DNA of 64,000 bases from Microglena sp. YARC (taxonomy: Eukaryota > Chlorophyta > Chlorophyceae > Chlamydomonadales > Chlamydomonadaceae): assembly GCA_022414725.1 (NCBI GenBank), contig CM039463.1, positions 27,118,003 through 27,182,002 of the forward strand, given 5' to 3'. Below are positions 1 through 64,000 of the stretch, piece after piece; position 1 is the stretch's first letter; each line of letters opens with the position of its first letter. Under the pieces are notes generated by a model, which made no database searches, was not told the DNA's origin, and saw only the letters and a program-made list of their open reading frames with translations. A program made the translations under genes and the position numbers.

Positions 1-190
1 GTGTGTGTGTGAGTGTGTAAGTGTGTGTTTGTGTGGTGGTCCCCCCCATCAATGAGAACCAAGGAGGGGATGCCCTATACCTGTAGGAACAGAGGGTGTG
101 TGCGTGGTATGTGTGTGCGAAAGCTTTACTTCTCTCTGATCCCACGTCCCTCTGTTGAAGTCTGATTCGGAAATAACGCCCATCCCCCCC

Positions 191-221
<31 letters not shown>

Positions 222-860
222 ACACGAGGCCGGTTGCAAAACCCTGGTTGCTGTGTATGATGGATGGATAGATAAGAGAACCAGAAATGGTGGATTGGAA
301 TTGTGTGTCATATTTGTTACCTATTTGTGGCATACTGTGACCTATTTTGGCATATTTATGACCATTTTGTGGCATGTTTGTGGCATACTGTGACCTATTT
401 TGGCATATTTATGACCATTTTATGGCATATTTCAGTATTTGTGTAATATTACCTCTGTATGCATGGTGTGATTTATTTGAGACCTATTTGTGGCATATGT
501 ATAACTATTGAATGGCCTATTGCTGGCCGATTGTGATTTATGTGTTGCCTATATGCGGCAAACTGTGACCTGTTTTTGGCATATTTATGACCATTGTATG
601 GCATATTTGTAGCATATTACCTCAGTATGCATGGAGTGATTTATTTTATACCTATCTGTGGCATATGTATGACCATTGTATGGCCTATTGCTTGGCCAAT
701 TGTGATTTATTTGTTGCCTACTTGCGGCACACTGTGTCATTTATGGCATATTTAGGACCATTTTATAGCATATGTGTGGCATATTGTGACCTTTTTGTGG
801 CATGTTGCCTCAGTATGCGTCGTGTGCTTGGTGTTGGTGTCAGGTGTAAAACTGTTTGGC
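1..860. repeat. (GT)n, C24-(CA)n tract and degenerate TGTGGCATATT array
   Basis: 1-30 is (GT)n. 184-207 is a run of 24 C followed by (AC)8. From about 300 to 860, degenerate units of about 60 bp built on TTTGTGGCATATTTATGACC repeat eight or so times. ORFs across it are by-products. Confidence 0.85.
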
Positions 861-1868
861 ATACTACAAGCAGGGATTACAGAGAATAAACAGCCAACGT
901 CAGGCCACGCCACGCTTGGCCTCACAGACCATGCCATCAAGCCATTCTATCATACTTGTTACAGTGCTGCTGGTTTGTGTCGGGAGACCCACCTCCTGGG
1001 GTAAAATTCCTTTCATAACTTAACAAAAACTATACAAAAACAAAAACTATAAAAACCTCGATCAAAAAACTAAAAACAAAAAAAACAAAAAACTTGGTGC
1101 AGGAATCAAGTACAAAGTGTGTGAAATGCCAACGCTCCATCAGGAATAATACTTAATCATTTTTTTAATTATTATTAATAAAATAATTAAATTATATTTA
1201 ATGTAATTATTATTAATTATAAAAAATGATGTACCATATTGCAATGTGCATAGGGTGATACTGGCCGGTTTTGGTCCCATTCTATTTTTTGATGAAATCC
1301 ACTACCATGGCATTGTTCACCCAATTGCTTTGGCATCGCCATTCCAACTGAATCCTCAGTGTCACTGGTTTGTGTCGGGAGACCCACCTCCTGGGGTGAA
1401 AATCCTTTCCCACCTAAAAAAAAAAGATAACTGGCATTGTTCACCTCGATAACTTGAAAGAGCGTATCCGAGCTGCCTGAACAGCGAGCTTACACTGCTA
1501 ACTTGGAGGGTCTTCAGCACCCTTTTATTTGGCTTGCAAGGGGGGACATTGTGGGTGAGGGGGAGGGCCACAGAGGTGCAGAAAAGGGTGACAAAGACCC
1601 CCCTAAATTTGCAGTGTTGACAAAATCCTTGAGTCTAGGGCTAGAACACGGAGACCCACCCGTTGAGAAAGATTTGTTGGGATTCAATTCACCAGTGCTG
1701 GCAATTTATAAGCTGCCTTTCTTTTATAAACTGCCTTTCCTGTTGTGAGGTTGGGCAAGTCCCTTCAGCCGATTTGGCTAAACCTGGACTTTAAACATAC
1801 TGGTGTGATTGGTTGTGGGTCGGCATCTCCTGCCGCCCTACGAGTGCCTACTCCCTTGGTGTGAAGGA
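861..1868. other. Non-genic stretch with dispersed-repeat fragments
   Basis: Two copies of a repeat with TGTGTCGGGAGACCCACCTC (967-1012, 1362-1412), also at 35028-35075 in inverse orientation; an A/T-rich block at 1010-1225; and a fragment of the GTGCAGAAAAGGGTGACAAA element at 1510-1617. No supported gene. Confidence 0.6.
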
Positions 1869-1876
1869 GTGACTCT

Positions 1877-2048
1877 CATGGTACTTCCATTGACCAAATT
1901 GGCCAGCGCTTTAGCGCACTTTATAAAACAAAACTGCGCTTTGTAGTGCAAAAAGCGCAAAAATTGCTTGCTGCGCCCACAGGAGGTTGAAAAAAAAAGC
2001 GCAAAACGCGCAGTGGGGCTCAAAAAGGCAGCGCTTGGAAGTACCCTG
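1877..2048. mobile_element. hAT-like MITE, GTACTTCC family, copy 1
   Basis: Ends CATGGTACTTCCA and TGGAAGTACCCTG; flanked by an exact 8-bp duplication GTGACTCT (1869-1876 and 2049-2056). Internally rich in AGCGCTTTAGCGC-type palindromes. 172 bp, non-coding. Confidence 0.88.
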
Positions 2049-2360
2049 GTGACTCTGCCGATCACGTTTAATCCTTTAATCTAGGCTAGAGCACGGAGAG
2101 CCACCCTTGAGGCGAAAATCCTTTTTGCAAAAACAAAAAACAATAATTTCCTGTACTCAGCCTCTACCTAAGAGCGGATCGACGCCCACTCTGCTCTGCT
2201 TCTAAATTTTCCTTGAGTCTAGGGATAGAGCATGGAGAGCCACCCCACTTTGAGGCGGAAATACTCCTTGTAAAAAAGAAAAGTGAAACCCACCTTGCCG
2301 GTTCTCTCCTTTGCTTCCATGTCTCTGAAGATGTCCTTCAAGCCTGAGAACCTACATAAG

Positions 2361-2725
2361 CAGGGACCAGCATATCATATGATGTTCATCAAAGGCAAGG
2401 ATGATCTCATAAGGTAATGATAACGCCTGGTGGGGCGTGGTGTTAAGGGAGCCCGTCGTGCGCGGGTGGGGAGCGGTCTCCTACCTCAACTGGACAAGCT
2501 ACCATCGCGGTTGACGACGACCTGCAACGCCAAGAGCGACCAAAGGGGGAGTAGAACCCCCGACTCTTCTTCCTCAAGCGATCTGGTCTACCACTAGACC
2601 ATTGTATAGCACTGAAAGGGGCTATGATCTCATATGATATCATACAAATTGCATCATATAATATTGTATATAAATGATAACTTAAGCCTAGTCAGACTGC
2701 CGGCATCATATGATATCATTGCTTA
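2361..2725. mobile_element. hAT-like MITE, ACCGGCATATC family, copy 1, split by a SINE
   Basis: Starts CAGGGACCAGCATATCATA at 2361 and resumes after the SINE with ATGATATCATACAAATTGC. The right terminus is cut short near 2725. Confidence 0.8.
2412..2625 (-). mobile_element. tRNA-derived SINE, copy A
   Basis: On the minus strand: A box TGGTCTAGTGGTAGACCAG and B box GGGTTCTACTCC, then a body ending CCAGGCGTTATCATTA. Flanked by direct repeat ATGATCTCATA (left near 2402, right near 2629). Inserted in a hAT-like MITE. Confidence 0.88.
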
Positions 2726-2734
2726 AGTGTTTGC

Positions 2735-2850
2735 GGTCGCTGTCAACCGCCATGGTAACTTTGTCCAGGTGAAGGAGCAGCCCATTCCCTACTGCTGGAA
2801 GACGGGGCTTCCTTAATACCACGCCCCACCAGGCGTTATCATTACATTTT
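2735..2850 (+). mobile_element. 5'-truncated SINE copy
   Basis: Body and 3' end of the same SINE (ACCACGCCCCACCAGGCGTT), lacking the A/B-box head, as expected of incomplete reverse transcription. Confidence 0.8.
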
Positions 2851-2869
2851 AAGAGGTCTTTGGCACACT

Positions 2870-3470
2870 TTCCTACATCCCTGCGGCACCCACTGCACCC
2901 CTGTGGCACTCCCTGCTCAGGGTTTTCCTGCGCCCCTGCGGCATCCCCTGCGCCCCTGTGGCACCCCCTGCTCGGGCCTTTCATGCATCCCCTGCACCCC
3001 TGTAGCACCCCCTGAGGCACTCCTTGCTCAGTCCTTTCCTGCACCCCTGCAGCACACCCTGCCCGGGCCTTTCCTGCGCCCCTGCGGCACTCCCTGCGGC
3101 ACCTGCACTCCTTCCTTCATCCCCTGCGGCACCCTTTCCTGCACCCCTGCGGCACCCTCTGCGGCACCTGCAACCCCTCCTACACCCCCTGCGGCACCTG
3201 CACTCCTTCCTTCATCCCCTGCGGTACCCTTTCCTGCACCCCTGCGGCACCCTCTGCGGCACCTGCAACCCTTCCTACACCCCCTGCGGCACCTGCACCC
3301 CTTCCTTCATCCCCTGCGGTACCCTTTCCTGCATCCCTGCGGCACCCTCTGCGGCACCTGCAACCCTTCCTACACCCCTTGCGGCACCCTTTCCTACGGC
3401 ACTTGCACCCCTTCCTTCACCCCCTGTGACACCCTTTCCTGCACCCCTGTGGCTCTCCCCTCACCCATAA
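2870..3470. repeat. C-rich minisatellite (CCCTGCGGCACC)
   Basis: Units of about 12-66 bp built from CCCCTGCGGCACCCTTTCCT. Two overlapping plus-strand ORFs (196 and 148 codons, Pro/Ala/Thr repeats) are by-products since both frames stay open. Confidence 0.85.
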
Positions 3471-3471
3471 T

Positions 3472-3620
3472 TAGGGACCAGAATATAATATGATGTTGAC
3501 TAAAGGGGAGTATGATATCATATGATATCATACAAACTGCATCATATGATATTGCACATAAATGATAACTTCAGCCCAGTCAGACTGCCGGCATCATATG
3601 ATATAATATTGCCGTTCTCT
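3472..3620. mobile_element. hAT-like MITE, ACCGGCATATC family, copy 2
   Basis: TAGGGACCAGAATATAATAT to TGCCGTTCTCT with the conserved core CAGTCAGACTGCCGGCATCA. About 149 bp; no clear target duplication. Confidence 0.82.
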
Positions 3621-4004
3621 GTAATTTGGTAAGACGATAGCTTTACAAGTGGGACGTCTACTCTTGTAGCCGTCTGCGTGTATAGCAGGGTGTAGGTTAG
3701 GTTCTACACCCCGGCCTTGCCTGGCAGCAACCCGGCTCCTGGACCTGGCAGGAAGCCGTCCCAGCCGGTTGGGCGGTCCAGGCAGTTGGGTATGATACGG
3801 CTATATATCGTATCATAACATTCTCTGCCCATAATGCACCCTTTCAAGCCAAATATAAGGGAACGAAGACCCCCCAAGTTAGCAGCAAAGATTCCTGGAA
3901 CACTTACTTGTACTTCCCTTTCTCAAGAATAGTATCGACAGCACTGGCCAAGCACAGCAGATCCAAATCTGCTCAACAATGCAAGACAGAAGCTCGGTTA
4001 GGAT

Positions 4005-4178
4005 TCAGTGGGGTTAGGATTCAGTTGGGTTAGGATTCAGTTGAGTTAGGATTCAGTTGGGTTAGGATTCGGTTGAGTTAGGATTCAGTTGGGTTAGGAT
4101 TCAGTTGGGTTAGGATTCAGTTGGGTTAGGATTCAGTTGGGTTAGGATTCAGTTGGGTTAGGATTCTGTTGGGTTGAT
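4005..4178. repeat. 16-bp minisatellite GGATTCAGTTGGGTTA, about 11 copies
   Basis: Nearly perfect tandem array. The TTAGG content is not a canonical telomere repeat. Confidence 0.93.
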
Positions 4179-4576
4179 TCACAGGGAGATAAGAGCAAGG
4201 CAGGCAGTGTTTATTTTTTGGGGTGCTTGTAGCAGCTTCTAGGCAGCTCCGTTCACCCTACTTGGGCCTTAGCCAGAATCTAACTAGTGCATCTGAACAC
4301 TGCGAGGGCAGGTATTCAGCCAACGCATCTGAAATGTGTCTGGGCACGCTGCTGGCTGCCGCAAACCTCACACTACAGGCAGCCTGGGAAATCCCCATGC
4401 GAATGTTTGTACCTCCATAGTTTGCAACACGAAGGTCGGCAGTGCTTAATTCCAAGCTCCGCAAGTGCGTGAGATGGATATGTAATCGTTTCCCATGGAA
4501 TTGTTCATTGTGCAAGTTCACAAGGCTGGAAACATGAACATTATGTGAATTATAACTTAGATAGTGTGAGCTTAGT

Positions 4577-4785
4577 CCCTTTCAGTGATATACAATGGTC
4601 TAGTGGTAGACCAGATCGCTTGAGGATGAAGAGTCGGGGGTTCGACTCCCCCTTTGGTCGCTCTTGGCGTTGCAGGTCGTTGTCAACCGCGATGGTAGCT
4701 TGTCCAGTTGAGGTAGGAGACCGCTCCCCACCCGCGTACAACGGGCTCCCTTAACACCACGCCCCACCAGGCGTTATCATTATCT
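4577..4785 (+). mobile_element. tRNA-derived SINE, copy B
   Basis: A box TGGTCTAGTGGTAGACC, B box GGTTCGACTCCCCC with an intact T-arm stem-loop, body, and 3' end CCAGGCGTTATCATTA plus T-rich tail. Flanked by TAGTGTGAGCTT duplicated at 4562 and 4791. Confidence 0.9.
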
Positions 4786-4799
4786 TTTTATAGTGTGAG

Positions 4800-5075
4800 C
4801 TTGGAACAGTGGCTGGCTAAGAAAGCTGGAGGAAAGCTGCTAAGTGCAGCCCCCCCCAAAAGAAAGAGTGAAGGCAAACCTTGCAAACTACTTCTGTAGC
4901 GGCTGCCTAGAAGCTGCTACGTGTAGCCCCAAAAAGAAACAGTAAAAGCATACCTTGCTAACTACTTCTGTAGCAGCTGCCTAGAAGCTGCTACGTGTGA
5001 AACCCCAAAAGAAACAGTGAAGGCAGGTGCGTGGCGGGAGGCACCTTCAGTTGGAAGCAAGCGCTAGCTGCTGTA
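4800..5075. repeat. Three copies of a repeat with CTGCCTAGAAGCTGCTACGT
   Basis: Units of about 75-80 bp (CCCCAAAAGAAACAGTGAAG ... CTGCCTAGAAGCTGCTACGT). The AGAAGCTGC motif recurs elsewhere in the window. Confidence 0.8.
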
Positions 5076-5150
5076 TGTATAGGGACCGGCATATCATATG
5101 ATGCTGATAAAAGGGGAGTATGATATCATTTGATATCATATGATACCGTA

Positions 5151-5971
5151 CTGACAGCAAAATTTAACGCTTTAATTTCACGGGAGCAACTGTGAAATCA
5201 AGGCGTATACTATATTTCGCGACGAAAAAACCGTGAAATCGAGTTTCAGGGCGATATTAGGGTTTAAATGAGCAATACATGAACACTGTGTGCTCTTGTT
5301 TATGAGATGCCTTAGTTGCAGGTCCTAAAACTCAAATTAACTGAGCAGCTAGCTGAGCAATACATGAACACTGTGTGCTCTTGTTTATGAGATGCCTTAG
5401 TTGCAGGTCCTAGAACTAAAATTAATTGAGCAGCTAGCTGAGCAATACATGAACACTGTGTGCTCTTATTTATGAGATGCCTTAGTTGCAGGTCCTAGAA
5501 CTCATATTAACTGAGCAGCTAGCTGAGAAATACATGAACACTGTGTGCTCTTGTTTATGAGATGCCTTAGTTGCAGGTCCTAGAACTCAAATTAACTGAG
5601 CAGGAAATTAAGTGATTAAATGAGTTGATGCAGAGTACTACCCTACTTGCAGACCCTATAACCATGTACCCTGATACAACGGCACATGGTCTACGGTAAT
5701 AGTATGAACACTACTACCTATACCACACTCATGAGTACCGGTACACAATGTAATCACAAGTATGTATTGTGATTTTAAGAACAGGCAATGAATCAGTGTA
5801 ACATGTTCAAGTAAAAACATTTAAATGGATTTTATTAAAATTTGAACCGTGAAATGTGTAACATCAAATTATATCCCTCTGGAAAACAAACGTGAATTTA
5901 AAACGTGAAATTATAATAAAACCCCTCAAAATGAACGTGAAATCTTTCGTAGCGTTAAATTTTGCTGTCAA
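5151..5971. mobile_element. TA-flanked terminal-inverted-repeat element
   Basis: 21-bp inverted ends (TGACAGCAAAATTTAACGCT, one terminal mismatch) flanked by TA on both sides, as for Tc1/mariner-type insertion. The motif CGTGAAAT recurs about seven times near the two ends. The interior contains the 85-bp array. No transposase. Confidence 0.85.
5269..5608. repeat. 85-bp tandem repeat, 4 copies
   Basis: Units start at 5269, 5354, 5439 and 5524 with TGAGCAATACATGAACACTG; over 95% identical, so amplified recently inside the transposon. Confidence 0.95.
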
Positions 5972-6226
5972 TACGGTACCATATAAATTGTATCATTTGA
6001 TATTATATATGAGTGGTAAATTTGGTATAGCCAGGCCGCCGTCATCACATAATATCATATGATGACATGATATCATACTGCCATTCCCTATGTATGTAAC
6101 TAAGGAGGCGTTAAGGGTATAGATGTAGGATTCACCGATGAGGTTTCAGGGCCCAGGTGACATTTGGTGGCCAACAGATTTTGTATACTAGCCAGCAATA
6201 AGACAGTAGGTTAGGAGCAAGTGCGC

Positions 6227-6437
6227 CAGGGCTTTTTTATTCCGCTATATGTATTGATCACAAGTTGTTACCCTGTTTTGGCGAAATTATCGCTATGAAA
6301 ATGTACAAATCATAAAGTTGTCCTCACCCCCCTAAATGGCCCTAAAAAGCTAGAAGGACTAAAACACTGTCCCTGGAGGAGGCCTAAAACCATAAAGCTA
6401 GAAAAACCCCACCTTCAGATTTGAAAAAAAACTCCTG
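6227..6437. mobile_element. hAT-like MITE, CAGGGATTTTTAT family, copy 1
   Basis: Ends CAGGGCTTTTTTATTCCG and TTTGAAAAAAAACTCCTG; exact 8-bp duplication AAGTGCGC at 6219-6226 and 6438-6445. 211 bp. Related copies at 35201-35414 and 52039-52258. Confidence 0.88.
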
Positions 6438-6445
6438 AAGTGCGC

Positions 6446-6837
6446 ATGATTGCTTAATGTGATCTTGGAAGGTAGGTGATACTTAAGGAGATTAGGGGAC
6501 CAGTGGGATAAGTGTTTGTGTTTTTCAGATTTCTGTAGGCCAGGATGCATAGCTACTTGGGCTACTCAAGCCTGTTTCAGGATTGCTGCGTAGCCAGGCC
6601 AGGAGCGAAAGCGAAAAGCGCGGAGCCTGGGGGATTTGTGGGGCAGCACAGAAACATGCATCGCCATGCAACGGCGGAATGGTGAGGCAGTGGAGACGCG
6701 CGCGTCGTGGGAAAAATAACAGTGTAGGGGACCATGCCACAGAACTTATGATATCAGAAGTACTAAGTGCATCACTCAAGAAGTACATAGTGCATCACTC
6801 AAGAAGACATCGGCAGGCCAACAGGGGTAGACACTAC
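6446..6837. other. Non-genic stretch
   Basis: No repeat or gene recognised apart from overlapping 85-87 codon ORFs on opposite strands at 6525-6840, without supporting features. Confidence 0.4.
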
Positions 6838-7042
6838 TGATAACGCCTGGTGGGGCGTGGTGTTAAGGGAGCCCGTCGTACGCGGGTGGGGAGCAGTCTC
6901 CTACCTCAACTGGACAAGCTACCATCGCGGTTGACAACGACCTGCAACGCCAAGAGCGACCGAAGGGGGAGTCGAACCCCCGACTCTTCATCCTCAAGCG
7001 ATCTGGTCTACCACTAGACCATTGAATATCACTGAAAGGGGC
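6838..7042 (-). mobile_element. tRNA-derived SINE, copy C
   Basis: Same structure as copy B on the minus strand, flanked by exact 13-bp duplication ACAGGGGTAGACA (6821-6833 and 7044-7056). Confidence 0.92.
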
Positions 7043-7329
7043 TACAGGGGTAGACAGAGGACTCAACCATGTATGACTCGATTGGAAAAATTGAAAATTT
7101 GAACATCCAAGAATTGTCACAATGACCTTTGAGGACGTGCCACGGTGGGATTAAGGGAACTGGATCGTAAGTATGCGGTGGTCGAGCCAACGAGCCGACA
7201 TCGCATTTAGATTCCAGTTAACGTGCCGGTCGATCTATGACTCGATCATGATAGGCAAGGCTCTGCAGATATGGGGGGTGTTAATCCAGCCTTTGTATTT
7301 AGAACTGCAGTGGATTGATCATAAAGAAG

Positions 7330-7945
7330 GGGGTCTCCGGCACTCTTTTGTTTTGCTCGAAAGGGTATTTTATGGGTGAGAGGGGTGCTGTAGGAGTGCC
7401 AGAAAAGAGTGCCAGAAAAGAGTGCCAGAAAAGAGTGCCAAAGACCCCCTAAATTTTTAGGAGTGCCACAAAAGAGTGCCGAAGACCCCCTAAATTTGCA
7501 GTCAGTCTTCACCAGCTTAGCTGTCTGCTGCCTGCATCCTGACAGTGAGAAATGCTAATTTGCTTGGGGGGTCATCGGCACCGTTTTACTTTGCTTGCAA
7601 GGGTACATTGTGGGTGAATGGGGTGCAGAAAAGGGGACCAAAGGCCCTCGATATTTGCAGTCAGTCTTCACCAGCTTAGCTATTTGCTACCTGCACCTGA
7701 CAGTGAGAAACGCTAATTTGCTTGAGGGGTCGTCGGCACCCTTTATTTGGCTTTGAAAGGGTACATTAAATTATTGTGGGTGAGAGGGGTGCAGAAAAGG
7801 GGGGCAAAGGCCCCTTAAATTTGCAGTCAGTCTTCACCAGCTTAGATGTCTGCTGCCTTTGCCCCCCTTTTCTGCACCCCTCTCACCCACAATTAAATGT
7901 ACCCTTTCAAAGCCAAATAAAGGGTGCCGACGACCTTCCAAGCAA
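7330..7945. repeat. Repeated element cluster with 85-bp inverted arms
   Basis: Three direct copies of a block with AAATTTGCAGTCAGTCTTCA (near 7490, 7655, 7815), a 14-bp AGAGTGCCAGAAA array at 7395-7440, and at 7733-7938 an inverted repeat with arms of about 82 bp around a 40-nt loop. The termini (GTGCCAAAGACCCCCC) match 1510-1617 and 46755-47265. Confidence 0.8.
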
Positions 7946-7946
7946 A

Positions 7947-8422
7947 TTAGCATTTTGCAGTGGAAATGCGTGCCTCCACCAATCATTATAGAACCTACCC
8001 GCACGGTTCCTTCTTGTCAAGCAGTCGAACAGCTCTCGTATCTCTGCTTTTGCCTCGTCGCACAGGTTCTGGCAGTGATAGGATTGCAATCCCCGCTTCT
8101 GGGTCCAATCGGAGAATGTCGACCGCATGACAGCCAGCTGAGCGTTGGAAGCCTCGCTCAATGCTCGCCCAAGAGTTACGGACGGTCGTGAGGGCGCGAT
8201 TCTGGGACTGTTGAGTGGGGGGATGGCTTGGGAGGATGGCATGATGACTTGGCCTGTGCAGCAGGAGAGGGTGGGTGTTGTGCTTGTTAGTGGGAAGGGG
8301 ATGTTGGATGGTTCAGGAGCAGGGGAGGAGCTGGAGGAGGGGATGGGGATGGTAGTTGCAGGAGCGGGGAGGTGGTGGCGGTGGTGATAGGTGGTGGTGG
8401 TGGTTGGATTTTGTGGACTCAC
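7947..8422 (-). CDS. Possible protein-coding remnant, unknown
   Basis: The minus-strand frame opens at 8422 with a Thr/Pro/Ser-rich low-complexity start and then has an ordinary-looking segment (RSTFSDWTQKRGLQSYHCQN, EAKAEIRELFDCLTRR, FYNDWWRHAFPLQ). It runs into the inverted repeat at 7945, where the last residues and the stop are supplied by the repeat. Composition of the distal half is protein-like, but no family was recognised. It may be a remnant of a transposon gene or a truncated exon. Confidence 0.3.
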
Positions 8423-8690
8423 GCCAGCCTTACAAATGGTTCTGTATCTGGGACGGACTTGTTACGGTGGTGGTGGTGGTGGTGGTGGTGGAAGTGGTGG
8501 ATGTGGCGGTTGTGGTGGATGTGGTGGTCGGTGGTGGATGTGTAGGTGGTGGTGGATATGCATGGTGGTGGATGTGATGGAGGTGGATATGGTGGTAGAT
8601 GTGGTGGTTGTGGTGGATATGGAGGTGGAGGTGGAGGTGGTGGCGGATGTGGTGGTGGTGGATATGGTGGTGGAAGTCTCGCCTGCGTCT
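8380..8690. repeat. GGT/GGA trinucleotide-type array
   Basis: Degenerate GGTGGTGGA/GGATGTGGT repeats. Long ORFs on both strands (Val/Gly-rich, His-rich) are artefacts. Confidence 0.9.
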
Positions 8691-8699
8691 GTTGGTCAC

Positions 8700-9479
8700 A
8701 GATAGAGATGCAGGAAAGCAGGGGAAATGCAGGTTTAACAACGGCTGTTTCGTCCAGACCCTGGTTTCGTCGTCATCCCACCCGCGCGCCCGTTTTCTTG
8801 GTCACTTCCGCTGGTTACTGTCTTTCTCCTCGAAATTGCACAGGAACACAGGGTAGGAAATACGGATCACAGGACAACGGATGTCAAGAAGATGAACAAC
8901 CCGGTTGGGTAGCAACAGAATGACCCACCGATCCTCACGTTCAAGTGAACGGCTAGAATCCGCAGAATGCAGAGTAGGTGCAGGTAAGTGGATCAGCTCG
9001 AAGAGAATGCAGCATGTGACAATTATTGGAGGGCCTTGAGAACGGAGGAAGGTGCGAGCGAGTCACAGGCGGGGGGACTGCTGAAGGGGTTTGAAACGAC
9101 GTCGACGATCGTGGCCACGAACGAGCTCTGCAACGTGCCCTTTAAATAGGAAATGTGATTGGCTCTTGCAGAGCAGGAGGTGATGGATATATCACTTGCG
9201 AAGTGGTTTCCTCATATCTAGTTGTGACTATGTGCGTTGTGTTAAGCCTGTTTCTTCGCTAGATCTACGCTAGATCTATGCTAAATCGTCGGGGGATAGC
9301 AGCTTCGCATCTGCATGCTTGACGCCCTCTTTTTAATCGCAAGTGAGGAACAATGCTCTGACTGGGTCACTGGGCGCGCTAACGGCAGCCAATGCTGAAG
9401 GCCACCTTTGCATTGGGCGGGAATGCGTGCTCTTGTACTCGCTGCCGGCATCAATTTCGCGCTGAAAGGGCCCTGCGGT

Positions 9480-9510
<31 letters not shown>

Positions 9511-10900
9511 GGGGGGGGGGGCTCCGCTCGCGAGATGCTGCGCCCAAGATGCTCCCTGCTGTTTCCCCCTCACCTGCCCTCTCAGCTCGGTGTGTCGAGT
9601 GCTGGTAGAAGGGAGGGAAGGGGATGGGGGGTGGGGGGGGTGCAGCCGTCGGTACGACGGGCTCACTGCCTTAATTCTGTTATTATATAGTACAGGCATA
9701 CTAATTTGCCAGGCTGTGCAAGGAGATGGAAGACAGCAATGGTCGGGCCAGGTGGTTGGTCGTTGGTCGGAAACGCCGAAACTGATGGTGCCTAAAAGGG
9801 GGGTCTCTGCAACAAACATTCGGCTCGTGCCTGGCCGGGGAAGACTAGTGATGGGGGGGGGCGTGGGCGTGGGGCTGTGTGGTGGGAGTGCAGGACAGAT
9901 CTGTGATAAAAGTTGGATTCTGGCAGGCGAGCAACAATTCCGGGAATAATCTGCGTCCAGGAAGAAGTGACGACCTTCGAAGCGCAAAGAACGAAGGCCG
10001 CATAACAAAGTGGGGGGGTAGTCGAGGGCAGTACAAACAAAGCGCAGAACAAAACCGAGGTGCAGAATAACCCACTCTTTTAGCTCGGCAAATTCAGACC
10101 GTATGTAATGTTGGATGCCTTGGATAGTTGCGAACCTTCTGCACCTCGTGTTTTCGCATGGGAGTCTTTATTCATGCCTACGCATCCCATTGTGCCAAGA
10201 ATACAATAAGAACGCGATAACGATGACGATGAAGAACGTTGAATAAAGAATGCTGGAGAAGAGATTGAAGCATACTTGGATGGGCTGAGTAGAAATGTAG
10301 AATGTGAAGCGATGAATGGTTTGCCCGTTCATGTACTTTTTCGAGCACTTTTTCCGAGACATTCCAAGACGGGTGAACGGTTGCCAGCAGCCAGCAACCA
10401 GCAACCAGCTAAGGTTGCCAGCAACCAGCTCCGGACTGTTCCCAGATCACCACAAGTCCTCGAAAAACTGCTCTTGGTTTACACCAAAAAAGTGACGGTG
10501 AGGACTCAAAGCTTATAGTCTAGTATAGGGTTGGTAAGGTTGGTCTACAAGTGGTAGACCCCCTAGACTACAACTGTCTCCCGCGACCCATTCGTGTTGG
10601 TCGGTTTTAATCTAAAAAGAGAACCAGTACGCCAATTCGGCATGATGAAGGAATCTGTCCAAAGGGGGTCCTAGGACAACACCATCAAATAGTAGGGAGC
10701 CCTGTCGGGTCCCCTGGAGGTCGGCCCCAGGGTGGGGTATGGTACACGATGGCTTGTGGGTTTGTAGTTCAGTTGTCTAAGATTGTTACATTTCTTGTTG
10801 ACTGTTGAAAAATATGACAAAGTTGTCCACGTGGGTATGCTAAGTTAAAAGCAGTACGCCAATTCGTCGTGATTAAGGAAGCTGTCCTAAGGGGGTCCTC
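8700..10900. other. Non-genic stretch with (TG)n-G28 tract and local duplications
   Basis: 9478-9522 is (GT)n followed by a long G run. 10627-10690 and 10853-10915 are two copies of a block with CAGTACGCCAATTCG and AAGGGGGTCCT. 10383-10425 repeats CAGCAACCAG. Overlapping ORFs on both strands at 9392-10008 lack supporting features. Confidence 0.5.
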
Positions 10901-10918
10901 GGACAATACCATCAAACC

Positions 10919-11003
10919 GGGGGGGGTGGCTAGGGGTGGCTAGGGGGGGGGTGGCTAGGGGTGGCTAGGGGGGGGTGGCTAGGGGGGGTGGCTAGGGGGG
11001 GCG
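10919..11003. repeat. GGGTGGCTAGGGG array
   Basis: About six units of 12-14 bp. Confidence 0.9.
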
Positions 11004-11141
11004 GTACCCCCACGACAGCCGGTGGCGGAAGAAGGAGTTTGGGGCGAGTGTGTAGCAGATTCCATGCGCCGGCGGGTACACACGATGGTATGTGCGTATC
11101 GGACGGCATGCATGAGGAGGGAGTTGAGGAGGCGGGTGGTG

Positions 11142-11423
11142 TCAGTAGGATGGATACCGAGAGAAGAAAAAATTGGGGATAAGGGAGGCGAAGAGGGTAC
11201 CGAAGGAGCCGAGGATGATTGGGTCTGGGGAGATGACCCGCCAACCAGCAGCGAGAAGAGCCGAACGGAGGGTGGAATGTTTAGCGCGTGTAATGGCAAG
11301 GGTGGTATGATAGCTGGAGTCCCAAGTGTACGTGAGTTCACAAAGATAGACAGTGTGGGCGGCTTGCTTGGAGGGTGGAAAGTTCGGACTGGGTGAGGGT
11401 GGAGTCGTGGGAGGGGGCGTCAA
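11142..11423 (-). pseudogene. Possible retroelement C-terminal remnant
   Basis: The minus frame reads AAHTVYLCELTYTWDSSY, ITRAKHSTLRSALLAAGWRV and IILGSFGTLFAS. The order (ELT, R.KY-like, L...L...GW.V, G..GT) resembles the tail segment downstream of reverse transcriptases in some non-LTR retroelements. No reverse transcriptase is seen nearby. Assignment is by memory of the pattern and tentative. Confidence 0.3.
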
Positions 11424-12285
11424 AAGGCGAGAGGCCGCAAAGGAAGAGGTTGCCGGGACGCAGTTTGGCGACAGGGGTTACTCCCGGTTTCTGTTCCTGA
11501 AAGTGCTGGATCCGCCTATGAGAGTGGCGATGTTTAATTGTTACTGCTATAACCTCCTGTCCGGTTGTATATATGGTTGCGGTACAGCCGGCCGAGGTAC
11601 AGTACGGTCTCGGGACAGTGAACTTGACGCTAGGATATTAACGACACACCCTTGTGTCAAGTTCATCGGTCGTTTTCTCATCGGTCGTTTTGAAAACCCT
11701 ATCCTGTGCAGCGTGGCGTTGACCTCACCCATATCTGATGCGTCAAGCCTGTCAGTCTCCTCGGAGCTGTTCTAGCAAAAAAGAGACAGCTATTCATCAA
11801 GACTCTTGTAGTGCTGTGCTGTTAGTGATTGAGCCTACCCTACACTTTTTCTTCCTCGGGCTTCGCAATTTACCTTGTTCAGGAATCTCTTGTCCTCAAG
11901 TCGTCAACGTCATTAGGCTATCATTCTTCGCTAGCTTTCCTTCACTTGTATGGGGGAGAGGGGGGGGGCATGGATGTTGAACTGCGAAGATTGCAGACCC
12001 AGGGACCCTTTCTGTTGGTGTGCAGTCACTGCTGACATTTGTAACCCACAAAGGGGGATGTCCTGACAGAAGGGTGCCACCACTCCGTTACTCTGCACCA
12101 GATCCTAGGCTGCTACTGGAACTGTTTTCTGTGGCTTGTCACACCTTATCGTGTGCTTCTGCCTACACCAGCACCCTAACCACTGCGCTCACGTGGGACC
12201 TGCTGCTTGTACATTCCATCCCTTAATCTGAACCCATCTCATGCTGTCATGTAATTGCAGGACAACCTGCTGTAATAGTAGTAGC
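11424..12285. other. Non-genic stretch
   Basis: No repeat family, splice-consistent exon or RNA recognised; short ORFs only. Confidence 0.4.
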
Positions 12286-12929
12286 ATCATATCTAGGGCT
12301 GGGCCGACGTATGAACGTATACTCATACGTTTATAAGCTCATACGTATATATACGCCGTATATTTTTAATCGAAACGTATGAGTATAAACGTATAAAAAC
12401 GTAAGAGTTGTACTTCGAAAAGTTCCCGGCACACAACTTTCTCGTTTTTCATTCAATTAATCATTTACATAGGTCATCGGAAAGCTGTTGACCTCCTCAA
12501 TCACAATATGAAATACAATTAATCTTTCACACGTACCAATTTGTTTAAATGTGGCCTACAGTTTGATTTAGATAACCAGGATGGCACACATATTAGAGCG
12601 CCATCTAGCCTTCCATTCCACAAGCTGTGATCCTACGTGGGCTTGAAGGATTGATGGTGCAAGCCTAGTGAAATGTGAAGATGGACAATATTGATATATA
12701 CTTATATTAACGTAGGCGCCTGTATTGTTGGCGCTTTTAATTGTTCGCGGCCACACAAAAAAATTGCACCAAATGACTCTATGCCAGAACTTTGGCGGTA
12801 ATTTACAATTTGGGAGAAACATAAATTGGCCCAAGTGCCATGCACTGGCGGTTCCATTTTAAAACACATTCTTGGCCATGGCTGCTCCATTTTAAAACAC
12901 ATTCAATGCCCCATAAGCAGTTGTTGTTA

Positions 12930-13470
12930 TTATTACAGTCCAAGGGTAGGCCAAACAGGCTAAAGGGATGTAACGGATCTGAATCGTTACACCATAGCAA
13001 CATTCGGCAAGGAAGTCAAATAAATGATGTCCGAGTACTAATCCTTTAGTACATATACCCGGTACTCCCGTTACACTTCCCTCCTTTAGGAGTCCGGACT
13101 CCGGACTCTTCAAGTGGTAGGTATACGGTAGGGTGTCTTGTACCATGACGAATGACTCTGCAGCCAGATTCCATTCCGTGCCGCGGTGTACCGCGGTGCC
13201 TGTCCTGCGTCTCACTGGAGAACCGATCGAGAGGACCGGGTGGCATTAGGAAATACTACTATGCTCGCGGCCCCACAGCCGCGAAACCGCTTCCGCTGCG
13301 ATTCGTACTCGCATCGCTGATGTTAAAACCAGCTCCGAAACCAGTGTAACGGATCTGAATCGTGACACCTGAGCAACGTTCGGCGAAGAAGTTACATGAT
13401 GTCCTAGGACTAATCCTTTTGTCCATATACCCAGTACTCCCGTTACAAGGGACCTCCCCAACCAAACCAA
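12930..13470. repeat. Dispersed repeat with ACAGTCCAGGGATAGGCC, split by the TRIM
   Basis: Left part 12934-12968 and right part from 13448 join to match 24083-24230 and 39457-39595. This shows the order of insertion: repeat first, then the LTR element. Confidence 0.75.
12969..13447. mobile_element. TRIM-like element (short LTRs) nested in the hAT element
   Basis: Two direct repeats of 107 and 103 bp (12969-13075, 13345-13447), each starting TGTAACGG and ending CCGTTACA, surround 269 bp of non-coding DNA. Flanked by exact 5-bp AGGGA (12964-12968, 13448-13452). LTR identity is roughly 80% by eye. No clear primer-binding site was seen. Confidence 0.8.
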
Positions 13471-14040
13471 ACCCAAACCCTCACTGTTATAAAACTGTCC
13501 AGCTGCCTCGGCGCTGTTCAGTCTCGGCATTGATTTTTGCTGAGTTTGTAACTATATCCTCTCCAATCAAAAAGGAGGGGCTAAAAAAGGAATCTCTGGG
13601 CTGGTAGTACCGGTAGGATATGCTACGCCTTCAGCATCCCCATCATCCTCGACAGCCTTCTTCTCGGCAATGGCAGGCTGGTCGAGCTTGTTAAAAAACG
13701 AAGAGATGAGAGATTGGCCGGGACGTTGTTGTGGGATAGGGCGGGGAGCACCACCTTGAAGAGCGAAGGCCCAACATCCTTGGAGAATCCATCAATTATG
13801 ACAATATGCAGAAGCGAACTAGCTAGACCACATACCGGTGTTTGACCCTCTCTGAGGCTGTATGTTTGAGTGTGTACTGCACTGTAGTCCAGCTGCTCGC
13901 GCCTAAACGTTGGCGGTTGATCCGGTTTGTGCTCGAACCGGTTTTGGCCTACACGCCTACTTACCTTGCAGGAACATGGCGGTACCCCAACCGCCAAATT
14001 TACCGCCAACATTACAGGCGCCTATGGTATTACAACCTGT

Positions 14041-14225
14041 AGCTGTCTCACAGAGCTGCCTAGCTAGAAGCTGCTGCACACTTGGTCTGAAACCTGTAGC
14101 TGACTTACAGAGCTGCCTAGAAGCTGCCGCACACTTGGTCTGAAACCTGTAGCTGACTCACAGAGCTGCCAAGAAGCTGCTGCACGCTTGGTCTGAAACC
14201 AGTAGCTGACTTAGGGAGCTGCGTT
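14041..14225. repeat. 54-bp tandem repeat, about 3.5 copies
   Basis: Unit with ACCTGTAGCTGACTYACAGA and GCTGCCTAGAAGCTGC, inside the hAT element. Confidence 0.9.
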
Positions 14226-14571
14226 TAAATAATGATGTGAATATGGAAAATATTAAGGTACTATTGGCATTGAATGGATCCCTTAGATTGGCACCGCGCT
14301 TCTTGGTCGACGCGCTTTCTGGCCGAGATTTATTTTTCCGAGGTATGGACAACCTAAAATTGCCAGAATATTTTTGTGAGAGTTGATATGTGAAGCCAAT
14401 GAAGTTAGCAATGCGGCAATACCTTTAAACCCATGTAAAAATCTTGTCCCAAGAAGTGCAATAATTACTCATACGTTTTTATACGTTTATATGCGTACGT
14501 TAATACGTTAATACGTTTATACGGCATATAAAAATGAAAATATACGTTTGCTTCCCAACCCTAATCATATC

Positions 14572-15130
14572 CCCGGCCAGCACATCACGAAGTGGTCTGC
14601 GATGTAAGCAATTAGTATATATATCCTGAATTGATCGGATCCACAATGTAGTTCATGTGCATACAATGGCATTCAGGCATGCACACTAACCGAACTTGCA
14701 CACATACACACACACAACACAGCAAACAGTGCATGGAAGCCACGAAGGCCTCGAAGGCGTCACAAACACAGACACTTACAGCTTTCCATACCTACATTAT
14801 TTGCATGGTTACATCACTAAATTACCACGCATACACATGAAGATGCACACATACATACACACAGAAACATGCACACACACACATACACACCCCAATGCAT
14901 GGAAGTTTAGTTAAGGCATGAGCAAAAGCCAGGATAGCCCAGTCCTACCTGGCAGGCCACATGTCTGGATGAGAGCTGCTGCTGCATCGCTGGCTTCTTC
15001 TTAAAAATAGTTTTCTCTCATTCACGTCCTCCAATTGGATCCGATGTACTCGCGAACGAAGCTCTCATCCATTGCGACGCGGTCAGTATGTCCGCCTAGT
15101 GGCTTGCAAGACAGACCGCTGATTAACCGG
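14572..15130. other. Non-genic stretch with a CA-rich patch
   Basis: CACACATACACA-rich between 14695 and 14895; nothing else recognised. Confidence 0.5.
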
Positions 15131-15134
15131 CCTC

Positions 15135-15900
15135 AACCCAGTTTCTTCTTCCGCGCTGCGCCCTGAATACGAAAATTGTGCACATAAATGACTTCCTTGT
15201 GTAAGCAACGTAGTCCGTACTCGATTGACCTTCGTGAGCGAATTGTCCACATGTCCGTCCTCTCAGGTCTTAGTTGTACACACATCGCTGCGCAGTTTGA
15301 CAATCATCCCTGTCCAAAGACTGTACGCCGAATCGTCTCTGACTATCACAAAAACGGCTTTGTGATGCGTCTGGAAGGGCGCAAGGGCATATTGTGCGAC
15401 GGGTTGGCCTGGGAAGTGCTGATGTCCATTGTTCTAAACGACGAGCAGAGCAACCTTGATGGTGAGTTTCAACATGGAGATTCGGGTATTCCTAACTCCT
15501 TCCCCCCCCCCCCCCCCCCCCCCCCCCCATCGCTCGCGCTCCCTCTCCCTCCCTTTGCCCACTCTCTGCATTTCTCGCGGTTATCGCTGCCAGCATGGGT
15601 GAGCAGCTGTTTCAGGAATGGACCGAGGTAGATGTCTGCAGAGCCCTGAGAGAGGCCGGTCTAGTCTGCAAAATCGTATTCAATCGGGCACTCCTGCTGC
15701 GAGTGCCAGGAGCCGAGGAAGAAGCCCGAGCAAGGGGGGCAGTAAGATCTACCTCGGGTCCGAGCACAGCCGAGGCTGTGCCCTTGCCTCGCGGCACACG
15801 TGTCAGGAAAGATAACGATGGTGAGGAAGTCATTTATGAGCACAATTTTCGTATTCAGGGCGCAGCGCGGAAGAAGAATCTGGGTTGAGGTCGGGAAGGA
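15135..15900 (+). mobile_element. Compact inverted-repeat element with an IS630/Tc1-like helix-turn-helix ORF
   Basis: Inverted repeats of about 60 bp (15137-15197 and 15822-15887; CTTCCGCGCTGCGCCCTGAA) bound an ORF whose start codon at 15188 lies in the left arm. The protein opens PYSIDLRERIVHMSVLSGLS, then PKTVRRIVSDYHKNGFV, the N-terminal helix-turn-helix of Tc1/IS630 transposases. A GT...AG segment at 15461-15594 holding C25 could be an intron; after it LFQEWTEVDVCRALREAGL resembles the second helix-turn-helix. No DDE catalytic domain follows, so it is truncated. Confidence 0.65.
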
Positions 15901-17990
15901 AGTCGTATTTGAAAAAGAGCTACATAGCTACACAGGTACACAGGTACACAACTGTTTTCGGGGGTCGGGACAACATAAGTGAAAACCGCTATAACATAAC
16001 TGGCATGGGAAGTTTCTGTCAAATCCAGTAGTAGTAGCAAATAACAAGACAAATAACAAGACAAATCAAAAGACAATAGAAGTACCGTGTAACTAGTGGT
16101 CATAGTGGACACTGAGCTGGTCCAGGCTGTCCAAACTGCAATTCTTGTCTTCCGGGAGTTTTGGGGTTCTAAACTTCTGATCGCCACGGGGCGCGGGGGG
16201 CTGCCATATATAAAGGCTGAGGGCGGTAAAATTGTCACAGTCTTGCAAGAATTGTCTCCAGGAGTCGTCTGGTATCTACAACTTGTGCGCTCGCCAAATC
16301 AAGGTGCGTGAGCGAGTGCCCGATTGAGGGTGCTGGACTGGACGACTGGACAACCGCACCGATGACTCGCCTAGCTTAACGCCTCCCCCGATTTGCGCGC
16401 CCTGCTATAACTGTCTCGTGCTTCGAGTTGCAATGTCCCCTTCTTCGAGATGCTTAACGTTCAAATCAAAGTCAAGTGATACATGCACCCGGCATGCACC
16501 TGTCCTTAAGTCTAACCTATACTCCCCCCCCCCCCCCCCTCCCCTCCCTCCCTCCCATTGTTCAGCTTTCTCTCTCCGGCTTTCTCTCGCGAGGCCCTCA
16601 TCCACGTCGACTCAAGCTCTGCGAAGGCTCGCTCCAATAGCCGGTGAGCGATGCCCATTTGCCATGGCTCGTGTTGTAACTAGGGGTAACCCCTGCAGGG
16701 GCCCTACAATTTGGATTGCAGTTGGATCAGCTGCATCGCTCTAGTGTCTTTCATGCTGAACTGATTGAGAGGGGTCCTGTTTCCCTGCGATCACGCCCTT
16801 AGCGCCCCATCATGGCGTCCTCAGCGCCCCAAAATGCATGCATCGTGGTAGCGCTGAGCGGGGATAGCGCTAGATTCAGATTCGCGGGGGTAGCGCTAGA
16901 TTCAGCTTCGGTAGCGCTTAGCGGGGGTAGCGCTGAGGAGTGGGGGTGGCTGGAAGGATGTCGGCAGTATTGGGGGGTGAACGGCGCATCCCATGGCCCC
17001 ATCATGGCCTTCATGGCGTCCTTCGCGCCCCATATGGTATGCATCATGGTAGCCCTGAGCGAGGGTCCACTCCTCAGCGCCACCCCTGCTCAGCGCTACC
17101 CCCGCTCAGCGCTACCCCCGCCCAGCGCTACCCCGCCTAACGCGTAACCCTACATCGTATTTTTGCATCCTGCCGTGGTCTGTGGCGAAAGTTGCTCGAA
17201 AGTTCCGAGGGTACACGATCGTACGTGAGTGACTGCCGCGAACTCAACAGAGCACAGATCGAGCCAGGGAATCAATCAATCGCCATCAAATTGTGCCATC
17301 CATCATATTGCCTGAAGTTGAATTGTCAGAAACTGCGTGATCCTGCCTCTCGTTCCGAACTTCCGACTGCTGCGGGTCGGTATGCCAGCCTGTAAGGGCT
17401 GGAAATGGCTGGCATGGTGCTTGTGTACGTCAAATGGGTGACCTCAACTTCTACACCAAATTCACCTGGGTAAAATCTTCTGGGAGGGTGAAATCTAGTG
17501 ATCTGCAACTTGAATTAAGCTGCCAACTTGGATGAGACTCTTAAAACAAAAGATATGCGCATCTTGGCTAAGGGTGTTTTGGAGTCGAGCTTCAAATTTT
17601 GGCTCGAAAAAAGTGGAAGAAGTGTAACTTTTGCCCGATTTTCGTCTATTCGGGGCATGTTGAGGTCATGTTTTCGTGGTGTGCAGCCAAAAGTAACACA
17701 AATATTTTTTGTGCGGAACTGCACCACAAAGCTGTCGACGGAAGGCTCATAAAACAAATCGTGTTATTGTTGGCTGCGCATCGCTAGAGACATGCCAAAA
17801 CGTGTAACCAGATCTGGCCCTAGGATAGCTTAACCCCCCAGGCCTGACCTATGTAGCCTGGGCGTCTCATCCCGGTTGTCAGGCCGCATCTTAATGGCCT
17901 TATCTGCAGTTTGATTCTCTAAACACCACAACTCTCTCCCCAGACCATCGGCTCCTCATATGCTGTTCTCACCACTTACTCAAGGGCTGC
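15901..17990. other. Non-genic stretch with low-complexity blocks
   Basis: C14 tract at about 16526, and imperfect tandem GGTAGCGCTGAGCGGGG units at 16800-17140 on both orientations (inverted at 17065-17140). ORFs at 17515-17787 on both strands are unsupported. Confidence 0.5.
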
Positions 17991-17996
17991 TCCTCT

Positions 17997-18398
17997 ATGC
18001 TACTGCTGACGCTGCTTGGCTTTATGGGCAGTGTTTCCGCGCTGAGCTGCGATGCTACATGCGGAACCATCGAAGGAAGTGTGCAAGTTGTTTGTGCTGT
18101 GGTCATTTTTGATGAGCCTGAGTGCAGCATTGCTGCTGTTGCTGCTTACAGTGCATGCGTCGCGGGTTGCGGGGATAGGAGGAAGCTGATGAGCCAGGAT
18201 TCTAGGAGGCTGCTCGAAACAAATGATACAGACATGATACAATCACATGATGCATCAGCTTGGCAGGAGATTGCCGGGTACATCCTTGGATCCAAGATTT
18301 GCGAGCGTAAGGGGAACGGTGGTCCTAAGAGGAAGGACCATGAGAAGGCTAGCAAGTACTGTGAGTTCTGGTATAGGAAGGCTTTGGCTATGCCTTGA
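17997..18398 (+). CDS. Small secreted cysteine-rich protein, unknown family
   Basis: 133 codons from ATG at 17997 to TGA at 18398. Residues 1-16 (MLLLTLLGFMGSVSAL) form a convincing signal peptide. The mature part has eight cysteines (SCDATCG, VVC, PEC, SACVAGC, KICERK, KYCEFW), enough for four disulfides. An Ala/Val-rich N-terminal half is followed by a charged, basic C-terminal half. No family was recognised. It lies alone between repeat-rich stretches, with no obvious intron in the frame. A spliced gene using only part of this frame is also possible. Expression evidence would be needed to call it real. Confidence 0.5.
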   Translation: MLLLTLLGFMGSVSALSCDATCGTIEGSVQVVCAVVIFDEPECSIAAVAAYSACVAGCGDRRKLMSQDSRRLLETNDTDMIQSHDASAWQEIAGYILGSKICERKGNGGPKRKDHEKASKYCEFWYRKALAMP

Positions 18399-18399
18399 T

Positions 18400-21300
18400 A
18401 AGTGCTCCTATATGATATGTGATATGATATGATTTTTGAAATGAACCTCCGGATTGGGGACAAGTGGATTGCAGATTTGCTCACGCATCCAATATACTGA
18501 AGTTCTTCGAACTCTTTCATTGTAGCAAGAGCTCAGGAACCCCGTTGATGAAAGACTGTTTGGGGATCCGTTCAGAAGTCCTTTTACTTCATTTAGCCTG
18601 TCTTTTGTTTTCTTAAAAGCATGGGCAGGCCCATTTAGCCTAATCGGCTACTCCCAGACTGTAACCCTGCAGCAGTTAGATCCGTTGTAATCGGTACTGA
18701 ATCTGAATCTGCTTACCGGTACATGGCTTCAGCATTCAGGCTGCTCACCATCTTGGCAAGCATAGAATATAAACTTCCAAACACGTGTAATGCATTACAT
18801 AAAGAAGGCCATGCCTAGGCCCAAACGAGAACAGGGGCACTATCCCTAGCCAGCTTCGGTAAGAAGGAGGCAAGACGCCACAATCATGGGGTTGGGGGGG
18901 GTGGGTGGGGCTACCTGGACTTGGGGGGGGGGGGGGGGGGGGGGGGGGGTATTTGAGGGGGGTGTAATGAGTGACCAGGCATCACACTGCCAGGCAACAG
19001 CCCAGCAAACCAGATACTCTCACGGCGCGTGGCAGGGGGTTTGAAACTCTGTTTGAAAATTCGCTGGCGCAGGCGCAGGTCACAGGCGCAGGGGGGAGAT
19101 ATTTGCATTCTCGGAACTTGAAAAGTAGCAGCTCGCAGTCTCTTTTCAAAATGGCTGCAGCAGCCTACAACTGATTTACAAGCCTCGTTCCCAGCCTCGT
19201 TTAGGATGGTGCGCGCTTTGTTCTCTGCCTGAAACGATGATTTGGGAGCCTCGATTGTAGCGGTGCTTCACAAAGCCTAGTAGCTCGCAATCTCGTTTTG
19301 GAAATGGCTGCTGTAGACTAACAGCAATCTGCAAGCCTTGTTACCAGCCGCGTTTCGGCTGGCGCGCTGAAATGATGCTATGCATGTAGTGCAAAGCTCT
19401 GATCGTAAGCCATTTCCCAAAACATCGAAACAACGAATTAAACTACTAACGGGGACGAAGGGAAGCGGGGAATCGAAGCTCCGTCACTCTCTGACTCACC
19501 ATAATCGGACTTCCCGGACCCCTTTTTGGCAGAGCCCCCCCTTCTGGGAGGTGGGAACCCCCATCGTAGGATCACCCCATTAATCCAGATGTTGATCGGT
19601 CGGCCCTTCACGGCAGACCTAAGCTGCTATGCAACGATACATCTGGAAATCGTTGGGAAAACGGATGCCGCAAGGGGTTGGTGGTTAGGATGCCTGTTAG
19701 CCTGTAAGAAAGATTGGTATTCCGCCCGGAAATGGATAAAACGTGGTTGGGATTCCTGCAGATGCGGTTTATTCAGAGATGAAAATCATGCTACCGAAAC
19801 CAAGAAAACAATACCGGTACATTTGATCAAAAATTAATAGTAACTGCAAAGCGGTTAAAATGCTAGTCAAAGGGTAGCCATGCATGTAAGTTCGTTTCAG
19901 CCCTCCAGTTGATGGATGAATGGATCCCCAGTTCCCCACAAAACTTCGGGCGCTCTTACAGCCAGACTCTCCCTATCTGCTGCCTACTGGTGCCTCCCTT
20001 CTTCGCCCCCTGTCCCCCAGCAGCGCCCTGGCCAGCCTTTTATTTTTGCAAAGTTTCCTTAGATGGACGCGATTATAGTCGCTAAAAAGAAAGCTACAAA
20101 AAAGATAGGTCACACCATGCCTAAAAAAACGGGGGACCTCATTTATGGGAGGGGGGTTTGGGGGTGGGGGGGGGTGGGTGGGGGTGGGGTAAATACTTAT
20201 TGCACGAGGTCCGAAGTGGTGCCAATACTTATTGCACGAGGTCCGAAAGTGGTGCCAATAGACTTCTCTTACCAAGGCCTACTTATGGGTGGTCTCAGAT
20301 AGTCATTTGGAGGTCTGAGTAAAAGTTAGCAAAAAACAAAATGAGGGCTGCCCCCCCCCCCCCCCCCCCCCCCCCCCATAAATGAGGTGCTCAGAATGAC
20401 CTGAAAAGTAACTTTAAATATCGCCATGATGCATGCGATTACAGACCTGTTACCAGACACAAACCGATCGGCATGACTGAAAAAATTGAGGCCTGGGCTC
20501 CTCCCGGAAATAAAAAACATTTTATTTTCATAAAGCATCCACATCTGAAGTTAGATTTTGATAAGGGATATTTCCCAGGTATAGGCCGATATGGCAGGTG
20601 GAATTGCTATTGCAGTTCACTCAGAAGCCGAGGCTGAAGCGCAGCCTCTGACCTTGCGGTAGGGGTTAGACAAGCCGTCCGTCCCGCGGAAAATTGATTC
20701 GCGATAGCTCGCACGACCTCGTATTTGACGCGGATCGAATTTGTCCCAAAATATTTCGTACATCTCGTGTACTGCCTGCCGGCCTGGGCTGCTCGTGACC
20801 GATTGCCCATGGGGAAAAAAAGCTGCGCGTCGAGCTGAAACACTCAGAGAAACGCAGTCTACTCAGAATTCGATTCCGAGCCTTTTGGTGTGTGTACGGC
20901 TCTGTCCCATACTCTTGTCCCGAATTAGGGCGTTTTGGGGATTAGGCACTAGCTGTTCCTCGTGCGTCTACGGTAACATACAACGTGCGAAAGTAAAATA
21001 GTAGTTACCCCTAGACATACCGGTAGTGAACACAGGCCTTTTTCTATTGAAGGGCCTTGTGGTGGGTGTGTTACAACGAGGTTACAGTGTGACCTGCCCA
21101 GGTATTTAAACTGCCCAATCCGCTTAGTGCGCTCTAAGGTTTCTCCGCTCTATGGTTTCTCCGTGCGATACCCACAGGGGGACTTGGAATTGGCAGACGG
21201 TGATCAGCCCAGAGCTGATGAACCATGTACCACTTCAAATTACAATCTGTTGGTGGTCAAACAGGTTACACTTGGACTCGCCCACCTATCAACTCTGCGC

Positions 21301-21700
21301 TGTAGTAAAGAGTTTCTTTGCAATGGACTGCAAACTTCTGCTATATAGCACTGCAAACTTCTGCTGTAGCACCATGAAGGATTTTTCTGTCAGCATACAC
21401 ATGCATCTGTCAGCATACATGTACGTGCCAGCAGATCATGCTCTACCTGGACAGATGTACAATAAGAACATTGGTAGAGCATGTTCTGCTGACAGTATCG
21501 CACGAGGGGACTTTGCATTGAAAAACGGTGAGCAGCCCAGAGTTGGCTAAAAAATCAGATACCAATCCAATCTTATCCAAAATACACTTAGTTAGCTCCC
21601 TGGTTTCCGTGGGTATCGCACGGAGGACTTGGCATTGGAAGACGGTGAGCAGCACAGAATTGGCTGAAAAACCAGGTACCGTACCGCACCGTACCAATCC
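18400..21700. other. Non-genic stretch with duplications and homopolymers
   Basis: G25 run at about 18925-18949, C-run at 20351-20377, G-rich block at 20150-20190. Two tandem copies of a block with AGCTCGCARTCTC and AAATGGCTGC (19126-19250, 19276-19385). A repeat with GACTTGGAATTGGMAGACGG at 21178, 21508 and 21628, also at 39360-39960. No gene recognised. Confidence 0.5.
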
Positions 21701-21709
21701 AATCTACGC

Positions 21710-21817
21710 TTAGTGGTACCATTTTTCAGACAGGTTGGCCAATAGAATATTCATTCCTAGAAGGGCTCCACCAGAAACAAAGATAATTGCTAGCACCAAG
21801 AAAGTATCCACAAATGC
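21710..21817 (-). CDS. secE: secE exon 4 (membrane span and stop)
   Basis: 36 codons including TAA, after acceptor ATGCAG|GCATTT. Encodes the only transmembrane helix and the C-terminus NLSEKWYH. One clear upstream copy of the exon start with its acceptor (21890-21955) and a more degenerate one (22010-22060) lie in the preceding intron. Confidence 0.85.
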   Translation of the reverse strand, partial: AFVDTFLVLAIIFVSGGALLGMNILLANLSEKWYH

Positions 21818-24258
21818 CTGCATGGGGGATGTGCGGACGTAGGTTGGTGGCTATGGTGTGTGTGTGTGTAGGTGTAGGTGTGAGTGTGAACAAGGGCTCC
21901 ACCAGAAACAAAGATAATTCCTAGCACCAGGAAAGTGTCCACAAATGCCTGCATGAGGGATGTGTGGGCGCAGGTTGGTGGCTATGGTGGGTGTAGGTGT
22001 GGGTGTGAACAAGGGCTCCACAAGATTCTACGACCATTGCTAAAACCAGCTACAGTTCCAAAGATATCTGACACGCCTTGACTAATCATATGCAACACAT
22101 CTAGACGTGCACCACTCAAGCACTGCAAATCACTTAGGACATGTTAGACATGTGAGACAGCACTACAAATTATGTTGGACATGTTAGACAGCACTACAGA
22201 TTATGTTTGACATGTAAGGCATCACTACAGATTAAGCTGGAAATGTTAGACATCACTAAAGATTCTACTAGACATATTCAACATCACTACAGATTATGTT
22301 TGACATGTTAGACAGCACTACAGACTATGTTTGACATGTAAGTCATCACTACAGATTAAGTTGGAAATGTTAGACATCACTAAAGATTCTACTAGACATA
22401 TTCGACATCACTACAGACTATGTTTGACATGTTAGACAGCACTACAGATTAAGCTGGACAGCACGACAGACCACGTCGTTCATGTTGGATATGTTGGACA
22501 GCCTAAGAATCCATGTGAAATACGAGAAGTCCTATGCAGCGTCGAAAGCGACGCAGAAAATTGGCGGTGTGTGTTGGAAACGAAACGACAGGTGGCAACG
22601 GACTGGAGACCAAAGCCGAGACAGTTGGCTGACATGTCGGTATTCAATTTTTCGGTTGCAAAGACGAAATGGGTAACTCTGGGGGCTCCCTCCCCCCAAA
22701 AGGGAGGCTCCGCCAAAAACAGGATTACAACACTACATGAAGAAGTAGTGCTTTGCCTTCCCCACACTTTTTCTTTTTGGGGCTACGCATGGGAACTTCC
22801 AGCCAATGCCCAAAGGGGGCTTAAAAAACGTTGTTTACCGCGACCGACCGCGACCGTCTGACCAATACGAAGCCTGACACGTCAGCCAACAGTCTTGTGA
22901 CTAACTCGCTTCCGTTGCCACCTGTCGCTCCATCACAAACACTCTCCCCTATTTTTTTGATAGAACTCTATGCAGTAGCAGGTATAACGCGTACATCAGT
23001 ACATCAGCGTGGCGTACCACGTGGAACTGCCAGCTCGATGGAGCCATCATCTGCTAGAATCCTTCCTGTCGAAGGGCCATTCAAGGACTTCGGCGAATTT
23101 CGATTCCGAGTTGCGACAAGTTATGTCCCATCGTTGGTATTTCGAAAATTTGCCGAATCATTATCTGCCACAATCCTTCCAATCGTTTGATAGACCTCTG
23201 CCACAATCCTTCCAATCGTTCGATAGACCTGCTCCACGGCGCACTACTTCCACAACAAATGTGACAGCTGACGCGGAGCAATGAAAGCGTGCAATTTTCC
23301 GCTTTTAAGCGCATGAGCAATCAGTCAACAAATTTCGGCATTGCTTACAGACAACACATTTAAACTCGGGCCTCAACAGGAAGCCTCCCATCTCGTTCCT
23401 GTGATTGATCGTTTGTCTTTTCCTGGTCTAAAGTTCGAGATTCCTTGAAGTCTATGCGCCAGTCAAGTGTTCTCATTAGGGCCGCTCCCGCCTGGCCCTT
23501 CAACAGGCTGGCGCCTTTGCTCCGTCAAGCTGGCAGTTCGCTATAGGTGTAAGTAGAAAAACTCGCAACTGGGCATATTAGTCGCAGGTCGGAATCGAAA
23601 TTCGCCTATGTCCTTGAATCTCCACGCCTAGCCCTTCCACAGGCTGGCGCCTTTGCCCCGTCCAGCTGGCAGTTCCACGTGATACGCCACGCCAATGTAC
23701 TGATGTACGCGTTATACCTGCTACTGTATAGAGTGCTATCCCTATTTTTTAGCGTCGCTTGCGACCCTGCGTAGAACTTGTTTTTGTGTAACAATAAAAA
23801 CTGAGTAACTGTGCGACCCCACTGCGACGCGCTGCCCCCCAAACCCCGCGGACCCGGGGGGGGGGGGGGGGGGGGGGGTCAGTGGGGCATTTCTGGCCAG
23901 TTTTGCCAGACCTGTGCATCACCATGCAGCGACGGAATGGCGACCCATTGCAAATATACAAAAGAAGTGCTACCCATACTGCACCTTGCTTGCTGCAGGC
24001 CATGAGATCAGTCCAGCCTCCTCAATAGCTCCCTGTGCATGGAAAACAGAATCAGGATAGATGTGGACACTTGCATGTATGTTACAGTCCAGGGATAGGC
24101 CCAATAGGCTAAAGGGACTTGCCCAACCGTATAGGAAGGGCTTAAAAAGAAAAGGCACAGATGAACTGAACCCCAAACAATCTTTTAACTGACGGGGGCC
24201 CTGAGTTCGTGCTACTGAAGGACACTTGCTAAACAGAAGGACTGGGAGTGTGTCTTAG

Positions 24259-24294
<36 letters not shown>

Positions 24295-25307
24295 GGGGGG
24301 GGGGCGCTGAAGGCCATGAGATCAGTCCAGCCTCCTAAAAAGCTCCATGAGCATGGAAAAGCGTGTAGTGCTGCGAACTGCACACACATGCAGTGCTGTG
24401 TACTGCACACACATGTAGTGCTGTGAACTACACACCCATGCAGAGCTGTGTATTACAGACCCATGCAGTGCTGTGTAGTGCACGCACATTCAGTGCTGCG
24501 TACTGCACACCCATACGATGCTGTGTACTACACACCAATGCAGTGCTTAACATTACACACCCATCCTGTGCTGTGTACTGCACACCCATGCACTGCTGTG
24601 TACTGCACACCCATACGATGCCGTGTACTACACACCAATGCACTGCTGCGTACAGAGACCTACCCACAGAGCAACCCATGCAGTGCTGTGCTCAGTCCCA
24701 CCCCCCAGCTTACCAAAATCACATTCTGCTCCCCAGAACCCTTCTGCTGTCCTCCCCTCCCACCCACCCTCAGTCATACCTAACTCCGCAGTGCTGTTAA
24801 CAGTCCCCCACTCAGCTTACCAGAACCACATTGTTTCACCAAAAAGCTTACCAGAACCACACATCTTAGCTTACCAGAACCACACTGTTTCTCCAAAAAG
24901 CTTACCAGAATCAGAAACCTTAGCTTACCAGAATCCCATTTGTCTCCAAAGTAAATTTATTAAAAAAGCAAGGTTTAAGTGGGCTAAACTTTTTCCCAAC
25001 TTTATTTCCCTACTCTTTTTGTATGAAACTTCCACAATTCCAACTCCCATCTGAATCGGACACCATATCGAAGGTGCGGTCCAAAATCTGTCTTTCTGCC
25101 CCCCTCCTGGACTAAACTCTTAATACTTGAAACATCTGGAGATTTCACTGCGCATGTATACATCGCTACTTACCAAAATCACATTCTTCTCCGCGGAGCC
25201 CTTCTGTTGCTTTTGAACCTTCCTCAGCTCAGCGAACTTCGCCACTTGCTCAGGAGTCAAGGAGTCATCCTCAGTGTCCTGTGATGCAAGGGGGTGGAGG
25301 GTGGGTG

Positions 25308-25350
<43 letters not shown>

Positions 25351-25614
25351 GGGGGGAGCAGTCACGGATATCTGTATGTTAAATCTAGGGGGCGGGACTG
25401 CTACTGCTGCTGTGCCTTCCTCAGCTCTGTGAACATGGCCACTTGCTCAGGAGTCAAGCAGTCATCCTCAGTGTCCTGTGATGCAGGGGGGGGGGGGGGG
25501 GGGACTGCTGCTGCTGCTGTGCCTTCCTCAGCTCTGTGAACATGGCCACTTGCTGAGGAGTCAAGGAGTCATCCTCAGTGTCCTGTGATGCAAGGGGGTG
25601 GAGGGTGGTGTGGT

Positions 25615-25645
<31 letters not shown>

Positions 25646-25891
25646 GGGAGAGCAGTCACGGATATCTGTATGTTAAATCTAGGGGGGCGGGACTGCTGCT
25701 GCTGCTGTGCCTTCCTCAGCTCTGTGAACATGGCCACTTGCTCAGGAGTCAAGGAGTCATCCTCAGTGTCCTGTGATGCAGGGGGGGGGGGGGGGGGGGG
25801 GGACTGCTGCTTCTGTGCCTTCCTCAGCTCAGCAAACATGGCCACTTGCTGAGGAGTCAAGGAGTCATCCTGAGTGTCCTGTGATGCACGA

Positions 25892-25941
<50 letters not shown>

Positions 25942-27884
25942 GGGGGGTCAAGGAGTCATCCTCATTGTCCTATGGTGCACGTGTGTGTGTGCATGTTGTG
26001 TGGGTCGAGGATTCATCCTCATTGTCCTGTGATGCACGAAAGTGTGCGTGTGCGTGTGTGTGTGGGGGGGGGTTCAAGGAGTCATCCTCAGGGTCCTGTT
26101 AAGTTATTGTGTGATTGTATTATTTTGGTGTCATTGGCAGGCATGTTGATTGGAAGGATTCTGCAGATGTGTGTGTGTGTGGGGGGGGGATGAGAGCAGT
26201 AACGGATAACTGTCTGTAACATCTATGGGGCGGACAGGGGAGGGGGGAGGGGGAGAGCACACACGGATAACTGTCAGCTCAAAGGTATGCAACACTTGTT
26301 CAGAGGTCAAGGACTCATCCTCAGTTTCCAGCTATGCACGTGACATATTGTTTCAGTGGCAGTGGCAGGCCAGTTGCCAGCTATGCACGTGACGTAATGT
26401 TCCAGTGGCAGTGGCAGGCCAGTTGCCAGCTATGCACGTGACGTATTGTTTCGGTGGCAGTGGCAGGCCAGTTGCCAGCTATGCACATGACGTATTGTTT
26501 CAGTGGCAGTGGCAGGCCAGTTGCCAGCTATGCACATGACGTATTGTTTCAGTGGCAGTGGCAGGCCAGTTGCCAGCTATGCACGTGACGTGATGTTTCA
26601 GTGGCAGTGGCAGGCCAGTTGCCAGCTATGCACGTGACGTATTGTTTCAGTGGCAGTGGCAGGCCAGTTGCCAGCTATGCACGTGACGTGATGTTTCAGC
26701 GGCAGTGGCAGGCCAGTTGCCAGCTATGCACGTGACGTATTGTTTCAGTGGCAGTGGCAGGCCAGTTGCCAGCTATGCACGTGACGTATTGTTTCAGTGG
26801 CAGTGGCAGGCCAGTCGCCAGCTACTGAAGCAAACTAAGTGCGACCTAGTGCACCTTGAAGCAGACACAATCAGCTGTCCAGAACTGCTGGCATATTTGG
26901 TTCAGCTCAGTGGCTGGCTTAAGAAGCTGCCTAGAAGCTACCGCTCGTAGCTGGAAAGAACGCATCCGAGGCTGATACATCAGGTGATCAAAGTAACACT
27001 ATGATGGGTGTGTGTGGTGGGGGGGGAGGATTTGATTCATGATGTGTGGGTGTGGGTGTTGTGGCGGGGGGGATCTTCGCCATTATGTGTGCGTGATCAC
27101 CTTCATCCTCACGAGGCACCCACCCGGAAGAAGTATACAAAACAGAGGTAGAATTGGGTGTTTTTAAATTTGGGGATGGGTTGGGAGATGTCCTGCAAGG
27201 TTACCTTTTTGTTTTGTTTGGGTGTGGTTGGAAATGTCTTTCAAGATGTCATCAATGCCTCCTGCAGCCTAGTAGTTCTGACAGTTGGGTGGGTTGGTCG
27301 GGTTGGGTTGGGTTGGATTGGGTTGGTCGGGTTGGGTTGGGTTGGGTTGGGTTGAGTTGGGTTGGGTTGAGTTGGGTTGGGTTGGTTGGTTGGGTTGGGT
27401 TGGTGTTGGGTTGGGTTGGGTTGGGTTGGGTGGGTGGGGTTGGGTGGGTGGAGTGGGGTGGAGAAAGGTGGTTTGGTTTGGTTTGTTTGGTTTGGGTGGA
27501 GTGAGGTTGGGTGGGTGCAAAAAGGCAACCTGGCGGCAGAGCAATCGTTCTTTCCAGGAGCAAGAAGCATGGGGATGGATTCAGATGCAAGTTTTGGAAC
27601 TCATCATTTCAGTTAATGGCATAGAAACAGACAGGCCAGTGCTCTGGCCCAGGACAAGTACACACCACATCCTGTTTGTGGGTGGGGGTCTCCAGTCGTA
27701 CCGTGGATGATGTGGCTTCGACTTCGACAGTTGATTCAGTTTTCTTGGAAAATGCACGCAGAGGGGATACGCGCAAGAAGGGCCTACTGCTGTGCGCAGG
27801 AGTGGCTTGGATAGGGCGAGGTACAAAGCTGTGGGGCGTTCGGACGAACTGGGAAGAGGCGCGAGAAAGGCAGCTAGGCGACAT
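21710..27884 (-). CDS. secE: Plastid preprotein translocase subunit SecE, nuclear-encoded (4 exons)
   Basis: Predicted SecE, the small essential subunit of the Sec translocon, here expected in the thylakoid or inner plastid membrane beside SecY. Exons on the minus strand are 27702-27884, 25174-25278, 23985-24032 and 21710-21817. All junctions are phase 0 with GT-AG ends, giving 147 residues. Residues 1 to about 45 are rich in Ser, Arg and Pro with few acids, like a plastid transit peptide. An acidic and lysine-rich stretch follows, then GAIEEAGLISWPAASK, matching the SecE amphipathic helix ending in Trp-Pro. The single membrane segment FLVLAIIFVSGGALLGMNIL and a short tail ending SEKWYH complete it. 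The order helix, WP, one membrane span, C-terminus is diagnostic for plastid and bacterial SecE. The ATG at 27884 starts the transit-like segment. Introns are full of copies of the exon edges. The product call rests on motif order; splice joins are inferred without transcripts. Confidence 0.85.
21885..22060 (-). repeat. Partial copies of secE exon 4 start plus acceptor
   Basis: 21890-21955 repeats the acceptor and about 50 nt of exon 4 with a few changes. 22010-22060 is a more degenerate copy. They alternate with a (GT/GGTGTAG)-rich spacer. Confidence 0.8.
22090..22470. repeat. Minisatellite of about 30-35 bp in secE intron 3
   Basis: About 11 units of CACTACAGATTATGTTTGAC and ATGTTAGACAT type, with a higher-order duplication of about 125 bp. 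Confidence 0.88.
22515..22730 (-). mobile_element. Dispersed element with TTTTTGGCGGAGCC start, copy 1
   Basis: Minus orientation; starts TTTTTGGCGGAGCC near 22722 and ends near GCGTCGCTTTCGACGCTGC. Related copies at 22850-22958 plus 23741-23790 (split), 37426-37640, 54905-55175 and a fragment at 19521-19590. Confidence 0.75.
22959..23740. mobile_element. Mutator-like non-autonomous element in secE intron 3
   Basis: Long inverted repeats starting GATAGMACTCTATRCAGTAG, about 80 bp well matched and extending weakly to 150 bp. Flanked by CCTATTTTTT(T) on both sides (10-11 bp). Inserted inside a copy of the TTTTTGGCGGAGCC element. 782 bp, no transposase. Confidence 0.85.
23985..24032 (-). CDS. 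secE: secE exon 3 (WP helix)
   Basis: 16 codons, GAIEEAGLISWPAASK, between acceptor GCACAG|GGAGCT and donor AGCAAG|GTGCAG. This is the conserved SecE amphipathic helix with the invariant Trp-Pro. A copy of its 5' half with acceptor sits at 24303-24360. Confidence 0.85.
24083..24230. repeat. Dispersed repeat with ACAGTCCAGGGATAGGCC
   Basis: About 145 bp, matching 39457-39595 and the split copy at 12934. SINE-like in size but no A/B boxes were confirmed. Confidence 0.7.
24303..24360 (-). repeat. Partial copy of secE exon 3 with acceptor
   Basis: Matches 23999-24055 (acceptor and first two thirds of exon 3) with small changes, separated from it by a dispersed repeat and a (TG)n-G13 tract. Confidence 0.8.
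24365..24680. repeat. CACACCCATGCAGTGCTGTGTACTG array
   Basis: About 11 units of 29 bp in secE intron 2. Confidence 0.9.
24708..24955 (-). repeat. About six copies of secE exon 2 3' end plus donor
   Basis: The motif TTACCARAATCMCATT, the reverse complement of the exon 2 end plus GTAAGY, recurs near 24712, 24813, 24848, 24875, 24902 and 24928. The first copy extends about 45 nt into the exon sequence. Confidence 0.8.
25025..25112 (-). repeat. Dispersed repeat shared with 38060-38150
   Basis: Minus-strand match to a block with GACAGATTTTGGAC and GTCCGATTCAGATGG, followed at 38159 by G and C runs. Function unknown. Confidence 0.7.
25174..25278 (-). CDS. secE: secE exon 2
   Basis: 35 codons between acceptor CACAG|GACACT and donor TTTTG|GTAAGT. 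Encodes the charged stromal segment with SLTPEQVAKFAELRK. Copies of its 5' half lie upstream in the gene and copies of its 3' end lie downstream. Confidence 0.85.
25400..26340 (-). repeat. Four long and several partial copies of secE exon 2 start plus acceptor
   Basis: Long copies at about 25414-25480, 25516-25593, 25697-25783 and 25815-25888 keep the acceptor and an open frame SQDTEDDSLTPEQVAMF. Shorter remnants lie near 25945, 26007, 26075 and 26305. They are separated by (TG)n and poly-G tracts of 9 to 22 nt. Confidence 0.85.
26335..26822. repeat. 49-bp minisatellite, 10 copies
   Basis: Unit with GCCAGTTGCCAGCTATGCAC and GTGACGTATTGTTTCAGTGG; highly homogeneous. In secE intron 1. Confidence 0.95.
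27285..27510. repeat. GGTTGGGTT array
   Basis: Degenerate 5-10 bp units between 27285 and 27510. The ORFs through it in all frames are artefacts. Confidence 0.92.
27702..27884 (-). CDS. secE: secE exon 1 (transit peptide)
   Basis: 61 codons from ATG at 27884 to the donor ACG|GTACGA. Encodes a Ser/Arg/Pro-rich plastid transit-like peptide beginning MSPSCLSRASSQFVRTP. The donor ends in phase 0, which fits exon 2. Confidence 0.78.
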
Positions 27885-28390
27885 AATGAATTAGAGCAAC
27901 AGTGGAGCTGTGGAACGTGATACCTGTGTGAGCACTAGGACTTCACGAATCGAACTAGGTTGAATATGGCAGACTATTTTGCGTGGCGTGGCTTCGGAGG
28001 TGAAAAATATTGTAGTGCTACAGACGTACAAGTGAGTACCTGAGACATCCGTTCCGACTACAGAAAGCGAAATTGCATTCGAACGAGGTTCGCCACCGCA
28101 ACCCATATATCTGCAGCATCGGTACTGAGAGCTGACCTTCTACTACTACGTAGCTTTGCTTCTTGGTCTGCTCCGACAAGCCAGATCAACACCTCACTCC
28201 ACTCCTCGAGGCTTCTGAAGATGCAGTAAATCGTTCACTGTGACCTGCTAGCCGGGAGTATCTGCCCTCTGTAGTTGCATCAGTTCCTTCAGATTTAAAG
28301 AAGTCCCAACTGCAGTCCCTTAAAACTAGGGGCCATAATAACCCATTTCCGAGTTTCCTACCTTATTCCTTCCTCCCTTGCTCTCTAGTC
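27885..28390. promoter_or_regulatory. Divergent intergenic region between secE and the proline-rich membrane protein gene
   Basis: The start codons of secE (minus) and the plus-strand gene lie 506 bp apart, head to head. The interval should hold both promoters and 5' UTRs. No TATA box or other element could be recognised with confidence. Confidence 0.45.
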
Positions 28391-28528
28391 ATGGCGTCTG
28401 AATTGTCTCATCTAATTGAGTCTGAGCTGAAGAGTGGGGGATTTTATGGGGAGCAGGGCTACCGTGATGACGAGAAGGATGAAGTAGAAGCTCCTCACGA
28501 GGCTCTGATGGGCGCGTTGAGGGTGGAG
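28391..28528 (+). CDS. Proline-rich membrane protein, exon 1
   Basis: 46 codons from ATG, hydrophilic and acidic, ending GAG|GTGAGC in phase 0. The frame stays open beyond the donor for about 80 more codons, so a longer first exon is possible. Confidence 0.5.
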
Positions 28529-30043
28529 GTGAGCCTTGTTACCTTTTCATTGTTGGGCAACTCATGGCAACTTACTGCCAGCTCCAATATCCAGCTACCA
28601 TTTCAAACCCAATGCTTACAGCTGCATTGGAATGCTTGTCATGTCAGCTTTAATACACACTCCCTAGCTTCAGGTTTGGCTCAAAGGTGGGGGAATGGAT
28701 TTGCCCTAGAAGCTGCCACGCGCATAGCCCCCATTAAGAAAAACAGTGGCCTTCTATTTGTGTAATAAGCAGTTTGTCAGTGCACATTCACAATTTTTGG
28801 CCTAGTAACAGCATGAAAACCCATGAATCACAAGTGCCCTTGATAATCCAAGCTTCTGCGGGTCTGACCAAGGCAAACTGTGGGATTGAAGCCAGCCTGG
28901 GGCCAAATTTGTATGCCTGTAGATGGGGTGAGTGGGGGATGCTTGTTCGCTGGAAAATAATGTCTTCATTTCGTTCATTATAGATATCATTCTGAACATC
29001 ATATGTATGGGGAGAGGCAAAGACCGATAGATCTATATAGATCTATCGGTCTATATAGATCTATATATATCTGCATTCGCAAAGCTGATAGATCTATCGA
29101 TATCACTTGTCCGAGGCCCCCCCCGGTCCCGAGTGTGGGTATATCTATATAGATCTAAATGGGCAGTTTGAGCTGTCAACTGTTCCTCGAACGTGCTATT
29201 CGCTTTCTTCTGCTCCAAATACATACGGCAATTATTAATCTGAATGAAGCCGGCTTACAAAGTTATATGAGCGATCGGAAGTCGCCTGCATCCGTCTTGG
29301 CCATTCTTGAGAAAGCCCCACCAGCTTCTAACTGGGGAGCAAACTTCGATGCGCGAATTGAAGAAGGTGGACCTTGCCTGTTGTTTTGTCGCGCTTATGA
29401 CGTTGGCGTCAGTCCCAACAACATTAGCAAGTCGGCGAACGCGCACATGAAGGCGTGCAAGGGGGGCTCAACAACCGAGCCGGCTGCATTGTGGAACTGG
29501 ACCTGGACAGCTCTTCTAAGAACACTCGCCAAAAACAAGCTAGGCAGCCTGGGCCCAAGCTTGGGGTCGCATCTGGTGGGCTGCACAATGTGTCCATGTA
29601 ATCCTACAAGTCTACTACCCTAGCGAAGCAATAGCGGCATGATGATGGACTGTTAGGCAGCAAGTAGCAGCTTCTAGGCAGCTCCCTGTGCACAAGCTGG
29701 CATTAGTTTCGGCTGAATAGCCAGCCAGGGGAGCTGCCTAGAAGCTGCACAAATTAGACAGTTTAAAGACTTTTCTAGGACCTGATGTATGCTGAACTGC
29801 TGATGGTGATGAACTGATGATGGGGATAGGGGATAGGGGGGGACTAGGCCTGGGTTGGTTTGGAGGCTATATCGTGATCGTTTAGTAGGTGACCGCGCCG
29901 GCAGCAAGCTTCACAAGTTATTACTGAACTAAAAGTAAATCCTGTACTTTTTTTGAAGGCACAAGGCACCTTAATATGATGAAGACTACATGTAAAATAA
30001 ATCCCTGATTTTTTTCAGAGGCCTCCTTGAAGGTACCAGTATA

Positions 30044-30081
<38 letters not shown>

Positions 30082-31197
30082 AAATCATGGTCGTGGTCGC
30101 GGTCGTGGTCGTGGTGGTCGTGGTGGTGTCATCATCGCGTACCCACGTGCCATGGGCGTGCGAAGTGTAACCGACTTGCAACCGACTTTCTGTCAAACCC
30201 AACACCCCGCCCAGCGAAATTTTCAAATACCGAAACTGCAGATGCGCAAAGCTAAGCACGCGCGCTCATTTCATCCCCACTTTTGCCTCCCATACAATGA
30301 CTGCAAGCAATTTAGATCCAGAAGATTCTCTCTTCGGAGGTCATCTGCTGACCCTCGCTTTGCATGGCGCTCAGAATAATCGTTTCAGTTACTGCTCTTA
30401 ACCAAGCCAGGCGTGAAGACTTTGCTTTCCAACCTCAGGAGTTACACCATACTCATAATCAAGCCAGACCTTCAGATCGTCATGCTTTTTTTCTCCGCCT
30501 GTGAGCGTTGCCACCGTTCATCTCACGCATGCGCACTTTTGCCATGCCATCTCATCGCCTTCGTCATGGCTGGTTGTTGCGATTAAGTCGACTTTGTTCA
30601 GATCGCCGAGGCCATTCCGTCCCTCTGCCCACTCTCGCGCTTGCACCTCTCATCCCATATCTGAAAGCTCTTTTCGTTGTATCGAATATCGCGAAATACG
30701 ATGTGTCCTGTTCCAAGAGTTGACCGAGTACCAACTGGGGCGCTGCAGGAGAAGATGAAACTACAAGTTTGTAGCTTTGGAATTGCACTGGTCCGGTGTT
30801 CTCGGGTGATCGGGATCTGAGCGTTCCCAAGTTGTTGGTCTGCACTTTCCCCTCTTTCTGCAAGATTAAATCCCGCAGCCGAAGTGAAGGGTATGAGGTA
30901 GGGAGGAGGAGAGTGTGTGTGCGTGTTGGTGGTTGGGGAAAGGGAGGCTTTTGGGGGTGAAGGTGAGAGAAAGAGAGTGTGTGTGGATTGGGTAGGAAGA
31001 AGCCGGGGGAAGCAGAGGATGCTGTGGGTATGTATGTGTGTGTGTGTGTGTATGTGGTGGTGGTGGTGGTGGTGGTGGGTGGGTGTGTGGGGGGGGGGGA
31101 CGGTGACTATAGCTAGCTCCGGCTTACGCTATGGTGTCCTTAACTTCACGTCCTATGAGTAACTGTATTACACGGATGTAACAATTTCAATTTTAAT

Positions 31198-31228
<31 letters not shown>

Positions 31229-31460
31229 GGGGGGGGGGATGGAATACGTGTATGACAGGGGGGAGGGCCACATCTGAAGCAGAAGGGGAAAAGGTAGAGA
31301 GAAGAGGTGTGCGTCTAAGAGTGTGGGGGGAGAGGGGGTGTTGGTGTGGCCACCGGCCACACGGGCTACGGTACTAGGGTACTCACCTTAATATGATGAA
31401 GACTACATGTAAAATAAATCCCTGATTTTTCAGAGGCCTCCTTGAGGTACCAGTATACCA

Positions 31461-31494
<34 letters not shown>

Positions 31495-34400
31495 TTTGCT
31501 ACATATACATCTATGTAGATCTATATGTCGGGGCAATATATATCTATTTGCCGCCCCCTACATATGTGGCTTGTAGATGCCCCATGACTAGGGAACGGCA
31601 ATATGATATCATATGATGCCGGCAGCCTGACTAGGCCAAAGCAACCATTTATATACAATATCATATGATATCATACTCGCCTTCAGTCAACATCATATGA
31701 TTTGCCGGTCCCTACCCATAACTCATCCAGTTGACTTGTGTGCCTGTATGCCACAGGTTACCACCCAGTTCCGGAGCATCCCATCATGCCGCACAGGACC
31801 TCAAAATATTTGTGTTTGCCCCACAGTTGCCCACAGTTTCAGAGCACATGGAATGACCACCAGCATCACACATGCCAAGCTGTTCGACCTAGCTCCAGTG
31901 CATACCCGCCCCCCATACGGCCATACCGAACTATATTGATTTGGTCCATTGCAGGATGGGTTTAGCGCAAGCATCTGCAACAAATCAACATCAGCATCAG
32001 CACCAACGTGGGCACGAGAAGAAACACTAATGCGAAGACAGAGACCAATAACAACGCCTACAGCAAAGGCAGAGACCAAAACCAATACCAACACTCACAG
32101 CAAAGACAGAGACCACCGCCAGCGCTAACATTAACATCCACAGCAAAGACAAACACTAAAACAGAGACCAACACCAACACCCACAGCAAAGACAGAGACC
32201 ACCACCAGCACCAGCACTATCACCCACAGCAAAGACAAACACAAAGGCAAAGGCCAACACCAACACCTACAGCGAAGGCAGAGACCAAATCCAAAACCAA
32301 CACCCACAGCAAAGGACAGAGACCAACACCCAGCCCAGCACCAACACCCACAGCAAAGACAAACACAAAGACAGAGACCAACACCAGCACCTACAGCAAA
32401 GGTAGAGACCAACACCAACACCTACACATACAGCAAAGACAGAGACCAACACATACAGCAAAGACAAACACAAAGACAGAGACCAACACCAGCACCAACA
32501 CCCACAACAAACACAAACACAAAGGCAGAGACAAACACCAACACCCACAGCAAAGACAAACACAGAGACAAACACAAAGACAGAGACCAACACACGCACC
32601 GGCACCAACACCAAGACATACACAATCACGATTTCACAAATCTGAAGTTATGGTTTGTTCAACCACACCCTGCAGGCAAGAGTAAAGGAGCAGCAGGCCC
32701 AGAAAAAATTATTAACTGTTAGGAGGCTTGTCTGCATTGGAGGTGGCTTGGCAGTGGTAGTAATAGTATGGCTCATACTGATAGAAAGATCAAGCTCGCA
32801 GAGATCTGCTGGTGAGTGAAGGGAGGGAAGGGCTGTATGGCTCATACTGATAGAAAGATCAAGCTCGCAGAGATCTGCTGGTGAGTGAAGGGAGGGATGG
32901 GCTGTATGGCTCATACTGATAGAAAGATCAAGCTCGCAGAGATCTGCTGGTGAGTGAAGGGAGGGATGGGCTGTATGGCTCATACTGATAGAAAGATCAA
33001 GCTCGCAGAGATCTGCCGGTGAGTGAAGGGAGGGATGGGCTGTATGGCTCATACTGATAGAAAGATCAAGCTCGCAGAGATCTGCTGGTGAGTGAAGGGA
33101 GGGATGGGCTGTATGGCTCATACTGATAGAAAGATCAAGCTCGCAGAGATCTGCTGGTGAGTGAAGGAGGGATGGCTGTATGGCTCATACTGATAGAAAG
33201 ATCAAGCTCGCAGAGATCTGCCGGTGAGTGAAGGGAGGGATGGGCTGTATGGCTCGTACTGATAGAAAGATCAAGCTCGCAGAGATCTGCCGGTGAGTGA
33301 AGGGAGGGATGGGCTGTATGGCTCATACTGATAGAAAGATCAAGCTCGCAGAGATCTGCCGGTGAGTGAAGGGAGGGATGGGCTGTATGGCTCATACTGA
33401 TAGAAAGATCAAGCTCGCAGAGATCTGCCGGTGAGTGAAGGGAGGGATGGGCTGTATGGCTCATACTGATAGAAAGATCAAGCTCGCAGAGATCTGCTGG
33501 TGAGTGAAGGGAGGGCTGGGCTGTATGGCTCATACTGATAGAAAGATCAAGCCCGCAGAGATCTGCCGGTGAGTGAAGGGAGGGATGGGCTGTATGGCCC
33601 ATACTGTATGTACTGATAGAAAGATCAAGCTGGCAGAGATCTGCTGGTGATTGATGGGCTGTATGGCTCATACTGATAGAAAGATCAACCTCGCAGAGAT
33701 CTGCTGGTGAGTGAAGGGGAGGGGATGGGCTGTATGGCTCACACTGACAGACAGAAGGAAGTGAAGGGAGTCATGAGTAATGTCTCATTGTTGGGCTCTG
33801 TTTGATTGTTGGGTATACCACCACCACGCCCCACCAGGTGTTCTCGTTAATATGGTGTGTGTTGGTGGTATGCTTGTATATTACATATGACGATGTAGTC
33901 AAGGTCGTATCAGCATGAGCACCTCAGGAACGGCTCATCTTAGTTAGGCTCACTTGCACTGCTCACCGTGTATTGCTATTGAAATTGTTACATCTGTGTA
34001 ATGCAGTCACTCTCAGGACGTGAAATCAGGGACACCACAGCGTAAGCCGGCGCTAGCAGTAGTCACCGTTTCCCCATTAAAAAAAAATCTAAGGTGCCAC
34101 TGGCCGAAGCCCCAGGCACCGTGGCCACACCTTTCCAATGCATCGTACTACGGGGGGTTTTCACCCCGGTTCGGAAGCACCAACACAGTGCAGCGCGCTA
34201 CTAATGTGTGTAAAGGGGTTTTAATTGTTATGAATTAAATAACCATTTCTGCAAAAACAACATCAGAACTATTAAAAGTGATTCTTGTTAGAAAATTAGA
34301 GTTTTATAATCAACTTGTCAATTTTATAAAATCTCGCTTTTGCATACTATTTATCATTACTAGACAGGAGTTAAGTCAGACCTGAATATGAGCCGTGCAC

Positions 34401-36627
34401 CTTAGATGTAGGAACCGGCATATCATATGAGGTTGACCAAAGGCGAGTATGATATCATACAAATTGCGTCATATGACTTTGTATACAAATGGTAACTTTA
34501 GCCTAGTCAGACTGCCGGCATCATACGATGACATGATATCATATGATATCATATTGCCGTTCCTTGATTAGAAGATGATGCAATTTGCCAATCAAAACTA
34601 AACCAAACTATGTCGATTCATACCAGGTATGTATCATACATTATTATTATTAATGAGTACGTTTAGGGGAACTTGGTTGCAAGGGACATTTGTTACTGTG
34701 CTGTGCTGACTGACAGCCTGGAGGCCTGGCAAGTTGTTTGCCTAGTGTGTGCTGTTTGGCTTGCCCTCACTTCACCCCGGGGAGGTCTGGGGAGGACACC
34801 AAGGTAGGCTACATAAAATAAATAAATAAATAAGAGTATGTATTATTACAAGGCTTGAGGTTGAGAGGCCAGCCTGTTTGCTTGCACTGGGGCCAACCAC
34901 CGATATAGGTTGGCTAATATGATTTGAATCAAACCTTGCACCAGACAGCTCCAGAGCAACATACAAAGTGTAAGTGTTTGTCGCTGCTGCTTGTTTTGAG
35001 AATTCCTTTTTTTTGTAGTTGTGTAAGGTATTTCACCCCAGAAGGTGGATCTCCCAACACAAACCAGCGACACCGACCGCTGTATAATAACCGCTGTATG
35101 AAAGGGGGGGGGGGGGGGCTGGGAGGGCTGGGGACGCCCTTCAAGAAGGATGCTTTATAACACAGACCACACTCACGGCCACACAGCACACGGCCGCAAC
35201 CAATCATTTTTTGTTTTCAAATCTGAAAGTGGTTTCTTTCTAGCTTTACGGTTTGGGCCTTGTCTAGGGACAGCGTATTAGTGCTTTCTATAGCTTTTTG
35301 TAGCTTTTTAGGGCAATTTAAGGAAGATAATAAAACTTTTTTTTTATAGCAATAATTTTACTAAAACGGGGTCAAAACTAGCGATCCCTGTATATAGCGG
35401 GAAATAAATCCCTGCGTAACGCGCTTGCAACATTTACCGTGGACAGAGCTTTGTTGATCCTGATCATCAGATGAGTCATCTAAATATATACAATTATTGC
35501 TATCTCACTGCTACCAACTACATGCTGCCATCAAAACCAACACATACACCGGCAGGACCAGCAGCAACAACGGCAACCACAACCACCACAACCTCAACCA
35601 CCACGACCACCACAACAACTACATGAACCCCACCCACCAACCCGCTTACACTGCAGGTACTGCTGATGGGCCCCTAGATTTGTTCCCGCCACCTCCTCCT
35701 CCTCCTGTCGCTTTGACCACTACAACCTCTACCTCAACCTCAACCACCACAACCACTACAGCAACTACATGACCCCCACCCACCAACCCGCGTGCATTGC
35801 AGGCACTGCTGATGGGCCCCTAGATCCTCCTTCTTCCGTCGCTTTGACCACCACAACCGCCACAGCAACTACATGACCCCCACCCACCCACCCACTTGTA
35901 TTGCAGGTACTGCTTGATGGGCCCCTCGATCCTCCTTCTCCTGTCGCTTTGACCACCACAACCGCCACAGCAACTACATGACCCCCACCCACCCACCCAC
36001 TTGTATTGCAGGTGGTACTGATGAGCCCTTAGATTTGTTCCCGCCGCCTCCTTCTCCTGTCGTTTTGACCAAGCCGCGGCGACCACTCCCGCCTTGGAAT
36101 CCAGACCCACCCCCCCCTCCTCCGCCACCCCCTCCTCCGCCAAATGCGCCTCCTCCTTCCGTCCCCTCAGTCCCCCCTCCTTCACCCATGATACCCGTGA
36201 CGTCATTCAGCGGCTACTCTCCATCTCCTCCCCCAGCACCCAGAATCCCTCCCCCGTCTCCCCCTCTGCTTTTCAGTTCCCCCCCTTCTAAACCTACGGT
36301 ACCAATGGCACCATTAACAGTCTCCCCTCCATCTCCTCCTCCATTTCACAGCTTTCCCCCACCCTCGCCCCCTCCGCTTGCCGTTGTGCCCACCTCCCCC
36401 CCTTGGTCACCCTTCCGACCAAATAGACCCCTACATCCTCAGGTCCCACATCCTCCACTCCCTCCGTCACCGCCCAAACTGGTCAGCATCCTCCCAGATC
36501 ACCAGGCTCCTCCCCTTGACGACCTAAGTGGTGAGGGGAGCAGAGAGGGAGATGATAACAACCCTCCGACAAATCCAGAGCATCCGCCGCCACTTAGATT
36601 TCTCGGCAGGAAATTCCTGGCAGCCCA
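28391..36627 (+). CDS. Single-pass membrane protein with proline-rich region (3 exons, 3' end unresolved)
   Basis: Not assignable to a named family. Exon 1 (28391-28528) starts MASELSHLIESELKSGG and gives a 46-residue acidic segment, donor GAG|GTGAGC. Exon 2 (32676-32811) encodes a basic stretch and one membrane span, LVCIGGGLAVVVIVWLILI, ending in phase 1 at GCTG|GTGAGT. Exon 3 (36012-36627) begins after TTGCAG and encodes GTDEPLDLF followed by about 190 residues dominated by Pro-rich blocks such as SPPPSPP. Phases agree at both joins. A basic, membrane, Pro-rich order suggests a type II protein with a hydroxyproline-type stem or wall-facing domain, as in algal glycoproteins or glycosyltransferases; no catalytic domain is visible. 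Both introns are over 3 kb. Intron 2 holds copies of the exon 2 end and exon 3 start. The link of exon 1 to exon 2 is the least certain step, and exons after 36627 are likely. Confidence 0.55.
29030..29160. repeat. AGATCTATAT palindromic block
   Basis: Alternating AGATCTATATAGATC and CGGTCTATATAGATC units that can fold on themselves. Confidence 0.8.
29159..29623 (+). CDS. Possible BED-finger-like ORF inside the first intron of the membrane protein gene
   Basis: 154 codons from ATG at 29159. The central part WGANFDARIEEGGPCLLFC followed by SPNNISKSANAHMKAC has a C...C then H-x3-C arrangement with an aromatic start, resembling the BED zinc finger of hAT transposases, although the first pair is CX3C instead of CX2C. 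The C-terminal portion is unrecognised and there is no hAT catalytic domain. It may be a transposase fragment; a chance ORF is also possible. Confidence 0.35.
   Translation: MGSLSCQLFLERAIRFLLLQIHTAIINLNEAGLQSYMSDRKSPASVLAILEKAPPASNWGANFDARIEEGGPCLLFCRAYDVGVSPNNISKSANAHMKACKGGSTTEPAALWNWTWTALLRTLAKNKLGSLGPSLGSHLVGCTMCPCNPTSLLP
29965..31480. repeat. Pair of 95-bp direct copies ending in (TA)n
   Basis: 29965-30080 and 31385-31475 share ATGATGAAGACTACATGTAA through (TA)n. The tail is (TA)16 in the first and (TA)9 plus T23 in the second. Between them lie GGTCGT repeats (30085-30130), (TG)n-(GGT)n-G tracts (31030-31110) and (TG)n-G28 (31195-31238). Confidence 0.8.
31100..31196 (+). repeat. Dispersed element ending in CAATTTCAATTT, copy 1
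   Basis: Matches 63261-63358 (plus), 62640-62712 (plus, 5' truncated) and 33965-34075 (minus). Shared core GCTAGCTCCGGCTTACG and a 3' tail ATGTAACAATTTCAATTT; 5' truncation and simple tail suggest a retroposon. Confidence 0.75.
31589..31714. mobile_element. hAT-like MITE, ACCGGCATATC family, copy 4
   Basis: Reverse orientation; TAGGGAACGGCAATATGATA to TTTGCCGGTCCCTA with 8-bp duplication CCCATGAC/CCCATAAC (one mismatch). Confidence 0.87.
32010..32640. repeat. CAGCAAAGACAGAGACCAACACC minisatellite
   Basis: Irregular 18-36 bp units with a continuous 225-codon plus ORF of Thr/Asn/Lys/Gln repeats. It sits between exons 1 and 2 of the membrane protein gene. I treat it as intronic. Confidence 0.85.
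32676..32811 (+). CDS. Proline-rich membrane protein, exon 2 (membrane span)
   Basis: 45 codons plus one base between CTGCAG|GCAAGA and GCTG|GTGAGT. Encodes VKEQQAQKKLLTVRR followed by a 19-residue hydrophobic helix. The last ~70 nt with donor are repeated about 14 times just downstream. Confidence 0.65.
32778..33760. repeat. 69-bp minisatellite made of exon 2 end plus splice donor, about 14 copies
   Basis: The unit starts within exon 2 and includes the donor CTG|GTGAGT. Units at 32778, 32847 and onward are nearly identical, with a few shortened near 33160 and 33600-33660. The minus strand reads open over it (HPSLHSPADLCELDLSI repeats) because 69 is a multiple of three. Confidence 0.92.
33965..34080 (-). 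repeat. CAATTTCAATTT-tail element, minus copy
   Basis: Reverse-oriented copy of the element at 31100 and 63261. Confidence 0.7.
34409..34565. mobile_element. hAT-like MITE, ACCGGCATATC family, copy 5
   Basis: TAGGAACCGGCATATCATAT to CATATTGCCGTTCCTT. No exact target duplication seen. In intron 2 of the membrane protein gene. Confidence 0.85.
34815..34925. repeat. Dispersed repeat with GCTTGCACTGGGGCCAACCACC
   Basis: Copies also at 37795-37895, 43240-43300 and 63048-63130. Several carry the palindrome ACGCCTCRTAA..GAGGCGT next to it, the same motif as the array at 59265. Confidence 0.75.
35201..35414. mobile_element. hAT-like MITE, CAGGGATTTTTAT family, copy 2 (inverted)
   Basis: CAATCATTTTTTGTTTTC to GAAATAAATCCCTG. 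214 bp, matches 52039-52258 in inverse. Target duplication not clear. Confidence 0.78.
35500..36011 (+). repeat. Three upstream copies of exon 3 start plus acceptor
   Basis: Copies begin after CAG near 35655, 35802 and 35907; the true exon is at 36012. The first copy stays open (GTADGPLDLFPPPPPPPV) in the correct phase, the others carry frame changes. Spacers are ACC/ACA-rich. Confidence 0.85.
36012..36627 (+). CDS. Proline-rich membrane protein, exon 3
   Basis: Acceptor TTGCAG|GTGGTA in phase 1 with exon 2. About 205 codons, with poly-Pro and SPPP motifs, then a hydrophilic segment LDDLSGEGSREGDDNN and RFLGRKFLA. The frame meets TAG at 36629; a donor at CCCA|GTAGTA is the proposed end. Confidence 0.6.
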
Positions 36628-36685
36628 GTAGTAGGTCCTACCCCTGCCCCTGACAGCCTTAGTGGCGATGGGAGCAAAGAAGGAT

Positions 36686-36742
<57 letters not shown>

Positions 36743-37335
36743 ACTCAGAGCATCCGCCGCCACTAAGATTTATCCGCAGGAAATTCCTGGCAGCCCAGTA
36801 GTGGTTCCTGTCCCCGCCCCTTGACGGTCTTACCACCGGTAGTGATGGGAGCAAAGAAGGAGATGATTCCCCCCACCCCACCCCCCCGGCCCCTAAGTGC
36901 AGCCGCTGCGAGTTAGATTTATCGGGGGGGGGGGCAAGGTGGTGATGATGGTGATAGTGGTGGTGGTGATGATGGTGGTCAAGCTACTGGTGGCTTCCCC
37001 CCCCCCCCACACACACATACACATAACACATACACTCACCAATTAGATTTATCGTCAGGACATTGCTGGCGGACAAGTAGTAGGGTCCAGTCCCCCTCCC
37101 TTGACGGCCTTAGTGGTGATGGGAGCAAAGAAGGAGATGATAAAAACCCTGCTCCCACTAAGCTAGAGCAGCGGCCGCCTGTTCAATTTGACGGCAGGAA
37201 ATTACTGGCGGACAAGTGTCCAATTTGCAACTCGTCGCACGAAGAAAAAAAACATTGCCAAGTACCGGTAGTGGGATCATTATGTCGTCAGTTATATATG
37301 TTTTTTAAATCTACCTTAAGTTTGGGGAAGGGTTG
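36628..37335 (+). other. Degenerate copies of exon 3 end; possible terminal exon with CPIC motif
   Basis: Copies of the LSGxGSKEGDD ... GRKFLA segment recur at about 36640-36805, 36815-36925 and 37050-37270, split by C-runs of up to 54. The last copy is open from about 37095 to the stop at 37335 and ends with CPICNSSHEEKKHC (CX2CX3HX5C), resembling a degenerate zinc knuckle. Whether it is a real exon cannot be decided. Confidence 0.4.
36687..36740. repeat. Homopolymer C54
   Basis: 54 consecutive C, among the longest homopolymers in the window; sits inside a copy of the exon 3 end of the plus-strand gene. Confidence 0.9.
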
Positions 37336-38158
37336 ATAAGGGAATTAGCCACCACCAAAATACTATGTCCGAAGTAGCGCAGATAAACACATTGATGATC
37401 AGGGTATCGAGAATCTGGTATTTTTGGCGGAGCCCCACCTTTAGGGGGGCGGGAGCCCCCAGGGCCACCCCGTTGTCAGTTTGTGCGACTGACACTAAGC
37501 CTGACACATAAGCCAACTCTCGTAACTAACTGGCTTTGGTCCGCTCCATCCCGTTGCTACCTGTCGTTCCGTTGCCAACACTCTCAGCCAATTTTCTGCG
37601 TCGCTTGCGACGCTACCTAGGACTTGTTTCGAGTTGAGTGATCACGTAATCAATCATCACATAAGGTTTGCAGTACCACATGACTGTAACCAACCAACCA
37701 GCCCCAACCAACCAAGTAAGGTTTGCAGAACACAGGCCAGTAAACAACCGACCCAAACCAGCCAGGTACGGTTTGAGTTACCACATGACTGTAAATAAAA
37801 TAAATGAATAAATAGTACGCCTCATATTGAGGCGTGAGATTAAGGGAAGGTGATAAGATGCCCGTTTGCTTGCACTGGGTTTAACCACCAATACAGGACT
37901 GTAAACCCACAACAAGGCTCCTTTGTTGTATGATGATGAAAGTATTGGTCTGCTTGCCTCTATTCGCGAACCCTTAACTCAGTCATATGCAGCCCTCTTT
38001 TATAAAACCCCCAAGGATGGGGTTTTATGGTCCCTGCCAGGTCAGGGCTTGCACTATGGCTGGTAAGGGGGGGCAGGAAGACAGATTTTGGACTGCATCA
38101 TCAATACGGTGTCCGATTCAGATGGAAGTTGGAATTGTGGAAGTTGCAGACAAAAGGA

Positions 38159-38204
38159 GGGGGGGGGGGGGGGGGGGGGGGGGGATAAAGTTGAAAACAA
38201 GTTC

Positions 38205-38236
<32 letters not shown>
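38159..38236. repeat. G26 and C26 runs facing each other 26 bp apart
   Basis: A perfect potential hairpin of 26 G:C pairs with a 26-nt loop. Confidence 0.9.
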
Positions 38237-38728
38237 TACCCCGCCTAAAATGGGGGTCATAAAAAATCTTGCCCTTTCATTCCTTGCCCTAAGCGTTTAT
38301 GCTCTTACATCTTTCATGGGGTTGCCCAAACGTGACTTATTGCGAAGTTAAGATTTGGGCAGGGTTGGGGCCACAACAACTCTGCAGACCTCCAACTTCC
38401 TGTTATACTTTTTTTTTGTGGTGGTGGTGGTGGTGGTGGTGGGTGGGGGGGAATTGTAATCGGATCCTGAGGATAAGCTCTATTTAAAGCGATGGTAAGG
38501 TACGGTAGCTTATTTCCTGCCCCCCCTTGTATGTATACCGGTATGTATTATCTTCTCCAGCTTCCACTGCAGTTAGCTTAAAATGGTTGAAGTTAAAATG
38601 GTTGCGGTATTGCTACTGCTGTACCGGGCTGACTGGATGTAGTACAGACAGTTGAAGTTCTCGCAGGGAAGTGGTCTCGTATGACCGGTATAGACTTACG
38701 CATGATGGTTGCTAATGATTATACTCAC

Positions 38729-38920
38729 CAGGGTACTTCCATTGACCAAATTGGTCAGCGCTTTAGCGCACTCAAAAACAAAAAAACTGCGCTTTAGTGC
38801 AAAAAGCGCAAAAATTGCTCGCTGCGCCCACAGGGGGGTGCAAAAACTGCGCGAAACACGCAGTGGGGCTCAAAAAGGCAGCTTACCAGCGCGCCAAAGC
38901 GCGCGCTTGGAAGAACCCTG
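38729..38920. mobile_element. hAT-like MITE, GTACTTCC family, copy 2
   Basis: CAGGGTACTTCCATTGACC to TTGGAAGAACCCTG. The flanks are a longer direct repeat of about 30 bp (GCTAATGATTATACTC at both sides) instead of a clean 8-bp duplication. Confidence 0.8.
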
Positions 38921-39456
38921 CATGATGTTCGCTAATGATTATACTCGCCCCATCCTACCAATATGTAACTGGTTTGCTCGTGGGCTTCCTCTTAGCTACA
39001 ATGTTCAATTTCAGCTCAAATATGAAATATCACAAGATGCAGGCAAGACGTAACAATAAACCCATCCTACCAATATACAACTGGTATCACCCAAAGCTTG
39101 TTAAATTGGAGGCGTGGTTGTGAGTAGATGGGGCATCATAATAGGAGGTGTGCTATACTACCCATGTTGTTTCACTGCCCAAAACGGCGAGCAGCCAAAT
39201 TTCTGGCTGAAGCTATGTAACCAAGCTCAAGTTCAAACTACCCATGTTAACTCTGCCCACAGACAGGAAGCACTGCGCTGCATGAGGGCTGTTCGGCCAT
39301 GTATTCAATCCAACCAAATGTGGTTATCCGTTTAGTTTGATCCTTGCCTTCTGTGACTGTAACGGAGGGACTTGGAATTGGAAGACAGTGAGCGCTGAGC
39401 AGCTTGAAGGCTGTTAGGCCATGTAATCTGTCGCTGTGGTCATTATACCAGTAATT

Positions 39457-39595
39457 TACAGCCCAGGGTAGCCAAGTAGGCTAAAGGGAATCAACCAACC
39501 TTCTAAACAGGAAGGAGAGTTTTTAATACAAGCATTGGTGAACTGAGCCCCAACAACTCATAAACAACGGGGACCAGGAGTTCGTGCTACGCAGA
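39457..39595. repeat. Dispersed repeat with ACAGCCCAGGGTAGCC
   Basis: Copy of the element at 24083-24230. Confidence 0.7.
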
Positions 39596-40397
39596 TAATT
39601 GCCTTCAATGTGAAACACAAATCAACCTACTTCCTTGCTTGACACATGCCCGCTTAATCCGATAACTATACCCCCTAGTTTCTGTGATAGGACTGGACGG
39701 GGGGGGACTTGGAATTGGATGACAGTGAGCAGCCCAGAGTTGGCAGAAAACACAAGTAAAAATTCAATTCCAAACCCACTCACTCATCACTGATACCTCT
39801 CTTCGTCTAAAAAATCCACTAATGTCTCTCTTCTCACTCCACTCCACTTTCAGAATAATACATGAAATACCATGGTTCTCACCCTGTCACAATCTGTTTC
39901 TGGGGGAATCGCACGGGGGCAAGTGTTGTATTCTGCAGACGGTTAGACACCGAATTGCATGAGTATAGAACTTCGCGATACTTCTCAAAACAATACTGCA
40001 CCATGGTGCGGGCCAGGCTCATCTGCTGATGAGATGACCTTCCACTCCAATAAGTATTAATCTAGGCAGAAAGTCACTCTCAGCTCTCCACTCAGAAGTC
40101 TAGCAGTCATCTGTTGAACTACAGTTGCTGCTAACTTCAGAGACAGTAACCAACCCCCCTCCTTTGTCAATCCGCAATTAATGAAAACGTTTTTATTCAT
40201 CACCTAGCATAAGTCATCGATGGTGATGGATCTTTTCCAATCTCTAAAAAAGAGATTCTTGTGTGATGAAGATACCGCTTGCTGAAATAACATGCCATAC
40301 AGTAGCCTCACCCAGAGCGATCGAACGGTAAGGTTCCTCCCTCAACACCTCCCGTTGCAAGGCATACAATGTTTCAATTCAACGTGCAGGTCGTTGC

Positions 40398-40694
40398 TTA
40401 TCCCTTCAGATCCTTCTCGAACTTGTCCAGCTTGCTAACCGTCTTGAAGCTGTTGAACACCATGAAGGCATACACGGCTGCCAAGCCTAGGGTCATGGTG
40501 GCGGCTCCTTGCATGGGACCCGAGACTGCAGCAGCAGGCTGAAGCGCAAGCATGGTGCCCATGTTGAGGAATCCAATACATCCAATGGCGTTCATAGTAG
40601 CTCCTTGAAGGACACCAGCACGGCGATCGGAGCGCTCTGCTTGTAGCACACGTACCCTCAACTGCAAGTCTCCAGCCTCCAGTGCCTCAAGAAC
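40398..40694 (-). CDS. ABC1K: ABC1K last exon
   Basis: 99 codons with TAA at 40398. [18 protein letters not shown], hydrophobic stretches, and C-terminus [11 protein letters not shown]. Acceptor ACCCAG|GTTCTT. Confidence 0.95.
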   Translation of the reverse strand, partial: VLEALEAGDLQLRVRVLQAERSDRRAGVLQGATMNAIGCIGFLNMGTMLALQPAAAVSGPMQGAATMTLGLAAVYAFMVFNSFKTVSKLDKFEKDLKG

Positions 40695-40874
40695 CTGGGT
40701 GTATGGTGTGTGTGTGTGAGTGGTGTGTGTGTGGGGCGGTGCGTGTGTGTGTGGTGGTGGTGGTGTGTGTGGGGGGCGGATTACCCTCAACTGCAAGTCT
40801 CCAGCCTCCGGCCCCCCAGAACCTGTGTGCGTGAGTGAGTGGTGCGTGTGTGAGTGTGTGGGGAGTCATGGGTG

Positions 40875-40905
<31 letters not shown>

Positions 40906-43900
40906 GGGGGGGCTGAGTTCCCTCAACTGCAAGTATCCAGCCTCCAGCGGCTCCAGAACCTGTCTGTGTGAGTGTGAGTGTGTAGGGTTGGGGTTGGTGT
41001 GTGTGTGTGTGTGGGGGCTGATAACACTAAACTGCTAGTCTCCAGCCTACATCCCCCCAGAACCTGTGTGTGTGAGTGTGTGTGGGGTGAGGGTTGGTGT
41101 GTGTGTGGTATGTGGTGTGTGGGGTGGTGTGTGTGAATGGGGGGGGAGGGCTGAGTACCCTCAACTACAAGTCTCCAGCCTCCGGCGCCTCCAGAACCTG
41201 CACCATCAGAGTGAGACAAGAAGATAAGACTGTCGTGATTTGAGTTGTTATTGTTCCTGACAAAGACTGCGAGCAGACTCAGATGAACAGTTACATATGC
41301 ACACGGGCAAAATTGGATCAAAGGCTGGTAGTGGCAAAAGTGGATCATAGCCATGTATCGAAATGTAATGGACGTAGTAGGACCTGGCTGACTAGGTAGG
41401 ACCATGTAGACTACATACATATATGCAAACACACTAGGAAGGACCATGCAGTCTACATACATATATGCACACTTACATACCGAGTCAGTTCACTGGATGC
41501 CAATGGGCGTGGCAGCAGGTGCAGTGGCGAGCTCAGAGGCTTGCTGCCCAACTTAGTTCCAAGCATGGTACGCTACCCGGCCTGGCACACTGGGTAGGAC
41601 CATGCAGTGTACATACATACATGCAAACACACTAGGCAGGACCATGTGGTCTACATACATACATGCAAACACACTAGGCAGGACCATCTAGTCTACATGC
41701 AAATATGCACACATACCTAGTCAATTCGCTGGATGCGGAAGGGCAGGTGCAGTGGCTAGCTCAGTGCCATGGTACGCTGCAGGGCCTGGCACACTAGGTA
41801 CCATCTACTCTACACACACACATGCACACACACATACCGAGTCAATTCGCTGGATGCGGAAGGGCATGGCAGCAGATGCAGTGGCTAGCTCAGAGGCTTG
41901 CTGTCCAACTTGGCTGATGAGCATGGTGCGCTGCGCAGCCTGGTCCACCTCCAGGTCTAGAAGGTCGACGGCATAGGGACGAGCCACCTCGCTGAACTTG
42001 TACTCGGGGTCAAGGGTCTTGCCGATGCCCTCCAAGGTGCTGAAGGCCCTCAGCACAAAGGTGAAAGTGGCGGGGAACCTGGAGGATGGGAGGGTGGGAG
42101 ATGACCAATTATTACATGGAAGAAGCAGAAGCAGAAGAAGAAGGACGGACTATTACATGGTTATTCAGCTCACGCCGGGCTGCTCACGTCAGGGCAAAAC
42201 ACTATCGGTGTATGGCAGCAGTATTGTCGGTGTACAGCAGCAGTACTTACAGTACAGTACGGCAAGATCCTACAGCAAAGACAGTTATGTTGTTCCTTCA
42301 ACGCGTGTTAAGTGCTTTGTGTGTGATGCATGTTACAGTAGTATTGCGAAGTATGTCAAGGTACTACTGTACAGCAAGAGATGCTATTTTTTTATCTGCT
42401 GAAGAATGAGAGCACAACAGCGCACCTCAAAGGCACTAAAGCAAACCTGTAAGGCACTACAGCACAGCACAGTAGCACACCTTGAAGGCACGACAGCACA
42501 GCATAGCAGCACACCTGAAAGGCATTACAGCACAGCATAGCAGCACACCTGAAAGGCATTACAGCACAGCATAGCAGCACACCTGGAAGTCACTACAGCA
42601 CACCTGGAAGTCACTACAGCACACCTGGAAGTCACTACAGCACACCTGAAAGTCACTACAGCACACCTGAAAGTCACTACAGCACACCTGAAAGTCACTA
42701 CAGTACACCCGAAAGGCACTACAGCACACCTGAAAGTCACTACAGTACACCCGAAAGGCACTACAACACACACAACACACCTGAAAGGCGCTACAGTGCA
42801 GCACATTAGCGCACCTGAAAGGCTGGTCGATGGCAATGGATAACAAGTCCTCCACGACAACAGCAATGGTCTCATTGCGCTCTGTTTGACCTATTTGTCT
42901 ACCCCAGAATGTAATAACATACACACAATAGCACACCTGAAAGGCTGGTCGATGGCAATGGAGAACAAGTCCTCTCCGATAGCTGCAATGGTCTCATTAC
43001 GCTCCGTTTGGCGGGCAAGGTTCTGCACATGGGGCAGTACGGGATGTGATGTGATCAGCTAAAAGACTTCAATTTGAGAACATCAGAGCTTTTACTAGCA
43101 GCTTCTAAGCAGTTCCCCGAGCCAAACACTGCACTACACACAAATATTTCAGTTTAGGTTTGGCGGGCAAGCTTCTGCACAAGAGGCAGTACAGGATTTG
43201 TGCTCAGCTTATGAACTTGTTTTTGAGAACGACAGAGCTTTTGGTGGTTGGCCCCAGTGCAAGCAAACAGGCTGGTCCCCTCGACCTCACGCCTCATAAT
43301 TTGAGAACATCAGAGATTTTGAATTTGAATTTAAGAACATCTTCAACCTTGACTTGGTAATATGGCCCCAGCCTGATAAGGCTACTAGACGTCTTGGGCA
43401 GCAACATCAACATTCAAAACATCTCTCTCTTCAAAGCCTACATATTCCAAGCTCACGAACACACCGACTCCCATCCATCCATCCATACTAACACATAACA
43501 CTACTACATACTAACACTACTTCATACTAACACTAACACTACTAACACTAACACACCGACTCCCATCCTCCCTTCCCTAGCTCACTAACATCAAAGTAGT
43601 AGCCGGAAGCTCCAACCCCTCAATTGATCCATCACACACACACCTACCCACCCAGCTGCCACCCAGCTTCCTAACTCGACCCCTACTTACTTACATCAAA
43701 TTCAATTGATCCAACACACACCTACCCACCCAGCTTCCACCCAGCTTCCTAACTCGACCCCTACTTACTTACTTACTTACATCAAATTCATTTGATCTAA
43801 CACACACACACACAGCTCTTCCCAACCTACCCACCCACCCAACTTCCACCCAGCTTCCTAACTCGACCCCCTACTTACTTACTTACATCAAAATAGCAGC

Positions 43901-46900
43901 TGATGGCACGAAACCCTCATTTGATCTAACACACACACACACCTCTTCCCAACCTACCCAGCTTCCACCCAACTTCCTAACACAACCCATCGCTTACTTA
44001 CATCAAAGAAGTAGCGGATGGCACGAAACCCTCACTTGATCTCACACGCACACACCTATTCCCAACCTACCCACCCACCCACCCAGCTTCCACCCAACTT
44101 CCTAACACGACAACTAGCTTACTTACATCAAAGAAGTAGCGGATGGCACAAACCCCTCACTTGATCCAACACCCGCACCCCTTCCCACCCACCCAGCTTC
44201 CACCCAGCTTCCTAACTTGACCCCTAGATTACTTACATCAATAAAGTAGCGGATGGCACGCTTCACAGTGATCAGGTCACCCTTGGCACGCACAACCTTG
44301 AGATCCACGAGGGCCCTGTTGGTTGTTGGTGGTCGTTGTTGGTTAATGTTGTTGGTAGTTGGTGGTCGTTGTTGGTTGATGGTTTCTTTTTTCTTTTCAC
44401 ACTTCACAGTGATCCCCCTTAGCACGCACAACCTTGAGATCCACACAGAGGAAACTGGTAAAATGCATGTCCGTGACGAGGTGCTCTGGTGAGACTAAAC
44501 TGTGCTTGGGGGGCTAGCCTAGCAACATGACAGGGTGAACCAGGCTTGCTTGTGTTGGTAAGGGTACTACAAAGCGCGCGCGGCAGCGCGATATCGTGCT
44601 TTCTTTTTGAGCCCCACTGCGCGTTTCGCGCAGTGTTTTCAACTCCCTGTGGGCGCAGCGCGCAGTTTTTGCACTTCTTGCACTGCTAAGCGCTGACCAA
44701 TTCGACGTTTGTGTGCCTCAAGCGCTGACCAATTTGACCCAATGTAGTACCCTGGTGTAGGTAAGGCCTGGCCTGATTGTCTGCTGGGCATGGAGCACTG
44801 GCTTACACAGTGGACGAGGGCCTTACCAACAGTGTACCATGCATGTGTGAAACACTGAAGTACACACTTGAAAGACACTGAAGTACACATTCGAAAGACA
44901 CACTGAAGTACACATTTGAAAGACACACTTAAAGTACACATTCGAAAGACACACTGAAGCACACTCTTGAAAGACACACTTAAAGTACACATTCGAAAGA
45001 CACACTGAAGCACACTCCTGAAAGACACACTTAAAGTACACATTCGAAAGACACACTGAAGCACACTCTTGAAAGACACACTTAAAGTACACATTCGAAA
45101 GACACACTGAAGCACACTCTTGAAAGACACACTTAAAGTACACATTCGAAAGACACACTGAAGCACACTCTTGAAAGACACACTTGAAGTACACACTTGA
45201 AAGACACACTGAAGTACACTATTGAAAGACACACTTGAAGTACACACTTGAAAGACACACTGAAGTACACACTTGAAACACACTGAAGCACACATTCGAA
45301 TGACACACTGAAGCACACTCTTGAAAGACACACTTGAAGTACACACTTGAAAGACACACTGAAGTAAACTATTGAAAGATACACTTGAAGTACACACTTG
45401 AAAGACACACTGAAGTACACACTGAAGTACACACTTGAAAGACACACTGAAGCACACTCTTGAAAGACACACTTAAAGTACACATTCGAAAGACACACTG
45501 AAGCAAACTCTTGAAAGACACACTTGAAGTACACACTTGAAAGACACACTGAAGCACACCCTTGAAAGACACACTTGAAGTACACACTTGAAAGACACAC
45601 TGAAGTACACTATTGAAAGACACGCTTGAAGTACACACTTGAAAGACACACTAAAGTACACACTTGAAAGACACACTGAAGTACAAACTTGAAAGACACA
45701 CTTCAAGTACACATTTGAAGTACACAGTGAAGTACTCACTTGATCACTTGGTCAGCATTCTTCCTGTAAATGCCATAGAACATCTCAAGCAATGTCCCCT
45801 TCACATTGCCATCGATCGTTCCCATCATGCCGAAGTCGTAGTAGATCAAGCTGTGGTTAGAGGTGTGGTGACGGAGTGGTGAGGGACGTGGTGAGCGAGT
45901 GGTAGGTGGTGTGTTGAGCGAGTGGTGAGGAAGTGGTGAGGGAGTGGTGAAAGGTGTGGTGATGGAGTGTCGTTGGGTGTTGTGAAAGTGTGGTGAGGGG
46001 AAGTCATACAAGATCAAGCTGTGGTTTGAAGTGTGATGAGGGGGTGGTGAGGGAGTGGTGAGGGAGTGGTGAGGGAGTGATGTGGTGAGGGAGTGGTGAG
46101 GGAGTGGTGGGGGAGTGGGAGGGAATCGTTGTGAGAGTGTGGTGAGGTAAAGTATACATCAAGCTGCAGTGAGAGGTGTTGTGAGAGTGTGATGAGGTGA
46201 AGTATATAGATCAAGCTGCAGTGAGAGGTGTTGTGAGAGTGTGATGAGGTGAAGTATATAGATCAAGCTGCAGTAAGAGGTGGTGTGAGAGTGTGATGAG
46301 GTGAAGTATATAGATTAAGCTGCAGTGAGAGGTGTTGTGAGAGTGTGATGAGGTGAAGTATATAGATCAAGCTGCAGTGAGAGGTGTTTTGAGAGTGTGG
46401 TGACGGGAGGTTGTAGTACATCACCTTACTAACCCAACCACCTAAATCACCTTACCAACCAACCAACCCCCCCACACACACTCACCTTCCATTATTAATA
46501 CCGCCAGACACGTCGACAGCAACGTTTCCAGGATGGGGATCAGCATGAAAGAACCCATGCTTCAGGATCTGAACGTGATTGAAGAATGGAGACTGTTAGT
46601 CCGAGTACTGTTTACTTATACGTTTGCTGCATTGGGTGACCATCACTGCTGATTTGGGGGCTCATTTTGGCTTACTAATTCAGGATTGGGCCAAACACCA
46701 CCAAACAAAGTGCGAATTTTTTGATCCAGCCAGAATAAAAAAAAATCTCCCAGGAATAAAGGGTGCATTCTGGGTGGGGAGGGTGCTGCAGGGGTGCAGA
46801 AGAGGGTGCTTGCAAGGGCGCATTCTGGGTGGGAAGGGTCCTGCAGGGGTGCAGAAAAGGGTGCTTGGAAGGGTGCATTATAGGTGGGAGGGGTCCTGCA

Positions 46901-49900
46901 GGGGTGCAGAAGAGGGTGCATTCGGGGTGGCAAGGGTCCTGCAGGGGTGCAGAAGAGGGTGCTTGCAAGGGTGCACTCTGAGTGGGAGGGGTCCTGCAGG
47001 GGTGCAGGAGAGGGTGCTTGGAAGGGTGCATTCTAGGTGGGAAGGGTGATGCAGGGGTGCAGAAAAGGGTGCCTTAAAGGGTGCATTCTGGGTGGGGAGG
47101 GTGCTGCAGGGGTGCAGAAAAGAGTCCTTGAATGGGTGCATTCGGGGTGGAAAGGGTCCTGCAGGGGTGCAGGAGAGGGTGCTTGGAAGGGTGCAATATA
47201 GGTGGAAAGGGTGCTGCAGGGGTGCAGAAAAGGGTGCCAAAGACCCCCCTAGATTTGCAATGCCCTGGAGGGGATAGTTCTCTCGGGGCTAAGCGCATAA
47301 GAGGATTTGTATGGAAGTTACAGTCAGCTACTCTAGCGTGAGCTTGCCTCAATGCCACATACTTCGCAAACATTTTTCGTGTTGGACAACCATCCATTCA
47401 AGAACTTCTATAGCGGTCACTTAGAGTCCTTGGTTGGTTCTGCTTGCATTTGCAGGTGCATTGGCATTTGCATGATGCTCTGGGCACCAACCTGAGAACG
47501 CGTGGGGCTCTACCTATTCGGCAGATGTCTGATGGTGAACTGGTACCCTTATGCCTGCAGACAACACAACCAGACCTTACTGATAAGCGCACCTTAGCGC
47601 ATGCCTGCTTTATTCAGTCTGCATGTTGCACACACCCACCCACACCACACCCACCCACCACACACCACACACCCATAGTCTGCATGTTGCACGGACTTAT
47701 TATGCTTGCACCTTTACATATAAATAATACATATATTTCAGTCCTGCGTCACTATTTATAAGGACGATGCCTGCTGGTGAGCCGGTACCCTAATGCCTGA
47801 ATGCATACACGCACACAAACATACACACATACACACCTGCATGAGCTACACAACATACACACCTGCACACACAGCTTACACACATACACACCTGCATGAG
47901 GTACGCCTCGGTTGACCTCTGGGCAATGCTGTCTAGGGAAACGCCTGCAGCTTTCAGTCCTTCTCTGTCAGTGATCTTCACACCTAAAATGTTGGTTCAT
48001 AATGCAGGTTCTTAGCAAGTTGAATTGTTGATGATGCAGGTCGTTAGCAAGTCAAATTGTTGATAATGCAGGTTGTTAGCAAGTCGAATTGTTGATAATG
48101 CAGGTTGTTAGAAAAGTTGAAATGTTGATGATGCAGGTTGTTAGAAAAGTTGAATTGTTGATAATGCAGGTTGTTAGCAAGTTGAATTGTTGATAATGCA
48201 GGTTGTTAGCAAGTTGAATTGTTGATGATGCAGGTTGTTAGCAAGTCGAATTGTTGATAATGCAGGTTGTTAGAAAAGTTGAAATGTTGATGATGCAGGT
48301 TGAAATGTTGATGATGCAGGTTGAAATGTTAGTTCATAATGCAGGTTGTTAGCAAGTTATAAGCAGGTTGTATAAGCAGGTTGTAAACATATAGAGAGAG
48401 AGCAGGTGAAGTCACCCAAAATGTGATCTGATGATTGCAGAATTAAGTGTGTGTGTGTGTGTGTGTTTTGGTGGGGGTTGTGTGGGTGGGGGGTTGTGTG
48501 ATCTGATGATCATATAGAACGACTTGTGTGCGTGTGCGTGTGCATGGGGGGGGGGAAGTCGTGTGGGTGGGTGTGGGTGGGTGGGTGTTTGTGTGTGTGT
48601 GTGTGGGGGGGGGAGGATCGTGTGTGTGTGTTTGTGTATGTGATCTGATGCTCATAGAATGACAAACAAGCGCAAGAAACAGCTGTACACTAGTTTTCCC
48701 ACCTCAACACCGTGCTAGCATGTACTGTATGTAGCATGTGTTTTATCCATCGTATGATGTCCTACGCACCCTATGCAATAAATTGACTTATCATGCCATG
48801 TATCCCAAATACACAGTACGAGGTCGTGCAGTACATCGACACTTTGTACCGTCATTCAGACATACATGGCACTATATTGTGTAGTACATCGACACGTTGT
48901 ACTGTCATTCAGGAATGCATAGCACTATATTCTGCAGTACATGGTACAAGATCTACAATATTTATGGAGAGCAGTTCGATGTTGACAACCCTAGGGCTTG
49001 AGTAGTAATAAGAGATCATTAGCAGGCCTACCTGGCATGTACTCCAGGGTGAGGACCCTAGGGCTTGAGTACTCCCAGTACACCTGAGGGACACGCACCC
49101 ACGGGGTGTCCTTGAAGTTACGACGGAAGCGATCACTGCGTTGTACAGGTTGGTTGGTTGCAGTCAACAAGTTGAAAGGGTTGGTTGGTTGAGTCAATGA
49201 GTTGAAAGGGTTGGTTGGTTGTGGTCATTGAGTTGAAAGGGTTGGTTGGGTGAGTCAATGAGTTGAAAGGGTTGGTTGGTTGTGGTCATTGAGTTGAAAG
49301 GGTTGGTTGGGTGAGTCAATGAGTTGAAAGGGTTGGTTGGTTGTGGTCATTGAGTTGAAAGGGTTGGTTGGTTGTGGTCATTGAGTTGAAAGGGTTGGTT
49401 GGTTGTGGTCATTGAGTTGAAAGGGTTGGTTGGGTGAGTCAATGAGTTGAAAGGGTTGGTTGGGTGAGTCAATGAGTTGAAAGGGTTGGTTGGTTGTGGT
49501 CATTGAGTTGAAAGGGTTGGTTGGTTGTGGTCATTGAGTTGAAAGGGTTGGTTGGGTGAGTCAATGAGTTGAAAGGGTTGGTTGGGTGAGTCAATGAGTT
49601 GAAAGGGTTGGTTGGTTGTGGTCATTGAGTTGAAAGGGTTGGTTGGTTGTGGTCATTGAGTTGAAAGGGTTGGTTGGTTGTGGTCATTGAGTTGAAAGGG
49701 TTGGTTGGTTGTGGTCATTGAGTTGAAAGGGTTGGTTGGTTGTGGTCATTGAGTTGAAAGGGTTGGTTGGTTGTGGTCATTGAGTTGAAAGGGTTGGTTG
49801 GTTGTGGTCATTGAGTTGAAAGGGTTGGTTGGTTGTGGTCATTGAGTTGAAAGGGTTGGTTGGTTGTGGTCATTGAGTTGAAAGGGTTGGTTGGTTGTGG

Positions 49901-52900
49901 TCATTGAGTTGAAAGGGTTGGTTGGTTGTCACTTGAGTTGAAAGGGTTGGTTGGTTGTGGTCATTGAGTTGAAAGGGTTGGTTGGTTGTTGTCATTGAGT
50001 TGAAAGGGTTGGTTGGTTGTTGTCATTGAGTTGAAAGGGTTGGTTGGTTGTTGTCATTGAGTTGAAAGGGTTGGTTGGTTTGGTGGGTGTAGTCACTGTG
50101 ATGAAATGGTTGGTTTGGTTGGCTGTGGTCATTGAATTGAAAGGGTTGGTTGGCTGTTGTCATTTGGTTAAAAGGGTTGGTTGCTTGGGTGGGTGTAGTC
50201 ACTATGATGAAAGGGTCTGGTTAAAGTTGGCTTGGCTTGGAGAACTAGTAAGTATGCTTTGGATGAGCTTGTTTCGTTTAGTTTTGAATTGCTCTGGGGA
50301 ACGCGCACCCATGGGGTGCCCTTGTAAACCCCAAACCCTAACCCCAAATTAAATAGAAGCGGTCACTGTGTGGCAGTCAAGGTGTAAGGTTGGTTACATA
50401 CAGCCATGGTGTTCCAGGGTAGGTGCAGGTTTGGTCAGAGTTGGTGATTGTATTGCAAGCTAGGTTGTTTGCAACTGGTAATTGTGTGGCAGGCAAGGCG
50501 CAGGGTTGGTTGCATACAGTCATGGTGTTGCAGGGTAGGTGCAGGGTTGGTCGGTGCAGGTGACTGTGTTGAAGGCAAGGGGAAGGGTTGATTACACATG
50601 GTCATGGTGTTGCAGAGTAGGTGCAGGGTTGGCAGGTGTTGGTGATTGTGCTTCGGTCAATCGCTCAATACATATAATCAATATATTGCAATCCTTATCG
50701 CATTTTTAATACAAATAATATAACAAATTCCACGCAACATCCATCATCAATGTAGTCAATCTCTCTATACATATAATTTATACATTGCGATTCCCAAAGC
50801 ATTTTTTGTAAACAAAAAAAACGCACTGTGTCCCTCATCAATGTTGTCAATGTCTCAATCCCCGGTACGTACAACTAATATATTGCGATTCTCATCGCAT
50901 TTTTAGCGCAAATAATTAAAGCAGAAACCCTGCATCCCTCACCAATGTAGTCAATCTCTCAATACATGTAATTAATATATCCTGCAATTCTCATCATGTT
51001 CTTATAAAAATAATGAAAACACTTACAAGCTGCCTCCCTCATCAATGTAGTCAATCTCTCAATAGATATAAATAATATATATTGCGATTCTCAGCGCATT
51101 TTGAATCATACAAAAACTCACGCGCTGCGTCCCTCATCAATGTAGTCAATCTCTCCATACAGGACCTTGGAGCACTCTTCATAGATTCCAGTGTAGTCGC
51201 TGTGTTGAAAGTGTTTGGTTACAGTTTGGTCACGGTTTTTAAAGGGTTTGGTCATGCTTTTGTTACTGTATTAAAAGGGGTTTGGTCACGGCTTACTCAC
51301 AGATTGGTCACTGTGTTGAAAGGGTTTGGCCACGGCTTAGTCGCGGCTTAGTCAAAGTTCAGTTACTGTTAGAATGGCTTGGAGTCCTCGCTAAAATTGA
51401 GATGAGCTTGCTTTGTTTAGCTTTGAATTGCTTTGGGGCTATACTGGGGCTAAACTTGGGATGATCTTGCTGTGTTGTAGCTTTGAATTGCTCTGGGGCT
51501 AGTTAGGGTGAAGGCTTTTACACCCCACCGTTACCATCATGATCCAAATCAGAATCTGAACATTCAACCTGTTATACAGTGTTTTTTTACCACTCAAAGG
51601 GCTTCCTCTCCGGGCTTCCTCTCAAGGGACTGTGAACAACTAATTAGCAATTACTATCTTAACATTCAACCTGTTAAACAGTTGTTTTTACTTCTGGAGG
51701 GGCCCCCTCCCCGGGCTTCCACCCAGAGGACTGTCAACAGCTAATAAGCAAACAAGAAGTAAAGAGAGCCAGTCTGATTGTGGGTAACCCAGGACAAAAG
51801 AAACACATCACTAGAGCCACCTTCCCCACTGTGGCACTCACTCAGCCTCAGAACAGAACGGAACAATAACCGAGAACCTAACCAAAGAACCCAAACAAGA
51901 TCAAATACAACAAGGGACTCGCTTTCCCCTCGATGGCACTCACTTGGCCTCATCCTGCTTTTCCAAATGGACTTCCGACTCAATAAATAATCCAGAACAG
52001 AATAAACACGATAACCCACAACAGATCAAAAACAACACCAGGGATTTTTATTTCCGCTATGTATAGCGATCGCTAGTTTTGACCCCGTTTTAGCAAAAAT
52101 ATCCGTGTAAACAAGCAAAAAACAAAAAGATTTTTATTTATTTTTGCCCTCAATTGCCCTAAAAAGCTACAAAAAGCTATAAAAAGCTATCCCTGGAGGA
52201 GCCCTAAATCCATTAAGCTAGAAGAAACCCACTTTCATATTTGAAAAAATAATCACTGATCAACACGGGAGTCGTTTTCTCGACTGTGGTACTGACTTTG
52301 CCTCATCCTGCTTGCACAACTGGACTGCTGCGATTGTAAATTACCCGGAACAGAACTAACATAACAACCCAGAACCAAACCCAAGAACGCATAAAAGATC
52401 AAATACAACAAGGGAGTCGTCTTCTCCACTGTGGCACTCACTTGGCCCCATCCTGCTTATCCACCTGAGATTTCGATACTGTAAATAGCCCATAACCAAA
52501 CCAAACCAAAGAACTAAACAAGATCACTCACAACAAGGTAGTCGTTTTCCCCTTGGTGGCACTCACCCAGCCTCATGCTGCTTATCCAACCTGGCTTTCG
52601 AGGCAGTAAATAGCCCATAACCAAACCAAACCAAAGAACCCGAACACGATCACTCACAACAAGGGAGTCGTTTCCCCCTTGGTGGCACTCACCCAGCCTC
52701 ATGCTGCTTATCCAACCTGGCTTTCGAGGCAGTAAATACCCCAGAAACAAACCAAACCAAAGAACCCGAACACGATCACTCACAACAAGGCAGTCATTTC
52801 CCCCTTGGTGGCACTCAACCAGCCTCATCCTGCTTGATATGGGAAGCTGAGATAGCAAATAACCCGGAACTGAACAAACATATTAACCCAGAACCAAACC

Positions 52901-55900
52901 CAAGAACGCATAAAATATCAAATACAACAAGGGACTCGTCTTCTCCACTGTGGCACTCACTCCGCCACACACCACCGCCACCAACACCAATACCATAACC
53001 ACCAGCACTAGCAACACCACCACCTCATTCTGCTTGATTTGGGAAGTAGAGGGATGAGACATCAAACCAATGTTAACAACATCAGACTAACTGAAGGTAG
53101 AGGCCCCCATACTGATGCATAGAATTCATTCCAGGTGGAGAGTGTAATCATTAGAATATTGAGTGACAGGATAAACTGTTGCTTTTGCGAAGGCTTTCTT
53201 AATAGCAATTCAGGGGATGAACTGGACAAACCGTTTCCGCGAGATCTCGTACTTGGTACTTAGTCGAGAATTTCGGCCTGGAAATCCGAGAATTCTTGAC
53301 AATTTGGCCTGGAATTCTCAAGAATTCTCAACATAGTAGGAAATCCGAGAATTCTTGACAATTTGGCCTGGAATTCTCAAGAATTCTCGACATAGTAAGA
53401 AATCCGAGAATTCTTGACAATTTGGCCTGGAATTCTCAAGAATTCTCGACATAGTAGGAAATCCGATAATTCTTGACAATTTGGCCTGGAATTCTCAAGA
53501 ATTCTCGACGCAGTAGGAAATCCGAGAATTCTCGACAATTTGGCCTGGAATTCTCAAGAATTCTCGACAAAGTAGGAAACGTTTGTCCAGTTCATCCCCT
53601 GAATTGCTGTAGAAGATGCAAAAGAGTACCAATGTTCATTGGGCAAGAAAAAACTAACTGGCACTCACTTAGCCTCATCCTGCTTGTCTAGCTGGGATGC
53701 CAGGATCTTCATATTGTTCAGATCGATGTCAAACAAGGTCTTCAGGCCTGGGCGCTGCACCTTCACCACCACTTGCTCTCCAGTGAACAGAGTAGCACGG
53801 TGGACCTACACGAGGGTCGGGTGGTGTGTGGGAGGTGTGGTTGGTGGTTGGTGGGGTGCAGGTGGTGGGGTTGGTGGGGGTGTTGCTGGGGTGGGTTTGG
53901 GTGAGGTGGGGCGCTGCACCTTCACCACCACTTGCTCTCCAGTGCAGCATGGTGGACCTATACGAGGGTCGGGTGGTGTGCGGTTGGTGTGGGTGGTGGT
54001 GTGCGGGTGGTGGGGGTGTTAGTGGGGTGGGTTTGGGTGAGGTGCGTCGCTGCACCTTCACCACCACTTGCTCTCCAGTGCAGCATGGTGGACCTATACA
54101 AGGGTCGGGTGGTGTGTGGTTGGTGTGGGTGGTGGTGTGCGGGTGGTGGGGGTGTTGGTGGGGTGGGTTTGGGTGAGGTGGGTCGCTGCACCTTCACCAC
54201 CACTTGCTCTCCAGTGCAGCATGGTGGACCTATACGAGGGTCAGGTGGTGTGCGGTTGGTGTGGGTGGTGGTGTGCGGGTGGTGGGGGTGTAGGTGGGGT
54301 GGGTTTGGGTGAGGTGGGTCGCTGCACCTTCACCACCACTTGCTCTCCAGTGCAGCATGGTGGACCTATACAAGGGTCGGGTGGTGTGCGGTTGGTGTGG
54401 GTGGTGTGTGCGGGTGGTGGGGGTGTTGGTGGGGTGGGTTTGGGTGAGGTGGGTAGCTGCACCTTCACCACCACTTGCTCTTCAGTGAAAAGAGTACCAT
54501 GGTGGACCTACGCGGATTGTGGGAGGTGTGGGTGGTGGGGTGAAACTGGTGCAGATGGTGCGGGTGGTGCGGTGGATGGAGGTATTGATGGGGTGGGCTT
54601 GGGTGAGGTGGGGCGCTGCACCTTCACCACCACTTGCTCCCCTATGAACAGAGTAGCACGGTGGACCTAAGCGGGCGGGTCAGGTGGTGTGTGGTTGGTG
54701 GGGTGCAGGTGGCTGGGGTGGTGATGGGGTGGGTTTGGGTGAGGTGAGGTGAAAGTGGCGAGGGTGGGGTGGAGGGTGAGGTGGTTTGGGTGAGGGTCTT
54801 ATGCGACAGTCAGAAACTTGACCACTAGAAGATGTTTCGTCAAAAATCATTTGTGTTCGTTGATTTTTTTTTAATATACATTCCACAAAAATATTTGTGT
54901 GCGATGTTATTTTTGGCGGAGCCCCCCACCCCTTCTGGGAGACGGGAGCCCCCTAGAGTTCCCCGGTTGTCTGTTTCATAGTCGCGTTGTTGTGTTGCCG
55001 TGTTGTTTCCTGGTCATGCTGTCTTCAGGTAACCCAGACCCTAACTGGCCCCTAGGCCCTGTCCTAAACCCTGGCTTCAGTCCACTGCACTCCATTCCAG
55101 AGCTTCCAATCACTCAGATAGCCAACACTCTCCACCAATTTTCTGCCCCACTTGCAAAGCACCTAGGACTTGTTTAAATAAACATTGAATACGTACAGTT
55201 GTACGCATTCCTTTTATTTCATGTTCACCTGGCCCAGACTGGCAGCAGCAAAGGGTCAATCAAATATCTTGAGCAGCTAAGTGACTGGCTTCCCTAAGTC
55301 CTTCTTAATGATGGCTTGGCAGAGAGAGACTTGCCCCCTGGTAAGTTTAACATTAACAGTTATTTGTATGCATTATTTGTATGCATTATTTGAATGCATT
55401 GTTTTATGCATTATTTGTATGCATTTTTTGTATGCATTTTTTGTATGCATTTTTTGTATGCATTATTTGTATGCATTATTTGTATGCATTGTTTTATGCA
55501 TTATTTGTATGCATTGTTTTATGCATTATTTGTATGCATTTTTTGTGTGCTTTACTTCATGCATTATTTGTATGCATTATTTGTATTTTATGTTTACCTG
55601 GCCCAGACTGGCAGCAGCAATGGGTCGGTCGTCGAAGCTCTTGAACAGCTTGGTGACTGGCTGCCCCAGGTCCTTCTCGATGATGGCCTTGGCCTTCTCT
55701 GCAGAGAAGGCTGGCACACGATCCTACGGGTGGGTGAGGGGAGCAATAAGCACGTGGGTGTGGGTGTGTGGTACTGAGTGTAGGTGTCTGTGTTAGTGGT
55801 ACTGTGTGGAGGTGTGTGTGTATGTGTGGTCCTGTGTGGAGGTGTGTGCGCGTGTGGTACTTTGTGGAGGTGTGTGTGTGTGGTCCTGTGTGCGGGTGTG

Positions 55901-58900
55901 TGCGCGTGTGGTACTGTGTGAAGGTGTGTGTGTGTGGTACTGTGTTTGTGTGGTCCTGTGTGGGGGTATGTGCACGTGTGGTACTGTGTGGAGGTGTGTG
56001 TATGTGGTCCTGTGTGTGTGTGGTCCTGTGTGTATGAGGGTGGTACTGTGTGGAGGTGTGTGTGTGGTACTGTGTGTGAGTGGTCCTGTGTGGGTTTGTG
56101 TGCTCGTGTGGTACTGTGTGGAGGTGTGTGAGTGTGGTCCTGTATGTGTGTGGTCCTGTGTGCGGGTGTGTGCGCGTGTGGTACTGTGTGGAGGTGTGTG
56201 TATGTGGTACTGTGTATGTGGTACTGTGTGTGTGGACCTGTGTGGGGGTGTGTACCGTGTGGTACTGTGTGGAGGTGTGTGTGTTCACAAAGGCAGCAGG
56301 GTGAAATGTACCACACACTACCATGATGTACTTCACACTACCATGATGTTTGTTTGTATAGTGGTGAGCTTGTTCACAAAATAAGCAGAGTGGACTAAAT
56401 TACATTCAGAACTGCAATGTTATTTGGCCTTTAGCAGCGCCAACTCCACAACCTACAGAAGTATGTGTGTGCGTGTGTGTGGTGGGTAAGCGTATGTGTG
56501 TGTGAGTGTACTCAATGTTAACATTAATTACATTCAGAACTGCAATACACAAACATGACGTACCTGTACCAAAACCCATCACACTAAAACCTGAAACCCT
56601 AGTTACATGCACTCAAGTCCGCTTTAGCCGTTTTTTGTTTGTGGGTGTACACCGTAACCGACAGACGTATAACGTGACGCGCGCGTAGAGTGTGTAAAGT
56701 AAGTTTGCACACATGTACAGTGATTCATACAAACATGATATACAGATGTACAGTAGCACATCCTAACATGATATAACTGTGCAGTAGTAGGTGGTAAGAC
56801 ATATAATGAAAAAGTAATGATAACGCCTGGTGGGGTGTGGTGTTAAGGGACAACATCGTACACGGGTAGAGAATTGGTCTACCACCTCAACTGGACAAGC
56901 TACCATCGCGGTTGACAGCGACCTGCAGCGCTCAGGGTGCCCGTAGGGAGAATCAAACCCCCGACCCCGCTTTATTAAAGCAATATGGTGTACCACTAGA
57001 CCAATTGTATCACTCAAACTGGCTACATATAATGTTGTTACAAGGCGCACCTGAAGAGTGTTGATATACAGATGTACAGTAGTACATGCTAACATGATAT
57101 AACTGTGCAGTGGTCGGTGGTAAACCCCAACCCCTAAATATTTAACATATAATGATATAACATGACGCACTTGTAGAGTGGTTAGTTCATTGACGAAGGC
57201 AGCAGGGAACAGATCACTCCTCGTAGAACTCAGCTGTCCCAGCTTGATGAAGGTGGGGCCCTGCAAGGTTTAGGGGGGGGGAGGGGGGGAGGTGAGTGGT
57301 TTCTAGTAGGTGTTGTAGTGGATTCTAGTGGTTAGTAGAGGGTTATGGTGTTTGTTGTAATGGGCAACAGTGTCTTGTTGCGTAATCTAGTTGCGTCACT
57401 CACCAAGTTGAGTAATGAATCAAGCTGGTAGTGGGCTACAGTTTTTTATGTGTAGCTTTCCAAAATTTCTCAGAAAATACAAAGAAGCACGTTTACATTT
57501 CTCTGAATGGTCCTCATATTCCTAAAATGACATTAGGGCCACCGGTTGTCAAATATTTCAGAAAACAAACAAGCTGGTTGAGCCTCTCACCAAGTTGAGT
57601 ACTGAATCAAACTGGTAGTGGGCTATATAGTTTTTGAGGTTCATCTTCCTCTAAACTTCTCAGAAATTACAACAAAGCATGTCCAAATTTCTATGGAGAG
57701 TCATTTTATTCTTACCGGTAGTCATTTCAATAATTAGTCATTTTGTACCCAACCATTTTGATCCTCAACTTACATTTGGGCCACCGGTTATCAAATATTT
57801 CAGAAAGCATACAAGATAGTTACGCCCCTCACCAAGTTAAGTACTGAGCTGAGCAGGTAACGAGCTCAAATTCTTGATGTGTAACTCAGGTGCAACTTGA
57901 CTAAATTTCTCGGAAATACAGTAGTAAATAATATGCTAGTTGAGCCTCTCACCAAGTTGAGTCCTGAGTTGAGCAGGTAACGATCTCGAATTCTTGATGT
58001 GTAACTCAGGTGTAACTTGACTAAATTTCTCGGAAATACAGTAGTAAATAATATGCTAGTTGAGCCTCTCACCAAGTTGAGTACTGAGTTAAGCAGATAT
58101 CGAGCTAGCTCCTTGGTGCGCTCGTCTTTCTTCTCATCTGTCATGCCACCAGGGTAGGACCACTTCTTATCCAACAGCGACAAGCGAGTGCGGAAGACGG
58201 CGAAGAAAGTCCTGTTCCAATAAAAAAATGGTGTAGATACATAAATACATAAAAACTAGTTACCGTATCTAATCTACCATTCCTCCCATATTTGTTTTAT
58301 ATGTTAAATCAATATGCATGTATGTGTATGTATATATGTATGTTTAATATGATACAGCAATATATATGTATGTGTGTATATATGTATGTTTTATATGATA
58401 TAGCAATATGTATTTAGGTGTGTATATATGTATGTTTTATATGATATAGCAATCTGCATGTATGTGTATGCCTATACACAGGTTTGTTTTGTTTTTAGCA
58501 ATAAGCATGTGTTATTTGAATATGTATATATGTATGTATTATATGTTACATAGCAATATGAATGTATATATGTATGTTGTTGGATGACTACTATCACTTT
58601 AACTAATAAGGCGTATTATGAGGCTAGCTACAATGTGTTGATTAATGTACACACTAAGTATCTGTGTTATATTACGAGGCTAAATCTTGGTGTATTTCGA
58701 GGCTAACTTCGATTACTCCAACTAATGAGGCGTATTATGAGGCTAGCTACAATGTCTTGATTAATGTACACACCAAGTATCTGTGTTATATTACGAGGCT
58801 GAATCTTGGCGTATTTCGAGGCTAACTTTGATTACTCCAACTAAGAAGGCGTATTATGAGGCTACCTACAATGTCTTGAATAATGTACACACCATGTATC

Positions 58901-59195
58901 GGTGTTATATTATGAGCTAATTAACGGCATATTTCAAGGCTAACTCCTCTTCCTTTAACTAATAAGGCATATTATGAGGCTAGCTACGATGTATTGATTA
59001 ACCTACACACCATGTATCAGTGTTCCTTTGAAGAGCGTTGTTATCGTCCTGGGACTACTTGTAATCAGCCTCATAGTAAGGCATACTACCACATCATAAT
59101 GAGGCCTACTAAAGCCCCATAATAAGGCTTGCTATGTACTGAGTAATGTACACACCATGTATCCGTGTTCTTAGGCTGGGGTATGTGTGTGTGTC

Positions 59196-59227
<32 letters not shown>

Positions 59228-60166
59228 GGGGGGTGGGGGGGGGGGGGGGGTATGTGTGTATGTACTGTCGCCTCATAATAAGGCATACTAACGCCTCGTA
59301 ATGAGGCGTACTTACGCCTCGTAAAAAGGCGCACAAACTCCTCGTAATGAGGCACACTACACCTTGTAATAAGGCGTACAACCGCCTTGTAACGAGGCAT
59401 ACTAACGCCTCATAATGAGGCATACTTACGCCTCGTAATGAGGCGTACTAATGCCTCGTAAAAGGCGCACAAACGCCTCGTAATGAGGCACACTACACCT
59501 TGTAATAAGGCGTACAACCGCCTTGTAATGAGGCATACTAACGCCTCGTAATAAGGCGTACAAACGCCTCATAATGATGCATACTAAACCTTGTAATAAG
59601 GCGTACAAACGCTTCATAATGAGGCGTACTAACGCCTCATAATAAGGCTTGCTATGTCTTGAATAATGTACACACCATGTGTCGGTGTTCCTTTGCAGAG
59701 CATTGTAATCATCCTGGGACCACTTGTAGTCGGCCTCATCGGGACGGTCCAAAATCTGAGTCTCTCTGGGCTCCACTACCTCAGCCTCAACAAACATGGC
59801 GGCATCCTGGTCGAGTGAGTTAGGACCTCCAGCCCGCAGCCCTGCTTTCTTAGCAACCTCCAAAGAGGCGGTGCGGACTGTGGGTTTGGGTGGGTTTGGG
59901 GATTGAGGTGGGATTGGAAGATGGAGGTGGGGATGGAGGTTGGGTGAGTTAGCACCTTCCGCCCGCTGCTCTGCTTCCTTAGCAAACTCCAAAGGACCGT
60001 GCGGAATGTGGGTTGGGTTGGGGTTGGGGGATGTAGGTGGCGGTGGAGGTAGGGGTGGTTGGTGTGGGTGTGGGGGGGTGGGTTGGGGGTGGTAGGTGGG
60101 AGCTACATGATACTATGGTACGGATCATTGCTGAGTTATACGTGTCAGTATCCGCATCCACACACA

Positions 60167-60234
<68 letters not shown>

Positions 60235-60928
60235 GTGTGTGGCTGGTCCGCAATTAAATTGTGCAACACCGTTTACCTGAGAGCTATGCAACTTGACTGC
60301 AAAATCACACAAAAAAGGCCTTTCCACCGTGAACAAATTACTTCTGTAGGAATCCTCGGACTTCCTTTCTGAATTCTTGGTGGGAGCTGGTTTCTGTACA
60401 GGGTCCCACTTCTATTCCATGGGTTAACATCCATTTAATAAAATAAAATCAAACATCCATGTAATAAAATAAAATAAAACATCCATGTAATAAATGAAAT
60501 AAAATAAAAACATCCATTCAATACAAAATAAAACCGCAAGACATACCAGCAGGAATGAAAGAGGCCTTCGCTCATACAATGTAACAATTCAAATTTAAAT
60601 TCAAAAACACACCAGCAGGCATGAAAGAGGCCTCAGCCAAAACCATGTAACAATTCAAATTCAAAAACTTACCAGCAGGCAATACAGAGGTCTTAGCCAA
60701 AACCATGCCTCTCTTGCTCTTCTGCTTAGACATGTCATTCTCCTCTATGCTGCCTGCACAAGCACAAGAATATACCAAACATAGTTAGGCATAGCATATT
60801 TTCAGAGTCACTACCCTATAACCCTAAACCCTGGGTGTGGTCCCAGGGGGAATTTCAAACATTCAGGAAAAAAACATGTTTGTCCTGTTGTGGGTTAGTG
60901 TGGGTGTATGTGTGTGTGTGTGTGGTGT

Positions 60929-60982
<54 letters not shown>

Positions 60983-62388
60983 CATAGCGTCAGCAGGTGT
61001 GTGTGTGTGTTAAGCAGGTCCACAGTCCAAGGCTAAGTGGGACCTATCCACCTCCACACACCACACACCACCAACTCTCTCCACACAGCACACATACACA
61101 TGCACACAGCGAATTATTGTGTAGGGTAAATAATCTGTGCGTCCAAACCCAACATGCACGGGTTACACATATTAAACTTAATCCGTAAACCCTAAAGAAA
61201 ACCTGATCATTTGTGTCAACTGAGTGCCCAAGCTCTGCATGTACCAGGTTCCTCATTTAAAAAACTCTACCCCAAAACCATTAAACCCTGATCATTTGTG
61301 TCAACTGACTGCCCAAGCTCCGCATGTACACAAGTCCTCATTTAAACTCTACCTTTAAACCCTTTGCCCTGATCATTTGTGTCAACTGACTGCCCAAGCT
61401 CCGCATGTACACAGGTCCTCATTTAAACCCTACCTTTAAACCCTAAGCCCTGATCATTTGTGTCAACTGACTGCCCAAGCTCCGCATGTACACAGGTCCT
61501 CATTTAAACCCTACCTTTAAACCCTAAGCCCTGATCATTTGTGTCAACTTACTGCCCAAGCTCCGCATGTACACAGGTCCTCATTTAAACCCTACCTTTA
61601 ATCCCCAAGCCCTGATCATTTGTGTCAACTGACTGCCCAAGCTCCGCATGTACACAGGTCCTCATTTAAACCCTACCTTTAAACCCTAAGCCCTGATCAT
61701 TTGTGTCAACTTACTGCCCAAGCTCTGCGTGTACACTGGTCCTCATTTAAACTCTACACCTCACCCCTTAGCCCTGATCATTTGTGTCAACTGACTGCCC
61801 AAGCTCCGCATGTACACAGGTCCTCATTTAAACCCTACACCTCACCCCTAAGCCCTGATCATTTGTGCCAACTTACTGCCCAAGCTCCGCATGTACAAAG
61901 GTCCTCATTTAAACTCTACACCTCACCCCTAAGCCCTGATCATTTGTGTCAACTGACTGCCCAAGCTCCGCATGTACACAGGTCCTCATTTAAACCCTAC
62001 ACCTCACCCCTAAGCCCTGATCATTTGTGTGCAACTTACCTGGTCCAAGGTCCGGCATGTACAACTGGTTCTCTTCCCCCCCTTAGCTCTTCAGGGTCAT
62101 CCATGCTGCTACTGCCTGCGTTCACAAGTAAAGCGGGTGTTTGAGATCAATGCGCATGGAATCTTGCTGCTAGTGCAGCGTGCACATACAATGTGGGTGT
62201 TACATAGAATGCATATGATCCATGCTGCAAGTGCCTGCCTGCACATGTAACATGGGTGTTGGTTTGTCGTGGGGTGGGGTGGGTGTGTGGGTGTGGGTTC
62301 TAGGTGTAGTGATATGTAACGCATAGATTGAATGCATATGGGCATACATACCAGAGGAAAAGCTGACCTGACCCGCTGACCTGACCCC
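40398..62388 (-). CDS. ABC1K: ABC1/UbiB-type atypical protein kinase, probably plastid (18 exons, 5' end missing)
   Basis: ABC1K kinases act in plastid prenyl-lipid and redox metabolism at plastoglobules and envelope. Eighteen minus-strand exons can be joined with matching phase at all 17 introns, giving about 699 codons. Motifs in order: [11 protein letters not shown] (KxGQ signature), [11 protein letters not shown] (Ala-rich loop replacing the P-loop), VVVKVQRPG (nucleotide-binding Lys), GEIDY (ExD), HADPHPGN (catalytic loop), YYDFGMMG (metal-binding DFG). A C-terminal region with [16 protein letters not shown] precedes two weak hydrophobic stretches and the end [23 protein letters not shown] and the C-terminus resemble the ABC1K7/ABC1K8 plastid group; that clade call is from memory. 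The first exon and transit peptide were not found and should lie above 62388. Exons make up about 10% of the span. Introns hold copies of exon edges and several transposons. Confidence 0.93.
40770..41205 (-). repeat. Four copies of the ABC1K last-exon start with acceptor
   Basis: Copies of about 45 nt (acceptor, then codons for [13 protein letters not shown]) at roughly 40776, 40918, 41024 and 41155, spaced by (TG)n-poly-G spacers of about 100 bp. Confidence 0.88.
41470..41800 (-). repeat. Two copies of ABC1K exon 17 end plus donor
   Basis: 41475-41590 and 41715-41800 repeat up to about 90 nt of the exon 17 end with donor. Between them lies an array of TAGGACCATGYAGTCTACAT units. Confidence 0.85.
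41838..42078 (-). CDS. ABC1K: ABC1K visible exon 17
   Basis: 241 nt, [20 protein letters not shown] to [10 protein letters not shown]. Donor ACTCG|GTATGT. Confidence 0.95.
42405..42830 (-). repeat. Donor-derived array after ABC1K exon 16
   Basis: About 16 units of 20 to 40 bp built around TTTCAGGTGTGCTGTAGTG, which equals the last exon 16 bases plus the donor. Confidence 0.85.
42825..42897 (-). pseudogene. Diverged duplicate of ABC1K exon 16
   Basis: Open frame [20 protein letters not shown], about 80% identical to exon 16, with donor TTTCAG|GTGCGC but no clean acceptor. Either a decayed duplicate or an alternative exon; decayed is more likely. Confidence 0.65.
42937..43022 (-). CDS. ABC1K: ABC1K visible exon 16
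   Basis: 86 nt, [20 protein letters not shown] to DQPF, phase 2. A second diverged copy of this exon sits at 42825-42897. Confidence 0.94.
43560..44165 (-). repeat. Copies of ABC1K exon 15 end plus donor
   Basis: About five copies of the exon 15 end (CGCTACTTYTTTGATGTAAG type) near 43580, 43690-43790, 43885, 44000 and 44125, about 120 bp apart, split by CACACACC/CCCACCC tracts. Confidence 0.8.
44237..44315 (-). CDS. ABC1K: ABC1K visible exon 15
   Basis: 79 nt, [20 protein letters not shown] to YFID. Acceptor CAACAG|GGCCCT, donor TTGAT|GTAAGT. Confidence 0.94.
44395..44450 (-). repeat. Copy of ABC1K exon 15 5' half
   Basis: 50 nt matching exon 15 (GTGGATCTCAAGGTTGTGCG and on) with an 8-nt deletion, 90 bp upstream of the true acceptor. 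Confidence 0.8.
44560..44754. mobile_element. hAT-like MITE, GTACTTCC family, copy 3
   Basis: Terminal inverted repeats AAGGGTACTACA and TGTAGTACCCTG, flanked by 8-bp duplication GTGTTGGT/GTGTAGGT (one mismatch). Internal sequence matches 1877-2048 and 38729-38920 in inverted orientation. Confidence 0.82.
44860..45735. repeat. Minisatellite of about 27 bp starting at the ABC1K exon 14 donor
   Basis: Over 30 units of CTTGAAAGACACACTGAAGT type. The unit resembles the first 25 nt of the intron after exon 14. Reads open over 277 codons on the minus strand (Cys/Val/Phe/Ser repeats), which is an artefact. Confidence 0.92.
45740..45850 (-). CDS. ABC1K: ABC1K visible exon 14 (DFG)
   Basis: 111 nt, [18 protein letters not shown] to NADQVI. 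Holds the metal-binding DFG. An 880-bp array starts at its donor. Confidence 0.95.
45995..46395 (-). repeat. Copies of ABC1K exon 14 acceptor edge
   Basis: Units of about 59 bp carry GATCAAGCTGCAGTGAGAGG, the reverse complement of the exon 14 acceptor and first bases; six copies between 45995 and 46385, with a GTGGTGAGGGA array between. Confidence 0.82.
46486..46568 (-). CDS. ABC1K: ABC1K visible exon 13 (catalytic loop)
   Basis: 83 nt, [20 protein letters not shown], containing the ABC1 catalytic loop. Donor GGAAG|GTGAGT in phase 2. Confidence 0.95.
46740..47265. repeat. Minisatellite of about 56-60 bp
   Basis: About nine units containing GTCCTGCAGGGGTGCAGAAA and GGGTGCTTGGAAGGGTGCAT. It ends in GTGCCAAAGACCCCCCTAGA, the end of a dispersed element also at 1510-1617 and 7336-7940, so the array probably grew inside a copy of it. 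Confidence 0.85.
47785..48370. repeat. Arrays on both sides of ABC1K exon 12
   Basis: 47815-47880 repeats the exon 12 end CTCATGCAG|GTGTGT two to three times. 47990-48370 holds about 13 units of 28-30 bp (TTGTTGATAATGCAGGTTGT) starting at the acceptor side. Confidence 0.8.
47892..47983 (-). CDS. ABC1K: ABC1K visible exon 12
   Basis: 92 nt, [20 protein letters not shown] to EAYLMQ. Acceptor TTTTAG|GTGTGA, donor ATGCAG|GTGTGT. Confidence 0.94.
49032..49135 (-). CDS. ABC1K: ABC1K visible exon 11
   Basis: 104 nt, [20 protein letters not shown] to LTLEYMP, phase 1 donor CCAG|GTAGGC. Confidence 0.94.
49146..50095. repeat. 31-bp minisatellite, about 30 copies, two variants
   Basis: Unit GTTGAAAGGGTTGGTTGGTT followed either by GTGGTCATTGA (31 bp) or, with a changed junction, GTGAGTCAATGA (30 bp). 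The two types alternate at the left and the first becomes homogeneous to the right. Starts directly at the acceptor of ABC1K exon 11. Confidence 0.93.
50290..50380 (-). repeat. Partial copy of ABC1K exon 11 beyond the array
   Basis: Matches the exon 11 stretch encoding GWVRVP-like and RRNFKD codons plus acceptor, about 75% by eye. The 31-bp array lies between it and the true exon. Confidence 0.75.
50640..51080 (-). repeat. Copies of ABC1K exon 10 end plus donor
   Basis: Four to five units of about 95 bp with CCCTCATCAATGTAGTCAAT, the reverse complement of the exon 10 codons IDYIDEG, near 50658, 50736, 50828, 50934 and 51034. Confidence 0.88.
51122..51199 (-). CDS. ABC1K: ABC1K visible exon 10 (ExD)
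   Basis: 78 nt, [19 protein letters not shown] to DEGRS. Acceptor ACACAG|CGACTA, donor CAGCGC|GTGAGT. Confidence 0.94.
51825..53040 (-). repeat. About eight copies of ABC1K exon 9 end plus donor
   Basis: Copies of TGGCACTCACYYAGCCTCAT near 51831, 51932, 52277, 52429, 52554, 52679, 52804 and 52949. Three central ones are spaced by exactly 125 bp. Each includes the exon 9 codons LDKQDEA and the GTGAGT donor. Confidence 0.9.
52039..52258. mobile_element. hAT-like MITE, CAGGGATTTTTAT family, copy 3
   Basis: CAGGGATTTTTATTTCCGC to TTTGAAAAAATAATCACTG with 8-bp duplication AACAACAC/ATCAACAC (one mismatch). Located in the ABC1K intron after exon 9. Confidence 0.85.
53204..53608. mobile_element. 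Inverted-repeat element containing a 59-bp satellite
   Basis: 35-bp inverted ends (AGCAATTCAGGGGATGAACT) surround five units of 59 bp (starts 53282, 53341, 53400, 53459, 53518), each rich in GAGAATTCTTGAC / TCAAGAATTCTC inverted motifs. 405 bp; no clear target duplication. Confidence 0.85.
53669..53805 (-). CDS. ABC1K: ABC1K visible exon 9 (VVVK lysine)
   Basis: 137 nt, [20 protein letters not shown] to LDKQDEA. Both edges have been copied many times into the flanking introns. Confidence 0.95.
53905..54690 (-). repeat. 136-bp repeat with ABC1K exon 9 start, acceptor and VVVK codons, six copies
   Basis: Copies begin at 53914, 54050, 54186, 54322, 54457 and 54616. Four lack 8 nt and are out of frame. 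The copies at 54457 and 54616 read in frame ([19 protein letters not shown] for the latter) after an AG acceptor. Confidence 0.92.
54905..55180 (+). mobile_element. TTTTTGGCGGAGCC element, copy in ABC1K intron 8
   Basis: Starts ATTTTTGGCGGAGCCCCCCA and ends CACCTAGGACTTGTTT, matching 37426-37640 at both ends. Confidence 0.75.
55226..55340 (-). pseudogene. Decayed full copy of ABC1K exon 8
   Basis: About 75% identical to exon 8 with two in-frame stops and AAASLGQ|GTGAAC retained. An array of GCATTATTTGTAT units (55355-55590) separates it from the true exon. Confidence 0.85.
55355..55590. repeat. ATTATTTGTATGC minisatellite
   Basis: About 15 units of 13-16 bp abutting the donor of ABC1K exon 8. 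Confidence 0.88.
55598..55723 (-). CDS. ABC1K: ABC1K visible exon 8 (AAAS loop)
   Basis: 126 nt, [20 protein letters not shown] to [10 protein letters not shown], phase 0 at both ends. A decayed copy lies at 55226-55340. Confidence 0.95.
55790..56285. repeat. GTGTGGTACTGTGTGGAG minisatellite
   Basis: Units of about 35-50 bp alternating GTGGTACTGTGTGGAGGTGT and GTGGTCCTGTGTGCGGG, adjacent to the acceptor side of ABC1K exon 8. Open in most frames, not coding. Confidence 0.88.
56283..57165 (-). repeat. Copies of ABC1K exon 7 end and donor region
   Basis: 56283-56312 repeats the exon 7 part encoding AAFVN. 56730-56770 and 57045-57110 repeat the donor-proximal intron with GCACCTGAAGAGTG. The SINE at 56818 inserted within these copies. 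Confidence 0.7.
56818..57030 (-). mobile_element. tRNA-derived SINE, copy D
   Basis: More diverged (A box TGGTCTAGTGGTACACC), flanked by exact 10-bp ACATATAATG on both sides. In the ABC1K intron between exons 7 and 8. Confidence 0.85.
57171..57260 (-). CDS. ABC1K: ABC1K visible exon 7 (KxGQ)
   Basis: 90 nt, [19 protein letters not shown] to TTLQ. Holds the ABC1 signature KxGQ. Acceptor TTGCAG|GGCCCC, donor CTACAA|GTGCGT. Confidence 0.95.
57400..58030 (-). repeat. Four copies of ABC1K exon 6 end plus donor
   Basis: Copies of the [14 protein letters not shown] edge near 57403, 57588, 57828 and 57948. The last two and the true exon are spaced by 120 bp and stay open across two units, reading [17 protein letters not shown]. 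Confidence 0.9.
58073..58211 (-). CDS. ABC1K: ABC1K visible exon 6
   Basis: 139 nt, [17 protein letters not shown] region through LLNSVLNL. Donor AACTTG|GTGAGA; its end plus donor is repeated downstream. Confidence 0.92.
58620..59170 (-). repeat. Copies of ABC1K exon 5 end plus donor
   Basis: 118-120 bp units near 58645, 58763, 58883 and 59003, plus a short one at 59145, carry CACACCATGTATCNGTGTT, the reverse complement of NTDTW|donor. The 59003 copy keeps about 60 nt of exon. Confidence 0.87.
59265..59660. repeat. Palindromic 22-23 bp minisatellite ACGCCTCGTAATGAGGCGT
   Basis: About 17 units; each unit is a perfect or near-perfect palindrome with a 5-nt loop (ACGCCTC ... GAGGCGT). A higher-order unit of about 115 bp repeats twice. 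Confidence 0.93.
59676..59877 (-). CDS. ABC1K: ABC1K visible exon 5
   Basis: 202 nt ending [19 protein letters not shown], the pre-kinase motif typical of plastid ABC1K proteins. Donor ACATG|GTGTGT. Confidence 0.85.
59880..60010 (-). repeat. Copy of ABC1K exon 5 start with acceptor region
   Basis: 59935-60005 copies exon 5 codons for [13 protein letters not shown] as [13 protein letters not shown], and the upstream GGGTTTGGG-rich intron is copied with it (unit about 120 bp). Confidence 0.85.
60169..60232. repeat. (AG)32 microsatellite
   Basis: Uninterrupted AG dinucleotides in the ABC1K intron before exon 5; reads (CT)n on the sense strand. Confidence 0.95.
60342..60386 (-). CDS. ABC1K: ABC1K visible exon 4
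   Basis: 45 nt, [15 protein letters not shown], acceptor ACCAG|CTCCC and donor AGAA|GTAATT. Chosen because only this acceptor keeps phase with both neighbours. Confidence 0.55.
60540..60645 (-). repeat. Two copies of ABC1K exon 3 end plus donor
   Basis: At 60545-60580 and 60610-60645, reading [17 protein letters not shown], versus [12 protein letters not shown] in the exon. Unit about 60-65 bp. Confidence 0.85.
60673..60749 (-). CDS. ABC1K: ABC1K visible exon 3
   Basis: 77 nt, [20 protein letters not shown] and on, acceptor GGCAG|CATAG, donor GCTG|GTAAGT. Two downstream partial copies of its 3' end. Confidence 0.65.
60929..60981. repeat. Homopolymer G53
   Basis: 53 consecutive G after (TG)n; C53 on the ABC1K sense strand, in the intron upstream of exon 3. 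Confidence 0.9.
61205..62035 (-). repeat. 81-bp minisatellite derived from ABC1K exon 2 end, about 10 copies
   Basis: Unit with CTGATCATTTGTGTCAACT and CCCAAGCTCCGCATGTACA. It matches the exon 2 end plus donor (TGTACATGCCGGACCTTGG, then GTAAGTTG), with the donor GT mostly lost to CAGTAAG or CAGTCAG. Confidence 0.92.
62040..62115 (-). CDS. ABC1K: ABC1K visible exon 2
   Basis: 76 nt, encoding [17 protein letters not shown] and on, from AACGCAG| to CCAG|GTAAGT, phase 2 to the next. Its 3' end is the source of the 81-bp array at 61205-62030. Confidence 0.6.
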
Positions 62389-62545
62389 CTGCTCTGGGCT
62401 CATGCACAGGTTCCAGGTGCTGTAGGAGTGTATATAGTATGCCTGCCAGTATTTGTTATAAGAGTATGTACATGTGTTATTATGCAGCCCCTGCTTAGGG
62501 CACATGCACAGCTTCCAGGTGACACTTTTGCCAGAATTAGTCACC
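62150..62545 (-). repeat. Partial copies of ABC1K exon 2 and exon 1 acceptor regions
   Basis: 62215-62250 copies the exon 2 acceptor and first codons (GCAGCATGGAT). 62475-62520 resembles the exon 1 acceptor segment with CATGCACAGSTTCCAGGTG. Weaker than the other arrays. Confidence 0.55.
62352..62388 (-). CDS. ABC1K: ABC1K visible exon 1
   Basis: 37 nt, [12 protein letters not shown] plus one base, from GAGCAG| to CTCTG|GTATGT. Joins the next exon in phase 1. Short and from a non-conserved region, so less certain than later exons. Confidence 0.5.
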
Positions 62546-63829
62546 GTGCCTCAATAGGTTGGCCCAAGACTGTGTGGGTGTTTAGATACAATGCACATGA
62601 AAATGTTTATGTACATGTACTGTATACAAGAGGAATACGCACTGGTGTCCTTAACTTCACATCCTGAGAGTGGCGCATTACTCGGATATAACAATTTCAA
62701 TTTCAATTTCAACTACAAGAGGAATGGAGTAGATTCGGCGGATGAAAGACACAATGACCAAAAAGCTGACCAGACTCCTGTGCCCTGGCCCCGAATGGGT
62801 TGATGATTGTTACATTTTTTCCTGACGTCCTACTAGGCTCTAAATGTGCCCACAGCTTAATGGAGCCAAGGGGAACCGTGGTGGTAGTGAGTCAACACAC
62901 CCAAAATGTTAATCGGCACAAAGAGTACTACCCATAATACCGGGGTATTACCCGTAATACCCGCCCAGGACAAACACTAATGCAGCCGCATGCTTCCCAA
63001 AGCTAATGCAACTTATGCTTCCCAAAGAGCTGAAGTCCGTGAGTTGAATTGAAATGGTGGTTGGCCCCATTGAAAGCGAACAGGCTGGCCCACTCAACCT
63101 CACGCCTCGTAACAAGGCGTACTATGTATTTATCAAGGGGTACTTGTGTACATCATACACACACACAAGAATGTATGTGCCCATCTGAATTGTGAAGTAA
63201 AAAATGGTGTGGCGTGTGCTGCTAGTGCCTGCGAGCGGATGTAATGCTTGTGGGGTAAGGTCCTACGGTGACTACTGCTAGCTCCGGCTTACGCGGTGGT
63301 GTCCTGAATTTCACGTCCTGTGAGTGACTGCATAACACGGATGTACAATTTCAATTTCAACTTGCGGGGTAAGACAATCACCTACAACAGACGATTACTT
63401 GTGTGGAGGTCGATTTGTCTCTGGACAACCCTACCTAATGTGAGCCTTCAGCCCATCCATGAACACAGTCCTCCCCTCCTCCCCTCCTTCGTCGGAAATG
63501 TTTAACCAGCAGGGAATGCCTAGCTAGCATTGTTCACCACCCTCAATGTAGCAGAGATCCCACTGTTACACCGGTTACACCAGATGAGGTCCCACTGTTA
63601 CACCGGTTACACTGATACACTGGTTACACCGGATGAGATCCCACTGTTAAACTGGTTACCCCGGATGAGATCCCACTGTCACACCAGTTACACTGGTTAC
63701 ACCAGATGAGGTCCCACTGTTAAACGGTTTTCGCCAGTTACACCAGATGAGGTCCCACTTACACCTAAGGGTTAGGCGTCAACTGAGGCCTTCAGCCCAC
63801 GCCACCCGCAACAGGGGCGTTCACCTCAT
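62389..63829. other. Upstream region of ABC1K with dispersed repeats
   Basis: Contains copies of the CAATTTCAATTT-tail element (62640-62712, 63261-63358), a dispersed repeat at 63048-63130 and a 35-50 bp array with GATGAGGTCCCACTGTTACA (63540-63765). The missing first ABC1K exon or exons should lie here or beyond the window; none could be identified. Confidence 0.55.
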
Positions 63830-63830
63830 G

Positions 63831-63980
63831 TCAAGGACAGGCATATAATTTGATGTTGATCAAAGGCGAGTATGATATCATATGATATCATACAAACTCC
63901 ATCATACCAAATTGTATATAAATGGTAATTTTAGCCTAGTCAGACTGCTGGCATCATACGATTTCATGTTGCCGCTCCAT
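63831..63980. mobile_element. hAT-like MITE, ACCGGCATATC family, copy 6
   Basis: AAGGACAGGCATATAATTTG to TCATGTTGCCGCTCCAT, the most diverged copy. Confidence 0.8.
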
Positions 63981-64000
63981 ACTCCTTCCCCTCCTCCTCC

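Follow-up and report, generated by a model that had tools for sequence, protein, structure and literature searches.

Copies of exon edges and splice sites within introns of the green alga Microglena sp. YARC

Introduction

At the human CBS gene, a 31-bp VNTR lies on an exon-intron boundary, and its minisatellite units repeat the donor splice site. That is a single locus, whereas in the alga studied here most sampled introns hold copies of a neighboring exon edge. Introner elements are another source of repetitive intron sequence, occurring as families spread over many genes, and the arrays of the alga differ from them in being private to each intron.

Boundary-crossing duplication has been described in the potato RdRp gene, where a tandem duplication crosses an intron-exon boundary and its splicing signals are inherited from the parent junction. 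According to the available part of that report, this is one case and it gave a new intron and extra exon sequence (PMC4974935), whereas here most sampled introns are affected, the partial copies are apparently spliced out and existing introns lengthen. The same available text covers the Rogers model, in which tandem duplication provides extra GT and AG sites, as it does here, and an intron resulting from the process resembles its downstream exon at its start and its upstream exon at its end (PMC4974935). That model makes introns from exonic AGGT segments, and its intron-start signature is absent in this alga. Chicken genes with introns composed of tandem repeats have also been reported in what is available of another study (PMC6792250).

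Among green algae, Chlamydomonas reinhardtii and Volvox carteri have their highest tandem-repeat density in introns, rising towards the intron ends (PMC3887541, available portion), and the introns described here are likewise repeat-rich with repeats towards their ends. The abundant intron motif in those two species is GT/AC, and units with exon and splice-site sequence are not described in the available portion of that report (PMC3887541). Conspicuously long introns of unexplained cause are a further feature of green algae, as stated in the accessible text of PMC8226300. Our literature search, which mostly did not extend to subscription papers, found no introns generally built from their own exon edges in titles or in the openings of abstracts. 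Boundary-crossing duplication and repeat-rich algal introns are thus both known, and we regard the pervasive exon-edge form as new.

Results

An ABC1K gene with exon-edge copies in its introns

The window, by which we mean the whole analyzed stretch of 64,000 nucleotides (C2:27118003-27182002), comes from an assembly of 568 Mb in 2390 contigs, and GC is 0.49 across the loci retrieved from this genome. The window holds a gene encoding an ABC1K kinase (Pfam ABC1, E = 4e-80). It lies on the minus strand with 16 exons in the window, running from 62115 to 40401 with GT..AG introns and an unbroken reading frame, and two further 5′ coding pieces are found beyond 64000, outside the window (locus L042). 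The closest protein is P0001, a EukProt prediction apparently from the same species, followed by two metagenome proteins and then by Volvox and Chlamydomonas proteins at 67-68% identity.

P0001 agrees with the ABC1K exons apart from two places, the 3′ end of E1 and a stretch of 17 residues in E10 that it lacks. The E10 residues absent from P0001 (47892-47942) have a counterpart in C. reinhardtii P0005, and the deposited model was probably mispredicted here. At the 3′ end of E1 (62040-62070), the window compares with P0001 as if it had three extra single bases. Judged by eye, copies in the array beside E1 are closer to P0001 than E1 itself is, which suggests local sequence errors at this exon end.

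The exons and the associated repeats, in window positions, are as follows.

62040..62115, minus: ABC1K E1, first exon within the window
61202..62063, minus: 81-bp array of 10.5 units in intron 1, weakly related to the E1 donor edge (30-nt edge score 15; no call in the 20-nt test)
60673..60749, minus: E2; a donor-edge copy lies 60 bp into intron 2, array rows 60541-60707
59676..59877, minus: E3; its acceptor edge has a copy in intron 2, and its donor edge has copies in intron 3
59010..59072, minus: intron 3, a partial and decayed copy of the 3′ end of E3 that includes an in-frame stop (tblastn of P0001)
58601..59024, minus: 119-bp array with E3 donor-edge copies, intron 3
58073..58211, minus: E4; four donor-edge copies in intron 4
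57817..58106, minus: 120-bp array with E4 donor-edge copies, the outermost unit overlapping the true exon end
57171..57260, minus: E5; weak donor-edge copy near 57039 (by eye)
55598..55723, minus: E6
55223..55318, minus: decayed copy of the 3′ part of E6 with stops, intron 6 (tblastn of P0001)
53846..54695, minus: 136-159-bp arrays in intron 6 that repeat the E7 acceptor together with the opening codons of the exon
53669..53805, minus: E7
52373..52835, minus: 126-bp array with E7 donor-edge copies, intron 7; more copies at 51820-52960 (by eye)
51122..51199, minus: E8
50930..51161, minus: 100-bp array with E8 donor-edge copies, intron 8
49032..49135, minus: E9; intron 9 is without a junction-spanning copy
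47892..47983, minus: E10; a single copy of its donor edge lies 55 bp into intron 10
46486..46568, minus: E11
46128..46403, minus: 52-bp array with E12 acceptor-edge copies, intron 11
45740..45850, minus: E12
44852..45743, minus: 25/51/102-bp array in intron 12, extending 4 nt into the E12 donor edge
44237..44315, minus: E13; intron 12 has a partial copy of the acceptor side at 44412-44444
43831..44212, minus: 125-bp array with E13 donor-edge copies, intron 13
42937..43022, minus: E14
42424..42888, minus: E14 donor-edge copies, intron 14, including a long decayed copy without stops at 42814-42888 (tblastn); 21/34-bp arrays lie beyond
41838..42078, minus: E15
41478..41552, minus: decayed copy of the E15 3′ end with a stop, intron 15 (tblastn of P0001)
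40652..41200, minus: 136- and 104-bp arrays with E16 acceptor-edge copies, intron 15, the outermost unit overlapping the true exon
40401..40694, minus: E16, last exon

In local alignments of ABC1K exons against introns, 12 of 31 adjacent pairs outscored all 225 non-adjacent pairs (Mann-Whitney p = 2.5e-8), which confirms the exon-edge copies of the original prediction. When only the last 30 nt of each exon were used, 10 of 15 donors scored above every non-adjacent comparison, as did 4 of 16 acceptors for the first 30 nt.

The prediction that the pattern recurs in two neighboring genes was also borne out. One is a SecE-like gene, for which the top NCBIfam match, secE_bact (E = 2e-4), is below the curated cut-off. 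The other is an unnamed plus-strand gene that runs from 28391 to beyond 36012 with a first exon at 28391-28528 and includes a 14-copy donor array.

21710..27884, minus: SecE-like gene, 4 exons (27702-27884, 25174-25278, 23985-24032, 21710-21817), 147 aa
25388..25888, minus: SecE-like exon 2 acceptor-edge copies, with older copies to about 26310 (by eye)
24720..24933, minus: SecE-like exon 2 donor-edge copies
21761..22006, minus: 131-bp unit, 1.9 copies, with the acceptor and start of SecE-like exon 4
32676..32811, plus: exon of the unnamed gene
32766..33755, plus: 14-copy donor array of 69-bp units (46 nt of exon, 23 nt of intron), 93% matches
35743..36034, plus: 105-bp acceptor array of the unnamed gene, its last unit overlapping the exon that starts at 36012

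Exon-edge copies are common within and beyond the window

Junctions were placed for 19 introns of the window: 15 from ABC1K, 3 from the SecE-like gene and 1 from the unnamed gene, whose first intron was excluded because exons are possibly missing within it. Using a 20-nt window test, we found a junction-spanning copy in 17 of the 19, the exceptions being ABC1K introns 1 and 9.

For comparison with the rest of the genome, ABC1-paralogue and CCT-chaperonin loci were picked by protein-family matches and not by the pattern; the Adaptin family (25 hits) was left out. ABC1 gave 65 hits in all, with 45 scored for edge copies and 43 for intron placement. The excluded rows were presumed repeat copies of exons, rows outside the retrieved regions and the window's own rows, and intron placement further excluded two hits at C3:19572639-19573243. 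For CCT, 54 of 64 hits were used. Within the distance limits, 45 neighboring exon pairs yielded 38 introns and 7 cases without one, and we kept the 32 introns that were at most 1 residue off the family alignment with a margin of at least 3.

A copy scoring at least 22 in the adjoining 2.5 kb was present for 25 5′ edges and 22 3′ edges of the 45 ABC1 exon hits; in the control, the best of up to 15 other-contig flanks reached this score for 3 and 6, respectively. Mid-exon stretches had copies at the same score in 11 of the 45 hits, so copies are not limited to edges, which counts against the explanation that we favor below. Among the 32 outside introns, 18 donor and 16 acceptor edges exceeded the 99th percentile of cross comparisons, where 0.3 would be expected, and the corresponding numbers for the 19 window introns were 12 and 9. 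These cross comparisons (2198 per edge type, with controls that included related paralogues) had a 99th percentile of 13 and maxima of 24 and 28. In the two gene families sampled outside the window, intron-exon self-similarity therefore greatly exceeds the random level.

By the junction-spanning test, 24 of the 32 outside introns carried a copy (11 of 12 in ABC1 paralogues, 13 of 20 in CCT), and these lie on five contigs. Together with the window this gives 41 of 51 introns with such a copy and 10 without, at the donor in 34, at the acceptor in 28 and at both in 21. The claim that nearly every intron is affected is thus too generous for the wider sample. That copies always include the splice site was likewise too strong, since 134 of 178 exon-derived copies run through it and 44 do not. 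The sampled introns have a median length of 1254 bp; for core-Reinhardtinia, a median of 198-343 bp is given in the accessible text of PMC8226300.

Copies are direct, private to their exon and decayed

Of 2029 exon-edge windows, 740 had direct copies in their own intron, 1 had an inverted copy and 7 matched one random unrelated intron. Each array is thus private to the exon it borders, as had been predicted, and introners or a shared transposon are not supported as the source, given only 7 unrelated-intron matches and the 99th percentile of 13 in the cross comparisons. The copies also lie near the exon they match. Over successive intron fifths, donor-edge copies (n = 88) were distributed 41/26/15/5/1 and acceptor-edge copies (n = 60) 0/3/9/23/25. 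Direct copies that adjoin their source exon indicate that local duplication across junctions lengthens these introns. The head-to-tail units with exon sequence and splice site resemble boundary minisatellites, though clean full-length neighbors are in the minority: at 48 junctions, only 9 best copies have an alignment that covers 0.7 or more of the distance separating them from the junction. Decay has thus left most units no longer recognizable as clean tandem duplicates. Some copies may have moved or been interrupted.

At these 48 junctions, the best copies differed by 0-21% from their own exon edge, with a median exon part of 34 nt and a median intron part of 22 nt. The exon share was spread broadly, at 4/11/13/12/8 over five bins, and TRF arrays overlapped true exon ends. 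The nearest edge copy (48 junctions, 51 introns) was a median of 160 bp away, with quartiles of 118-200, near nucleosome-size spacing. Copy spacing modulo 3 was 16/15/17, which gives no sign of frame selection.

Tandemly duplicated, alternative exons were considered and are not supported. None of the 48 best copies extended to the far end of the known exon stretch, which in the sampled genes is the family hit and not always the full exon. Mismatches by codon position were 0.095/0.071/0.152 with a third-position excess (p = 7e-6), and 14 in-frame stops were found in 1895 copied codons. A freely drifting copy paired with an exon that changes mostly at third positions should give this mismatch pattern, and the copies thus behave as intron sequence.

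Two neighboring ABC1 duplicates, L019 (C2:29199456) and L020 (C2:29180625), share an intron that is 2921 bp in the one and 1767 bp in the other, and the number of edge copies within it differs.

Repetition continues from the intron through the junction

The fraction of 20-nt windows repeated in the same intron was 0.47-0.57 around the donor and 0.45-0.46 around the acceptor, compared with 0.35-0.54 (donor side) and 0.37-0.47 (acceptor side) at 10-200 nt into the intron. At 71-100 nt into the exon it had fallen to 0.14 (donor) and 0.09 (acceptor), with controls at 0-0.9%. Repetitiveness is therefore roughly level over intron and junction and fades across 60-100 nt into the exon, and in the profile of 51 introns the junction does not stand out clearly from the intron interior. 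On the donor side, the fraction was 0.565 at -10..-4 in the exon and 0.35-0.40 at 20-40 nt into the intron, returning to 0.50-0.54 beyond 80 nt. A slight excess on the donor side is to be expected, since copies of a conserved exon template stay recognizable for longer than those of a drifting intron template.

We simulated random tandem duplications starting from a 150-nt intron, rejecting only those that were wholly exonic or spanned the whole intron. The simulation, which tests shape only since its 41 unit sizes were entered by hand and distances above 216 bp were left out, gave continuity through the junction, decay into the exon and a median of 1.3 kb after 8 events. Simulated repeat levels were too high, as expected for a simulation without sequence decay. 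It also over-predicted the exon depth of copies (0.46/0.86 at 85 nt, against observed ratios of ~0.3 for donors and ~0.2 for acceptors), which may mean that selection removes longer exonic pieces or that they escape detection. Given the roughly level profile and a random-breakpoint model of similar shape, junction-crossing duplications look like part of a general tandem-duplication process, and the special role that had been proposed for the splice junction is not supported.

For this window only, repetitiveness within 1 kb came to 0.47 for introns, 0.27 for exons and 0.15 for the rest. It was 0.33-0.34 at positions 1-6000, outside the gene models, and 0.01-0.10 at 8001-20000. The long first intron of the unnamed gene had values of 0.00-0.01 at 28-32 kb.

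Copied splice sites are largely intact

Among 73 donor copies, 59 retained GT, and among 62 acceptor copies, 55 retained AG. The copied dinucleotides were kept about as well as neighboring exon positions (0.89 vs 0.86 and 0.93 vs 0.88) and better than more distant intron positions (0.74 and 0.70). We looked for erosion of GT and AG in the copies, as selection against copied sites would produce, and saw none. With a weight matrix built from 20 window introns, which favors the true sites of the window, the true site scored above the best copy at 8 of 27 donors (9 ties) and 8 of 21 acceptors (5 ties). Copied sites are often as strong as the true ones, and thus the short motif alone cannot decide between them. 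Because the conserved protein needs the outer sites, we infer that position or context decides. Judging from protein conservation and the gene models, the outermost donor and acceptor would be the ones used. Some copies could nonetheless serve as alternative sites.

Probable growth of old introns

When intron starts were compared in register with downstream exon starts, the score was 10.33, against 10.42 ± 0.22 for shuffled pairs, and none of 51 introns reached 22 of 30. Intron ends compared with upstream exon ends gave 11.10, against 10.63 ± 0.21 shuffled, again with 0 of 51 at 22 or more of 30. An intron at ..(G/A)Q|V.. in the kinase domain is in the same place in 8 ABC1-family genes, a shared position that marks it as old, and in 7 of the 8 it has an edge above the 99% control. 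In our reading, these are old introns that have since grown.

Discussion

We think it most probable, at roughly three chances in four, that introns already present are lengthened by local tandem duplications whose breakpoints fall at random, and that these are tolerated since splicing still uses the outermost sites. Of the proposal that introns grew by local duplication across splice junctions, the lengthening is upheld by direct copies that adjoin their exons, and the special part given to the junction is not. Apparently an exon border is hardly more of an obstacle to short tandem duplications than the interior of an intron. The sample behind this explanation is two gene families and one window.

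We hypothesize that short DNA stretches would be duplicated locally and repeatedly, head-to-tail, with breakpoints random relative to splice sites. A duplication wholly within a coding exon would alter the protein and presumably be purged, whereas one within an intron or across an exon edge could survive with the 5′-most donor or the 3′-most acceptor still in use. The extra copy, partial exon included, would be spliced out, and it could then decay or seed a new duplication while the true exon stays conserved. In this way a short old intron would turn into a mosaic in which its own sequence and that of its exon edges are repeated. Replication slippage or unequal exchange is our inferred molecular step, and the loss of wholly exonic and whole-exon duplications we would ascribe to selection. 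More tentatively, and with the odds against it, splice-site duplication could be near-neutral with sites chosen by position rather than motif strength, for instance by way of strong exon definition or a very rapid co-transcriptional commitment to the outermost donor and acceptor between two exons, making intron growth a one-way ratchet in which intron size is set mainly by the rate of tandem duplication in genes.

A process directed at the junctions themselves, with breaks or repair templates tied to splicing or R-loops copying the edges and junctions acting as hotspots, would account for the 134 of 178 exon-derived copies that pass through the splice site, for the higher repetition just inside the donor exon than at 20-40 nt of intron, and for window introns being more repetitive than the rest (0.47 vs 0.15). 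However, the profile has no clear junction peak, the donor-side intron is as repetitive again beyond 80 nt, the small exon-side excess is what a conserved exon and a decaying intron template would give, and the exon share of copies is broad rather than fixed. We consider this process unlikely. A regulatory role, in which copies are retained as decoys, alternative splice sites or partial exons, draws on the many intact GT and AG dinucleotides and on the true site being best at only 8 of 27 and 8 of 21 junctions, but these dinucleotides are kept roughly no better than adjacent exon positions, spacing is blind to reading frame, divergence is non-coding-like with stops present, and between the paralogues L019 and L020 both the number of copies and the length of the intron vary. 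Such a role strikes us as improbable, even more so than hotspot junctions.

Birth of the introns by tandem duplication of exonic AGGT segments, with the copies as birth relics, is harder still to credit. Tandem duplications here do take in exon sequence together with GT or AG, and intron ends are slightly more like upstream exon ends than in shuffled pairs, yet copies match the edge of their own exon beside their own junction and not the opposite exon in register (0 of 51), and the ..(G/A)Q|V.. position shared by 8 genes must be old. Collapsed or misassembled repeats can be given almost no weight. The differences between E1 and P0001, as if by single-base indels, make local errors possible; against an artefact on the scale required stand best copies that are up to 21% divergent from the exon edge, gene-private arrays on five sampled contigs besides the window genes, and the fit of P0001 to the exons around the arrays.

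Growth of old introns by random local duplication suggests a route to longer introns without transposons, and duplication across junctions could link the end-crowded repeats reported in the available portion of PMC3887541 with the long algal introns of PMC8226300, likewise known from its accessible text. The alga is also a natural experiment in splice-site choice, in which one pre-mRNA holds many sites that are nearly identical and the usable one is seemingly set by place and not by motif. Exon-edge copies may mislead gene finders, and the omission of 17 E10 residues from P0001 is a possible case.

Several other repeats were observed in the window. ABC1K intron 7 holds a MITE-like insert (53201-53608) with near-identical inverted ends of ~30 nt around five 59-bp units, and the units (53280-53579) themselves resemble inverted repeats. 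A dispersed repeat with conserved translation, perhaps tRNA-derived, lies at 2489-2536 (plus), 4619-4708 (minus), 6891-6998 (plus) and about 56880-57000 (by eye). An AT-rich palindromic motif of the ATATGATATCATATGATATC type recurs, by eye, at 31630-31700, 34540-34580 and 63870-63890.
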